From the NCBI GenBank assembly GCA_947034895.1, contig OX344762.1, positions 15,294,760 through 15,358,759 on the forward strand: 64,000 nucleotides of DNA, in the 5' to 3' direction. Source of the DNA: Rhytidiadelphus loreus (Eukaryota; Streptophyta; Bryopsida; Hypnales; Hylocomiaceae). Every line of letters starts with the position of its first letter. Position 1 is the first letter of the stretch. The notes beneath the pieces are model-generated. The model saw nothing but the letters and a program-made list of their open reading frames with translations. It did no database searches and was not told where the DNA came from. Position numbers and translations under genes: made by a program. Shown here one piece after another: positions 1 to 64,000 of this stretch.

Positions 1-222
1 TGGTTGTTGTTACAAATTCTAAATTGGTTGCTATGGTAGGCCGCCAAATTTCTCGTGCTGCAGTGTATGCTATGAAGATGGTTGGATGCCGCCTACTTTT
101 GACTGCGATGTAGATCACATTGTTGGTACAACAAAGGTGGTGGATAAATTTGTAACTATCCAGGTGAAGTTTGTGTCCTTATTTACATTTGGTGGGTTAC
201 AATTTGGTGGGTCTTTATTGTT
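1..222 (+). repeat. Left part of interrupted repeat copy A
   Basis: This segment matches, with divergence, the reverse complement of about 41460-41650: both read through 'ggtaggccgcc', 'gtggataaatttgt' and 'tttgtgtcctt'. The match stops where a CACTA terminus begins at 223 and resumes at 40378. In copy B the reading frame on the minus strand is open for about 118 codons. The identity of the repeated unit is unknown; the downstream half encodes a lysine/glutamate-rich coiled coil. It extends beyond the left edge of the window. Confidence 0.8.
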
Positions 223-251
223 CACTATAAGAAACCCGTGTTTTTTTGACA
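223..251 (+). repeat. CACTA left terminal inverted repeat
   Basis: Starts CACTATAAGAAACCC and continues with a T-run followed by GACA. It pairs with the reverse complement of 40343-40371, differing at a G/A position and in T-run length. Confidence 0.88.
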
Positions 252-444
252 TCGGGCACTCAACATAGAGTATCCAAGGTTGGACACACTATGTCCAAGG
301 AGACATCTTCGTGTCTGGAAGATGGTTTGCCATTTCCAACAGATCTGAATGGATGTTGCAACGAACAGGCCAAAATTTAGGTGATAACAACTTCTTGTTT
401 TCACTGATGTATCCATCTCTTTTGATATGCTTGTGGACATAAGC

Positions 445-479
445 ATATATGGGGAATTTCGTTAAAATGGCGGTATTCC
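445..479 (+). repeat. Left TIR of nested element (with putative ATATAT TSD)
   Basis: Perfect inverted match to 35242-35276. Just inside it the 15-base string TTAAAATGGCGGT recurs (462-474 and 482-494), giving a small subterminal direct repeat. Confidence 0.8.
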
Positions 480-685
480 ATTAAAATGGCGGTTCAGAGC
501 TCCCAAGTCTGAATGAAATCCGACCGAAAATGGTAGCCGGGGGGATGAAATCCTGCAACAATGATGGGTTCCTGTGATAAAAACACCTTTTCCTCGATTC
601 AATCAAAGTTGGAGGGGTCCATTTCAGGACGAAATCATATCCATTCCGTGCCTTCTTAGAGCGGGCTACCTGAAAGAAAGTTCCA

Positions 686-1340
686 AAACAACTCTAAGCG
701 CCATTTGTTGTGCGAGGCGTGCATGACTCTTACAATTTGGGGTGGATCACAAAGACACATCACATGGCCACTTGGGTGTGGGGCAAAGTGGCCGAGAGGA
801 AAACAATTCACGGATCTGGATGCGCGGTCATGCACGGGAGAAGAGGGGGCGGTGCAAATGAAAGCACGGCCTCGGTGTAAAGAAGACAGTCTACATTCAA
901 TAGTAAGGGTAATTATAGTGGTTTTTGCATAGGGATCCGAACCCGCTTACATCCAACAGTTGGGGTGGATCACACACACACATAACATTCAATTGGCCAC
1001 TCGGGTTTTGGGCAAAGTAGCCAAGAAAAAAACAATGTCTGGATCTGCATGCGTGGCCATGCACGGGGAGTAGAGGGAAAACAGCTCTAAGCGCCATTTG
1101 TTGTGCGAGGCGTGGATGACTCTTACAGTTTGTGGGGGATCACAAAGACACATCACATGGCCACTTGGGTTTGGGGCAAAGTGGCCAAGAGGAAAACAAT
1201 TCACGGATCTGGATGCGCGGCCATGCACGGGGAGAAGAGGGGCGCAAATGAAAGCGCGGCCTCGGTTTAAAGAAGACAGTCTTTATTGAATAGGGTAATT
1301 ATAGTGGATTTTGCATAGGGATCCCAACCCGCTTACATAA
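686..1340 (+). repeat. Two and a half direct repeats of about 260 bp
   Basis: 686-952 and 1079-1340 are near-identical, sharing 'ctctaagcgccatttgttg', 'atcacatggccacttggg' and 'gaaagcgcggcctcggt'-type stretches. 956-1078 is a partial, more diverged copy of the middle part. Short open frames here are shared between copies, but no protein family was recognised and I do not call a gene. The repeats lie just inside the left TIR of the nested element. Confidence 0.8.
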
Positions 1341-1524
1341 TTTCTAGCTCTCTTCTACGGGAGAAGGTGCAGTCCAAGAAGAAACTATTTACGCCCAACT
1401 TTTGGGGACCATGTACTGCAGGACAAACTCAAAAATGGAGGAAGGTACAATCTGAACTATACCATTCTAAGTTCACGCCGGGACGCACGACTCGTTTTTC
1501 ATTCGCCGACGCAGAGGGGTGAAT

Positions 1525-2779
1525 CTGCACTCCGCATTCTCAAGTCGCGCCTCCTAAACCGCATGCAACCATCTTTGAGTGAAGGGTCTTGAGCTTCATG
1601 AACAAAAGCAAGCGCTTATTGGCCAATCATGTCGTTGGGAAGTCTTTACAGGGCATTCGCAGATTCCCAGACAAATGCTCGTCAATTGCGACATGGACCA
1701 CTTCCGGCGTTGCCTCTTTGCCAAATACATCATGGTTCAATCGGTCGACCGGGAGAGGTAAAAGCAAGAGCACTCACAACCCATCCACGTTCATAGGGGA
1801 AGTCAACTTCCTCGTCGGAAGAGGTTGACACATGGTCACCTTTGAAACACAACAGGACCCACCTCGCGAAAAGGGCGTCGCCAACATACAAGGAACTCAT
1901 CGACGCAAGGAAGGACGGCGTTGTCATCCACATTTTCTGACAGCAGTTCGAGTGTACCTGGTGGGAGTGATCGCCATCCACCGTCCGTGTCCTAGCATCC
2001 GGAGTTTTTGAGGGTGAGAACCAAAAACGGTTGACTTTTCTCGGAAAGTGCATCGGTGTGATGAGGCTGTTGATCGGAATACCTATTGGCTGCTCATAAC
2101 TCAAGCCGTCCAGCGGATGGGGGGTCGTCCGCATCCAACCTTGCACACTGAGAGTCAAGTTGGATATGAAAGACCCATGTGCATCCACTCGGCGGCTTGA
2201 GTTATGAGCAGCCAATAGGTAATCCAATCGACACCCTCACCACACCGATCCACCGTCCCGAGAATAGTAGACCGCATCTGGCACATGCCCACAAAACCCC
2301 CGGATGCCGGGAGAAGGAAGGTGGATGGCGGTCGCTCCCACCAGGTACACTCGAACAGCTCGAGGAAAATCTGCATGACAACGTCGTCCTTCCTTGCGCC
2401 GATGAGCACCTTGTATGCCGGTGATGCCCTATGAAGAAGAGGGCCCTTGATTCCAGTGCCATGAATCCCCTATGCATATTCATGTTCGGACAGAAGATGG
2501 GCCGCCGGGCGTCCCTACTTTTGCTCTACACAGTCAGCAAGTTCAACCATGAACGAGCCAGCACGATAACAACGCTAGAATGGATCCACACCGCACTTGA
2601 CAAGCATTTGTCCGCGTGTCTACGAATGCCCTGCAAGGTCCTCACAAGCGACATGAATAGCAAATAAACACCCGCTGGTGTTGGTGAAATGGTGGTTCGC
2701 TGACAATCTACAATTTTGCAAACTAGAGGGGCAGTAAGCAACGTGGGGAAGTGGTTGACACCCGGAAACTAGGTCGCCC
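1525..2779. repeat. Palindromic (foldback-like) tandem unit 1
   Basis: The left half of the unit is an imperfect reverse complement of the right half, folding near 2150. A 28-bp perfect pair sits at 2081-2108 and 2193-2220 (core CTATTGGCTGCTCATAACTC). Further out, 1610-1760 pairs with about 2530-2690, so both strands translate to related peptides around 'LQGIRR...DKCSS'. Arms are about 550-600 bp. No transposase or recognised domain is encoded. The unit recurs in tandem at 2780 and 4206. Confidence 0.8.
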
Positions 2780-4205
2780 ACTCCACATTCTCAAATTGCG
2801 CCTCCAAAACCGCATGCAGACAACTTTGAATGAAGCACTAGAAGAAAACTGTGTTAGAATCCCTGAAAACACATCACCTTGTTTTTGTTAAGTTCCCGTT
2901 TCAAAACGCAGGCAAAATGCGGAAGTCAAAACATTTTTCTACGTTTTGAAACGAGAGCTTCACGAAAACAAGGTGACGTGTTTTCAGGGATTCTAACACA
3001 GTTTCTTCTAGTGAAGGGTCTTGAGCTTCATGAACAAAAGCAAGCGCCTATTTGCCAATCATGTCGTCAGGAAGCCTTTACATGGCATTCGGAGATTCCC
3101 GGACAAATGCTCGTCAATTGCAACATGGACTACTTCCGGCATCGCCTCTTTGCCGAATACATCATGGTTCAACCGGTCGACCAGGAGAGGTAAAAGCAAG
3201 AGCACTCACAACCCATCCACATTCATAGGGGAAGTCAACTTCTTCCTCGAAAGATGGTGACACATGGTCACCCATGAAGCACACCAAGACCCACCTCGCA
3301 AACAGGGTGTCACTTGCATTCAAGGAGCTCTTGGGCGCAAGGAAGGACGGCGCTGTGATACACATTCTCCCCAAGTTGTTCGAGTGTACTTGGTAGCAGC
3401 GACGGCCATCCACCGTCCACGTCCTAGCATCCGGAGTTTGGGAGGGTGAGAACCAAAAACGGTCGACTTTTCCCGGGAAGTGCACTGGTGTGAAGAGAGT
3501 GCCCATCGGAGTACCTATTGGCTGCTCATAACTCAATCCGTCAAGCGGATGTACCGTCGTCCGAATACCACGGTGCACAGCGAGAGCCAAGTTGGTTTAC
3601 GACGACACACATGCACTCGACGGCTTGAATTATGAGCAGTCAATAGATACTTCAATGGACACCCTCCCCACACCGATCCACCGCCCCGAGAATAGTAGAC
3701 CGCATGTGGCACATGCCCACAGAAACCCCGGATGCCGGGAGAAGGACGGTGGATGGACGTTGCTGCTACCAAGTACCTTAGAACAACAGGAGGAGAATGT
3801 GCATGACAACGTCGTCCTTCCTTGCGCCGAGGAGCTCCTTGAATGCAAGTGACACCCTACGAAGATCAGGGCCATGGATTCTTGTGCCATGAATCCCCTA
3901 TGCATATTGGTGTTCGGACAGAAGATGGGCCGCTAGCGTCCCTACTTTTTTGCTCTACACCAAGTCAGCAAGTTCAACCATGAACGAGCCAGCACAATAA
4001 CAACGCCAGAATGGATCCACACCACACTTGACGAGCATTTGTCCGCGTGTCTCCGAGTGCCCTGCAAGGTCCTCACAAGCGACATGAATAGCAAATAAAC
4101 ACACGCTGGTGTTGGTGAAATGGTGGTCCGCTCACAGTCTACAATGTGCAAACTAGAGGGGTAGTAAGCAACGTGAGGACATGGTCCACACTGAGAGTCT
4201 AGGTC
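2780..4205. repeat. Palindromic tandem unit 2, interrupted by a MITE
   Basis: Same layout as unit 1, with central arms at 3512-3539 and 3621-3648. Without the 178-bp MITE and its 3-bp duplication the unit is about 1.25 kb, like its neighbours. The right half includes the same 'aataaacacacgctggtgtt' stretch that mirrors the left-arm start. Confidence 0.8.
2836..3013. mobile_element. 178-bp CACTA-type MITE
   Basis: Begins CACTAGAAGAAAACTGTG and ends in its reverse complement (...TTTCTTCTAGTG), with about 70-bp inverted arms and a short centre. AAG flanks both sides (2833-2835 and 3014-3016), the 3-bp target duplication expected of CACTA elements. The paralogous sites in units 1 and 3 read 'gtgaagggtcttgagc' with no insert, so they are empty sites. 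Too short to code; non-autonomous. Confidence 0.93.
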
Positions 4206-5440
4206 ACCACATTCTCAAATTGCCCCTCCAAAACTGCATGCAGCCAACTTCGGGTGAAGGGTCTTGAGCTTCATGAACAAAAGCAAGCGCCTATTTGCCA
4301 ATCATGTCGTCGGGAAGCCTTTACAGGGCATTCGGAGATTCCCGGACAAATGCTCGTCAATTGCGACATGGACCACTTCCGGCGTCGCCTCTTTGCCGAA
4401 TACATCATGGTTCAACCGGTCGACCGGGAGAGGTAAAAGCAAGAGCACTCACAACCCATCCACGTTCATAGGGGAAGTCAACTTCTTCCTCGAAAGATGG
4501 TGACACATGGTCACCCATGAAACACGCCAAGACCCACCTCGCGAACAGGGCGTCACTTGCATTCAAGGAGCTCCTGGGTGCAAGGAAGGACGGCGCTGTG
4601 ATACACATTCTCCCCAAGTTGTTCGAGTGTACTTGGTAGCAGCGACGGCCATCCACCGTCCACGTCCTAGCATCCGCAGTTTTTGAGGGTGAAAACCAGA
4701 AACGGTCGACTTTTCACGGGAAGTGCACTGGTGTGAAGAGAGTGTCCATTAGAGTACCTATTGGCTGCTCATAACTCAATCCGTCAAGCGGATGTACCGT
4801 CGTCCGAATACCACGGTGCATAGTGAGAACCAACTTGGTTTACGACACACATGCACTCGACGGCTTGAATTATGAGCAGTCAATAGATACTTCGATGGAC
4901 ACCCTCTCCACACCGATCCACTACCCCGAGAATAGTAGACCGCATCTAATACATGCCCACAAAACCCCCGGATGCTGGGAGAAGGACGGTGGATGGACGT
5001 TGCTCCTACCAAGTACCTTAGAACAACAGGAGGAGAATGTGCATGACAACGTCGTCCTTCCTTGCGCCGAGGAGCTCCTTGAATGCATGTGACACCCTAC
5101 GAAGATCAGGGCCATGGATTCTTGTGCCATGAATCCCCTATGCATATTGGTGTTCGGACAGAAGATGGGCCGCTAGCGTCCCTACTTTTTTGCTCTACAC
5201 CAAGTCAGCAAGTTCAACCATGAACGAGCCAGCACAATAACAACGCCCGAATGGATCCACACCGCACTTGACGGGCATTTGTCCGCGTGTCTCCGAGTGC
5301 CCTGTAAGGTCCTCACAAGCGACATGAATAGCAAATAAACGCACGCTGGTGTTGGTGAAATGGTGGTCCGCTCACAATCTACAATTTTGCAAACTCAAGG
5401 GGCAGTAAGCAACGTGGGGACGTGGTCGACACCCGGAAAC
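4206..5440. repeat. Palindromic tandem unit 3
   Basis: Highly similar to unit 2 without the MITE. Central arms are at 4757-4784 and 4860-4887. The right end merges near 5440 into a second subfamily of palindromic units. Confidence 0.8.
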
Positions 5441-6251
5441 TAGATCGCCTTGTTGTTGGAGAGAGACCAAGTATCCTGTACAAAAAGGCCAACGGTCAAT
5501 TCCGGACTTGGGGGGGCAAAACAGCGCACTGAAAGACCACGTAGGGTATTGATAAGCCCACCTTATGATATACGGAGTCCTCAACCTCATTTACAATCGC
5601 ACCAAGGTGACGTCCATGCCTTCCTCCTTTGGGGCCACGTAGCCGGAGCCAGAGCACTCTGAGTTCTACCTTCGTCTGCCTCTGATGAATGTCGAGGCCC
5701 CAAAAGAAGGGGTTGGTGGACAAGTATTGTGACACCATTGCCGGGATGGGGACTATTGTGAACAGGGTGCCTATCAGCGCACCTGCTGGCTGCTCAGAAC
5801 AAGGACCTTCAAGTGGGAGTGGAACATTCATATCCAACAATGCGCAATCATCGAACACATGCTGTTATGCATTTTTCGAGGAATGAGCAGAGCTGGATAT
5901 CATTGCTCCACTCCCACTTGAGGGCTCGCATTGTGAGCAGCGAACAGGTGCGTCGATAGGCCCCCTGTCCACAATAGTCCCCATCCCGACAATGGTAGAG
6001 CGGCTGCGGTCAAAGCCCACGGAGACGGAAGGATGTCGCGGACGACGCATGACGGTGGCTCTCATGGTGTACCTCGAACGATGACGGAGGGAGGGGTTCA
6101 TGGTACTGCCTCCCGTCGTTGCCCTTGCCATTCCCGTGAACGCAAGGAGCAATGCCTTCCGAGTTCTCCGCATGCGAGCTGACGATGCTGCCCACGGTTC
6201 AGACCGCGCGGTCTGAACTGCAGACGCCGACGCTCCAACCATCGTCACTTC
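5441..6251. repeat. Truncated palindromic unit, second subfamily
   Basis: The fold centre is near 5880. 'cgggatggggactattgtg' at 5741-5759 pairs with the reverse complement near 5975-5995. The left arm is shorter than in the next two units, so this copy is 5'-truncated. It ends with a TTCAGACCGCGCGGTCTGAA palindrome at 6198-6217. Confidence 0.7.
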
Positions 6252-7594
6252 GTGATGATTCTCCAGCTTGATCAACACCAGCAAGAGTCTATTCGCCGAT
6301 CACATCGTCGTGAGGTCCTCGCATGGCACTCCGAGGTTCGCGGACAAATGATTGTCCATTGCAGTGCCGACCCATGCTGTCGTCATCCCTTTGCCGGATG
6401 GATCATTGCTGAACCCGCTCTTGTATTCACGGGAACCCACCCCGTAACAAAGTGCGCCTTGTGTTCACGGGAGGCATTGGCATGGACGCCCTCCTCGCAT
6501 CGTTCAAGGGCACCGATTTCGAGGGTTGGCACCGAAACCGGTCAACCTTTGCCGGGATGGGGACTTCCGCGAAAAGGTGCCTATCAGCGCACCTGTTGTC
6601 TGCTCATAACAAGTGCCCTCAAGTGAGATTGGAACAGTCATATCCAACAATGCACAATCATCGAACACATGCTCCTGTGCATTTTCCGAGGAATGAGCAG
6701 AGTTGGATATCATTGCTCCACTCTCACTCGAGGGCTCGCATTGTGAGCAGCCAACAGGTGCGTTGATAGGCCCCATCCACGGCAGTCCCCATCCCGGCAA
6801 TGGTAGACCGGCTGTGGTCGAAGCCCACGGAGACGCAAGAAGTCGCGGAGGAGGACGACGCAGGCTGGTGGCTCTCCTGGTGTACCTCCAACGATGACGG
6901 AGGGAGGGGTTCATGGCAACGCCTCCCGTAGTTGCCCTTGGAAGTCCCGTGAACGCAAGGCGCATCCGCTCCACACAAGAGACGCGTTCAACAACGATCC
7001 ATCCAGCACGTTGACATCGTTCGAATTGGTCAGTACTACAATGGACGAATATTTTCCGGACCTTCTCAGTGTGCCGTGCAACGACCACCCAAACGATATG
7101 ATCGGCAAATAGATGCCTACTGGCGTTGGTGAAATGATGTTGCGAGGACCTTTCATCTGCGTGCTACGATGTACAGAAGCCTACTCTATGGGGTCGGGGA
7201 CTCGTGTTAAAAAAGTGAGAATATTTGTATTAGTGTATCCAGTGTGGGAATGAGTATATTGTTGACAAGAATGAACTGAAAATGTCTCTACAATTCTCTA
7301 ATAAATGAGATGCATCTGTAAATGTCATTTATGTTGTAGTAATGTTCAGCAATGTCAATGTGACCTTCGCAGACGAGTTGAGGATGCTGCCCACGTTTCA
7401 GACCACGCGGTCTGAAACGCAGGCGCCGACGTTCCAACCTCTGTCGCCTCGTGATGACGCAAGGCGCATCCAATTCCTGTGAGCGCAAGGAGCAATGCCT
7501 ACCGAGTTCTCCGCGTGCGAGCTGATGATGCTGCCCACGGTTCAGACCGCGCGGTCTGAACTGCAGGCGCCAACGCTCCAACCATCGTCGCTTC
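6252..7594. repeat. Palindromic unit, second subfamily, copy 2
   Basis: The left arm starts 'gatcaacaccagcaagagtc' and its mirror ends near 7140 with 'caccaacgccagtaggcatc' on the minus strand; the fold centre is about 6690. It is followed by a non-palindromic spacer (7150-7594) with copies of the 20-bp palindrome at 7396-7417 and 7541-7560. The unit plus spacer is directly repeated at 7595-8960. Confidence 0.75.
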
Positions 7595-8960
7595 GTGATG
7601 ACTCTCCAACTTGATCAACACCAGCAAGAGTCTATTCGCCGATCACATCATCGTGAGGTCCTTGCACGGCACTCCGAGGTTCGCGGTCAAATGCTCGTCC
7701 ACTGTAGTGCGGACCCATGCTGGTGTCGTCCCTTTGCCAGATGGATCATTGCTGAACCCGCTCTTGTAATGAGAACAGGCAAGGATATGGACACCCCATC
7801 CACGGTCACGTCAAGAACGTCCTCTTCACATCCCGGAACCCACCGCCTAGCGGAGTACATCTTGTGTTCACAAGACTTCCAGTGCACAACCAGGGGAGGC
7901 GTTGTCATGAACGCCCTCCTCCAACCGTTCAAGGGCATCCCATCCGTGCGACCGTCGTCTCCCTCCGCCACATCCTCGCGTTCTCCGTGGGCTTCGACCG
8001 CAGCCGGTATACCATTGCCGGGATGGGGACTGCCGTGAAAGGTGCATATCAACGCACCTGTTGGCTGCTGATAACAAATGCCTTCAAGTGAGATTGGAAC
8101 ACTCATATCCAACAATGCGCAATCATCGAACACATGCTCCTGTGCATTTTCCGAGGAATGAGCAGAGTTGGATATCATTGCTCCACTCTCACTCGAGGGC
8201 ATTGTGAGCAGCCAACAAGTGCGTTGATAGGCACCCTGTCCACGGCAGTCCCCATCCCGGCAATGGTAGACCGGCTACGGTCGAAGCCCACGGAGAACGC
8301 GAGGATGTGGCGGAGGGGGACGCATGACGGTGGCTCTTCTGGTGTACCTCCAACGATGGTTGCCCTTGGAAGTCCCGTGAAAGCAAGGCGCATCCGCTCC
8401 ACACAAGAGACGAGTTCAACAACGATCCATCCAGCACATTCGAATTGGTCAGCACTACAATGGACGAATATTTTCCGAACCTTCTCAAGGTGCCCTACAA
8501 CAACCACCTACACGATATGATCGGCAAATAGATGCCTACTGGCGTTGGTGAAATGATGTTACGACGAAGGGAACCACGCTCTATGGGATCGGGGACTCGT
8601 GTTAAAAAAATGCGAGTATTTGTATTAGTCTATCCAATGTCGGAAAGAATATATTGTTGACAAGAATGATGAACTGAAAATGTTTCTAAAATTCTGAAAA
8701 TGTTTCTAAAATATCTCTAATGAGATGCATCTGTAAATGTCATTTATGTTGTATGGGAAAGTCATCCGTGGCTCACCATGAGTCCACGTTCAGCAATGTT
8801 AGTGTGGAGCTATTACTAAAAGCAATGAAGGGTAGACTGGACTTTGGACTTGGAACGCGACTGTGCAGCCTTCCGTCGTAACCTTCGCAGACGAGTTGAG
8901 GATGCTGCCCACGGTTCAGACCGCGCGGTCTGAACTGCAGGCGCTGACACTCCAACCTTC
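7595..8960. repeat. Palindromic unit, second subfamily, copy 3
   Basis: Direct repeat of the preceding unit plus spacer. Shared spacer landmarks are 'ggggactcgtgttaaaaaa' and 'gagatgcatctgtaaatgtc'. One copy of the 20-bp palindrome lies at 8915-8934. Fold centre about 8150. Confidence 0.75.
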
Positions 8961-9283
8961 GTCGCGTCGGCCACTTGGGGAGGTGACTGCCCGGAGGGAT
9001 CCTGCACAACGAAGACAATGGTCACGACCGTGCAAACGTGATTGCAATTTTCTGGACGAGCTCCGGAAAGACAAAGTTCAGAGTGGGAAAAGAGGAGCAA
9101 CGGAGTATTCGATGGACAAACAATTTCACCCCATCCTAGACTACAGCCTAGTGTAGGGCGGGAAAAAATTGTTTCTCCATCAAACTCATCCGTCGTCCCC
9201 TGCGTACCTCAATTCATCCCAAGGGAGCAAACAACCCACCTTACCACATACGTACATCGTCGCACCACGCGCTCGTCAGCAGT

Positions 9284-9544
9284 GATGTCTTCTTATAGGG
9301 AAGTCGAGGTCACGTCCTCGCCCGCGTCGCCCGCCTCGCCCGGCGCCTCGCAACTGTCGGAGGAGCCCACTCCTTCCGTCGTCTGGGTCCGCCGTCGCTT
9401 CATCCGTCGAGGGCCCCTTCGCGCACTGTCGACGGAGTGCCCGCCGAAAGCGCGAACGCGGCGCAGCCCCTGTATACCCATCCATTTCCGCTTGGTGCAT
9501 CAACCCTTTTCTTTCTTTTGCACCACGTGCTTCGCTCTTCGATA
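9284..9544 (+). CDS. Possible short ORF, unidentified
   Basis: An ATG-initiated frame of about 86 codons starts MSSYREVEVTSSPASPASPG and is serine/proline-rich, then arginine-rich. It overlaps the 3' end of the FCP1-like gene on the opposite strand from 9500. The region is GC-rich and open in several frames, so this may be a chance frame or a first exon. No family was recognised. Confidence 0.2.
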
Positions 9545-10990
9545 GACGAAATGATCGTTCCCGTCTCTACTGTACGTGCCGACAAACTCTGGATACTCCA
9601 GCAAGAGAGACCTGTCCTGCAACGCAGCTAACTCACGCACATTGAGTCTAAGAGAGGGCGTCCTGTGGTTTCCGAAAAACAGATTCCGAGACACGTACTG
9701 CGACACGCTAAGACCGGACTCTAGCAGGCCCTTGAGATAGAGTCGCAACGTCCTGTCCATGGTGGAATCGTGCGGGCTGCCAATGTACGACAACGGGAAG
9801 ATGGCATTGTGCACGGGATTGAGGATGCTGCTCTCAGGGGAGGAATTGATGAGTAGTGTGTTGCTGGAATTGGCCCTAAATGTGCCGGATTTGAACCTAT
9901 CTCCGTCCCAGATGGCCTTGTGCAGAACCTTGAGCCTCAGCCTCCCCTCGGGATGGTCGGGGAACTGAACGTACGTGTCCTCGTCCACGTCAGTATCCCA
10001 CTCGGGTTGGTAGGGGTGCGCCGGACAAGGCAACGAGGGGAGGTGTGGGGGGGCCTACACCTGCACAACCGCCACGATCGTCTCTCCACGATGGAGGTGC
10101 AGTCCTCGAGCGTGAGTACGCGCATGGACGAGCGCTCCAAGCCGCGGAAGAGGAAATCGATCATGGGATTGGCCACGACGGCCGGCAGCCTTGTCCACAT
10201 AGACAAGCGAAACCTCTTCACCAGGCCTTTGAGGAATTCGCGCACTTTCGGACGACACGAGAGGGAGAACTCGCCGAAGACGTGGCGTTTCGTCGGATCG
10301 TAATCGTCCTCCGGTGGTGCGCTTGCTGCGGGCGAGCGACCGGATCCGAGGGGCCCGACGTGCTCAACTTGGCATAGGACTCCTTCCAACTCCAAGACAA
10401 CAAAATAACTGTACAAGGGCAAAGCAACGGGAGGCGGCAGCGCAGGCAACGGCAACGAGGCCTGCGTATGCGAAATCCCTTGTTCAAAGTAGTATTTGAA
10501 AATTGAATAAACGGGAGTCCACAATTGAAAATGCGCCCCCCCCAACAAGTGTGGGAGGCTTGAACACAGAGACGTGAACCCTTGTCTATTATCATCCTCT
10601 TTCTAAACGAGATCCACGTCCGATCCCTACAAACTATCTAGGCAAGCGCTACGGAGGCAGTGAGCAGAGGGATGCAAGGAGATCGAGCCTCACCTTTGTT
10701 ACATCCGGAGTGGTGGCCGCAACGGGAGTGGTGGCACGCCTCGTGGCGGCGCGAGTCTGGACACCCGCGACAATGGGAGACACGACCTGTGCAGCTTGCG
10801 GAGGGGGGAGTTCCACCTCAGAGACCGGAGGGGGGAGTTCCACCTCAGAGACTGGAGGGGGGACTTCAGCAATGGCGGGAGCCTCCAGTGCCATCGGTGG
10901 CGGACAAGGAGGGCAACTCGGTCGACGGAGTACCAGTGCAGACTCTTCGCCCAACCCAAGAGCATGGCCACCCTGAACCGCAAATGCCAA
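9500..10990 (-). pseudogene. FCP1/SCP-like HAD phosphatase-like gene, catalytic residues lost
   Basis: Three minus-strand coding blocks are visible. The first is a proline-rich N-terminal exon (about 10990-10687, ending before GTGAGG). The second (about 10480-10050) contains LELEGVLC, RPKVREFLKGLVKRF and SMWTRLPAVVANPMIDFLF. The third (about 10000-9500) contains NTLLINSSPE, NPVHNAIFPLSYIG and LRLYLKGLLESGLSV. In order and spacing these match the FCP1-type (NLI-interacting factor) HAD fold. Known active members carry DxDG at the first motif and acidic residues after the 'ID/DD' strand; here they read ELEG and INSS. Phosphatase activity is therefore unlikely. Exon joins are inferred, since the last two blocks are in different frames and a short intron is assumed. 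Expression and function are unknown. Confidence 0.6.
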
Positions 10991-12814
10991 TTGCCAAGAG
11001 CGTAACTACATTGCCCAAGAGGACTTGGGATAGAAAGCACAATGCACAACACTCTACATTGTACATCACTCAATGCCACGAATTCCCGAAAACACGAATT
11101 GCCAAAAAATGAAACCGATATATTACAAATAGAATACAATGTTTGTACAAACTTTACGAACAGTGTTTCACGAATAATCCGAAAATCACGTCTGTACAAC
11201 TAAAATGTCTGTACAACTAAAATTGTCATAGGCCTCGCCAAAAGGGCTCCTACATCTATGGGCCTGTCGCTCCATGGACGGTGGACCTGTCGGGACGACC
11301 TTCGATCGGCCCGACGTAACACCCTCACATAGCTTCCACACCTGGAAGCGCAATTCAAAAGATGGGGAGCTATGTGGAGGGGTTACCCACTGTGGGAGTC
11401 TGGACGTTGTCGAAGGGTGAGTCGACTGGCGCATGCTCCTCGTGCCTCGCAGGGGGCAGTGCCGGAGCGATTGGGGCTTGCAAGGGAGCATACTGCTGGG
11501 TCAAGTTAGTGAAGGAGACCTCCATATCTCCCAAGTCGACTTCCAAGTCGTAAGGGTCATCGTCGTGGATGCTCGGACGATGCACTGGCCCAACGACATG
11601 CACAAACGGAAATTGACTGAGGGCTAGGTCATCGAATCTGTCTGGATCGTCAACGACACTCACCGAAATATTTGCAGCCTCTCCTGAACCCAGCTGTCGA
11701 AGTCCAGACGCTGCGGTGGCCGTGGCGGCGGAAATCGAATTCGTGGTGGAGACTCCGGAGACGTTGTGGAGCTCGCTCACAGGAATGGGAGTCGCAGCCA
11801 TTGGAGGGGCACTTGTCTGCGCGGCCTGCTTCGCCAGAATCTGCTCCTGCAGTTGCTTGAGCAGCAAAGTGTTCGTCTCGCGATCCCTCCTATACTCCAT
11901 TTCCTTCTCCGCCTGCAGCCTTCGCTCCTTCGCGAGTTCCTTCTCCTTCTGCGCCTTCTTGGCCTTCCGCTTGATCTTCTTCTCCTCCTCTACCCGCTCC
12001 CTCTCCTCCCTCTCCCTCTTGAACTCCCGATCCTTCTCCCTTAAATCCCTCACGAGGTTGTCGATGGCGTCATTGTGCTTGTCGAGCGCCCCCGAGTGCC
12101 TCTGCCTTTCCCGCTCGAGCATCATCTCCACGTACGCGAGGTTGATCCCTGCCTTGACGTCCATGTGGATGGGTTTGGCGTCCATGTCCACCGCGGCCGG
12201 AGTCCCTCCTGCCTCGGAGGCAATCCCCGCGTCCGATGTTGCCGCTTTCGCCGCGGCCTTGGCCATCTTGTTGTACTCGTCTCTGTTGGTTGCTGCCAAG
12301 GCCAGTCGGTTGTCCAAGTCTTTGTCGTCCATCTCGTCCAGATCGATTGGGCTACTCTTTGTATTCGTGGACTTGAGGGCGAGTTGCCGGTACACGGCGC
12401 GCGTATGGGCCATGAACAGAAGCTCGCCCGCGCTGGCGGCGGGCAGTTCCGACTCCAGGATGTCGACGCTGACCTGCGCACCGATCAACTTCATCATGTT
12501 CTCATCCCCATTGAGATCGGATGGATCGCGGATGGACCTCAATTCCTGGACAATCGCCTGCGACGCCTGAATCCTACATTCCACGGAGTCATCACTGGGA
12601 TTCGCGGGAGAGGCGGCGAGGTCGGTCCTCACACTCGCCACCTCCGCCTACCTGGCCGAAGACAGTAAGCTCTCCAATTCAGCCAAATCAGCCTGCAGGT
12701 CCTGAATGAGCATTCTCGGGGGAGGGGGCGGAAGAGACTCCTCCACAGGAGTGGACACCTCCACTGCAGCCGCCTGCGGTCGGGGAGTGGGAACGCGGAA
12801 GGCATGTGCCCGTG

Positions 12815-13100
12815 TTTCAGACCGCGCGGTCAGAACTGGAGCGCGGCGATCCTTGGAAGATTGGGTGACGGGATCCGACTGCAGGGCCGGATCTTGAGGT
12901 CGGGGGGAAGCAGAGGGAGTGCGAGGAGATGGAGGTGGAGGTGGAGGGGACAATAGTTGGTTTGCGGAGGGAGATGGGGGGTTGGAGGGAGAGAGAGGAG
13001 TGTGCGGGTGCATATCAAACCGCGCGGTCTGATTCCTGCACGGAGGCGCACTCGAGTGCCGCGGGGAGGCTGGCGTCGAATCAGACCGCGCGGTCTGATC
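12815..13100. repeat. Three copies of the 20-bp palindrome inside a coding exon
   Basis: Copies lie at 12815-12836, 13014-13034 and 13079-13100. On the minus strand they are read in frame as (Q)TARSE or (Q)TARSD-like peptides in the disordered part of the methyltransferase-like protein. One copy has lost symmetry at one arm. Confidence 0.85.
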
Positions 13101-15067
13101 CGTCTCCCTTTGGACAGAGTGGACGCCGGACACCGAGGCATCTCCGTGGTCTGAAACGTTGTCGCCTTCGCCGTCTCGCCCTCCCGCGCGGTCGACATCT
13201 TCATCTTCGTCCTTGTCCACTTCCTGGTCCTCGTCGTCCTTGTCCTCGTCCTCGTCCTTCTTCTCCTTCTCCACTTCCGAGTCGGAGTTGCTTCCATCGC
13301 GGAGGTTGAGGGCGCCCTCTTGCGATTCCTCCTTGCCCTCTCTTTCATCATCCGAAGACTCGCTCTCCACGGGGTCAGGGTCCTGGAGCCTCCGTGTCTG
13401 AGACTTGGGGTTGTAGATGAAGTTGAGGGTGTGCGGCTGCGGCACCAAGATGTCCGGCCACATCTGTGTACCGATTCGAGCGTGCACGCTCTGGCGCAGG
13501 AGGCACTTATCGGTGGGGCGCACGAAGGAGACGGAGCTCCGACACAACATCTGCAGTGCCAAACAAGGCACACGGCATGAATTCTCCGAATGACGCATTC
13601 AGACGGTCAGATGAGCTCTACATTGGAAGCAAGAACGGGATAGGGTGGAGAGCTTACCGAGCATGCAGAGACAGGCTTGGATCCCGCAAAGACGAGCATG
13701 ACCGTTCCTTGGTCCCTGCAGAACTTGTTGATGAAGCGGAGGTACACTTCGTATCACAGTTCGCGATTCGTCAAGATCTAGGGGTTATCGTGGCGACAGA
13801 GCTCCCGGGTCTTGTACCTGACGTCATCCGTCGCCAGAGGCTTGTCCTCGGCAGCCGAGAGTTGGGGAATCGGTTCCCCGACATTGACGAGTGGGGAGTT
13901 CGTGAAATGCTTCGTGGTCCGCTGAATGTACATGACCCTGTCCTTCCCCCTGGTGTAATAGTTCGGCTCGCCTTTGGAATACACGTACGTCGCGATGTGC
14001 CAAGTGTTATGCTCGGGGAAGAATTTCTCGAGCGCCTGTTCCACTCCCACCACCCTCTCGGCGCCCATGATGAGCATCCACGTGTGGACCCCCTTGGCCA
14101 TGGTATTTTGGGAGACCCGCGAGACTTGTTTGATGATTTTCTCGTACGCGTAGTGAATCTCCATATTCCCGACCTCCGGGAACAGGCGGAAATCCATAAT
14201 CCCCACCTCGCAGAAGCGAATGCTGGCGGGTCCGTCCACGTATTCCACCCATTCGCGCTTCTGCTTCACGTAGACAAAGGGATCGAACACCCTCCTGACG
14301 CGATCCCACCGGCAGACCGTGGCCCACGCACACCTCTTGACGGTGTTGCAGCGTTCGTTGTTGGTGAGCAGTCGCTGGATCATGGCGACGACGTCCGAGG
14401 GAGCAACCATCGTTTTCTTCCCCGAGCCACATTGATGCCTGAGCCACTTCTGCCCAATGTGCATGGCGGCCCACATGTTGTGCCCCCGAATGCACAGCAG
14501 CGCCTTGAACTCTCGCCAGGCTTTAGGGACGACCTCCCCCTGGGAAATCACCTCCTTGGCCTTGTCGATGCCCAAGACGTTGGCCTTCTCCTTCATCTCG
14601 AAGATGAGCATTGCCTTGTGCTTCTTGTTGGTGCACCACTGGGCGAAGGGAATGGCGGCCATCCAACTGGTCGGCCTCTTCAGGTAGACCTTGGGCGGCG
14701 TCTCCAGGATTCTGCTCGCGAGCTCGCCTACGGCGGCGTCATCCATCCCCAGAAGGTTCTTCATCTAGTTGTGATTGATCGCCGTGAACTTGTAGATCTT
14801 GGAGCCCCCCTTCCCGTCCGGAATTTGGTTGAACGGGACGCCGGTGTCGATGTCGTGCAGCGCCCCGGACTCGTGCTTTTGGAAGACCTCTTGCCAATTG
14901 GTCCAGGTCGCATTCGAGGCCATGACGATCTTCCGGTCGCCCATCTTGTCGAAGTCCCAGGTCCTCCCCCCCCCGTTTCAGTGCTTGGCGCTCCCCACCG
15001 CCTCGAAGTTTTGGTGCGCCTTCTCCTTGAAATCCTGGACACGCATCGGCGCGGTGAGTATGTGTCG

Positions 15068-15270
15068 TGATCTGACCGCGCGGTCTGAACTGTCACCGAA
15101 CAATCCACGACACCAAGTGGCGTCGAGGTCGGAATATCGCGGGATCAGACCGCGCGGTCCGAAGTGACCATGAATCAGAAAGGTGACGACCCTAATGAGG
15201 ACAGGGGGAGCCTACCGATATGGAATGGGACGGAATTGCATCACTGGGATTCAGACCGCGCGATTTGAAA
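15068..15270. repeat. Three palindromes clustered at intron 1
   Basis: Copies near 15071-15090, 15144-15164 and 15250-15270 all lie inside the inferred 15035-15292 intron of the methyltransferase-like gene. Core ACCGCGCGGT or near variant. Confidence 0.85.
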
Positions 15271-17003
15271 TGTGTAGGGAAGTTGTGCGTACCTCATAGA
15301 CCTTCGGGTCCTCCCCTTCAATGATGACCTTCGCGTTCTTCCGATGTTGCGCAGGCTTGCCCGCGTTTTCCCAGAGGTGGCGAACATGCATGAGTGTTGC
15401 CGGCAGGGACGACAGGTACGGGCCCGCGACGTTTCCGTCGTTGCACTTGGACGACAACGCGTGCAGGTGGTCCTTGTTCTGGGACCACACGATTTCGCAC
15501 GTCCACCTGTGCATTTTGGCGACGACCTTCTCATCGTCGACGGTAGTGTTCTCGGAGATGATGTCCTTGACGGCCATCCAAGTGTGCTGCCCGTTGATGA
15601 TGAGCAGCGGCCGCGCCTTCCAGCAATCCGCCCAGCATGTCGGTCTGGTGCGCGTGTCCGGCATGACGGTGAGGATTTGTTTGGCGTAGTTCACCTTCAC
15701 CATCCTGTCCAGGACTGCCAAGACGCCGTCATTCTCGAGGGGCCTCACGATGATTCCCGACTCCTCCTGGGCATTCACCATGTCGACCACGTCCAACTCG
15801 AAGTACTGTCCCCGACCGAATATGTACATGTACGAGGACAGTTCCTTGAACACCTTGTTGGCCGCCGCTTCGGCCTTGAGGCGCATCCGCGTTTCCAACT
15901 CGACGCTACGTCGCGGATTGCGCTTGTACTCCGCGGGCACGGACACGCTAGCCGGGACGGCGTCGACATCGAAGGGCACGGTTCGTGGATTCTTGGTCCA
16001 CTTTCCGTTCACCTTCTTGATCGCAATCTTTTGCGCCTCTTCCTCGGACACCTCTGCCGGTTCCGTGTTGGCCTCGTGGGTCGATGAGCTGGGGGTGCCA
16101 TGCGATTCCTTGGCCACGCGTCTCGTCCGGACCCAGCGCCCCGCATCTTCTTCCGAGGATGCTTGCGTCGCCACGCGCGGGCCCGTTGACTTCCATTTCA
16201 CGGCCTTCTGTTTAGACCGAGAAGTCGGTGTTGTGGTGGCTCGGGCCGCCGACTAAGTCGCCTGTGGCGGTCGTTGGATGGGTCCACGCGCCGGTGGAAG
16301 TGGGTCGATACGCTCGAACGCACCAACAAGGGCCGACGCAGGGGGGGGGGGTCGGCTGCGCGTTCCCGCTCCTGACGCCTTGGCGACATTCTTGGCGGAC
16401 CCCTCTGGCGAAGCCATTGGTCGACTTCCTTCACCCTGGCAGACGTTCAAGGGCGACACACTCAGTGATTTGTTGTGAATGGCAAACGCTTTGGCGACGT
16501 ACGAGTTGGCTACCTTTCCGGTCTCGTGGAAGTCACTAGAGACGGCTTCGCAGTGCGATTGGGTTTCGGCCATCAAGAGTTGATATGCACGAGGGACGGA
16601 CGCGTAATTCTTCATGAGGCGTTTGCTACAGAAGGTCATCTCATTTTCTACACGGATGGCGATGACTCCGAATGCATTATTACTGGCATTGACCACGTCG
16701 ATGAGAATGGCCTCCCTCATCACATGGACATTCACGAGTACCAAAGTGGAGAAGGATTTCCATCGAGGATCCCCCGTCTTCGTGAATCCCAGCTCCAGAT
16801 TGAAGATGGGGGAGCCCATCAAGAAATTCAGTTCGATCGTCCACAATGACTTGGACGCGACGAACTCCAAGGGGAATTTCTTTTCGATGTGTAGCTTCCA
16901 GGACTCGTGGATTCGGTCAGGCGAGATGGGCCTCAAGTAGCCCGCAAGCGGCAGACTACTCTCCAGGAATGACTCCATGCCACTGTCCACAAGCAGTACT
17001 TCA

Positions 17004-18494
17004 AATCAGACCGCGCGGTCTAAATTGGACAACTCAGAAGATTGCTACACGCCCAGCATGCAGTGGTCATGCAATGTACTAACGACTTGAGGATTCATTT
17101 CCTACGGTCGTTGACGATCTATTGCATTCTAGTGTACTTCTGATAGGACGATACTCCATGCTATGCTGAGTCCATGGCGTGGTTTTGACCGCGCGGTCTA
17201 AACCAGGAACACGATTCATAGCCTAGACAGACCAGGCTAGCATGACGGTATTTCTACATTATCTGCCGCTCGAGGTTTTGACCGCGCAGTCTAAAACGCC
17301 TTCCCATTCTAATCGGCTGATGACGATGCCGCTCGCTACGGGACCCTGCGAACGACATTATTTTCATCTAGCCCATCACCTGGAACCGTCCATCTATTAG
17401 ATCGGACCGCGCGGTCTGATCCTGTCATTCCTTAGTCTACCACGTATGCGGCGAGAATTAACAGATACTGATCGCAGGGTCGACAACCATTACTTCTGTT
17501 ATTTTGGGCAGGGATTGGCGTAGGTCCTTTATTCGTCATCCGTCGAGGATTTGACCGCACGGTCTGATTTACTCCTGTGGAGGCTCTGCACAATGCTACC
17601 AGCCATCGTGGCGTCTAGTTCCTTTTACTCTTTATCCAATCCCTCATGAATCAATCCTACAATACTAAAAGTATTAGGTTTTGACCACGTTGTGTGATCC
17701 ATGTGTAATGCTTATTCATGGTGCGTGATTAGATGAACATGCAGAGGCCCTCTATTCGTGATGCATCTTTGAATATGGTTTAGACCGTGCGGTCTGAATC
17801 TGCCAACATTCGGTTATTACTTAGACGTGCCAATTGATATAGTGCACCCCCCCGTCTGGGTTACTAGTTGGCATACAATGGGTCTAAATTATTAGAGGCG
17901 TCGACAATGGATCAGTCATGACAACACTACATGAACGCATTTACCACAAGATATCTTCTGGCCGCTCGGGCTGGTCGGTCCGTTCCCATCTATTTTATGG
18001 CCGGGGGACCAGTTTAGACCGCGCGGTCTGAACCAGTATCTAGAGAAACGTGGACGAATTGGATCAGTAATTCGTCCTTGACATTCTGTAGACGTTTTGT
18101 CACTTTTGACCGCACGGTCTGATCCTATATCTAGGATATCGTGACATAATTTGATCAGCAGTCCGTCCAGCACATTTTAGGAGCGGTGCATCACTTCAGA
18201 CCGCGCGGTCTGAACCTGTATATATACTAACTTGACAAAGTCGATCTCCAATTAGTCCAAGTCATTTTGGGGACTGTTCATTACTTCAGACCGCGCGGTC
18301 TGAAACTACTTCAACTTGATTGATATGAAGTTGGATAGGTCTAGAATTCGTCCGACATTTAGAGGAAATTGCATCAAGAATTCACTTCAGACCACGCGGT
18401 CTGAAAGTATTTTACCTAATGTTCTCAGAAATTTCTACGTCAACTCCGGGACATTTCAGGGACGCCGGAACACTTCAGACCACGCGGTCTGAAA
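17004..18494. repeat. Array of about 13 palindromes, roughly 90-bp period
   Basis: Copies start near 17004, 17184, 17274, 17401, 17548, 17681 (degenerate), 17779, 18012, 18104, 18195, 18285, 18385 and 18474. Several steps are 89-100 bp and the first is 180. The consensus is TTCAGACCGCGCGGTCTGAA. The 70-bp intervals keep weak common pieces (for example 'gtcc', 'acattt', then 'cactt' before the palindrome), so this reads as an old tandem repeat in which the palindrome changed least. It lies directly 5' of the minus-strand methyltransferase-like gene. Confidence 0.85.
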
Positions 18495-21400
18495 CATGGC
18501 TGGGGCCACACACACTGCGCGGTTATAGGTGCCTCTTCTAAATTTCCGCAACATTCACGACTGAGAATAGATTTTGCAGACAGCTTACCTCAATTGTGCT
18601 GTGGAAGCACGATGGCAGATGGAACTTGAATGTCGTGACTCCAATTAAAGCAGCAACACGACAATGTTCAAATGCCACTGATCGCCAATGATACCAGATT
18701 CTCAGCAATTCGATGACGCCAATTATACTGAAATCCAATGAAAGCAAATTCTCAGTGCCTCGATGACGCCAATGACAGCAGATTCTTAACAATTCGCCAA
18801 TGGAACGAACAAACATATGAATGCAATCACGAAAACACAAACACTGCAATCACTAGAGCACAAATGCAATCACTACAGTACAAAGACTGCAATCACTAGA
18901 GCACAAACCCATACAATGCCTACCATGTTACGTGATAGAATACTATACTTCTATGAAAACAGTGCAAGAAATTCTGGAACGATTGGGTCTACTTCTACGT
19001 TACCAGTCACAAGAAGATCAGCCACGCACAACCATAAGAGAAACAAGCGAAAAGAGTTCAGAAGCATACCTATGCAGTTCCAACAGAAAGACAACGCTCC
19101 AGCGGCAAAACAACGTTGCAGCACGAAAACACCGCTCCAGAAAGCCGAACGCGACGCCGATCAGTGAAATCAAACTCCTCCGCGGCATACAAAACCAACA
19201 TCGCAAATGACGAGCGAGGAAGATGGAGGAAGGAGGAACAACAAAAACGCTAAACAACAACAACAAAAACGCACACGAAAAGGAGTAACAGCGACAACAA
19301 TTGACGAAAAGCGGAGCAACAGCAAGGAACGCAAAAAACAGGAAAGAGTGCAGCGAAACCCTGGCCCACAGAGAAGACAACCAACCGAACCTCCCAATAA
19401 CCGAACCTAACCCGAACTTGCATCGAGCCGCCAAGTTGGTATGGAGCTCCTCCGAACCTGCACGTGCCTCACGAAGCACACCCGAGCCTCCCACGAACCT
19501 ACGCACACCACACAAAGCTGCCCCAAAGAAATCATGATTAAGCATCAGTTTAGGGTTAAAAGAATGAGACTTAAAAGCAAGCTTAAAAGGGACTAGTGAA
19601 GGGCAGCTCTGCCTTTTTCCATACGCATCCGTGGAAAGAAATAAAAAAGAAAATTGTTCACAAAAAGAAAAATACATGTGCAACCTAACACAAGTAGTTT
19701 CGTATTTTTCTAAGCGTTTTTGAATTACTTATAAATTAGCAAAGATAGAAGATATAAGCACGTACTCGTAGACATAGGTCTCCCAAAATACGTCCACTTG
19801 CAACTTGTACAGAAATGTGAGGAAATCTAAGACAATGATTCACTCTTGCAATACAAAAATAATTTTTCCTCCAGGCGATGAATTCAATTGATAAAGCTCA
19901 GTGCTTCGTTGAAGAATCACCCCATCTCTATTTTGCACTTAAAAATAGGGGTGGTTTGAAGAAGAGGGGTGCTCTTAGAACACACATTGTCGACCTTAAA
20001 TCAACCCTAGTTTTTTCAATCAATTCACCCAAAAGCCCTTTTTCCTAAATTCTTGGATAGGGTTTAGGGTTTAGGGTTAAAGGGTTTAGGGTTAAAGGGT
20101 TTCCTAAATTCTTGGATAGGGTTTAGGGTTTAGGGTTGAACAAGCTCTAGGATATTTGAGGCACGTTTCTATGAATCCTCAATCCTAGAAAATAAAGATT
20201 TGGGATGGGCATGGAAAAAAATTAGGAACATCAAAATCATAATCAATCATTTCCAAAATTGGATTTCGAATGCTAAAATGAACTTCCAAAATATTTGGAT
20301 CATTTGCACTTGGCATTGATGGACAAACATGAAAGGGACTGGCAACATACTCAAAATAGGCCATATGTACATTAACTCTTATTCAAATCTCACAACGATC
20401 ATGCACTCGTGCACTACCTACAAATTAAATCAACGATTACAACATGTATATTATGCTTAGTTCTAGAAGGGGGAAGAATTTGCTTAATTGGAGAGGATTA
20501 GGAGTTCTACTTATTCTTAATCAATCATTTAAAATGTACTTCAGAAGATCGAGGTATTTACCAACTCACACGGGAAATCTTCAACCAAAATACAAAAAAT
20601 ACAAAAGGCATCAAGGTTGCTTTGTAACCTCATAAATGTCCACAATAAACTTATGCATCGGTATTTATGTAGCATAAATTGTAAAGGGTCATTTAAGGCA
20701 TTGATTTTTGAGAATTAAGGAAAGCAACTCAAACTCCAACAAGGCTCTAGAAGCAAACATGATTTAGAGGTACATTTCAATGTACCCGTTTTAGAAGGGT
20801 TTTTGTTTTGATGACCATTTTTTGTGAACTTCAAGAATTTGTAACTAATTTTACAAAGCTTGAAAAAATAGGAAGTGACTTCGGTTAGATGTCTATTCTA
20901 CTTGTCTGTTGAGGGAAATTTACTACAAAATATTTAAAAATGTTTCACTTCCCAAATTTCAATTTTAGCCTTGAATTGGTTGATTTGTGAACCTCCTACC
21001 TCATTTATAGCAATTTGTACCGTTGGATGAGTTTCATATTTTATTAGGTTGAAGAATCTCCCTTATGGAAACACCTTGTACGGTTTGATATAAGACTGCA
21101 TCTTTGCAATGGACACAAAATTCAGTTTCTAGAAAAACTAGGCCCGCCCCTCAAATCAACCACGGTCACTAAAGGGTTAACTTCCTTAGTGACCAAAACG
21201 TGGTCACTTTGATTTCTAAAGTACTTATTCAATTATTCGCAATATTCAAATGATATGGCACTTCTAGGGATCCTTCGGAGAATCAAATTCATTTGGTCAT
21301 CTTTCGGTACAATTGGATTTACATAACTAGCTTTTATGTAAAAAGAAAATCCCAAACTTTGAGTGTTTGGGTACTTACCCCGATAAAGCAACAGGTTGGG

Positions 21401-24400
21401 GGATTTGGTCAATGAAAGCATATATTACACCACTGACTTGTCCATCCGCCAACTAATGCTTGGCGCTAGCAGGGTTAGAGCTTAATTTCCTCCATGTATT
21501 GTATAATCCCATTTAATGGTCAAGCAACCACGTTATAATCACTTCAGCGTCTGCGATAAAAAGAACACAAAATGCGACCGTGAAGAATTGGTACTCAATC
21601 CTGTTCATAAATAGTTACATATTTTTCCACTCATAACACACCATTCTAAAACGAAAAAAAAAGAATTTAGAATTTTGCAACTATCATATTTCTTGTGAAC
21701 TAAATCCAAAAATACTTGATATATAATTTGAAAACACAATACTGGGTACTTAGAAATATAACGAACTTACTAGGATGGTTTATTAAATTTGGGATTTTGT
21801 TATCTTGATTTGTTTGTTTGAATTATTGTGTTTTGTTGTTGCTATTCTAGAAGTGGAGGTATTTTAATCTAGATCAATGTACCAACTCTTCTCAATTTCC
21901 AACATCTGAAACTGTGTCCGAAATTGTACTTGGCCAAGTTGTTGTTCCTCCTACACTTCACAACAATTATGTGAGTCTATTTGGGATATCAAAGAATGCA
22001 ACATGGCTTACTCTCTAAACTTGTCACCATTCTTTCATTTATGAAAATTGAAACTTACACAATTCTATTAATGTACCATGATGCACAAATTAATTTCTTC
22101 TCCTCTTCGATTTTATTCACCATTACATTCATATCTCCTATTTTTTTTAAATCAAGAGATTTTCCAATACCCTATTTGATATATAATCCTATTTCAAGAA
22201 TGAAATGTAGGCTGAAGTAGACATTTGAATCATATTTGATATTTGATATTAATTTCTTCACTTAGTCTATCTTTTGAAGATGGAACAATAATTTCAAATC
22301 GTCACAGACTTAGACTCTTACATTAACAAATTCTACACACAATGAGATTCCATCATAGAAAAGAAAAAATTGCAATTTATATCACACCTTGACGATTTGA
22401 AAAATGGATCTATACTAACTAAGACCTTATAGGGGTTCATGACATTGTTAGTAGCTCAAATATTATTGACACCTAGGAATTTTGAGTATTGTGCTTTTAT
22501 GTGAATGCTAAACAATTGATTTATAACCATGATATTTTAAATAGCACATACGACAATAAACCAAAAATTTTCTTTCAAATTTTGAACAAGCTCAGTTATA
22601 CGCTCATTAAGACAAACGTATAGAATGATACCTTCCATCAGTCCTAAGAAGATCCATGCTACTACAAAATAGTGACCAACAAAAATGAAATTTGCTTCAC
22701 CTAAGCTATTTCTACATATAATGAATTATTTGTTATGAACAAATTTTTGTTTCGAAAATCTAAACAAGTCTACAGACTTACAAATCAAGACGGAAGTATT
22801 GATACCCTTTCATTGACTTGGAGAAGATCCATGATGCTATAAGACAATGTTCAACTAAAATAAAATTCAATGTGATAAAGATCATTAGATATAAAAATAA
22901 TTATTATCAACCATGTTTTTTTTCTAAAATCGAAACAAGTCTAACAACAATGCATTAAGAGAAAATTATTAGTACCCTCCCATCAACCATTCAATCCTAA
23001 GAGGACCCTTGTTGCTATAAGATCGTAATCAATCATTATTCTATATGAACTTATTTCCATCTCCATTCATCTTTCACATCAATTGAGTTCATGATTGTTA
23101 TAATTTCTACTTCTAATATTTTAAGAAACATTGGAAATTTTGATTTTCATTTGAATTCTACAAAACCACGGTAATAGGTTCACGGCAGTAGGTCTATAGT
23201 AATAGATACGATAATCCACTAAAAATAGAAGATTTTGATCAAAAATTTCAGATGAATTTTTATTTTTAGCAATATTCTTAATTTTTTAGTACTTCTTTAA
23301 ATTTTTGAACTTAACGCTCGCACAATCTTGCTCACCGCTTGAAATCTCATCATGCTCGCAGGCTCACAAACTAGCACCGCTGACTTTGGCAATTTTTTCA
23401 ATTTCGACCGGGTAGTCTAAAATGTTCAAATGTCCTAGATTCGCACCTAGATTTCTTAGAACTTCATCATTTTTAAATGTCTGAAATCTACATGAGTCAT
23501 AGATGGCACTTCTGTAGTTCAAAATACACCGCTTGAAATCTATAGAGATCCTAGATTTCTGAAATCTATATAAATTCAAGATTGTTGAAATCTATACCTG
23601 TCCTAGATGTCACTTTTGTGGTTCGAACTAGGTACTTTGAAAATGGTACACAAAATACGTCCTTTTTAACATAGAGAACCCATAAATATTATTGACGTAT
23701 AAGAATTATAGGGTAGTTGCAAGAAACACCTGCCGGTTTGCGTTCAAAACGGCCATTTCACTCCTGCTTGTGGATTTTGGAATAAATTTTTTTAAATAAA
23801 ATAAAATATGGATAATGTGTACAGCATTAAAAAAATGGTATGTGCAAAAATTCAGACCTAAATTTTTTATTCTCTAAGAGTTATGCATGGTCAAAGAGGG
23901 TTGAAAAATGCAAGAAAATAGACAGTTTGAAATTTAATTCTTAAGAAACAGTAAAAAAATTCAAAAAATTCAAAAAAAAATCTATTTTTTCTAACTTATA
24001 GATACTCCTTTTCACCAATTTTCACTATTGGAAAAATAAAATTGTGTTCTCTACACTTGCGCAAAGGTAGTGCACTTTGAGCACATGTGGCAGATGGAAA
24101 ATTATCTATTTTTAGAAAATCTTTGGTAAGGTTGTGTAACTTTAGTAGAAGTTCTAGTATACCAATTTTGAGCTTCAAATTCGTATTTTTGGGTGGAAAA
24201 TAGTGCTAAACCCCTTCAAAATGGCCACGGTAGACATCCAATCGGGGGCAATTTAAAAATAGTAGAATAACTATAAAAAAAAACCTTAAAAAGTACTCAA
24301 CATCTGAAACTACCACATGTACCTTCATTTCAAGTTTCATAGAAGATGGACACACGATGCAAAAGTTATGAGCAAAAAACCAGCTATCTAAGGTCTAGGG

Positions 24401-25640
24401 GACCAAAAAAACGTGAAGTGTTTCTTGCAATCACCCTATATCAAAAATCTTGTTCATTTTGCTTCTAATTATGTGAAAATGAAACAATTGATTCATAACC
24501 ATGACATTTCGAATAGCATATATACTACCCAAAAAAAAAAAAAAAATAGGTACACCTAAGGTCAATCACTCAATGATCAAACTCAATTGTCATTTAAAAA
24601 ATCATGGCTTTTTAAATGATTCTCACACATATGAACTTGATCATGTATCTCATAGCAAGATGTCTCATCCAATGCTTTTTAAATGCAAGTTTCTTGCTCA
24701 CCTTTGTGCGTGAAGTTCAGAGCTTACTGTACCTTCTCTAAAGCTCACTCACAACTTGAGAAACTGAGTGTTATATTTCAGACTTATGAAGTTGAAGTTT
24801 TCCCGGAGTTGCAAGTGAACTCCAGCATTATCTAACTTGGATTATTTACAAATTCGATGTAATCATGACTGTTCCAATACTACAAAATGATTGAGAGCTT
24901 TACTCTATGATGAATTCCATGGAAACGAAATATAGCAAAGAAGCATAATTATATGAAATATACAACATAAAATGTGTTGAATTTCCAATGAAAAAGTAGA
25001 CATTTATTCTATGAGATATCCTAGTAAGTGGAAAATATAGATGTAGAGCATTTGCGGCCCGCCCAACTATGGCTTGAGAAGATCGGTGCTAATATGCTCA
25101 CATTTGTTGAAGTTGCCATTTCTTTGTATTCGTATATAATTAGACCAATTCATTGAGAGGCTTGTTGAAACACACCATCTGTAAGTCCAATACTATTGCT
25201 GAAGAAAAGGTAGAATTATTTGAAAATTCTAAAGCTTAAAGAAACTCAGGATTCAACGTTGTTGAATGAATGACTGTGTGTAGTTAGAGGCTTGTTTTTT
25301 TGGATCATTTGGAGACAACCCATTCTAAGTATTGAAATATGAGAGCCACCCCCCCTAGGTAGTTGAAACCCCGGATGCAAATATAGACCACCATAACAAA
25401 TCTTATATTCATAAAGTCCCAAAATAACTGACATTGGCAGGATCTGGATTGGAAGCCAGAAGTGAAAAACCAAGCAGTATAGATGATTGCCATGAGTAGG
25501 AATTCACAGCATACATCTTTCGTTCTAGGAAAACAAGAGACTACGAACGGAATATGAAGCAATATAACAAGGGCAATGTCTTTTTTCTATAAAACCTGTT
25601 CCCCATGCAATGCTACTCAGCAAGAGTTGATTCCTCATAG
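18495..25640. other. Gene-poor, mostly AT-rich core of the nested element
   Basis: I see no convincing gene. 18820-19400 has A- and CA-rich simple sequence that leaves long frames open on the minus strand (leucine/phenylalanine/cysteine-rich translation, not protein-like). From about 19680 the DNA is strongly AT-rich with poly-A and poly-T runs. The contrast with the GC-rich flanks is sharp. Confidence 0.6.
20050..20140 (+). repeat. Interstitial TTTAGGG-type tract
   Basis: Short runs of GGGTTTAGGGTTTAGGGTT and GGGTTAAAGGG lie in a direct duplication: the stretch beginning 'cctaaattcttggatagg' occurs near 20045 and again near 20102. This matches the plant telomere repeat in sequence, but with only two or three units per run. 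Confidence 0.75.
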
Positions 25641-25667
25641 ATACAGTGAGCCAGCAAAAAAGTGCGA

Positions 25668-27660
25668 TCAGCGGTTGCGACGTCGAGCCCCGCGAGGTTG
25701 AGGCGAGAGGTTTGCCAGATTCACTTGTGCTTGATTCAGCCGAGCCCGCACTTGCTCAAAAATATCTAGGTCGACATGAACGGCTTGCGACTCTTTGTGG
25801 AGATGTTTGGTTCCATGCTCATCATCCTGAGAGAGTAGTGGTGGAAACATGTATTCCAATGAGTCAATATTGGTATCAGGTACTTGGCAATTGAACCTCG
25901 ATTAATTTAGAACATTCGTTTACCAACTTAACCGACATCATTGCATATCATGGATGACTTTTTCCCAAGTGGGTGAAGATTGTTGTGTCCCTTCCGAAGT
26001 TTGACATGGATTTGAGAGTAGAGTCCCTTCGATGACAAGGTAGCATTGGACATATTAATCTTTGTCTATCTCCTAGTAGATGCTATTCGTAGGTAGGGAC
26101 GAGCGTTTACTACTAACTTGAATGAGTTGTAGTAATAAGGAACCATTCTCGGAGGTTGATAGCTTGTTGGCATCGTCGAATTCTTCCATGAGAGCTCTGT
26201 ATGTCACGCCGCAGCCCCCACTTGAGCATGATTAGGACGAAAGAAATTGTGAAGTGAAGAACATGATTGCATGGTACAAACCCACTGTACTACTTGTTGC
26301 TCCAAATGGGGTCTGACATGATTGACATGGAGTGGTCACCTGAGGTTCTTGCAGTCCTTGCCATGGTGGATGTGGACATACTCCTCCATCATGACCCACA
26401 CATCCCGAATTGCTGCATCAAATAGTGCACCCCATGCCACTTCCATTGTGTTTTGCAACGCACACATAACTTGACCTACAGAAAGGAAGCCATCAATGTT
26501 GTCCGAAGTGGTATTCACGAGCGCGCCATTTAAAAAATAAATGATTTGAATTGAATGCAGCATACAAATGCACGAAGCCCAACATGGTCCATATAGCACT
26601 CACCCATCTTGCTGTCTTGGAACAGCCCCTTGGATGTATCACAGTGAGAATAATGGGCAAAGCAGTACAGTTTGTATCCTTGCCAGAAATCTTGAGCTCT
26701 GTTTGGGAAATCATTCCAATTGGAATTCGCAAAGATTGATGTAAGCAATAATGGTCATTTCCAGAATACATGGGCAAGCACACGAGCATCAGATTCTACT
26801 TTAATTTCGTGAAAATGGCGGGTTTTTGTGGACCATTTCCGAAGACCGCAGTTCGAATAGTGTCCGACTTCCTCAGTGAGCTGTACCGAGTTCAGACCGC
26901 GCGGTCTGAACTGTGGAGGTTGCGTCATTGAAATTTTCTGCTGTTGGACAGCTTTCTCAAATCTTAGATAGTTGGCGTGAAGCGACGAAAGGAAGGTCAC
27001 TATCGTCATGGAATTCCGCAGTCTCGGACTCCAGACCGCGCGGTCTGAAGTCCGTAAGTCCCATCTATGTCAATTTTAGTTTTCAGACTTCTAGGAAGCA
27101 TCTCATCTCATTTTCCTAAATCTAGGACTATGGGAGAATCGTAAAAGTGACTGACAGGCCCTACAACGTCTTGGATTTCCTAAGTCGTGGACTTCGACGA
27201 ACTTCAAACCGCGCGGTCTGAAGTGTGACAGTCCCGTCCGTGTGAATTGTAACTTTCTTCCATCCACTTGTGATCCAGTTTTCCGAAATCTAGGACAGTT
27301 GTGGATTTCGGACCGCGCGGTCTGAGCTGCAGAAACTTGTAGATTTGCGAAACCTCGTTGCTAAACCTCCGAGTCGCCAGTCGAATGGGATTATCATAAT
27401 GGCCGTGATGGCTTTCAATAAATACAATGCTCGGAAAGCAACAACTTGAAGTCAGTTCAACGTACCCGAAGTTTTGATGGTCAAGTATAGTTCTGAGGTT
27501 GTGGGAGCACTTGCTGAAACGTGAGTCTGCCATTGAGCCTCGTCGAATGTGCACCTACCCCCAAATCCAAGAAACTTGTATGCTTTAGTTGTGCAATTTG
27601 GAGCAAAGGGAGGTACCTTTTGAATCCCACTTCGGAAATGACAAGCATTGCAAGTCAGTA
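25668..27660 (-). CDS. Spliced unidentified gene, paralogue of the gene at 55.05-56.05 kb
   Basis: Six coding blocks run leftward: about 27660-27544, 27526-27466, 26698-26604, 26475-26340, 26196-26118 and 25826-25668. The last five have GT-AG borders at the same codon phases as the paralogue. The first block contains LTCNACHFRSGIQK and PPFAPNCTTKAYKFLGFG, with a CxxC pair that could bind zinc. Later blocks read SKCSHNLRTILDHQNFG, DFWQGYKLYCFAHYSHC, ALQNTMEVAWGALFDAAIRD, SENGSLLLQLIQ and DLDIFEQVRARLNQAQVNLA, ending in an arginine-rich tail and TGA. No family was recognised. Conservation of exon borders between two distant copies argues that it is a real gene. The start is not established. Palindromes lie on its 5' side (26891-27326) within presumed introns. 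Confidence 0.65.
26891..27326. repeat. Four copies of the 20-bp palindrome
   Basis: Copies at 26891-26910, about 27030-27049, 27200-27222 and 27307-27326. They fall in the presumed intron between the 27466 and 26698 exon borders of the unidentified minus-strand gene. Confidence 0.85.
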
Positions 27661-28040
27661 GGGAGCGGAGCTGTGATCCATTGACATCTACAAAGTTCAA
27701 AGTTCAAAGTTCCACGAAATTGACCATACAGTCACGTAGTTACTAAGCGGAGAGTGAAACATGAAGTGTATTATTTATTTCCTACAATAGGCTCCATGAA
27801 AGCGCGTACTAGGAGAAAGCATTCTCTCTTTGCGCAGTCTGTGACTCCTATAATTCCTAAACCGAAAACATGTTCTCTATGACATCGTGCAGTGGATGGA
27901 AATAGAACTCTTGAGACTTGCATGCATTTGCGTGTCATCTTGACTGAAATCAATCCATTGACAATGTCCATTTCTTGAGTTGATCGGTTTTGACTAGCGC
28001 AATCCGAAGAAAGCAAGAATGGAAACAATTGAAATATGTT

Positions 28041-28319
28041 TTACCTTGTGAAGAGTGTCGCGAAACTGCCCTCCTCTTCCACGTTTGGATGTTCGCCTTC
28101 TTCCCACCGTCCTCCGTGCTTGAGTTTGTGCCGCCTTCTTCCCACCCGGCCGTCCACCTCCCTTGTGTCGATGTTGCGAAATGCAGCGCAAGTTGAAATG
28201 AACGCCGCTACCTTGTTGCGCCCAACTACTTTGGACGCTGCCTTGAAGTTCGCCCGAGAATCCCAGGTGAAGTATCCTCGAAGGTACAAGGCTTGCATCC
28301 GTTTGCAATGCGCCGCCAC
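28041..28319 (-). CDS. Possible 5' exon, unidentified
   Basis: An open minus-strand frame contains RGYFTWDSRANFKAASKVV and AAFISTCAAFRNIDTRE, followed by a basic stretch. GTAGCG and GTGGAC donors are possible. It could be an upstream exon of the gene ending at 25668 or an unrelated fragment. It is protein-like in composition, but no family was recognised. Confidence 0.3.
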   Translation of the reverse strand: MAAHCKRMQALYLRGYFTWDSRANFKAASKVVGRNKVAAFISTCAAFRNIDTREVDGRVGRRRHKLKHGGRWEEGEHPNVEEEGSFATLFTR

Positions 28320-28774
28320 TTACACGAGTTTCCCTTAAACTATATTAAATGGGAGAGTATCATACGAGTTTTCTGTAGATGACCCTACTGTACGTCCCAT
28401 GAATCTCTTGTATTTGTCGCTTCCCTCCTATTTTGAAGCCCGTGCCAATGACAGTGAGAGCTTGATGGACAAATGAATGTGTTGTACTATTAGTAATTCT
28501 TGTTCCATCCCACTTTGACTAATTCCTGACTTTCAACGACATTTTCTTTGAAATCAAATTGAATGCATTGCATTGCCGTGGTCGCGTGTTTTTTCAATAA
28601 TTTACATGAAATCAAATTATTGTTTCCCTTGGAGCTTCCAAAGGTATCATTCCCTTTCTATTTGAGTTCGTAATTCTGATTTGTGATTATTCAATGACAT
28701 GTAGAGTGCCTATTAGATTGAATTTCAGTACACCTTCACCTCGTTCGATTTCCGCGAGGTCCGTGACTTTCACA

Positions 28775-28960
28775 TTTGAGACCGTGGGGTCTGAAATGCA
28801 AACCTGTTGATATGAAAGGACACTCCGAGGTCAGGCAGAAGGCCTCGTTTGGAGGATGACAAATTTCTATGACTGGATTCCTGTGAAGACGTCCAGTCCC
28901 TATCGTGCAGGAATTTCTCAAGTTCTGCCGTTTTCACAATTCAGACCGCGCGGTCTGAAC
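28775..28960. repeat. Two palindromes, one degenerate
   Basis: 28775-28798 has a GACCGTGGGGTC core and has lost symmetry. 28939-28960 is a perfect AATTCAGACC...-type copy. Confidence 0.8.
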
Positions 28961-30550
28961 TGTGAATGTTCACTTTTTGGTTTTGTGAGCATGTTTTTGG
29001 GAAATGACTTTCGTGACTGAGTTATGAATGCAGTTGTTCCAATATCCCAGTGGACATTGTTCGAATCGGTCGTCGAACCAGGTCCCCGTTGGGGTTCACA
29101 TAGTTCAAATCCAATTTAGAACAAGTCTATGCATGGTCGGGTTCAGTTCTCCCTTTAATTGTAATCCTTCTTTAATTTTTCGTGCCCGATCCAGTTCTGA
29201 ATGCCTCGGAAATGAAACAAATCGGAATAGGATTATCCTATTTTTTCCCCCTCTTCCCTCCATTCGACAATTCAGAACTAATACTCCCAAACTGAAATTG
29301 AAATTAGAGTATAAAGTGTGGTCACAATATATATGATGTATATGTCGATGTTTGCGCACATGTTTATTTTTTCATAATGTGAACTTTGTTCTTCTTGTGT
29401 TATTTGATTTGCTTATCACCAAGTGACATCTTTTCTTATCATTCGGAAATTCCAAATTCTACGTCATCACCTACCTGCAGCATACTTAGGTGCAAAAAAG
29501 TACACAACGAACGGGCTTCCAAGTGGGCCCCACGGGCTTTTATGTGCTGGCCGCCGAGCGCATTAAATGAAGGAAGTCTAGCACTCTAGGTCGCCGGCTT
29601 CGTCTGCCGCATGTCTCCCTCCCGTCGCCGTTCTCCTGCGGGCTCTGTCGCTGCATGTCTTCTTCCTGTCGTCGTTCTCGCGTGAGCTCCGTAGACACGC
29701 GTTTGGGGCAAATTTTGGATCGCTGCGCTGCCGCTCGTGAGTCGCTGCGTTGCCACTCGTCGGTGCCTTGAGTCAGAAGATCACGTCGGACCGCCTCCCT
29801 TTCAGGTACGAAGACGTCTCCGTGTTTGATGTCACTTCCTAGTCGGAGAATGTAGGGTTCGTTCCTTTGCGTAGTGTGACTTGCGTGGTCGGAATGGAAG
29901 GCTCGGCCTCATCGAATCCTACTGATTTCGGATCAGATGGATGCAAAGGTGTTTTCTGAATTCAAATCAAGTTCTTGCAATTTCATAGATGTTTGATCTG
30001 TTGTCAATGCCAAATGAATGCTCGATTTCATTCCATTCAATGTTATATTGTCCATTGCAAATGTAAGTCATTCTCCGCGTGCATGCATTTAATTTGTGGC
30101 TTACCTCATTCAGTTTCGGGTGTACCCCGATTTCAAGAATTGTGATCGGTTGTTCAATTATGCTCACTGGGTCCATTTTGGGAGAATGGCGGCAAGCTTG
30201 TCATTTTCCCAGAATGTAGTGTTCTTGTCTCGCGAATTCAATGCCATTTTAATGGAATGTGGTGCCATTACATTGGAATACCGGCATTGCAATTAGGAAT
30301 ACCATTCTGGATTTCTAGAATATCAATTGTGTTTGGCTGTCATTGTTATATTATCCACTCTTCCCCTGTGGAATTGCCTTTCGATTGGTTGGCATTCTGG
30401 ACAACAGTTCATCGTCATTTGTGTTACCTCCCTGACTGCACATTAGTTACTTAGATGCTCCGTTTTATTAGGTACGTCTGTACACCGACTTGTTCACGTT
30501 GCACGGTGTGAACACATTGAGGTTGGAAGTCACCTTACGAGTGAGGCCTT
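28961..30550. other. No gene seen
   Basis: Moderately AT-rich sequence with only short frames and a short GC-rich island near 29580-29800. I see no domain, repeat or structured RNA signature here. Confidence 0.5.
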
Positions 30551-30553
30551 TTT

Positions 30554-31347
30554 GTTTTTGACCGCGCGGTCTGAAACGTTTTGAGACGGAGGATTTGATA
30601 TCCGGAAACTTCACCCCCCACTCATTCCAGACCGCGCGGTCTGAAATGTTTTTCGACCGTATTCAGAGATCCGACAACGGAGAGTCCATTTTGGAGATCC
30701 ATCGGATTTCCCATTTCAGACCGCGCGGTCTGAAATGTTTGATACCTCACCTCGTGTTCCAACATCGGATTTTCATTTATGTCCAAGCGATGACAACTGT
30801 TTCCTGCTCGTACAGCATTTGTCGAAATTCTGGATTCTCATTCCAGACCGCGCGCTCTGAAATGCTCCATGTTACCTCTACTTGGAAGGACTGGATCCGA
30901 GTAGTTCGGACAACAGTTCAGACCGCGCGGTCTAAAATGTTCCGAGCAAGTTACTGCTCCGGGAGGTTCCGCTCATAGGATTCCGAAACATTCATGGTCT
31001 TATTTTGATGAATCCACAGACCTCTTGAATTAGACCGCGCGGTCTAAACGAACGACACGTTCACTGCCGAAGATATCGTCCTCTGCAAGTATGGAGGCTG
31101 GCAGTGAGTTTGAGGCCGTCGAATTCTGACTAGTACCGGTTGCCGTAGGTTCATCTCCTTCTCTAGTGGACTTCCCGTGGCTCCTCACGATCAGACCGCG
31201 CGGTCTGATCCTGGAGAGCACTTGGCAATTATGAATGATATTTTCAAGACAATGGTTGCAGTCCGTTGGATGAGTATCATGTCATGCATGCACGCGGGAT
31301 GTCTGAATGATTTGCATATCCTGTCTTCCAGACCGCGCGGTCGGATT
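30554..31347. repeat. Array of eight palindromes 5' of the transposase-like gene
   Basis: Copies start near 30554, 30624, 30713, 30841, 30916, 31028, 31189 and 31327. The last ends about 110 bp before the inferred ATG at 31460. Outer arm bases vary but often in matched pairs, for example GATC...GATC at 31189 against TTTC...GAAA at 30713. Confidence 0.85.
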
Positions 31348-31459
31348 GAATTTGTCTGGGAAGCATTTACCACTTCCTGCGACAACTTACGCAGCTCCCG
31401 TGCGGGCCCTCCTTGGAGTGGGAGACTTCGTTTCCGGAAACAACTTCCGAGGGGCCAGT

Positions 31460-34400
31460 ATGGCTTCTGGCAGCGAATCCGACGGCGACGAGGTACCCCA
31501 CTTACTCATCGACCCTGCGTCACCTCTCGGCATTCTGCTCCGCGTCCCGAGTTGATTCTTGACCGTGGCATGCGCAGGGGTTCCAAGAATGTGAAGAGGA
31601 AGACGTCGACTTGGAGGCACCTGCCTAGGCAGATGTGGACGCCACTCCCATTCCGGATTGTGAGGGCATTGGTCGGGACGCATGGTCTGGCAAAGCACTG
31701 CTCGCGAGGCATGCCGACGGCACCGATTTCGCGGAAGTCATCATCATCAATGCCAGTCCAAACGCATGCATTGATGATAACAGCAGGCTGGGCGTGGATG
31801 ACGTCAGCATTGTTGTGCTCGAGGTCCTCAATGGGGACCACAGCGTCAGCGACATGTGCTTGCAATGGCCTATGCGACGCGTCTTTTATCACGGTGAACA
31901 CGGGTATGTCAGTGTTTATGATCACGCTCGCAAACGATGGGCTATCGAGGAAGAACTGCAAGGAAACCGGAAGAGAATGGGCGGACGACAATATCGCTAT
32001 AACAGGAGAACTCGAGCTGCCGTAACATTGAACAAAAGGACCAAGATGCTATCACATGAGTCCATCGCCGAGGTCTACGCGCAACTTTGTTGTGACAAGG
32101 AATGCACTCGCAAATTCTCTCCTTCCACCATTCGCGCGCTGCGGACAGAAATGCACATGCAGTCATTTCAAATCAGGAGCACCCGAAATTTGGATGTACA
32201 CAGGGCGCTGCACGAAGCATGGAGAAGCGGAAGGAGGAAAATGGTCACCGTAGAAGGCATAGACATCTGTCCGCATGCCTGGAGGGTTGTGCACAACATT
32301 ACTCGCCGCACGTTCGAGAGGTACAAAGCCAAGGCCAAGGTCGGCGTCAGAGGCGCTCCGCACGGAAACCACCACCATACAAAGGCTAGGGATGCAACTG
32401 TACAAGCCATCGAGACTTTGCGCTCATTATTGGAGGCAAGGGCCGACCACATGCCCCATTTGTCTCACACCTTGCGCACGGGCGAGAAAGTGGGCGTCAA
32501 AGTGCTCCCCGCCGGAACCGAATGGGGGCAATTGTTGGTCACCGTGAATGAGGTAAGCTTCCCACGTACCTACAGCATCACTTGAGATTCAGAGAATGAG
32601 GCACTGGCTCCACTGCGCATTACTCATGACAATGATCCAAAGTCCTTGTCCATTGTGATCATTCATCCAACAACCATGTGCTTGGCACTGTTTGCAGGCC
32701 AACTCTGGACTCGGGTTGTCCGCCCTTTCGCAATCTTGTTTCAGTAAGATCCGGACAAAACATTTTTCCGAGTACGTCATCAAGGGAAGAGGAGATTCCT
32801 TTGCAAGATGTAGCATTTGCGACACCTTGAAGCAATTACGTGCTTCTTTTGCACCTGGGTGCGAGGACTACGAACGAATCCAGAAGCGTTTCGAGAAGCA
32901 CTTGTTTCTACAAGAGGCCTGTCGGCATGCCTACTACCGGAGTAGATGGTTGTCCAAATTGCAACCCATGCAATTGTTATCCATCATGCACGACAAGATG
33001 GACCATTCGAAAACAGCGTGTCCCGCATTGGCGAGAAAAACGAAGGCACTCAATGGACTCATGAAGTTGCCCATGAAAGTGACGGGAATCTTTGCACACG
33101 GGCATGGGGATGGCAAATACGCACATTACAATTTGGACGTGTTTCGGAGCGACAGCAACTTCACCGTGGGATCCATCGCCAAGCTGTTGCGAGATTTGGA
33201 AGCCCCTCCCATCAAGTCTTCTCGATCTTTGTTTGCTGGAGGCGGCAGCACAGAGTTGTATCGAGCATTGCTGTCAGGTAGCGAGATTTGTGTGGCTTCT
33301 TTGGGAGAGGTTCCTCCACAACCCATCGAAGCCCAACCATTGCCCCCGATGCTCCACGTTCAAATGGACAACTCGTGGAGGGAAAACAAGAACCGGTACG
33401 TCTTTTGTTTTTGGTCGCTCTTGGTGGCAAGGCGGATCGTGAAAGAGGTGATCGTATCCTTCATGATCGTGGGACACACGCACGACGACATGGATGCATC
33501 GTTCGGGCGTTGGAGCATGCAACTCCGCGAAAAGGACCATCGCGTTTTACCGTTGTTGATGCAGTCGTACATGGAAATGGAACAAGGCCCCTTCATTCCC
33601 CACCTGGTCGAAGAAGTTCCGGATTTCAAGGCTTACGTGAAACCTTACATCGAGATGCAGAAGCAACAACTGGTGGGCCACTCGCACGGCCGGCAATACA
33701 AGTTCTTCATGGACAACAACGGTTGGCCAATCATGCAATACAAACTGGCGTGTACAGACATTCCTTGGTTGCCGGAAGCGGGCTTGAGGTTATGGAAGGA
33801 AGATGCTGAGCACAAGCCTCTGCTTCCGCAAGGTGATCCCTTCCGCGTGTCTCCCAAGAAAATGACGAGCGAAGCCGAGATCGTGCGCGGACTGAACAGA
33901 TACATCCAACACTGGATGGACGTATGCAGAGACGGGACGGCGGAGTACAAGGCGCGCATGTCCTATTTGGTCGCGTATTGGAGCGGCGTGAGAAATGCGC
34001 TGCGTGACGGAGCGGAAGAAGACCCTCGCGACTCTGATGAGTTGCAGCAGGGGTTTTGGCCTCAGACTCGACAACCTGGGGATTTCACGACGGACTTCAT
34101 GCAAGACGGCCAGACGCGGGAGGAGCACGAGGCGGAAGACCCTTACATCGGCACTCTGGAGGGGAGGCCCCCGCCAGCGTACAACGTGGCCACTGATCTG
34201 CGCGAAGGCTTCTACGTGTTTATGAGGCCGGGCTTGGATTGCGAGGATCCGGTGTGGCTTGGTAGGGCTGTGGAGAATCCTCAATTCGATCCTGCGGGAG
34301 TCCACTTCCGTGAAGTTTTGGTGCAATGGTACATCCCGTGCGGCACCTCGAAGGACACCGCGCGGTTGTACGCCGGGTGGGACACGAAGTCCAGTTTCAG

Positions 34401-34569
34401 ATGGAAGATTGACCGTAGGGCGAGCTAGGCGGACTACGTATCCACGGACAGTATTATGGCCTCGTGGAAACCGAAGAAGAATGACGGGAAGAGCTTCATT
34501 GCGCCGCGTCAACAAGTGCAATTTGCGGTGGACAATTTGCGTCGCATTGCAGAGGAAGAGGTACACTAA
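31460..34569 (+). pseudogene. DUF7869-type transposase-like protein with two in-frame TAG codons
   Basis: Inferred exons are 31460-31492 (MASGSESDGDE), 31578-32552 and 32698-34569; donors and acceptors fit GT-AG and all joins are phase 0, giving about 960 codons. The N-terminal part is acidic. Then comes a cysteine region (LCCDKECTRKFSPSTIRALR) and helix-rich DNA-binding-like sequence (ICPHAWRVVHNITRRTFERY). The core has HDKMDHSKTACP (about 32990), HVQMDNSWRENKNRYVFCF (about 33360) and FMIVGHTHDDMDASFGRWS (about 33465). This is the DUF7869 signature, an RNase H-like fold in mobile-element proteins with acidic residues at the catalytic positions. TAG interrupts at 31626-31628 and 34426-34428; coding continues for 46 codons after the latter to TAA. 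The first exon is the least certain. Near the right TIR, it is the best candidate mobilising enzyme of the nested element. Confidence 0.8.
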
Positions 34570-35241
34570 CTTTTGAAGAATAATTATGATGGGCTTTGCT
34601 GGAGAGGGATGTTGGAAGCTGTATCTTTGATGCGCGCTCAGCTACCATGCGTTTTGGCCGAGTGACGGCATTTGACATATAATGTAGCCAACGGTGAGTG
34701 GTCAATGGCAATCCATGTAGTTTTGGACTCGTGCTTGAGATTGCATTGTTGAGGTCCTTGGTAGACTTTAGGAAGCGTGGCGTGCATGCTAGCCGATTTT
34801 TGTAACGACCATTTTCTTCGAGAAATTATATTAAATGATGCGTTTCATTTTTGGAGGGGCTCGTCCATTTGAAGGAGTCCTATTTTGAATTCTCTTTATG
34901 CAATATTTGTTGATCCCGCGTTCATGAATGATCACGCCGAATTGTCCATCGTGGGTTCCTGACCCCTACCCCTGATGCCCCCCCCTTCCATTTGAGGAGG
35001 CGACAACAGAAAGCCTGCGGTTCCAAAGATTCCAGGAATATTCCACCATCTCCCCGTTCGTTTTGCCCGCCTTTTGCGAACTAGATTTGTGCCCATTGTC
35101 TGTCCTTCCTCTCCTAGTACGCAGAAAATGCATCTTCTCGTGCCGTGGGGTCACTTTGTCACCCCCCACCATCACATCCAACTGGCTACGTAGCACACAT
35201 CCTAAACCACCTTTTCGGACCTTCATGTACAAATGGCATTC
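34570..35241. other. 3' flank between transposase-like gene and right TIR
   Basis: No gene is seen. There are short C-rich and G-rich runs (for example at 34963-34988 and 35158-35166) and otherwise mixed sequence. It is the right subterminal region of the nested element. Confidence 0.5.
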
Positions 35242-35276
35242 GGAATACCGCCATTTTAACGAAATTCCCCATATAT
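35242..35276 (-). repeat. Right TIR of nested element (with putative ATATAT TSD)
   Basis: Exact reverse complement of 445-479. CACTA sequence resumes at 35277. Confidence 0.8.
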
Positions 35277-35465
35277 CCACAGTGTTGTCTGTAAAAATCG
35301 AAATTGCCTTGTCAGCATTGTTGACCTTTTTTCATCGACTGTAATTTTAAGTTTTTGTTTTTGTTTAATCAAAATGTTTGCCCGCTATGAAAAAAAGGAG
35401 GGCCGGACAGTGCCCGGTCTTAAAAAATTATAGACATGTTGACGTAGCAAGATCAAGGGAAATTT

Positions 35466-35490
35466 GTTGACGTGGCCTAGCCACGTCAAC
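35466..35490. repeat. Short perfect inverted repeat in CACTA body
   Basis: GTTGACGTGGC and GCCACGTCAAC are separated by CTA. The right half recurs at about 40076-40086. The surroundings (35530-35790) are rich in GATGTC/GACATC, as is 39900-40340. Confidence 0.7.
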
Positions 35491-36594
35491 ATAGATTTTG
35501 AAGCATTGAGCTTAATGGCTTCCTTGTTCCTCCTGATAGTATTTGTTGAGATGTTGTGACACTTGTTTAGATGTCTCAAAGGACATCTCAATGTCAGTGT
35601 GGACATCAACTGCGATGTCCTCACATTCTTGGAGACTTTTGTACAAGCACTATAATGTTGACCTTCCTAATTTCAACAACCTCAAACTACATGTTGAGGC
35701 GTCATGACATCTTCTTAGATGTCTCAAATGACATGTGCGCATTAGTATGGATGTCGCTTGAAATGTTTGACTAAGCTAGGGACTTCTTGGCAAGCACTAC
35801 GGTGTTCATGTTCATATTAACAGTAACATGTAAATGTCTTCAGATACGTTGGTTTCATTCTGACATCGTTGTCTTCCAATACTACACTGTTTTCTTTGTG
35901 GCATAGTTGTTCTACTAGTTTAGTGAAGAGTGAGCAGCTTGAACAACAAAGTAAACAAACAAGGAAGTACTTCCTAACAATGACATTATCCGTTTATATT
36001 ATCTTATTAGTGGCTTCTTTGGAATGCACAACTGTCTTCAACATTTCATTTGTATCTAAAACACAGTGAACACTTCAAGCACTATACCTCTAGACTAAAT
36101 TCAAGCTATTTAAATGAATGACATGCATCGTTCAATTCATCCCAGTACTACACATTAATGTATCAAGATGTGTGCACTTCCTACAAAGTCATTGCAAGAA
36201 AACAAAAGAGTGCACGCGGTGCCCGATGACTAAGAATGCAACAAATTTTTTACCAAATATGCATTTAAATATTGAAGACAAGAGAAGTCATATATTGAGT
36301 TCAAAGATGGAGCTTGCATGTCTAGTATTCCTATAGAAAATGGATGTCTAACAATAATCAGTCAAAGGAATCACAATATTCATCCTCCAAATTGGACAAC
36401 AAAACCCATGATAGATACCATAGTCGACAGTGCCCTACATCTTCTAGACGTCATCATGGACATCCTTCTGATGCCTCAATCACTTGTTGGAGGCGGTCCG
36501 GACGGCGCTATCCTTCATCCTCTGACACGACATTGTCATCAAACATGTTAAGCAAGTCCTCCACGTCTTCCCTTGGACGCCGTATTGGTTATGC

Positions 36595-38830
36595 CTCTCT
36601 TGCTATTGGTTGCAGTGCTACAAAGTCGTCATCATTACGCACTACAAGCATCTCTGGCATGACATTGGTGTCGCGTCGCATTGTTCGTCTATCCCTAACA
36701 TCTATGCGGCACACCACCTTCCACCCAGAATGATGTGGATCATCCGAGAAGAAAACCTGTTGGCAATGTAGAGGAAAGGCAAATGAATCAGCATGGACCC
36801 GCCCATCCATGTGATTGAAGTTTGCAATGCTGAAGCCATATCGATCTCTCTCTATGCTTGGTTGCTGTGCGTCACGTGTCTCCCTTATCCAATCTCATAA
36901 GAGCACTATGACACAATGATTTCTATAATCTAAAACTAGTATTTCCTCAATGTATCGCACATACTCCTGCAAGGGTTCCAAAGGCCTCCCGTTGTGAAGG
37001 CTCCATCAAAGTTGACGGGAAAAACTTGCTACCACAATTGAGTCTCGTGTGACCAAACTTCCCTGAGAGTTGCAGATGCAAAAATGCTTTCCGAGACAAT
37101 ACATTTGACGGTGTAATGTTGCATCTTGTTGTGGGGTTTGCATGTATTGGACGACATTCTGTTTGACGTGACATCCAAAACATTCAACTTGTGTTAGAGT
37201 AGACGTCAACCACTTCATGAAAGGTACAAAGTCATTTAGTTTTGTTGGATACCAGACATGTCTTCTTGGATGCAAGTGCCTAAATTGTTGGCGAAAAGAT
37301 TCCTGCTGCTCCCACCTTTGGATCCTCGCTTTGATGTACTTCCCGCGCAATGAAAATTAAAAGTTTCGATCATTTACATAAAATCTGTCAAGAATGGTGC
37401 ATAGCACTTTCATTGGTAGTGTATTCAAGAAAAAATGCAAAAATATGCATGTAAGTTTGTTACTTCTTATAGTGGACATTGAAGATAGTTCCATGCTACT
37501 CATTGTCTCCAAGTTTTCAAGCATGGTGCGTTGTCAATGACAAATGCAAGTGCATACTTGCGCACTTCATCTAACATTTACTATGGTTGAGGCGCCTTGG
37601 AATGGATCACATTATTATTTGTGATGGTGTCCTCTTTAGCATCTTACACTTGTTCAACGGTTCTTTCATAATCTTTCATGTACTTTATGCAAAAACCAAG
37701 TGTGTCTTCATTTCTATATCCCTCAACTATGCTACCCGAGATGCTACCTTTTGGATGTGCGTAGGTACAAACATAGTTAGACTTCAATGTCTTCATGTAC
37801 CGACAATGCAGTGGGTCACAAACAAATAACTATTTTATGAGATGCACTGGCAAATGTGTTATAATGTTCAAGAAAGTTGTGCCTGGGAAACTCCTTCTCC
37901 TATAGACAAGTCACCATGATTACATTCTGCATGAAAGTGTCCTTCTCTGTCTCCTTTACTTCCTTGTCACAAAGTCTTTGGAACACTCTGCTAATTTTTA
38001 TGATAGCTAACTGCACATTGTCATCCAAAATGTTTCGAACCACCACCGGTAGAATCTACAACAAAACAGATGCAAGAGCATTAGTTAACTATCCATCTTG
38101 ATGTTCACATAGACATTTCCAAATGCACCTAGACATTGACAAAGATATCTGTCATTGCGCAAATGGCATTGGTTGCCTCCAAAGGTCTTCCGTAGGATAC
38201 TCTTGTGTATGCCAAATCTTGGCATATGATTGCATTGCCGCCAAAGAAGACAATACTATCAAGTGCGGGCCAGTGCAATGTTGTCACTGATGTCCTGGAC
38301 AACACGTCCTGTCTCTACGAGCACTTTCACAACAAACTATATATGATATACTTAGAAATCAATAAAAGTTTGTGCTTTGAAGAAGGGCGTGTGGTTTGTA
38401 GGTAGACACTACATTCTTTTTACAAAAAACGACAAAGGCGATGGAGACACACAAACATCAAAAGCACCACCTTTGCCATGGACCTATACATTCTTTCAAT
38501 TGTGGAATTTGCATGACCTAGTACTATTGTGAATAAAATAAATACTTCTAAGGCAATTGATTTTAGTGTGTCTTTTTTGTTGCATGAGTGTGTAGTAGTC
38601 ATGTGTTTTCATGTTTTATAGTTGGCATCCCTATCGCATTTGTGAATTGCACTAACATAGTTTGTAAGGGTGCGTTACTGCGTATGTTGCACACTATGGC
38701 TATGAACTTAGCTTTTTCCTGCATGGTCAAGATGTGAGGTGCATGTGGCATGTGGAAATCATCATTGTGTTGCCTTGGCGCTTGCAACCTGATTTCTTCA
38801 CAAATTCCTAGATCCTCGGCATCCACATGA
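36595..38830 (-). pseudogene. Decayed CACTA transposase (Tnp2) gene
   Basis: Read leftward, fragments follow Tnp2 order. At 38826-38600 is a frame with LGICEEIRLQAP, MQEKAKFIAIVCNI and TIKHENT, the last equivalent to the KSHD site. At about 38050-37870 come PVVVRNILDDNVQLAIIKIS, FQRLCDKEV and EKEFPRHNF, like the LLPVAIR ... LE..FPP.FF core. 37350-37006 matches the region before the C-terminal domain. 36970-36600 has EYVRYIEEILVLDYRNHCVI and FPLHCQQVFFSDDPHHSGWK, the DUF4216-like C-terminal domain. Frames are broken by stops, including TAG at 37900-37902 and a TGA after the VIVLL stretch, and by indels. It cannot make a full transposase. Confidence 0.85.
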
Positions 38831-40340
38831 TTGCTTAGCTATCATTCATTGAAAGCAACGTCTTTAAAATATTTTTGCATAAATTTTTCTCACAGTGTAT
38901 GACATCCAACATGTGTTGTTCTAGGAGATCTTGCAAAAGAAAAGGTAAAACATGTCAGAAGTAGAAAAATCCACATGCATGCTTTGCCTTATTAGATGTT
39001 GTATTGAACAAAAGAAAGCCTACAAAGAGATTGGCTACAGACGTCATGTCTAACAACAACATCAGTACTGAGTCCAAACAAACGTTATCACCAACGTCAG
39101 CATCGCCTCCTTCATCCTCTATCATGACTGCATTTTTAATATCCCATATCGTTTGTCATTCTTCCCACCACCTTTCTTGTATAATATCTCATCTTCTTCC
39201 CTCCCTATAATTACAACAAGGTGCACTTAGAGCTTTTATTTTGATCTAATTATCAAATATTGTGTATTATGTATGATAAATTATTTTTGTATATATGATG
39301 TATGTATGTATTTTATATTATGCATGATGTATGTATGTATTTTATATTATGTATCATGTATGTATATATTTTATACTATGTGTGTTGTATTATGTATGTA
39401 TGTATTTTATATTATGTATGGTGTATATAGTATGGTACAAGTATAGTATATTATGTATGAAATTTTATACAATTTTTATATAGAGGGCATCATGATATGG
39501 ACATGTACATTATGTAAGACATATGATTGTTTTTCTAGACATCATGCTAGATAGTAAACTACTTTGCTTAATACATTAATGTCAAATGTGATATCATTTT
39601 GTACATCGGCTATATTATTTTGGATATTCTATGCTTTCTCTGATGTTGATGAAACAGTGCAGAAAATGCTCACGGTGACATCGTTGTGTCTAGTTTACTT
39701 TGTAGGGATGCACGCGGAAACGTCCAAGCCAGTTGCGAGGGTTCTGTATAGTGTACGCTATTGCTTTCAAAGCTACGCCCCATGTCACAAACAACATCCA
39801 TAGGGACGATACAAAAGTCATGGACATGTCGCATTTGGTACAATGAAAATCAAAGTCGACGTCTCTCTTCACAGTGTACGTAACGAGAACAACGTCTAGA
39901 ATGACAACATGACATCGTTGCAGATATAGAATGTCTACTAAGATGTCTTCACAAACATCCTAGAAGACAATATGATGTCTGTGAGGTCATCATTTATGAC
40001 AGAGTAGCATTCCTTCCAGACTTGTTTTCGGGCCCCAAAAGGCCAAAACAATGCCACGTCACATCCAAAAAATAAGCCACGTCAACATGAGTACATGACA
40101 CGTCACTTACGGATAATGGATGAAAAAAAATCCTACTTGGCTTCCCACACTCACATGGCATGACAAATGGCACAATTTCAGAACCCCGTTGACCAATGTT
40201 TTTTTTGACATCAGGCCCTAGACATGTGGATGTCTAGGTAGATTTTTGATGTTTTTGCCATGTCTTAATGAACGCAAAAATTTGGATGTCTGATAGGACG
40301 TAGACGGACATCACTCCAAACATGAGCATGCAGAATTTGC
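38831..40340. other. CACTA right subterminal region
   Basis: No gene seen. It contains an AT-rich microsatellite-like stretch (about 39240-39460, ATGTATGTATTTTATATT units) and then a region dense in GACATC, GATGTC and CACGTCA motifs (39880-40330). Repeated short motifs near the ends are typical transposase-binding sites of CACTA elements; here that role is inference. Confidence 0.6.
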
Positions 40341-40342
40341 GT

Positions 40343-40371
40343 GTCAAAAAAAACATGGGTTTCTTATAGTG
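40343..40371 (-). repeat. CACTA right terminal inverted repeat
   Basis: Ends TTTCTTATAGTG; reverse complement of the left terminus at 223-251. Followed by ATTGTT, which also precedes the left terminus. Confidence 0.88.
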
Positions 40372-40671
40372 ATTGTTATAGTTTGTTGGGATGGATTGTA
40401 GACATATTATGCGGATCGGGCAAAATTTATTGGATTTTGTCTTAGGACGGTATTGTTGGCTATTGGGGGAACTCAATGAGCAATTGAAAAATAGATCATA
40501 GGGGTGGAAGCCCATCTTTTGGGCAAAATCAAGGCATTAGAAGGAAAATTGGAAGGAAAATCGAGGTGGTAAAAGGAAAATTGGAAGGGATTGGAGGTAG
40601 GCTAGATGCGCACAAATCACTTCTTCAGGATATCCGCAGTATATGCAAACTACAGATAAAGATGGTGGCAT
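40372..40671 (+). repeat. Right part of interrupted repeat copy A
   Basis: Continues copy A after the CACTA insertion. It shares 'gggcaaaatcaaggcatt', 'aaggaaaattggaaggga', 'aggctagatgc' and 'gatatccgc' with copy B on the opposite strand. It encodes a lysine/glutamate/isoleucine-rich coiled-coil-like stretch and is interrupted at 40672 by a MITE. Confidence 0.85.
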
Positions 40672-40885
40672 CACTAGAAGAACCCCATGTTTTTTGTAAT
40701 GAACCCTGATTTTTTCTGACGGACTTTTTTTGATGTCTAAATTGACACTTAGCTATTTTTATGTTTTCAATGATCTTTGGATGTCATGAAAAACATAAAA
40801 ATAGCTAAATGTCAACCCTGACATCAAAAAAGATATGTCAGAAAAAATCAGGGCTCGTCACAAAAAACATGAATTTCTTCTAGTG
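40672..40885. mobile_element. 214-bp CACTA-type MITE
   Basis: Begins CACTAGAAGAACCCCATG and ends ATGAATTTCTTCTAGTG, with CAT on both sides (40669-40671 and 40886-40888) as target duplication. A second inner inverted repeat includes 'atagctatttttatgttt'-type arms. Its ends resemble those of the large CACTA element, so that family could have mobilised it. Non-coding. Confidence 0.9.
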
Positions 40886-40888
40886 CAT

Positions 40889-41650
40889 GTCCGTCCAAGT
40901 TGACAAACAAGCTGTTTAGTCCATCAAAAAAATAATAATAATTTTTAGATGGCATAGATGGCCTGAGGAAATGATATTTGGCCACTTGTTATAGTAGTTT
41001 TGCTTATAAAACAATGCAAACCCCTCCTACCATCAAAACTAGCCTCCAAAGCTGCTAGAACTACATTCTTCTATCGAACTACTTACTACTGAAGTAATTT
41101 GAGCAAGACTTTTAAATCATTGGTCAAGTTCTTCAACACCTTTGCATGTAGTTTGTCTGTATCGCGGATATCTTGGAGAAGTATTTCGTGAGCATCTAGC
41201 CTATCTCCAATCCCTAAATCCCTTCCAATTTTCCTTCTACCGCCTTGATTTTGCCTTTCAATTTCTTTTTTGACGCCTCAATTTTGCCTTCCAATGCCTT
41301 GATTTTGCCCAAAACCTTGCCTTCCACCTCTACAATTTGCTTCTCCATTGCCCATTGTGTTCCCCCAGGAACTAGCAATACTGTCCCCAAGTAAAACCCA
41401 ACCGGTTTCGACTAGTCTGCATGATAGGTTTGCAATCACCCCACCACCCCACCAACATAAGGACCACCAAAATGTATTGTAAACTACCAAAACTAAAGGA
41501 CACAAACCTACATGTATAGTAACAAATTTATCCACCATCGCCATCTTCGTTGCCGCAGCGTGATTCTCCATCGTCGTGGAAAGTTGGCGCTTTGTAACAT
41601 TCACAACAATCCGAGAAATTAGGCGGCCTACCATTTTAGAATTTGTAGCA
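40889..41650 (-). repeat. Uninterrupted repeat copy B, inverted relative to copy A
   Basis: On the minus strand this reads through the point where copy A is broken: 'ggtccttatgttggt' near 41450-41465 aligns with copy A 'ggtctttattgtt'. One frame (41634-41278) starts MVGRLISRIVVNV and becomes a coiled-coil-rich stretch (GKIKALEGKIEASKKKLKG), then is broken by stops; another frame continues with IRDTDKLHAKVLKNLTNDLK. No known family; possibly a structural protein of another element. It serves as the empty-site reference for the CACTA insertion. Confidence 0.8.
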
Positions 41651-42599
41651 ACAAATTGAAAGAAAGAAATTCACGAGGATGGACAAATCCGCCTAACCTT
41701 ATATCCATGGCTTAAGAACCCATGATTCAGCTTCTATAGAGAACCCACAATCCAGCTCGAGAATCCACAACTCCGAAGTACTCTTAATAGAGAGCGGAGC
41801 AATTCGAGACGGAGAACGACAGATCATTAGAAAAAGCTTGCGTTCTTTTGAATTTTCTGACTTCAAAGTTGATGGACTTTGTTAGACATCCTTTGTAACA
41901 AGTCGTGTTTTTATGTCAACAATGACATTTAATGTAACATCAAGATGGAAAGCCTGCGTCTTCGTTGTCCGTCTTGTCGTTGTCCGTCTCGAGTTGCTCC
42001 GCTCTCAATTAGAGTCTTGCGTTCTCGACCGAACCGTGGGTTCTCGATGAATGCTAGAACCCTAACACTAAAATTCTATGGAAGCAGGAGCAATTCCAAT
42101 TCCAATCATTTTGAATCATCACCACGCTAGAATGTGAAGAGGTCGAAGCTCAACCACCCAAATTGCACAGCGTTTTGCACAATTCTTACTGTGCGTTCAA
42201 AAATTCTTTGCGCATGACACGTAAATCCCACCGCATGTCCGCTCAGTCGTCGTCTACATAGAATAGACCTTCACCTAACTTAGCTCTCAAGAAGGAGACC
42301 TAATCTCCATAACCGCATACAAAAGAAGGTGAAAGCACATACCAGCACGCAATACCCAAGTACACCAGCCAAAGATCTGGTGATGGACGCACTGGCAAGC
42401 TCTACACGTGAACCAAAAGAAAATGCAGGTCAAAGAATCCAGGAGCAGGGTTGTTCGCTGCGACAGCGCGACACCGCGACAGACAGACGTCGCGCGACGT
42501 CTAGTAGAGCTCGCGCGACGTCACGAAAAGTCAAATTTACCTTTGACTTTACAGGAAATTACCCCCCTCCAGGTGGATGCCACATGGCATCCACTTGGC
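41651..42599. other. No gene seen
   Basis: Mixed sequence with only short frames. 42460-42535 has several CGCGCGACGTC-like motifs (near 42488 and 42512) just before the GC-rich array. Confidence 0.5.
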
Positions 42600-42930
42600 A
42601 AACTGGAGGGCGCGTACGGGTAGGAGAGTGCGGGTAGGGGCGACTACGGGTGGGCGAGGGCGACTGCGGGTGGGCGACTGCGGATTTCTGAGGGAGACCG
42701 CGGGTGGGCGACTGCAGGTTTGGTAGGGAGACCGCGGGTTCAAGAAGTGTTCTTGGGTGGGCGACCGCGGGTGCGCAAAAGGTACCTAGACCCGGTGGTG
42801 GACCCGAAGTCGCCCAATTTGGACCCGTTGTCGCCCTCTCGAGACCCGTTGTCACCCATGTCGGACCCGCAGTCGCCCTACCCAGACCCGCAGTCGCTGG
42901 ATACGCAGTTGCCCTATCCGTACTCGCCCC
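42600..42930. repeat. GC-rich short-motif array 1
   Basis: About 14 copies or near copies of GGCGACTGCGGGT (also GACCGCGGGT), forward from 42640 to 42775 and reverse (ACCCGCAGTCGCCC) from 42795 to 42915. It ends about 180 bp before the RING-protein ATG. Confidence 0.88.
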
Positions 42931-42952
42931 CCTAGACCGAAGTCACTCGCCC

Positions 42953-42958
42953 TATATA
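42953..42958 (+). promoter_or_regulatory. Candidate TATA box of the RING gene
   Basis: TATATA within CCCTATATAGCC, about 155 bp before the ATG, between the GC array and the shared promoter block. A TATA-like string alone is weak evidence. Confidence 0.35.
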
Positions 42959-43003
42959 GCCAGTAGCCCATCATCATGCTATCACCTTCATTTTCCATTG
43001 AGG

Positions 43004-43043
43004 CTTTCTGTCTTGCAACCTTTGTTGGCTGCATGCGTGACCC
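43004..43043 (+). promoter_or_regulatory. Shared promoter block, RING gene copy
   Basis: CTTTCTGTCTTGCAACC followed by TTGGCTGCATGCGTGACCC, a diverged version of the block seen before four other genes here. It ends about 70 bp before the ATG. Confidence 0.55.
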
Positions 43044-43113
43044 TTTTGGATAATATATATACTATTTTTTGCTATCATTTGGTTCTTAGAATTTTGCGAC
43101 GTCCGCAAATCTC

Positions 43114-45639
43114 ATGGCAACTGGAGGTAGCAGTGATGGGTCCCTTCCGGTTTTTTCCACTGTACGCTCTCCTAGTGCAATTAGGAAGGCTGCCAAAGAC
43201 AAGACTAGAAAAAGGAGGGGTAACATTCACAAGAAGCGATGGCATGTGTTGAACAATGATAACCACCTAGCTTTCAAAGAGTGGAACGAGGAGCCAGAGC
43301 CTTGGAGTATGCAGGTGTGTGAAGACTACATTGAATGGTGTCACATCAGGAAGTTCTTTCCGGCATGGCGCCATCATCACAACCGACACAATAACAAGGC
43401 AAATTTGAAGTATTGTGAAAATCCAGCTTTCATACGAAGGTGTTTAGAATTGTGGCAGGTCCTCTACAAAACCCCTTTTGTAGATAGGAATGAGGCCCCT
43501 TTGTTCATTGCTAGAGGTGCCTATGCTGAGGTCGCCTTGAACAAACAAGTTGACTGGACCACGATTAAAGAAAGTACCTACGTGGAGCGTCCAGAAGTTG
43601 GAATAATTCCAAGAGGGGTTCTCAAATTTCCGGAGGGTGGACTTGGGCCTTTTCGAAGTGATCCACAAAACAAAGAAACTCAAAAGGTGGACACGGAAGA
43701 ATCAGAAGAGGATAATGATTCAGATGGCACACGGATTCCTAAGCTTGTACGAGTGAAAGAGTAGATTATCACCCCCGTCCAAGTTCCAGTTCCAGTTCCA
43801 GTTCCAGTTCCAGTTCCAGTTCCAGATCCAAATGTTCAAGCCGCTTCATCATCGCGGGGAAAGAAGATGAAACATCCTGCGAAGGTGCGACGGTCCACCA
43901 CGAAAATTAGATTGGCATCAGCCTCAACCACAATTGCGACTCCAATCTTGCCACCATAAGACGCCAGCAACGTCTTCGACTTTGCTTTAAGTGACGACTC
44001 ACCCGTATGTGCCACAAGTCACATTCCCATTCCACAGTCTGAATCTGATGTTGTTCACAATGCGATGACGTTGGCGAAGGCTCTCGACCTCTTGAAGACC
44101 AAGGATACACAAATTGCAACCTTAGAAGGTGATGTGAAGAAATGGCGGTCTACATGTGAACAAAAAAATGCTCTCATTTCTCAACAATCCAAAGAATTAC
44201 AAGGCCTTCGAGAAAAAGAGCGTCAGACTTTCACATTGTCGGACATGGACGAAACCTTTGTTGAGCAGGATCCACATCACTTGGACAAGCTTGTTGGGGA
44301 CCTCACCAGCGATGTCATTCACCTTTCTCCCCCTGCCAAGCGTACGAAGCGTTCTTCAATTCTTCCAATGGCACCACTTCCGTTCGTCTCAAGAGATTCT
44401 AGCAATCCGCACGTTGATGGTTTGCAAGGGACTCAGAATTCACTTTCGTTTCCTGCCATTCCACATCTACAATCATCAAAGGAACTTGATTTGGCTGAGG
44501 AAAATAGAATGCTTCGAGAGAAGTTGGCAGTGTTGGCAGCGACATACTATCATTGGAAGGTCGCGTGCATTCTCTCCGTGGATCGATCTCAACAAGTTGC
44601 GAAAGAGGTAGACAAAGTTTTGAAGAACTTTGTAGCAAATGCCCCTAAACGAGAGAATGGATTGACATCATGGGCATTGATGGAGGACATGTTTCCGGAT
44701 AACATGTCCATGCTTGACGTGGCGGAAAAAAATGTCATAGATTGGGCACAAAATGGTTGGGACCATGGAAATCAGATGTCTAGTCACTTCAACGAAAAAG
44801 ACCAAAGTCTATTGTGGCCAAAGCCAGCTCATTTCGTCTTGGATCATACCAAATGCCCCATATGTCTAGAACAATTTGGGCCAGAAGGAGGATGGGCACT
44901 TGGATCATGTACACATGTGTACCATCCTCAGTGTCTCATCACTCAATGTCTGATTAGACGACGATGTGTGATTTGTGCAACACCATTCCATGATCACTTG
45001 TATACCATGTTCAACTTGATGACTTACATGCCACCTTCTTGGGAACACAATAGAGACACGACGGCAGAGACACGATTTTGGGGACGAGACTTGCTTTGGA
45101 GTTGGCGAGAAGGCCTACATGATCAAGAAATGGGAGCTGCTGCCTCACAATTGAATTGGGAAACGGACCCGCATGAAATTCTAAGAGTGGCATTCAACCT
45201 TATGGGAAAAGGAGCTCACAATGCAGGGAAGAGGGCGGTTTTTTTTCAATGCCTTGGTGGATATTTTGATAAGACATCCCAAACCTTCAAGTGGGGTGCT
45301 CATCCGGAAGGACACCGTTGGAATTTTGAAGGTGAACAAGGGGCTAATCGTGATGAAAATGCCACTCCAGAAGACTTGAATAGTATGGCTTACCTCGACT
45401 CAACATACGGGCCTTATTATCAAAGCCAAGCACTCAATTATCTATTGGAGTTACACTCTCCGCAAACTAAAAGGACACTTGAAGCTCTCAAGAACTCCAA
45501 TGTCTTGGAATCTATTTTAGAAGCAGATGGACCTGCTTCAAGGACTCGTGCTAAGAAGAAACTCGTTGTTGGAGAGTCCAATGATTATGAACAAGGTGCA
45601 ACGAGTGGTTCTCATAACAATCCAATGGACTTGAACTAA
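43114..45639 (+). pseudogene. RING-H2 protein with shared N-terminal domain; two in-frame stops
   Basis: One frame of 842 codons runs from ATG 43114 to TAA 45637-45639, broken only by TAG at 43762-43764 and TAA at 43957-43959; the sequence between and after them stays protein-like. The N-terminal domain (about residues 25-160) holds EPEPWSMQVCEDYIEWCHIR and NNKANLKYC and matches the genes at 47.3 and 57.9 kb. A VP-repeat linker, an acidic stretch and a coiled coil (about 44077-44220) follow. Then comes a RING-H2 motif (44854-44980; CPICLEQF, CTHVYHPQC, CVIC), which in other proteins gives ubiquitin-ligase activity. The C-terminal third is unrecognised. Intronless. Whether the stops are bypassed, spliced out or simply kill the gene cannot be told. 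Confidence 0.75.
43782..43830 (+). repeat. CCAGTT hexamer run
   Basis: About eight tandem GTTCCA units encode Val-Pro repeats in frame within the RING-protein linker. Confidence 0.85.
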
Positions 45640-47311
45640 ATATTTCTATGAGATACTTACTTCAACGGTGGTTCTAGTTAATCGTAGTAGTATACAAGAT
45701 GTAAGGCCCATAGTATAAGGGCCATAGTATATCCATACTCGCACAATGTAGTACTCTAGCAAAAGTTAGGGTTCAGATGTTGGCTTCTAAAACTATACCG
45801 CCTTGGCTGTGTATTGTACTACTATGCTTATGGACAACAACCTTCTATTGCTTTGGTTTTGAAGGTTTGGGCATACTTATACATTTGTAGCCTAAAATGT
45901 AATTGGTGAAATGCAAATACATTTGTTGTAATGCCTCGCACAATGATTCCATACACGGTCCCCACAAAATTGCTATCTTCAAATCTTTTAATGAATTTTT
46001 TCCTTTTGGATTTTTTTCTCATACAATATGTTTTGGTTTACATGGAAAAATTTGATTCATTCCATTCAGATTTTTTATGAGAAAGTTATGGACCATTTTC
46101 TTTGGCGGGCAACTTGAGTCTACAGCTTCTTCTTTTAAAAGTTGCTTGTAGGATTTGTTTCTCCAGGCAATTTCTACAATCTAAAAAAAAATTAGGTCCG
46201 GTCACATAGTTAACTTCACTTGATAGCACACTCTCACCATTTTCATTTCATTTTAGAGATATTCATTATTTAAATTTTACAACTACATCTTACCTACTTC
46301 TACTCAACAATTTCTTAAAGTATCCAAAATTGTTTTTGAAAATTGTTTTTTTCCCACACATAACCATAGGATCTTACACCTTACTAGTATGAGAATGTGT
46401 GGAAAAAATTTCAGAATTTTTCATCTTACAGATTGCAAGATATCCGCATTTAGAGTGAAAAAAACAATTTTTTCAGCACATTGCTGGACTACATTATTTG
46501 ACTTTTAACATTTTTCACTTTAATTTCTTGCACTACAGAGTTTTGAGCTTTAAACAAATATAGTGGAGAATTGAGTTGAGAGTCTAAATAAAAAAAAGGT
46601 TTTCAAAAAAACTTAATTTTCATTCTTAAAAAACTTGTAGAATAGAAGTACATATGAGATTGAATGAAAATCTATTTTCTTTCTAAGATAGAATTAAAAT
46701 GCACTAATCCCCACAGTCAAATTGTTGTTGCAAGCAAACTAAACCATGTCAAACTTCTTTTCTTGAACAATTGCCAAAATTGCGTTCCTAAATTAATCTT
46801 ACAAGGTATTTTTCCCACCAGAAGCTCTAATTGCCCAATAAACAAGATTGTCCATAACTTTCTCATAAAATATCCAAATGAAATGAAAAAAAGCTTTCCG
46901 GATAGACAAAATTATAATCTATGAGGGAAAAAAACTTAGAAAAATAAATTCAAATGCTTGTCACATTTTTTTGCTGCCCATTCTCCCCTGCTTTGGAGTT
47001 TGGACTATATGGGCATAACTTTTGTTCCCGGGCACCGATTGGAAAAAAAGTTATATTACCACAAAGGTAATCGTTTTTTCTATCTTCAAATAAAGTTTCA
47101 AAAATTCAGTCCCAAATTTCAGCCCGTAGGTACCATCTCTGACATCCATTCTTGCAAAGACACCAAATTCATAGCCCTCGTATTCAAAATATAATAAAAA
47201 CATATGTACATTTCAAAAACAAAGATGTGAATTTCTTTATTCCACAAAACCTTTGGAAAATCAAAAATTGGAAGGCCAAATTGTTTTTTTCTACCACACT
47301 AGATCCAACCA
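45640..47311. other. AT-rich intergenic stretch
   Basis: No gene seen. It separates the convergent RING gene and coiled-coil gene. Long runs of A and T; short frames only. Confidence 0.55.
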
Positions 47312-48802
47312 CTAAGCATTTTTTTCACTATTCACAAAGTCACTTTCTTTGGGCTCCGGTCTCATTCTTTGAAGTTCCGTACAGGTGGCACCTATGCCTT
47401 CATAGGCCCACTTGCGCCATTCCTTAAAATAAAGGATGTGGCGCTCTAAGTCCAATATGCCCTCGTGCAACAACTCTTGTTTTTTCTCCAGTAGCTTCAC
47501 CAAATAAAAAAGCGTTGCTCTTTCTTCTGTATTGCTACCATAATCCGGAGCTAAAGCCAAGATGCCCTCTTTTTTGGCTTCTTTTAAGGCATCATCATAA
47601 TATTCCATCTCTAGCTCACGTATTTGAAGATTCAAGCTTCTCCTTTCGCTTTGATGGGACCATTTATTACGTTGCAAAAGATCAAGTTTATTTTGAAGCA
47701 CCGCTAAATCATCGGAAATGTGTGCTCGCCCGTCTTCGATCTTCTTGAAATAATTTACTCTACTTTTGTTTAACTTAGAGTAAATCTTCTCATTTTCAGC
47801 AACGGCGTTTTCAGTCGCCTCTAACTCCTTCTTCAACCCATCCACAACAGTTGGATTCACTGGAAGATGTTGTACCTTCTCTTTCAAATTCATAAGATCC
47901 GCTACTGTTGAAGTCAAAGCTGCTCGTGCACTTTCGATCTTAGTGCCCAACATCTCCAAATTGTCTTCCGAATCATTGTCACTACTTCCGCTAGACCCAA
48001 TGTCTGCACCAGAACGGTCCACATTGATCGGTACATGAACATCTTCGCTTTGTTTTTGAATCTTGGACAATGATTGCGGCTCCTCAAGCTTCCTCTTGCC
48101 CTTCTTGTCAACTTGAACGTCTTCAGCCGCCTCTTGTTTTTCTTTGCCAATGTCTTCGTCGTCACTCTCAAAAGAATATCCATCGTATTCGTGAGTGTGC
48201 TCATCTGAGCTAGAAGTTGAAGACCATTGAACTTGGTCATCACCAACAGCTAACTTGCCAGGCTTTGCCTCTAAAAGCTTCTGATTTGCTTGAAGAAGTC
48301 CTTCTTCATCCAGCACTATCGGTCTGTCCGGGCGGTCACCGATAGGAAGCTCCTTCAAGGTTGTCCAATCTACCTTTTTCTTCAATTGAACTTCAACGTA
48401 CACCATTTGCACAAGATAGAAAGAGAAGTTGTCATTTCGATAAGGCTGGGACTCCAAATAGAGTTGCTGCCATACCTCCAAACACCTTCGCTGGAAGACA
48501 ACACTCTTGCAGTAAGCCAAATTTGCCTTATTAGACTTCACGTGCAAAGGGTGTCACCAAAACGGGAACAACTTGTTGATGTGGCACCAATCCACATATT
48601 TGTTTACAGTTTCATATGTCCAAGGCTCTGGTTCTACTTCCCATCCCAAAAAGGCCTTCATCTTTGGATGCAACAAGATGGGTACACGCTTCTTGCGAGG
48701 TTTGCCGCTCCTTTTACGATCCTTGTCACGAACCGCCTTTTTGTTGAGCCGAAGTCGGTATCTTGACATACCGTGTGGCGGTTGAGAGTCCTCGCCCTCC
48801 AT
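47312..48802 (-). pseudogene. Coiled-coil protein with shared N-terminal domain; one in-frame TGA
   Basis: Frame from ATG 48802 (MEGEDSQPPHGMSRY) to a stop at 47312-47314, about 496 codons, broken only by TGA at 48554-48556. The break falls in the conserved WCHINKLFPFW-x-HPLHVKSNKANL stretch; the two paralogues have arginine at or next to this place, so CGA to TGA is the simplest explanation. The N-terminal domain has a basic leader (KDRKRSGKPRKKR), then EPEPWTYETVNKYVDWCHIN and KKVDWTTLKEL. The middle is acidic and serine-rich. The C-terminal 230 residues are strongly heptad-like (for example VDGLKKELEATENAVAENEK). No catalytic motif. Function unknown; intronless. Confidence 0.7.
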
Positions 48803-48842
48803 AACGATCACTTCGTCTCAAAAGTAGCCAACTAAGTACTAT

Positions 48843-48870
48843 GCGGTTTAGGGTTGCAAGCCTAAACCGT
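48843..48870. repeat. Inverted repeat in the 5' leader
   Basis: CGGTTTAGG and CCTAAACCG face each other across a short loop about 45 bp before the start codon. TTTGCGGTTTAGG also occurs twice before the gene at 57.86 kb. Confidence 0.6.
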
Positions 48871-49022
48871 AGGTGTAAAAAATGCTAAACGTAATCCTAT
48901 CACATTTAACATTTACAAAAATACAATGTTCTCGTGAAACACCCTATGTCATCCAAGCGTGAATAAAATGAGCCGTGCAAAGGGACAAAAATCCCCCCCC
49001 ACAACTCAAACTCCTAGCTTTT

Positions 49023-49064
49023 GTGCACGCATTCAGCCACGTCAGCAGGTGAAAGACAGTGCGC
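49023..49064 (-). promoter_or_regulatory. Shared promoter block, coiled-coil gene copy
   Basis: On the minus strand: GCGCACTGTCTTTCACCTGC, then ACGTGGCTGAATGCGTGCAC. It is about 220 bp before the ATG and followed by a C/G run that the kinase gene also has. Confidence 0.75.
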
Positions 49065-49084
49065 AGAATGCCAGGGAAAATTTA

Positions 49085-49435
49085 ATGGCGACTGCGGGTG
49101 GAGGAGAACGCTGATGTACCCGAGGTCGCCCCTGGGGCGCGTGCGGGTCCTGAAGTGGGGCGAGTGCGAGTCAGCCCAGTGCTCCAGGGCGACCGCGGGT
49201 CCGGAAGTGAGGCAACTGCAGGTCAGCACAAGTACTCCAGGGCGACTGCGGGTCTGGACAAGTGCTCCAACGCGACCGCGGGTCGAAGGAGCCCGGGCGA
49301 GTGGGCGACTGCGGGTCCTAGACGACCGCCGGTCCAGGACGACCACGGGTCCACTTTGCGAAGGCGACCGCGGGTCCTAGGCGACAGCGAGTCCTGGGCG
49401 ACAACGGGTCCTGGGCGACCGCGGGTCCATCTATT
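49085..49435 (+). repeat. GC-rich short-motif array 2
   Basis: More than twelve copies or near copies of GGCGACYGCGGGTCC, nearly all in plus orientation, 5' of the minus-strand coiled-coil gene. Confidence 0.88.
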
Positions 49436-49564
49436 AATGCATGAACTTTTCTTTTCTTTCTTAGTACATGTTTATAGATTGAGATATTTTTTTCCATTTT
49501 TCCTTGCGCTGGGAAAGTGGCGATACTAAATGTTACGGAGGGGCTCCAAGCTTCAACATTCATC

Positions 49565-51189
49565 CACGTACTGGATAGAAAATGTGATACTAAGTATCTA
49601 AAATTCTATTTTCATTTACATTGTGGCGATTTCATCGAAGACTTTTCTAGAAGTTGAAGTTTTTCTAGCAATTTCATCCAAAATTTTCCTAAAAAATTCC
49701 TATAGCTTATAGCTAGCCTAAATTTTTTGTTGCTTTTGAGCACCAAATCTCAAGGGAAAAAAAAAGGATTGTGAGCTCAATCCCATTTGTGTTGCAAAAT
49801 TTATGGAATACTAGTTTATACTTTATACTATATTTGGGGAGCCATTAGGGTTGAAGTCGGTTGTGGTACAAATGGATTCCTTATTGATTATCTGAACAAA
49901 AGTTAAATCTTTGCAATTGTTTTAGAAGAAGTTCTTGTTAACTAATTTTTTTCTTATTAATTAATTTCATTGTTAATTCTTAATTTTATTGTAAATGACT
50001 TATTTCATTGTTAATGACTAATTTTATTGTTAATAACTAATTCAATTGTTAATAACCAATGTTATGATTATTAAGTATTAACCATTGCAATTGTAACAAT
50101 AATGTCTTTGTAATTGTTTTGACATGAGATGTTCATTATGTATTTTTGGATGTAGACTCAAATTACATACTATGTTACACACACTAATTTTGGTAAATTA
50201 CATGCCTAATAACTAAATTTCTTGTACGGACACAAATCTATAAATGAAAGTCATTGTTGGACTTATATCATACTCCAACCATCTATGAAAGAATGTGTGT
50301 TTTTATCAATTTGGATGACATATACCAAAAAAAAGAATATGGTAGGAAAACATTATGCTACTAGGAATAATATATATGGTAAAACCAGATTTACATTTAT
50401 TATTGAATTCATCCAAGTTTTCTCGAATTGCGTGTTTAATAAATGACAAAGATTATGGCTACATATCTTTTTTGCAATATCCACTCTTGTTTCATTGTCT
50501 CAAAAAAAAAGGGGTCGCAAGAAGTCAATGAACTTCCTTTTTCCAAATAAAATAAATAGGAAGAGAGCGAAAAAGGTTAAATAAATAAATAAAAACATCT
50601 CTCATCTATTTTGAAATAGGTAAAGTACGAATAAAAAGGAAAAGTCTAAAAAAGTCTAAAATGTATGTTTCCTATATTTGAATTAGAATAAATAGGAAAA
50701 AAAAAAAAATTTGCTTTTATTTTTGGAAATAGAAAAAATAATAAGAGAATGTAAATGATGTATGGCTTACATTTTTTTAGGGATTGAAAAAACAACTATT
50801 TGAATTCAATGACCATGAAAGTAAAACTCCTTTCAAGTGCATACTAGCACATTTTATTCAAGAAATAATACAAGTCTTCAACATCAATTACCAACTAATT
50901 TATTTTCATTTTCTTATTTTCCTTGCGTCCATTATATACTACGGAATCAAAAAGGACCAAGAACATTTGAATTCAAAAGTTGTTACACTTTGCATAACAA
51001 TGTGTAAAAGGCCATATTCAATATATACAATTTGACAAATAGCCCATTGAGTAATTGTTTTTCTAAAGACAAGGCGTGTAGCATAAAATTCCTTCATATA
51101 TTATAGGAAAATATTACAAAGTAAGCAACACATAATTGGCCACCAAGCTCATTGCTTGCAGCACTAAACTCTTGCTCTAGACTATCCTA
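49565..51189. other. AT-rich stretch without gene
   Basis: Poly-A and poly-T rich, with repeated AATTTTATTGTTAAT-like phrases at 49940-50060. No gene seen. It forms the 3' flank of the kinase gene. Confidence 0.55.
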
Positions 51190-52782
51190 TTACAAAGGTG
51201 AGTCTTGGAACACCAATTCGGGGGGCATCATGGACCATGGTGGAGACATAAGGGAATTTGTGATCTCTATACACGTTGGTCTCTTCTTTGGGTCAGTGTT
51301 CACGAGTTCACGCAACTTCATTCCAAAGTACATTGATCCCTTGCGGTTCTTGAACAAATCCTTGTCCCAATCGTCCATATCACCAATTCTCATCCATTCG
51401 GTCAACTTCCCAATAGAATACGAGTCTGACTGTTGCGTATATTTATACCGTTGTTGCATGATCGGTATGCTTGTATCGGAATTTGGAGGTCCATATGCAT
51501 AAAACAACTCCGGGGCAACCCACCAACGACCTTCTCGGTATTGATCCCTCTCGGCCTCAGATGGCTTTCCAAAATGTGAAGGCGCGTTTTCGTCAAAACG
51601 ACTTGATATTCCGAAATCACAAATTCCAATGTTGATTATGTCGTTTGAATAATCCGGAAAATGCAACATGATGTTCATGGGAGACAAGTCATTATGTAGC
51701 ACGCGGCACTTGTGCATGAGATTTGTCACATATACTAAAGCCCATGCCAACTTTGCCTTGTGCCTTCGGAAGAGACCAAGTTCTTTTTGTTTCTCTTCAG
51801 GAAGTCTTGTGGCTTTTTGCATTTCATGCCAGTCAATGGTTGGTGATACAGAACGATCTAAATGCCTTAACTCATTCAAATGGCCCCCATTCCACCACAA
51901 AGTGTACGCTTCATTCATGCGAGAATGAATGGCAAAAATCTTAATGATGCCAGGGTGGTTCAAGGGGCATGCAAGGGCCTCCATGGATCGTTGCACTCTC
52001 CCCTCGTGCGGGTTTATTGCCTTGGATACTTTCCCAGCAAAAGCGATGTAGCTTGGAATTGTATCCATTCCTTCAATGCGTACCTTACGCACTTTTGCAT
52101 ACCCCCCTTCACGTTCAAAAGCACTAAGGGGCACCACTTTCGCCGTATCGGGGATCCACGTGATACACAATCCACCATCTCGTGCAAATGCTGCCTGCAC
52201 CGTTGCATTTTTCCACTTAAAACCCCTTGCCGAGCCTCTTGCCAATTTCTTCACTGCGCTGGACCACCACTCCATTTTTTGGTGGAATGCCTTGATGTCT
52301 TCTGATTCCTCTACTATCGGAAGAAACGGTCGATGTTCCTCCATCAATTTCTTGGTATTGAACATCACCACTTTCAATGTGTTATCAAGCCATTCAAATA
52401 GTCTCGAAGAATATGTCAAGTCAATGTCTGCGAAATCATCGGATCCCTTTAGCTTGGTTAAAATCCGTGCTTGTAAATCGTTTGGCAAGGCCACACTACC
52501 AGTTGTAGGACACCTCAAATAGCTTGCCTCCAAGAATTGTACACTTTTCCCTGCGTACCACTGGAGACACGCTTCGTATGCATATCGGGTATAACTCGGG
52601 GGAGGATAGTTGGAGTCCTTGTCATGTGCTGACTTCTGCTTCTTGCCCTTCCGTCGCTCTTGACTCCCTCCTTCTTCGTTTTCATTTACAGCTATCGGAA
52701 CCTCGAAAAAAATTGGATCATCAAGGTCCAGATCCCATAAAGACTTTCTCCTTGTAGTGTTGCCTTCATGTGGAAAAGCCAT
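51190..52782 (-). CDS. Intact protein-kinase-like gene, 530 residues
   Basis: A single uninterrupted frame runs from ATG 52782. The first 200 residues are not recognised and include a basic KKQKSAHDKD segment. A kinase-type domain follows: a candidate ATP-anchoring lysine in AFAGKVSKAI, the catalytic loop VLHNDLSPMNIM (Asp about 365, Asn about 370), ICDFGISS (Asp about 389) and WVAPELF (about 421-427). All three hallmark positions are kept, so activity is possible, most likely Ser/Thr-type. HND in place of HRD is an uncommon but tolerated variant. Intronless. The 5' side carries the shared promoter block and a GC array, like its neighbours. Unlike most genes here it has no stop or frameshift. 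Confidence 0.85.
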   Translation of the reverse strand: MAFPHEGNTTRRKSLWDLDLDDPIFFEVPIAVNENEEGGSQERRKGKKQKSAHDKDSNYPPPSYTRYAYEACLQWYAGKSVQFLEASYLRCPTTGSVALPNDLQARILTKLKGSDDFADIDLTYSSRLFEWLDNTLKVVMFNTKKLMEEHRPFLPIVEESEDIKAFHQKMEWWSSAVKKLARGSARGFKWKNATVQAAFARDGGLCITWIPDTAKVVPLSAFEREGGYAKVRKVRIEGMDTIPSYIAFAGKVSKAINPHEGRVQRSMEALACPLNHPGIIKIFAIHSRMNEAYTLWWNGGHLNELRHLDRSVSPTIDWHEMQKATRLPEEKQKELGLFRRHKAKLAWALVYVTNLMHKCRVLHNDLSPMNIMLHFPDYSNDIINIGICDFGISSRFDENAPSHFGKPSEAERDQYREGRWWVAPELFYAYGPPNSDTSIPIMQQRYKYTQQSDSYSIGKLTEWMRIGDMDDWDKDLFKNRKGSMYFGMKLRELVNTDPKKRPTCIEITNSLMSPPWSMMPPELVFQDSPL

Positions 52783-52869
52783 GTTGTACTTAGGAACAAT
52801 TCAAAACCGTAGTTCAAAATTCGTAGATTGAAAGGGTAAAAATTCCCCCCCCAATTGAAACCCCAGCCC

Positions 52870-52918
52870 ACGGGCACGCATCCAGCCACTTGAAGGTAGG
52901 TGAAAGACAGTGCGCAAG
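52870..52918 (-). promoter_or_regulatory. Shared promoter block, kinase gene copy
   Basis: On the minus strand: CTTGCGCACTGTCTTTCACC, TACCTTCAAGTGGCTGGATG, then CGTGCCCGTG. It is about 90 bp before the ATG and is the best match to the copies at 49.02 and 57.64 kb. Confidence 0.75.
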
Positions 52919-52969
52919 GCTAAAGTAAGGTGAGAATCGAAAGTGGGGCTAACGCTTAAGTACCCGAAG

Positions 52970-53400
52970 TCGCCTCAGGGCGCGTGCGTTTGGGTGACTG
53001 CGGGTCGGGAGGGGGCGATTGCGGGTCTGAAGTGGGGCGACTGCGGGTCTAAAGAGGGGCGACTGCGGGTCTGAAGACAGCGGGAATGGGCGACTGCGCG
53101 TTTTTGGAGCGCTGAAATGGGCGACTGCGCATCAAGGGCGACTGCGGATCGTGGGCGACCGCGGGTACCAACTAAACCATCCCGAAACTTGCACACGCGG
53201 TCGCCCACAAAGAAGTCTCTTCGACCCGCAGTCGCCCCCTACGCGCAGTCGCCCCACTGGAGATTGAGTTTGCATTTTCCAGAAAATTAGTCTCCCTCCT
53301 TGACCCGCAATCGCCCCCTACGCGCAGTCGCCCTGATTCAAATGTGTTTTTTGCTTCGTCGATGACCCGCAGTCGCCCCTGACCCGAGGTCGCCCTAAAC
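52970..53400. repeat. GC-rich short-motif array 3
   Basis: Forward GGGCGACTGCGGGTC-type motifs at 52978-53166, then reverse ACCCGCAGTCGCCCC-type motifs at 53190-53395. It lies 5' of the minus-strand kinase gene. Confidence 0.88.
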
Positions 53401-54030
53401 CAACAACCAATCTGACCCAACACTAATTAGCATCTGCAGCATATTCTAATTGATTTTTCCTTATCTCACATCCAAAATTGGTAATAAATGTTAGGCGTCA
53501 ATTCATATCAAAGACATAGCAAGGCAATGGAAGAATTATTCTCACAATGTGAAGGGTTTCCCAAACCCTAAACCCTAGACCCTAGACCTTGGAAAACAAT
53601 AATACAACTTTTATCTAGAATCAAATCCTTAAACCTACATAAAATACTTACACATCCTACACGAGATGTAGTGTTTTAGACCTAAAACAGAATCATGTCT
53701 TTTTTGTCTTGTTGAATTTGTAAACAAAATGGAGGAAGTAACATATGATTAAAGGGAATTAGAAACAACAAGGGAGAGGTCCCAAAAAAAACACCATCTC
53801 GTGAATCATGCCCAAATAAATCTAATTACACCTCCCCACTATTAGAATGTACATAAAACTTTCATTTGGAACTTCTTGCCAAAGGAGTGTTGGAGAGCTA
53901 ATGCAAAACCTAGGATTTGTTTGTCTTGTTGAATTTGTAAACAAAATGGAGGAAGTAACATATGATTAAAGGGAATTAGAAACAATAAGGGAGAGGGGTC
54001 CCAAAAAAAAAATTAATCTTGTGAAACATG
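53401..54030 (+). repeat. Gene-free stretch with a direct repeat of about 90 bp
   Basis: 53705-53790 and 53920-54008 are near-identical (both contain 'aaacaaaatggaggaagt' and 'acatatgattaaaggga'). A short CCCTAAACCCTAAACCC-like tract lies near 53560. No gene seen. Confidence 0.75.
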
Positions 54031-54540
54031 CCCATACCCGCAGTCGCCCAAAGCGCAGTCGCCCTAGAACCCCAGGTCTGATTTTGGAAGTGATCTGGGG
54101 ACCCGCAGTCGCCCCCTACGCGTAGTCGCCCTGATGGAAGGGGGGAGATTGCATTTTCGAAATTTTTGGTGTCTCCCACCTTGACCTGCAGTCGCCCCCT
54201 ACGCGCAGTCGCCCTGATAGAGGGCGGAAAAGTATTTGGTGTCTCCCTCCTCTTCCATATGGGCGACTGCGCGTAGGGGGCGACTGCGGATCAAGGAGTT
54301 TGCATTTTCTCCTTGACCTGCAGTCGCCCCCTATGCGCAGTCGCCCTGATGGAGGGGGGATTTTGAAATGTGTTTCCCCCTCGAGGACCCGAGGTCGCCC
54401 TGACCCGCGGTCGCCCTGATCCGAGGTCGCCCTTGAAAGACGCGAGGGATCCTTGGACCGGACCTGCGGTCGCCCCATGCGTTGTCGCCCTAGTATCCGT
54501 GTTAGGGTTAGCGCATGCGCCCCTCGCAACCGCGGGTATT
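54031..54540. repeat. GC-rich short-motif array 4
   Basis: ACCCGCAGTCGCCC and CGCGCAGTCGCCC variants in both orientations, 5' of the spliced gene at 54.7-56.05 kb. Confidence 0.88.
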
Positions 54541-54579
54541 TCATGGGCTATTCCAGCCTGTGGTCCATAATTTTCATAA

Positions 54580-54628
54580 TTGTGCCTTGTAGTTCACCTA
54601 CCTTGTAGTGGCTGAATGTGGGCCCAAT
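54580..54628 (+). promoter_or_regulatory. Shared promoter block, spliced gene copy
   Basis: TGTGCCTTGTAGTTCACCTA, then CCTTGTAGTGGCTGAATGTG and GGCCC. Same order of pieces as in the other copies. Confidence 0.65.
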
Positions 54629-54731
54629 GTTGTGGAGGTCTCGTGGTTTTTTTGGTTTCCCACAAATAGCCAACAATACAGCAGACACTTCTTGTATACT
54701 TCAATGAACCCAAAATCTTTTCCATTAGTTT

Positions 54732-56053
54732 AGGATAGTGAGAATATCAAAGCCATTTGATGTAGAGGGCCTTGAAACGGCAATTGCATTCATTGTGGCA
54801 AAGTTGTTGAATAATAAGGATGCACACACAAATGGGTGTGAAGTCACCGAAAAAGGGTACATTAAATTCACATTTAAAACAATTAGCAATTCAAATGAAA
54901 ATGATTCATTTGGTTCTTCATTGATTCTCTTTCATTTTTGGGTGTTATAGTAACGTAGGGGGGCCTCAATTGTTATGTAGCCTATTCAAATTTAATCTTC
55001 TTGCATTGCTAATGATTAGTTATTTGGCTCCTTACAGGCTTAATGGCAGGTGTTCAATTTAGCAAGTGCTCAGAGGAAGTCATAATTATTCTCGACCATG
55101 AATATTTCCGGTAAAAATTTGTTTAGTTTGCGTTTGACTTCCTTATTGTCATCCACTTGTATTGTAGACAATGTCTTTTTAATAGGTGGGAGAATCACCA
55201 TGACAATGACTATTCTATTGGAATTGATTTGTGATCTTTGAAATAGGATTAAGGACTTTTGGAAAGGCTACAAATTGTATTGCTTTGCTCATTATGGCCA
55301 GTGCAATGAGTCCAAAGGCCATTTCCAAGCCAGCAAAATGGGTGAGTAAAATATTGCCCTTCATTTTGTATAGGTGATTTGAATCCTTGAATAATGAAAT
55401 GAACATGTATTAATGAACATTTCTAGTTGGATAGTTAGTGGTGGACATTTCATCTCACTATTAGTGCTTATTTGCTGCAGGACGAGTGATGTGTTTGATA
55501 CAAAACACACGCGATATTGTTTGGGGAGCCAAATTTGATGAGGCCATTAGGGAGGGGTGGGCCATGATGGAAGAATATGTGTGGGTTCAGCAAGGAAAAG
55601 ATTGCACAAACCTCAGGTTCGGTTGTTCTAGTATAGAACTTGTATTATAAGATTATATGCTAAAAATACCCATATGTAGTTGTTATGTTTTAATATTCAT
55701 TGATATGGGAGGCCGGGAGATGCAGGGCTTTATTAGAAGAATTTGAGGATGTCGAGAAACTTTTCGAGTCTGAGAATGGATGCTTGTTGTTACAACTCAT
55801 TAAGGTTAGTGCAATACCACAACACGAGTTAATATACTTGCTAGGTTAGTATTGTTTGTATCCCATTCTGTGAATATCATATGTACTAATGACAATTCCA
55901 CCTTAGGATGATGAGCACGGGACGGAACGCGCATTTACACAATCTCTGAGCGTTCAAATCAACACCACGGATATCTTTGAGCAGACCAATAATAGGTTAA
56001 ACCAAGCTCGCGCAAACTTGGACAACCTTGTGCCACGGGCAAATCGTTCGTGA
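54732..56053 (+). CDS. Spliced unidentified gene, paralogue of the gene at 25.67-27.66 kb
   Basis: The confident exons are 55050-55110, 55247-55341, 55481-55616, 55726-55804 and 55907-56053 (TGA). Their lengths and phases equal those of the minus-strand paralogue. They read QFSKCSEEVIIILDHEYFR, DFWKGYKLYCFAHYGQC, LIQNTRDIVWGAKFDEAIRE, SENGCLLLQLIK and TDIFEQTNNRLNQARANLDN. An upstream open block (about 54732-54900; RISKPFDVEGLETAIAFIVA) is the probable earlier exon, but its start and splice sites are unresolved. No family was recognised. The alternating hydrophobic pattern near the C-terminus suggests a helix. It differs from its five neighbours in having introns but shares their promoter pattern. 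Confidence 0.7.
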
Positions 56054-57299
56054 CTAGAGACATTGTTGTGGTGCATCAAACGGCAACCTTGTACCATGGC
56101 ATAAGACCCTATTTTGATTTTTGAGTTGGGATCATAAAAAGAAATAAGTTATTTATGAAGATAATAGTACTAAAGTCATGCTAGACATGTGAAATAGCAA
56201 TGTGCTTGACAAAGAACTTCATTTTACATTTCTATACTATGATTTTGCTAAACAATGCATGGATTGTTTATCTCAGATGGATGATCATATTTTGCTAAAC
56301 AGTCCATGGTATATGAATGTTTAATTGATTAGTGCCCAATACTTTAATGGTTTACATATGTGACCCTTCCCAAAAAATATATACCCATAAATGTGACCCC
56401 CCCAATAAAATATATACCCATAAATGTTGTGGCTTGTTATTCTTGGTTCACAAGTTTGAAATCCCCAAATATTGAAAATGTACAAATGTATGCCCTTGAT
56501 TTAATCCCTTTGTTTGTAAATATGATGGCTACACTTTTAATTAATATGAAACAAGTTTTATTGTTTGGATACCTATGAATGTACAGATAAATAAAATTTG
56601 AACAAAACCATGAAATCAGCTGGGAAATAGCTATGACAATTAGTTCCCAACTACACCTTCACGGTGCTTGATGAAGCACATGATGAAAGTTATATGGGAG
56701 CTCATGCTATCACACCCAATCCTTATGAGATATTTGAACAACCATCTTACTACACCTATCCTATGCATTGTATAATTGATTATATTGAGTTTTGTTCTCT
56801 CACGCAATTTATAATGTGTCAATCACACTTGACCATAAATGAATAAAAGGTATTTATTCCTCAATTCCCAAACCCCTTCTTTTGGAGCTCTCCGAAAGTG
56901 GTCTACATTGATCAAGAATCCCACATTCTTCATAGTTGGATCTTGTTTTACAATGGATTCACCATACAAATTCAAACTAAACATAATAGAGATTGCATTG
57001 GAAAATAAAACGCAACCATGTGAATCATGGATGGTAAATTTCTTATGTTTGATTATTTTCTTATTGAAATTGCAGAAGTGATGTTAGGGTGGGAATCCTC
57101 TTTTTGCATGTCAAATCTAATAAGTTGCAACAATAATTAATAAAATGGCTAAAGATGCATAACCCAAATTTTTAAATAAAAGATGAAAAGGTGCAATACA
57201 TTTTTATGAAGTGCATTGGTAACTAAAATTTATGTCCACAATTTTGTGTAAGAGAACTTCAAAGTGAAAGTCTTAGAGGTTCAGAAATTCAAAATCCCG
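56054..57299. other. No gene seen
   Basis: AT-rich; short frames only. A small duplication (AATATATACCCATAAATG) occurs near 56376 and 56408. Confidence 0.55.
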
Positions 57300-57600
57300 C
57301 CCTGTACCTGCAGTCGCCCACCCGCGGTCGCCCCACTGTAGGGGTCCAGAAATTACTCTGTGGTGCCCCACACGCGGTCGCCCATCCCCAGTAGCCCCAG
57401 ACCCGCAGTCGCCCTACCCGCAGTCGCGCAGGACCCCAGTACTTCTATAGCCATCGACCCGCGGTCGCCCATCCCCAGTAGCCCCAGACCCGCAGTCGCC
57501 TTCGCAATCGGCCCCTTAGACCCGCAGTCGCCCTACCCGCGGTCGCTCTCAGACCTGCACGCGCCCCTTCCCGCACTCGACCCAGGGCGATTGCGGGTTA
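57300..57600. repeat. GC-rich short-motif array 5
   Basis: Mostly reverse ACCCGCAGTCGCCC and ACCCGCGGTCGCCC copies. 'catccccagtagccccagac' occurs twice, showing a higher-order repeat of about 90 bp. It is 5' of the coiled-coil gene at 57.86 kb. Confidence 0.88.
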
Positions 57601-57642
57601 TTTAGCTGTCTCCCCACCCGACTTCGCCACTTTCCCTTCTTG

Positions 57643-57692
57643 TTGCGTACTGCCTTTCATCTACTTTACAGTGGCTGATTGCGTGCCCGGGA
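57643..57692 (+). promoter_or_regulatory. Shared promoter block, 57.86-kb gene copy
   Basis: GCGTACTGCCTTTCATCTAC, TTTACAGTGGCTGATTGCG, TGCCCGGGAGC. Then two TTTGCGGTTTAGG strings at about 57771-57783 and 57808-57820 precede the ATG. Confidence 0.75.
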
Positions 57693-57861
57693 GCTTGGGT
57701 TTTGAGTTTCACTTACATGTGGCTCATGTTCTTGATTTTACTCCATCACTCACTAATCGCTAGATAATACTTTGCGGTTTAGGATTCACTTTAGCTAGAT
57801 AATACTTTGCGGTTTAGGGTTAAGTTTAGATTCCTTGCCCCAAATCTCAAGAGCATCTCCA

Positions 57862-59468
57862 ATGGCGGACCACAAGAAGAAGACCAAGGCAAAAGGAGCC
57901 ATGCACCCTAGGCAACGACGCATCCTTTTGGACCCAGCGTGTGTGGCCTACCGAGGTTGGGATCGAATTACGGGCCTCTGGACCGCCAAGACTTGTAAGT
58001 CCTTCGTGGGGTGGTGCCACATCGACAAGTTATTCCCCTATCATCGGCACTACACGAATCGGCGCAACAATACGGCCAATTTGCATCCATGCCGTAATGA
58101 TGCATTTGTGCAACGTTGTATCGAAATTTATCGATACTTGTATGGCACATATTCAGTGCCCAAGAGCGAAGTCCCATATTTCATATGTGCAATGGTGTAT
58201 GCGAAACTCATTTTGTTTCGAAGCGTGGATTGGAGTTCAATCAAGGGAGTGAAGCATGCTCGCCTTCCACCGACAAAAGACATCCCAAGGGCGGCTCTAT
58301 CTGCCAATCCACGTGAAGGGCTAGGCCAGAAGAAAAACTTGAAGGAGGGAGTGCCCGATGAGCAGTTTCATTGGACGTCATCTGATTCATCTTCGGGAGA
58401 GGAAGACAACCTTGGTGAAGACCCTCCAATGCAGCCCCAAAACATGGCGATGGTGGCTTCTACTTCACAAAATTTACCTCTCCCGAGAATGGAAGAAGAG
58501 GGTGAACTAGCTAGGCAACCACAAAATCTTGATATTTTGCCTCTTGCTATGGTGAATCCGATTACAGTCCCTCGCACTGAAAAAGATGAAGTTTTGCAGT
58601 ATGTGCTTGCATGCATGCAAGAAGCAGAAGATGATGTTTTTGGACAGAGATGGAAACAGAAGAAGATGTGAAGCCTTCTTTGTTCCAATTGGATTGTGTT
58701 GATGACATGTACCGAAGTGAGGAATTTGTTGAAGATGGAACTGTCCCTGACACAGTAATGTTGGGCACCAAAGTTGTTTACAAAGCTCAACTCAAGAAGC
58801 TTCTAAATGAGTTGGATGAAAAGCATCTAGAATGTGAGAAGCTTCGCAATCAAGAAACGCAAACTTTGAGTGGAGATATTGTGAATAGCTTACGTGCTGA
58901 ACTTGAAAGTCGGCAAGTTCTTTTGTCAACGCAAATAACAAAGATTTTAGACTTGGAAGCATTTTACCTTAGATTCTCTTCTCGGCATGCTGGAGGATCT
59001 AGTTCTTCTAGCAATGAGTTTGCAAAAGAACGGCTTGCCAAAATTATGGAAGCATGCAAGCTGGAGGAAGATCAGATAGACTTGGAGAAGCGAGGGGTGG
59101 AAGAAGCACGATCAAGATTAAATTCCTTGAAAGCATTAAAGGACAAAGCCCCCCTTGACCGTGTTGCAGAAATGTGTGGTTGGAAAGACGTGGCTACTAA
59201 ACAAGCATTGTCTCTTACGGAAGTAGTTGACTTGAAAAAGAAGCTTGGGGTTTCTTTGTCATTGGATCCAAAATTGGAAGAACATCGGGATGCACTGAAG
59301 GCGCTTTTGAAGTTCCAAAAATCATACAAGCAATTTTGGTTGGAAAAGAAGTTGGGGAAGGATGACCGATACCTTAGGAATTTGCAGTTGGAAGGTAGGA
59401 AAGACTTGTATGAGATGGAACGTGAGGCTCATGACCGCAAAGAAAAGGCCAAAATGGATGTTGAATGA
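57862..59468 (+). pseudogene. Coiled-coil protein with shared N-terminal domain; one frameshift
   Basis: The first frame runs from ATG 57862 (MADHKKKTKAKGAMHP) to a TGA at 58669-58671. The second overlaps it and continues from about 58640 to TGA at 59466-59468. One extra T in the T-run at 58637-58641 would join them, so a 1-base deletion or a sequencing error is likely. The N-terminal domain has SFVGWCHIDKLFPYHRHY, NRRNNTANLHPC and RSVDWSSIKG, matching the genes at 43.1 and 48.8 kb. The middle is acidic and serine-rich. The C-terminal 270 residues are coiled-coil-like (LKKLLNELDEKHLECEKLRN and KERLAKIMEACKLEEDQIDL). No catalytic domain. Intronless; function unknown. Confidence 0.7.
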
Positions 59469-59942
59469 TTTTCATTTTTAGCACATTTTTGAGGACTATG
59501 TATATTCCATCTTATGTATATATAAAAGGATATTATCCATTTTGAACATTTTAATGCAAGTACATTGAATTCTATGTAGTTCCTTGACAAGAGTACATAA
59601 ATATAGATATGAATTTTTGGTTATTTATGTTTGCAATGTTGTGAATACTTGAATATTCTAGGAATTTTGGCAGGAAAATGACCTTGGGAGTTCGGACTTT
59701 CGGAATTAAAAGAGAATTAAAAAAAAAAGGAAAATTCAAAACTTGTCGGATTGGAAAAGAACTTGTTATTGAAGTTCAGAGCAATTGTCACGGCTAGGGT
59801 GAATTGACCTACTCATTGCCACTCCAGGGCAAACACTAGAATTTTTTATTTTCAAGGCTTATTTTTTTAGTGGAAATTCTGAATTCATAGTTTCAATTAT
59901 AGGCCCCAAATTACCCCAGGGGATGTAAGAATTATCCAAACA
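59469..59942. other. No gene seen
   Basis: AT-rich 3' flank of the preceding gene, with no recognisable signal. Confidence 0.5.
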
Positions 59943-60236
59943 AATGGCAGTCGCCCGTTCTTGGACCCGCAGTCGCCCATTACTGGACCCGCAGTCGCCC
60001 GTTCCTGACCCGCAGTCACCTGTTTCTGGACCCGCAGTCGCCCATTACTAGACCCGTGGCGCCCACTTCTGGACCCACAGTCGCCCACTCCTGGACCCAC
60101 AGTCGCCCACTCCTGGACCCGCAGTCGCCCACTTCTGGACCCGCTGTCGCCCAATCTTGGACCCGCAGTCGCCCATCACCTGACTGATTTCAGGTTTTTG
60201 GACCCGCATTCTCTCATGGGGCGACCGCGGGTCCAA
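59943..60236. repeat. GC-rich short-motif array 6
   Basis: About ten reverse copies of the form GGACCCGCAGTCGCCC with a period near 20-30 bp, ending in one forward copy (GGGCGACCGCGGGTCC). It ends about 280 bp before the hAT ATG. Confidence 0.9.
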
Positions 60237-60515
60237 GGAGTTTTCTTGTATAAAGTTCTAGGGGTACCCCTTGTTTTATCACCTTGGCTCCGTTGATAAA
60301 ACTCTTGTCTTGGACCTTCGAAAGAGGCTTCATGCGGACGTTTAACTTCTTCGGAGGGCAACAACCGTGTTTAGAAGGGTTTACAAGACCACTCTAAGCG
60401 GGTTGCTTTGTCATTACATCTTCCATAGTATTAGTGTGATTATTGTAGTCATTTTCTTTGAAGACCCAGTGTTGATCTACTACATGGCTGGACAAGGTGT
60501 TGGGAGGGGGGGACC

Positions 60516-63500
60516 ATGAATGATACGCGGAGGTCCACAAAGGATTGGGACCCTTGGCTAGTACCGTGTACCCCAATTGATAATTCCCCCCATGCTCGAA
60601 AATGCGTGTTTTGTGGGTGGAGCAAAGCATTTGTACGAAAGAGAGCATTGATTCACTTTGGCTATGGCGGCTCGACTACATCGGAGCGTTGTAAGGAGAT
60701 CCCTAGAATTGTACGAGAAAAGTTTCGGACTGGCGAGGGGCAAGTTCCAAGGTCCATGAGTTACGAAGAGATGTATGATGCACCGACTAGACATGATGCA
60801 CCAATTCATGTTGCAGAGTCTATTGTCGCACCTGCGTTGGATGTCGAAGAAGAAGGGTCTCTCAATCCCTTTGAATCAAATGCAAGACCAAATCCTACGC
60901 CTGATTCAGTAGATTCTACTGGAACAACGCTTGAGAGAAGGAGGAACATGCCATCTATTTCTCGGCAAAGAAGCATGGATGAATCATTACAGACGGGCCG
61001 CAGACAAGAGTTGGATAGGTTGTGGGCTTCTTTCTTTTACGAGGCGAACATTTCATTTAATGTTGTGCGCCACCCGGCCTTCGTGAATGCTGTTAAACAA
61101 ACTGTAGCAGCTGGATTCGTGTACCAACCGCCACCATATAATGCGATTCGCACGAAAATGATAGATGTTAAGAAGGCATCGGTTGAAGCCATGGTCTCGG
61201 AGCGGACGAGGGTTTCAATAAGTCAGTATGGAGCGACAATTTGTTCAAATGGTTGGTCCGATACTAATTCGCGGCCATTACTAAATATGATGTTGGTGTG
61301 TCCCGCCGGGGATGTCTTTTTGGGATCAGTGGATAATACTGGGGAAAAGAAGGATATATCTTACACGACTGAGACGATGGCACGATACATTGAGGAAGTT
61401 GGGCCTACCAACGTTGTACAATTGTGTACGGACAATGCTGCAGTCATGACGGGGGCGATGGCAAGGTTGGAAGAAAGGTACCCTCACATTTACAGGCAGG
61501 GTTGTGCGGCACACATTTTGGACTTACTCTTAGAAGACTGGGGAAAGGATCAGAGAGTAAAGGAGTTGGTAAAAAAGGCTTCATCAATTGTGAAGTTCAT
61601 CAAGAAATACCAACATACTTTGGCGTTGTTTCGGAGATTTTCACCAAACAAAGTGTTGAGACTTCCAAGCAAAACACGTTTTGCCACAAATTTCTTGATG
61701 ATTGATCGTTTGGTAGACTGCAAGCAAGCAGTGCACAACGTGACACTGGATGACACATACATGACGTTCGAGTTGAGTTTGCAAAACCGCAGAAATAGAC
61801 ATTTCATTATGGACAAGGCCAAACTTGCAAGGCAAGATATCCGTTCAGAAGAGTTCTGGGTTCAGTGCGACAATTTCCTCCATATGGTAGAGCCCGTGCT
61901 GCTTTGTCTTCGTCATTTTGATGGAAAAGTCCCGGCAATGCCGAAAGCTTTAGTAATGATGACAGCCTTGAAGGAGCACATTTATTCTCTCAAGAATGCT
62001 CCATTTTTCCTTGATCCAGTGGTGGCAACACGATATGAGAAACAATTTGATGCTTGCTGGAAATTGATGATTACTGACCTACACTATGCGGGGGCACTAC
62101 TAAATCCATACTTGAGTGACGTGGAGGCTATTCATAACAATGGCTACGCGAAGGGAGCTTTGAATCGAGTCATACGAAAACTGAGCGTACCATTGAACGT
62201 GTCAGTGGTGGAAGCAATGCAGGAGCTAACTCAATTTGAAGAGAAGACAGGTGCATTCGATCCTTTACATGAGGCTCCCGATATCATTGAATGTCAATTA
62301 TTGCCTCATCAATGGTGGAATCGTGTGGGGGGCAATGCTCTTCCAAAAATTGCAAAGCGAATTCTCGGTTTGACGTGCTCTGCATCTTCGTGTGAAAGGA
62401 ATTGGAGCATGTATTCCTTTGTGCACAATAAAGTGCGAAACCGCTTGGCCACGACAAAGGCAGAGACATTGGTGTATATCTACGCGAACAGCAAACTTGA
62501 ACGTCAAAAACGTGGACACAACCCAGCCATTTTTTACGACCAGATGCTTGCAGATGGAGACGATGAGGACGAGCGTGATGGGCCTTTGTCTTCAGGGGAA
62601 GAAGACGACGTTGTTCCTGATTTTATGAGAGAACGCGAGAACCGCAGGGATGAAGAGGATCGGTTGCACAACAATCCTTGGAATGCAATGGTTAGGCCGG
62701 CACATAGTCCACCACGACCAATATACGGGAATACATTTGATTTTAGTGACGATGGGTATGTTTCTCCGGGAAATTCACCTGTACGCAATCCACCGCAGAA
62801 CGTCGTGCACAATATGGATGCAATTTCGCCGGCACATGCATCACTGAGGAGGGAAAGCACCCCCGACAACAACGACGAAGGCGTACCTATTCCCATGGCA
62901 CCCGTAGAGGAAGAAGCTAGATCTCCAATATCAACTAGTTCGCCTCCAAATATGGCCCGCAATTTAAGAAGCAGTGCACAAGTTCCAATGAGAAGCGAAC
63001 ATGAAGAAGAGGCCATCGAAGTCAATGAAGTTGTACACGAGGGAATACCAAATCCCATTGTATTGAACGCATCTACCCTCGGAACAACTGTTACTACAGA
63101 TAATGATGATGATGTGCCATTGGCATATGTTATGAATCGAAGTCGGAATGTGCCGTTGAATCCAGAGACGACTACAAATGTGGCAACAGTGAAGAGGTCT
63201 ATCCCAACCCTTCCAACAAGGCCACTGGTGCATGGAGGTGCTCTACGGACGATTGATGAAGAGGTTCACGGCTCAGCTCCACAACCCACTCAACCTTCAT
63301 CCGTGTCTGGCCCTGGCGAATCATCATTAGGAATCCAGGGGCGCAACAGTAGAGGCCAGAAAAGGCGTATTAGGAGGGTTGACGAGAGGGGACCTCGAAA
63401 TCCTAAACGACCCACTCAAATTGTCCAACGGTGTACCATTGGAGCGGGATGTTCCACCCAGAATGTTGGACAATCAAGTAGAGGAGGGCGACACCCTGCA

Positions 63501-63758
63501 TCCAACATGGATGGAACTACGGATGCGTTGAGGCTCACGAAACGACTTGTGCAAACTGAAGGGTTCAGTGGTGTAGATACAGAAGTTCGAAATCTGAACT
63601 CAGAGGTAGAGCGTGAGGTACAAATCGAAGTAGTAACAAGGGAAGATGATGAAATCGAAAGCTCGGGCGACAACATGAGCAACGAAGAGTCTTACGAAGA
63701 TACAGACCCTAATGTTGATGAGGTGTCGAGCGATTCCACATTCACGCCTGGTGACTAG
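60516..63758 (+). CDS. Intact hAT-superfamily transposase, 1080 residues
   Basis: Uninterrupted frame from ATG 60516 to TAG 63756-63758. The N-terminus has a BED-type zinc finger (C30, C33, H47, C59; HARKCVFCGWSK ... LIHFGYGG ... RCKEIPR). The catalytic core has a DUF659-like part: SNGWSDTNSRPLLNMMLVCP and VVQLCTDNAAVMTG, then YRQGCAAHILDLLLEDWGK. The C-terminal dimerisation part has QWWNRVGG ... LTCSASSCERNWSMYSFVH. Candidate catalytic residues are the Asp in GWSD, the Asp in CTDN and the Glu in SCERNWS; all are present. The last 350 residues are low-complexity and acidic/proline-rich, making it longer than typical hAT proteins. Matching TIRs and 8-bp target duplications were not found in the window. 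It uses a GC array 5', but the shared promoter block was not recognised. Confidence 0.92.
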   Translation: MNDTRRSTKDWDPWLVPCTPIDNSPHARKCVFCGWSKAFVRKRALIHFGYGGSTTSERCKEIPRIVREKFRTGEGQVPRSMSYEEMYDAPTRHDAPIHVAESIVAPALDVEEEGSLNPFESNARPNPTPDSVDSTGTTLERRRNMPSISRQRSMDESLQTGRRQELDRLWASFFYEANISFNVVRHPAFVNAVKQTVAAGFVYQPPPYNAIRTKMIDVKKASVEAMVSERTRVSISQYGATICSNGWSDTNSRPLLNMMLVCPAGDVFLGSVDNTGEKKDISYTTETMARYIEEVGPTNVVQLCTDNAAVMTGAMARLEERYPHIYRQGCAAHILDLLLEDWGKDQRVKELVKKASSIVKFIKKYQHTLALFRRFSPNKVLRLPSKTRFATNFLMIDRLVDCKQAVHNVTLDDTYMTFELSLQNRRNRHFIMDKAKLARQDIRSEEFWVQCDNFLHMVEPVLLCLRHFDGKVPAMPKALVMMTALKEHIYSLKNAPFFLDPVVATRYEKQFDACWKLMITDLHYAGALLNPYLSDVEAIHNNGYAKGALNRVIRKLSVPLNVSVVEAMQELTQFEEKTGAFDPLHEAPDIIECQLLPHQWWNRVGGNALPKIAKRILGLTCSASSCERNWSMYSFVHNKVRNRLATTKAETLVYIYANSKLERQKRGHNPAIFYDQMLADGDDEDERDGPLSSGEEDDVVPDFMRERENRRDEEDRLHNNPWNAMVRPAHSPPRPIYGNTFDFSDDGYVSPGNSPVRNPPQNVVHNMDAISPAHASLRRESTPDNNDEGVPIPMAPVEEEARSPISTSSPPNMARNLRSSAQVPMRSEHEEEAIEVNEVVHEGIPNPIVLNASTLGTTVTTDNDDDVPLAYVMNRSRNVPLNPETTTNVATVKRSIPTLPTRPLVHGGALRTIDEEVHGSAPQPTQPSSVSGPGESSLGIQGRNSRGQKRRIRRVDERGPRNPKRPTQIVQRCTIGAGCSTQNVGQSSRGGRHPASNMDGTTDALRLTKRLVQTEGFSGVDTEVRNLNSEVEREVQIEVVTREDDEIESSGDNMSNEESYEDTDPNVDEVSSDSTFTPGD

Positions 63759-64000
63759 AGTACTAGAGAAGTAGACAATAATTATAGTTATAGTTATAGT
63801 TATAAGGTTTTAGCTTATATGTTAGGTAGCAAATCTTTGTAGTTCAAGCTTTGAGCCTTCATCCTGATGTGTAAGGATTTTGTAATGCTTCATCAAGCAT
63901 ATGAGCATATTAGAGTGAGGGACAGATTACCGGTTTTAAAATATATGTTGAGTTCTAATTGGTAGGCAGTTAGGTGATGATTGCAACGTGGTTATAAAAG
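63759..64000 (+). other. 3' flank of hAT gene
   Basis: Contains a TATAGT hexamer run at about 63782-63804 and otherwise no feature; the window ends here. Confidence 0.6.

Follow-up and report, generated by a model that had tools for sequence, protein, structure and literature searches.

Transposons of the Sola superfamily are defined by a 4-bp target-site duplication and a DDD transposase, and the three groups (Sola1-3) were reportedly established by Bao and co-workers in 2009. Most described elements are small. According to the portions of text available for these sources, Sola1 elements of bivalves have a mean length of 5445 bp (PMC10294476) and a Sola1 is listed for Physcomitrella (PMC9033089). 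One giant member, Sola1-1_Ec32 of Ectocarpus, is described in the available part of its source as a 21.5-kb Sola-1 transposon, in which a 1104-aa protein with ParB-like and N4C/N6A-methylase parts is encoded on the strand opposite the transposase (PMC12477816).

Here, we analyzed a stretch of 64,000 nucleotides (the window, to which all coordinates refer unless a genomic location is given), in which positions 449-35272 hold one decayed copy of a DNA transposon that is giant, present in high copy number and commonly about 33.5 kb long. We filed this element near Sola1 because its layout, a transposase and an opposite-strand ParB/methylase-like gene, matches that of Sola1-1_Ec32, and we read it as a giant Sola1-like element. 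It is probably a cut-and-paste type transposon of the Sola1 kind, with a DDD transposase and, as we propose, a ParB-like protein that would bind palindromes within it.

Termini and target-site duplication

The inverted repeat that forms the left terminus, ATGGGGAATTTCGTTAAAATGGCGGTATTCC, has 31 bp, lies at 449-479 on the forward strand and is directly followed by a partial repeat, ATTAAAATGGCGGT, which starts at 480. Its 31-bp counterpart at the right end occupies 35242-35272 on the reverse strand, and both are flanked by ATAT (445-448 and the identical 35273-35276). The perfect 35-bp inverted repeat that had been predicted is present as an exact match of 445-479 with 35242-35276, in which ATAT was mistaken for part of the repeat because it is its own reverse complement. 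A 6-bp ATATAT duplication had also been suggested as possible, but other copies have a 31-bp terminus starting with ATGGGG and a 4-bp duplication, which is ATAT in the window. In ten pairs of ends chosen from the listing of core matches (see below) and retrieved with 2 kb of flank, nine had an identical 4-bp flank immediately outside ATGGGG...CCCCAT, the exception being L027/L028, and nine pairs of a second set of ten also matched (exception, L049/L050). The 4-bp duplication that characterizes Sola elements was thus found in 19 of 21 pairs (20 genome pairs and the window), which sets the length of the termini at 31 bp and that of the duplication at 4 bp.

Three degenerate direct repeats, spaced by 1.43 and 1.24 kb and containing internal inverted arms, lie near the left end (1532-5449), and an AT-rich interior (20000-27400, 30-45% GC), which has no ORF of 120 codons, was found in the window as well as in both other copies examined in this region.

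Copies of the element in the host genome

In the host assembly (407,041,205 bases searched), the 29-bp core of the terminus gave 1404 forward and 1399 reverse matches with up to 3 mismatches, and the reversed-pattern control gave none in either orientation. Patterns specific for the left and right ends were found at 149+147 and 95+94 places, respectively. The search for inverted pairs of the terminal repeat, as suggested in the original prediction, was run on the first 100 places listed for each end pattern. Inward of 59 of the 100 listed left ends, a listed right end was present at a distance of no more than 100 kb, and in 37 cases this distance was 30-36 kb; random placement of right ends (200 trials, 100 left ends, C5 length assumed) gave on average 1.3 pairs within 100 kb and 0.075 at 30-36 kb. 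When only perfect left ends among those listed were considered, 51 of 71 were paired; the distance was 31-41 kb in 42 cases and 45-76 kb in nine, and the wide pairs may contain nested insertions. A right end in the wrong orientation was also present within 100 kb of 12 of the 100 listed left ends, as expected where elements neighbour each other.

All ten copies sampled at both ends were collinear with the window over approximately 7.5-8 kb inside each end, small indels aside, with 95-97% identity in the main blocks; four had the same orientation as the window and six the opposite one. Homology ended no more than a few bases from the termini (the alignment of L015 extended about 15 bases further). 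Two copies traced across the middle were also collinear except for a diverged, gapped stretch at about 18.4-20.1 kb and an indel of approximately 145 bp, which is present in the window (23658-23802) and absent from both. Across copies, divergence and gaps are far greater in region 18400-20100 of the window than elsewhere in the element. A neighbouring repeat in the window (35460-36214, forward strand) was identified as a paralogous empty site of the copy at C1:46671664-46704064 (L035/L036): the joined flanks of this copy, with a single 4-bp sequence, aligned with the repeat over 779 columns (84% identity, 24 gap positions), with no gap at the junction, which lies within 35839-35849. Short derivatives were detected as well, one of 247 bp flanked by GTAT/GTAT (L003) and one of 246 bp flanked by TCAT/TCAT (L018), the latter with ATGGTC rather than ATGGGG ends.

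The idea that the whole block of about 34.8 kb moves as one unit was confirmed for the family by the paired ends, the 4-bp duplications, the collinear copies at unrelated places and the paralogous empty site. The notion of variable passenger genes, or cargo, was not borne out: content was the same in all ten copies for which both ends were sampled, two of which were also followed through the middle, and the genes appear to be resident because all sampled copies were collinear at both ends.

Comparison of 11 copies showed a mean pairwise difference of 2.3% at the left end and 1.8% at the right end, with singletons exceeding shared sites (631 versus 132 and 523 versus 112, respectively). C>T/G>A changes made up 686 of 997 substitutions counted at the left end and 566 of 796 at the right end, and 280 and 284 of these changes, respectively, were at CpG. 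From this pattern we infer that the copies arose in a recent, star-like burst and have since decayed in a way that looks driven by methylation.

Genes of the element

The protein encoded beside the right end (31629-34581, forward strand; exons at approximately 31635-32549 and 32698-34581) matched DUF7869 in Pfam (E=2e-43), in agreement with the transposase-like gene predicted next to one end, and is predicted to contain an RNase H-like core in which Asp residues are conserved. These coordinates cover the resolved part of the gene, which may extend further at the 5' end. A premature stop follows position 34425 in exon 2, and the window copy probably cannot make its own transposase; in ten other copies, exon 2 was open in 7, exon 1 in 5 and both in 3. 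Among the 120 relatives listed, those carrying an organism name were DUF7869 proteins from the mosses Physcomitrium patens and Ceratodon purpureus (43-46% identity over 64-97% of the query), and the two that were aligned share the two-part layout of the element's protein, with about 940 aa. That the closest named proteins are those of mosses, together with the very large contigs of the assembly (94.4, 89.9, 84.8 and 75.1 Mb for C1-C4, and left-end matches as far as 49.7 Mb along C5), points to a bryophyte host. Viral contigs gave no match to the transposase in a single-protein query, which reaches close relatives. One contig filed under a cyanobacterial MAG (L053, 1-4327) contained a DUF7869 relative with 45% identity in one 963-codon frame, and this contig is likely a eukaryotic contamination. 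Based on what is known of the family, the DUF7869 protein would act as a DDD transposase that binds the 31-bp ends, excises the element and integrates it elsewhere through cuts staggered by 4 bp.

The ParB-like/N4-N6-methylase-like gene (11373-16978, reverse strand) has at least three exons (16978-15293, ~15034-13658 and 13550-~11373). Stops were present in the window at 16253-16255 and 12648-12650 and absent from copies L029 and L032, which kept open exons of 583 and 509 codons; exons 1 and 2 were open and exon 3 ended earlier in each of these copies. Reading L032 by its splice signals gave a protein of 1707 residues, which stops about 36 residues short of the window frame. Intron 1 (15035-15292, reverse strand) was bounded with the help of L032, and its donor was seen in the window. 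In the encoded protein, a GIIVRPLE...LLIINGQHTWMAAK stretch resembles the N-terminal fold of ParB, and an RHDNP...RDQGTVMLVFAGSKP...HARI stretch resembles the C-terminal half of N4/N6 methylases, judging by what we take to be the motifs of these families. The usual DPPY motif was not evident in the methylase-like stretch of the L032 reading, and neither domain was confirmed by Pfam, PDB sequence or PDB profile searches. The gene predicted as ParB/methyltransferase-like is thus retained for its motif-level resemblance and a published parallel, and lacks HMM support. Its relatives (39-55% identity; eight proteins for exon 1, drawn from the best 7994 candidates scored, and six for exon 2) carried no function name. 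Relatives of exons 1 and 2 were listed on equally sized contigs (5119; 5144), as were a transposase relative (P0007) and an exon-2 relative (P0132; both 338,987 b), and the equal sizes suggest that these genes co-occur elsewhere.

The predicted FCP1-like gene was recovered as a member of the NIF/FCP1 family (9503-10602, reverse strand, in two overlapping frames in the window; E=5e-5 in the window and E=5e-11 in L032). Phosphatases of this family have a catalytic DxDxT motif. In the window, L029 and L032, the corresponding sequence is VVLELEG, with ELEG in place of DxDxT, and phosphatase activity of this protein is doubtful because the nucleophile motif is degenerate.

A palindrome almost private to the family

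A palindrome, TCAGACCGCGCGGTCTGA, occurred 36 times (up to 4 mismatches) between 6199 and 31345, most densely at 17006-18492 (12 copies) and 30557-31345 (8 copies), and nowhere else in the window. Three copies were found in intron 1 of the ParB-like gene; the outermost 5.7 kb on the left and 3.9 kb on the right contained none. Twenty of the 36 were located in the 1.5 kb upstream of the start of the ParB-like gene or, for the transposase gene, in the 1.1 kb upstream of its resolved part, regions that make up 7.6% of the element (binomial 1e-13, a generous value as these regions were picked after the map had been seen). A 20-bp form (up to 2 mismatches) was found 27 times in the window element, and 0 times in the remaining window, and two other copies contained it 25 and 20 times. 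It was present at 2396 places in the genome (control, 0); provided that almost all of these belong to such elements, the number corresponds to about 100 full-length equivalents. In the first 50 distinct places listed, all on C1, 30 were inside four paired elements, 18 were no more than 33.5 kb inward of a family end, and two (C1:17196698 and 17196788) fitted neither description; among these places, the palindrome is almost private to the family.

Possible traces of the palindrome were also observed in the relatives of the ParB-like protein. The tails of their ORFs past exon 1 (SDRAV-stop in P0121, SNRAV-stop in P0124, SNHVV-stop in P0126 and FGPRGPN in P0125) and the heads ahead of exon 2 (QTAQSE in P0129 and FRPHGLK in P0130) are, at the protein level, translations expected from a palindrome of the TCAGACCGCGCGGTCTGA type. 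Strict patterns matched 4 of 134 proteins (P0121, P0124, P0129 and P0130), and P0125 and P0126 were looser matches added by eye; the tail of P0128 contained no such translation, and those of P0122 and P0123 ended too soon for a judgement. Apparently, the palindrome has been kept in an intron of relatives.

We tentatively suggest that the ParB-like, methylase-derived protein binds the approximately 36 private palindromes spread over 25 kb, in a ParB-parS-style self-recognition that would mark or control a transposon in a eukaryotic nucleus, with the methylase half serving as a non-catalytic DNA-contact module. Binding to the sites clustered upstream of its own gene and the transposase gene could regulate both promoters or mark the element. 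Known plant transposons have arrays of this kind as binding sites for element regulators, and it is also possible, if somewhat doubtful, that the palindromes are sites for the transposase or a host factor, like the subterminal sites of Spm/MuDR. Eight of them do sit upstream of the transposase gene, but the nearest are too far from the ends to be subterminal, and others occupy the intron and upstream region of the ParB-like gene. With respect to recognition by the ParB-like protein, the palindrome provides a concrete, bench-testable candidate binding site, which is absent from the available text of the published ParB-methylase idea.

Alternative origins and sequence context

Several other origins of the element were weighed. 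The block might be a non-autonomous composite, captured between two transposon ends and mobilized in trans by a smaller relative, with inner genes of host or viral origin. The window copy indeed has stops in both the transposase and ParB-like genes, most family ends lie outside the sampled giant class (2803 core matches versus 485 left- or right-specific ones), and two ends examined closely bound derivatives of about 246 bp. However, the identical content of ten of ten copies at both ends, the open transposase exon 2 in 7 of 10, and the occurrence of P0007 and P0132 on equally sized contigs in other data make this origin improbable. An integrated virus-like element, such as a Polinton or a giant-virus fragment, would fit the size, the several genes and their ParB/methylase flavour, but we consider it very improbable: among the ORFs scanned with Pfam, a set made up of the longer ORFs, no PolB or other polymerase, integrase, capsid, protease or packaging ATPase gene was found, the viral contigs yielded no close relative in the single-protein transposase query, and DNA transposons typically come with short derivatives that share their kind of ends. 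A segmental duplication, or an amplification like that of satellites, whose ends hold a dispersed short repeat by chance, could draw on the great abundance of the end sequence by itself, but is hardly conceivable given the target duplications, the empty site and the common boundaries, and it was ruled out for those 19 sampled pairs that have duplications.

CACTA (EnSpm) elements have CACTA termini and a 3-bp duplication, and such an identity was rejected for the element itself, which has ATGGGG ends and a 4-bp duplication. Nor did we find support for its predicted nesting in a CACTA transposon: none of the seven outer ORFs scanned was a CACTA transposase, and those with matches were one hAT-like (DUF659 and hAT dimerisation), one kinase-like and one RING-like below the curated cut-off. 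The hAT-like transposase (60462-63755, forward strand; DUF659 E=3e-35, hAT dimerisation E=6e-5) is a long open frame near the right window edge. In addition, arrays of a GACCCGCAGTCGCCC-type motif in both orientations surround several unknown ORFs at 42620-60210, in what appears to be a further large repeat family that has a motif of its own. The kinase-like ORF (51193-52800, reverse strand; E=1.5e-11) lies inside this motif-rich region and is possibly also carried by a mobile element.

Comparison with known systems

Starships, Polintons, KDZ and other giant elements differ from the present element in their recombinases, ends and duplications. What they have in common with it, in the available parts of the sources, is the size class (PMC6431247, PMC12477816). 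As far as the accessible text goes, Sola elements are usually a few kb long, in contrast to the approximately 33.5 kb found here (PMC10294476). Our data add a moss-like genome in which 33-kb transposons have recently expanded to something like a hundred full-length copies, and indicate that such size is no bar to multiplication.

The original prediction knew of no described plant-lineage element of this size and content. In the part of the source available, the 21.5-kb brown-alga Sola1 shares the transposase and ParB/methylase layout, which leaves this claim valid in part (PMC12477816). By the same text, both Sola1-1_Ec32 and the present element are giant and combine a transposase with an opposite-strand ParB/methylase protein, which in the present element is putative and recognized at the level of motif resemblance. 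They differ in host and length, a brown alga and 21.5 kb versus a moss-like host and about 33.5 kb, and the present element has a methylase motif that looks degenerate and adds the NIF-like gene and the palindrome arrays (PMC12477816).
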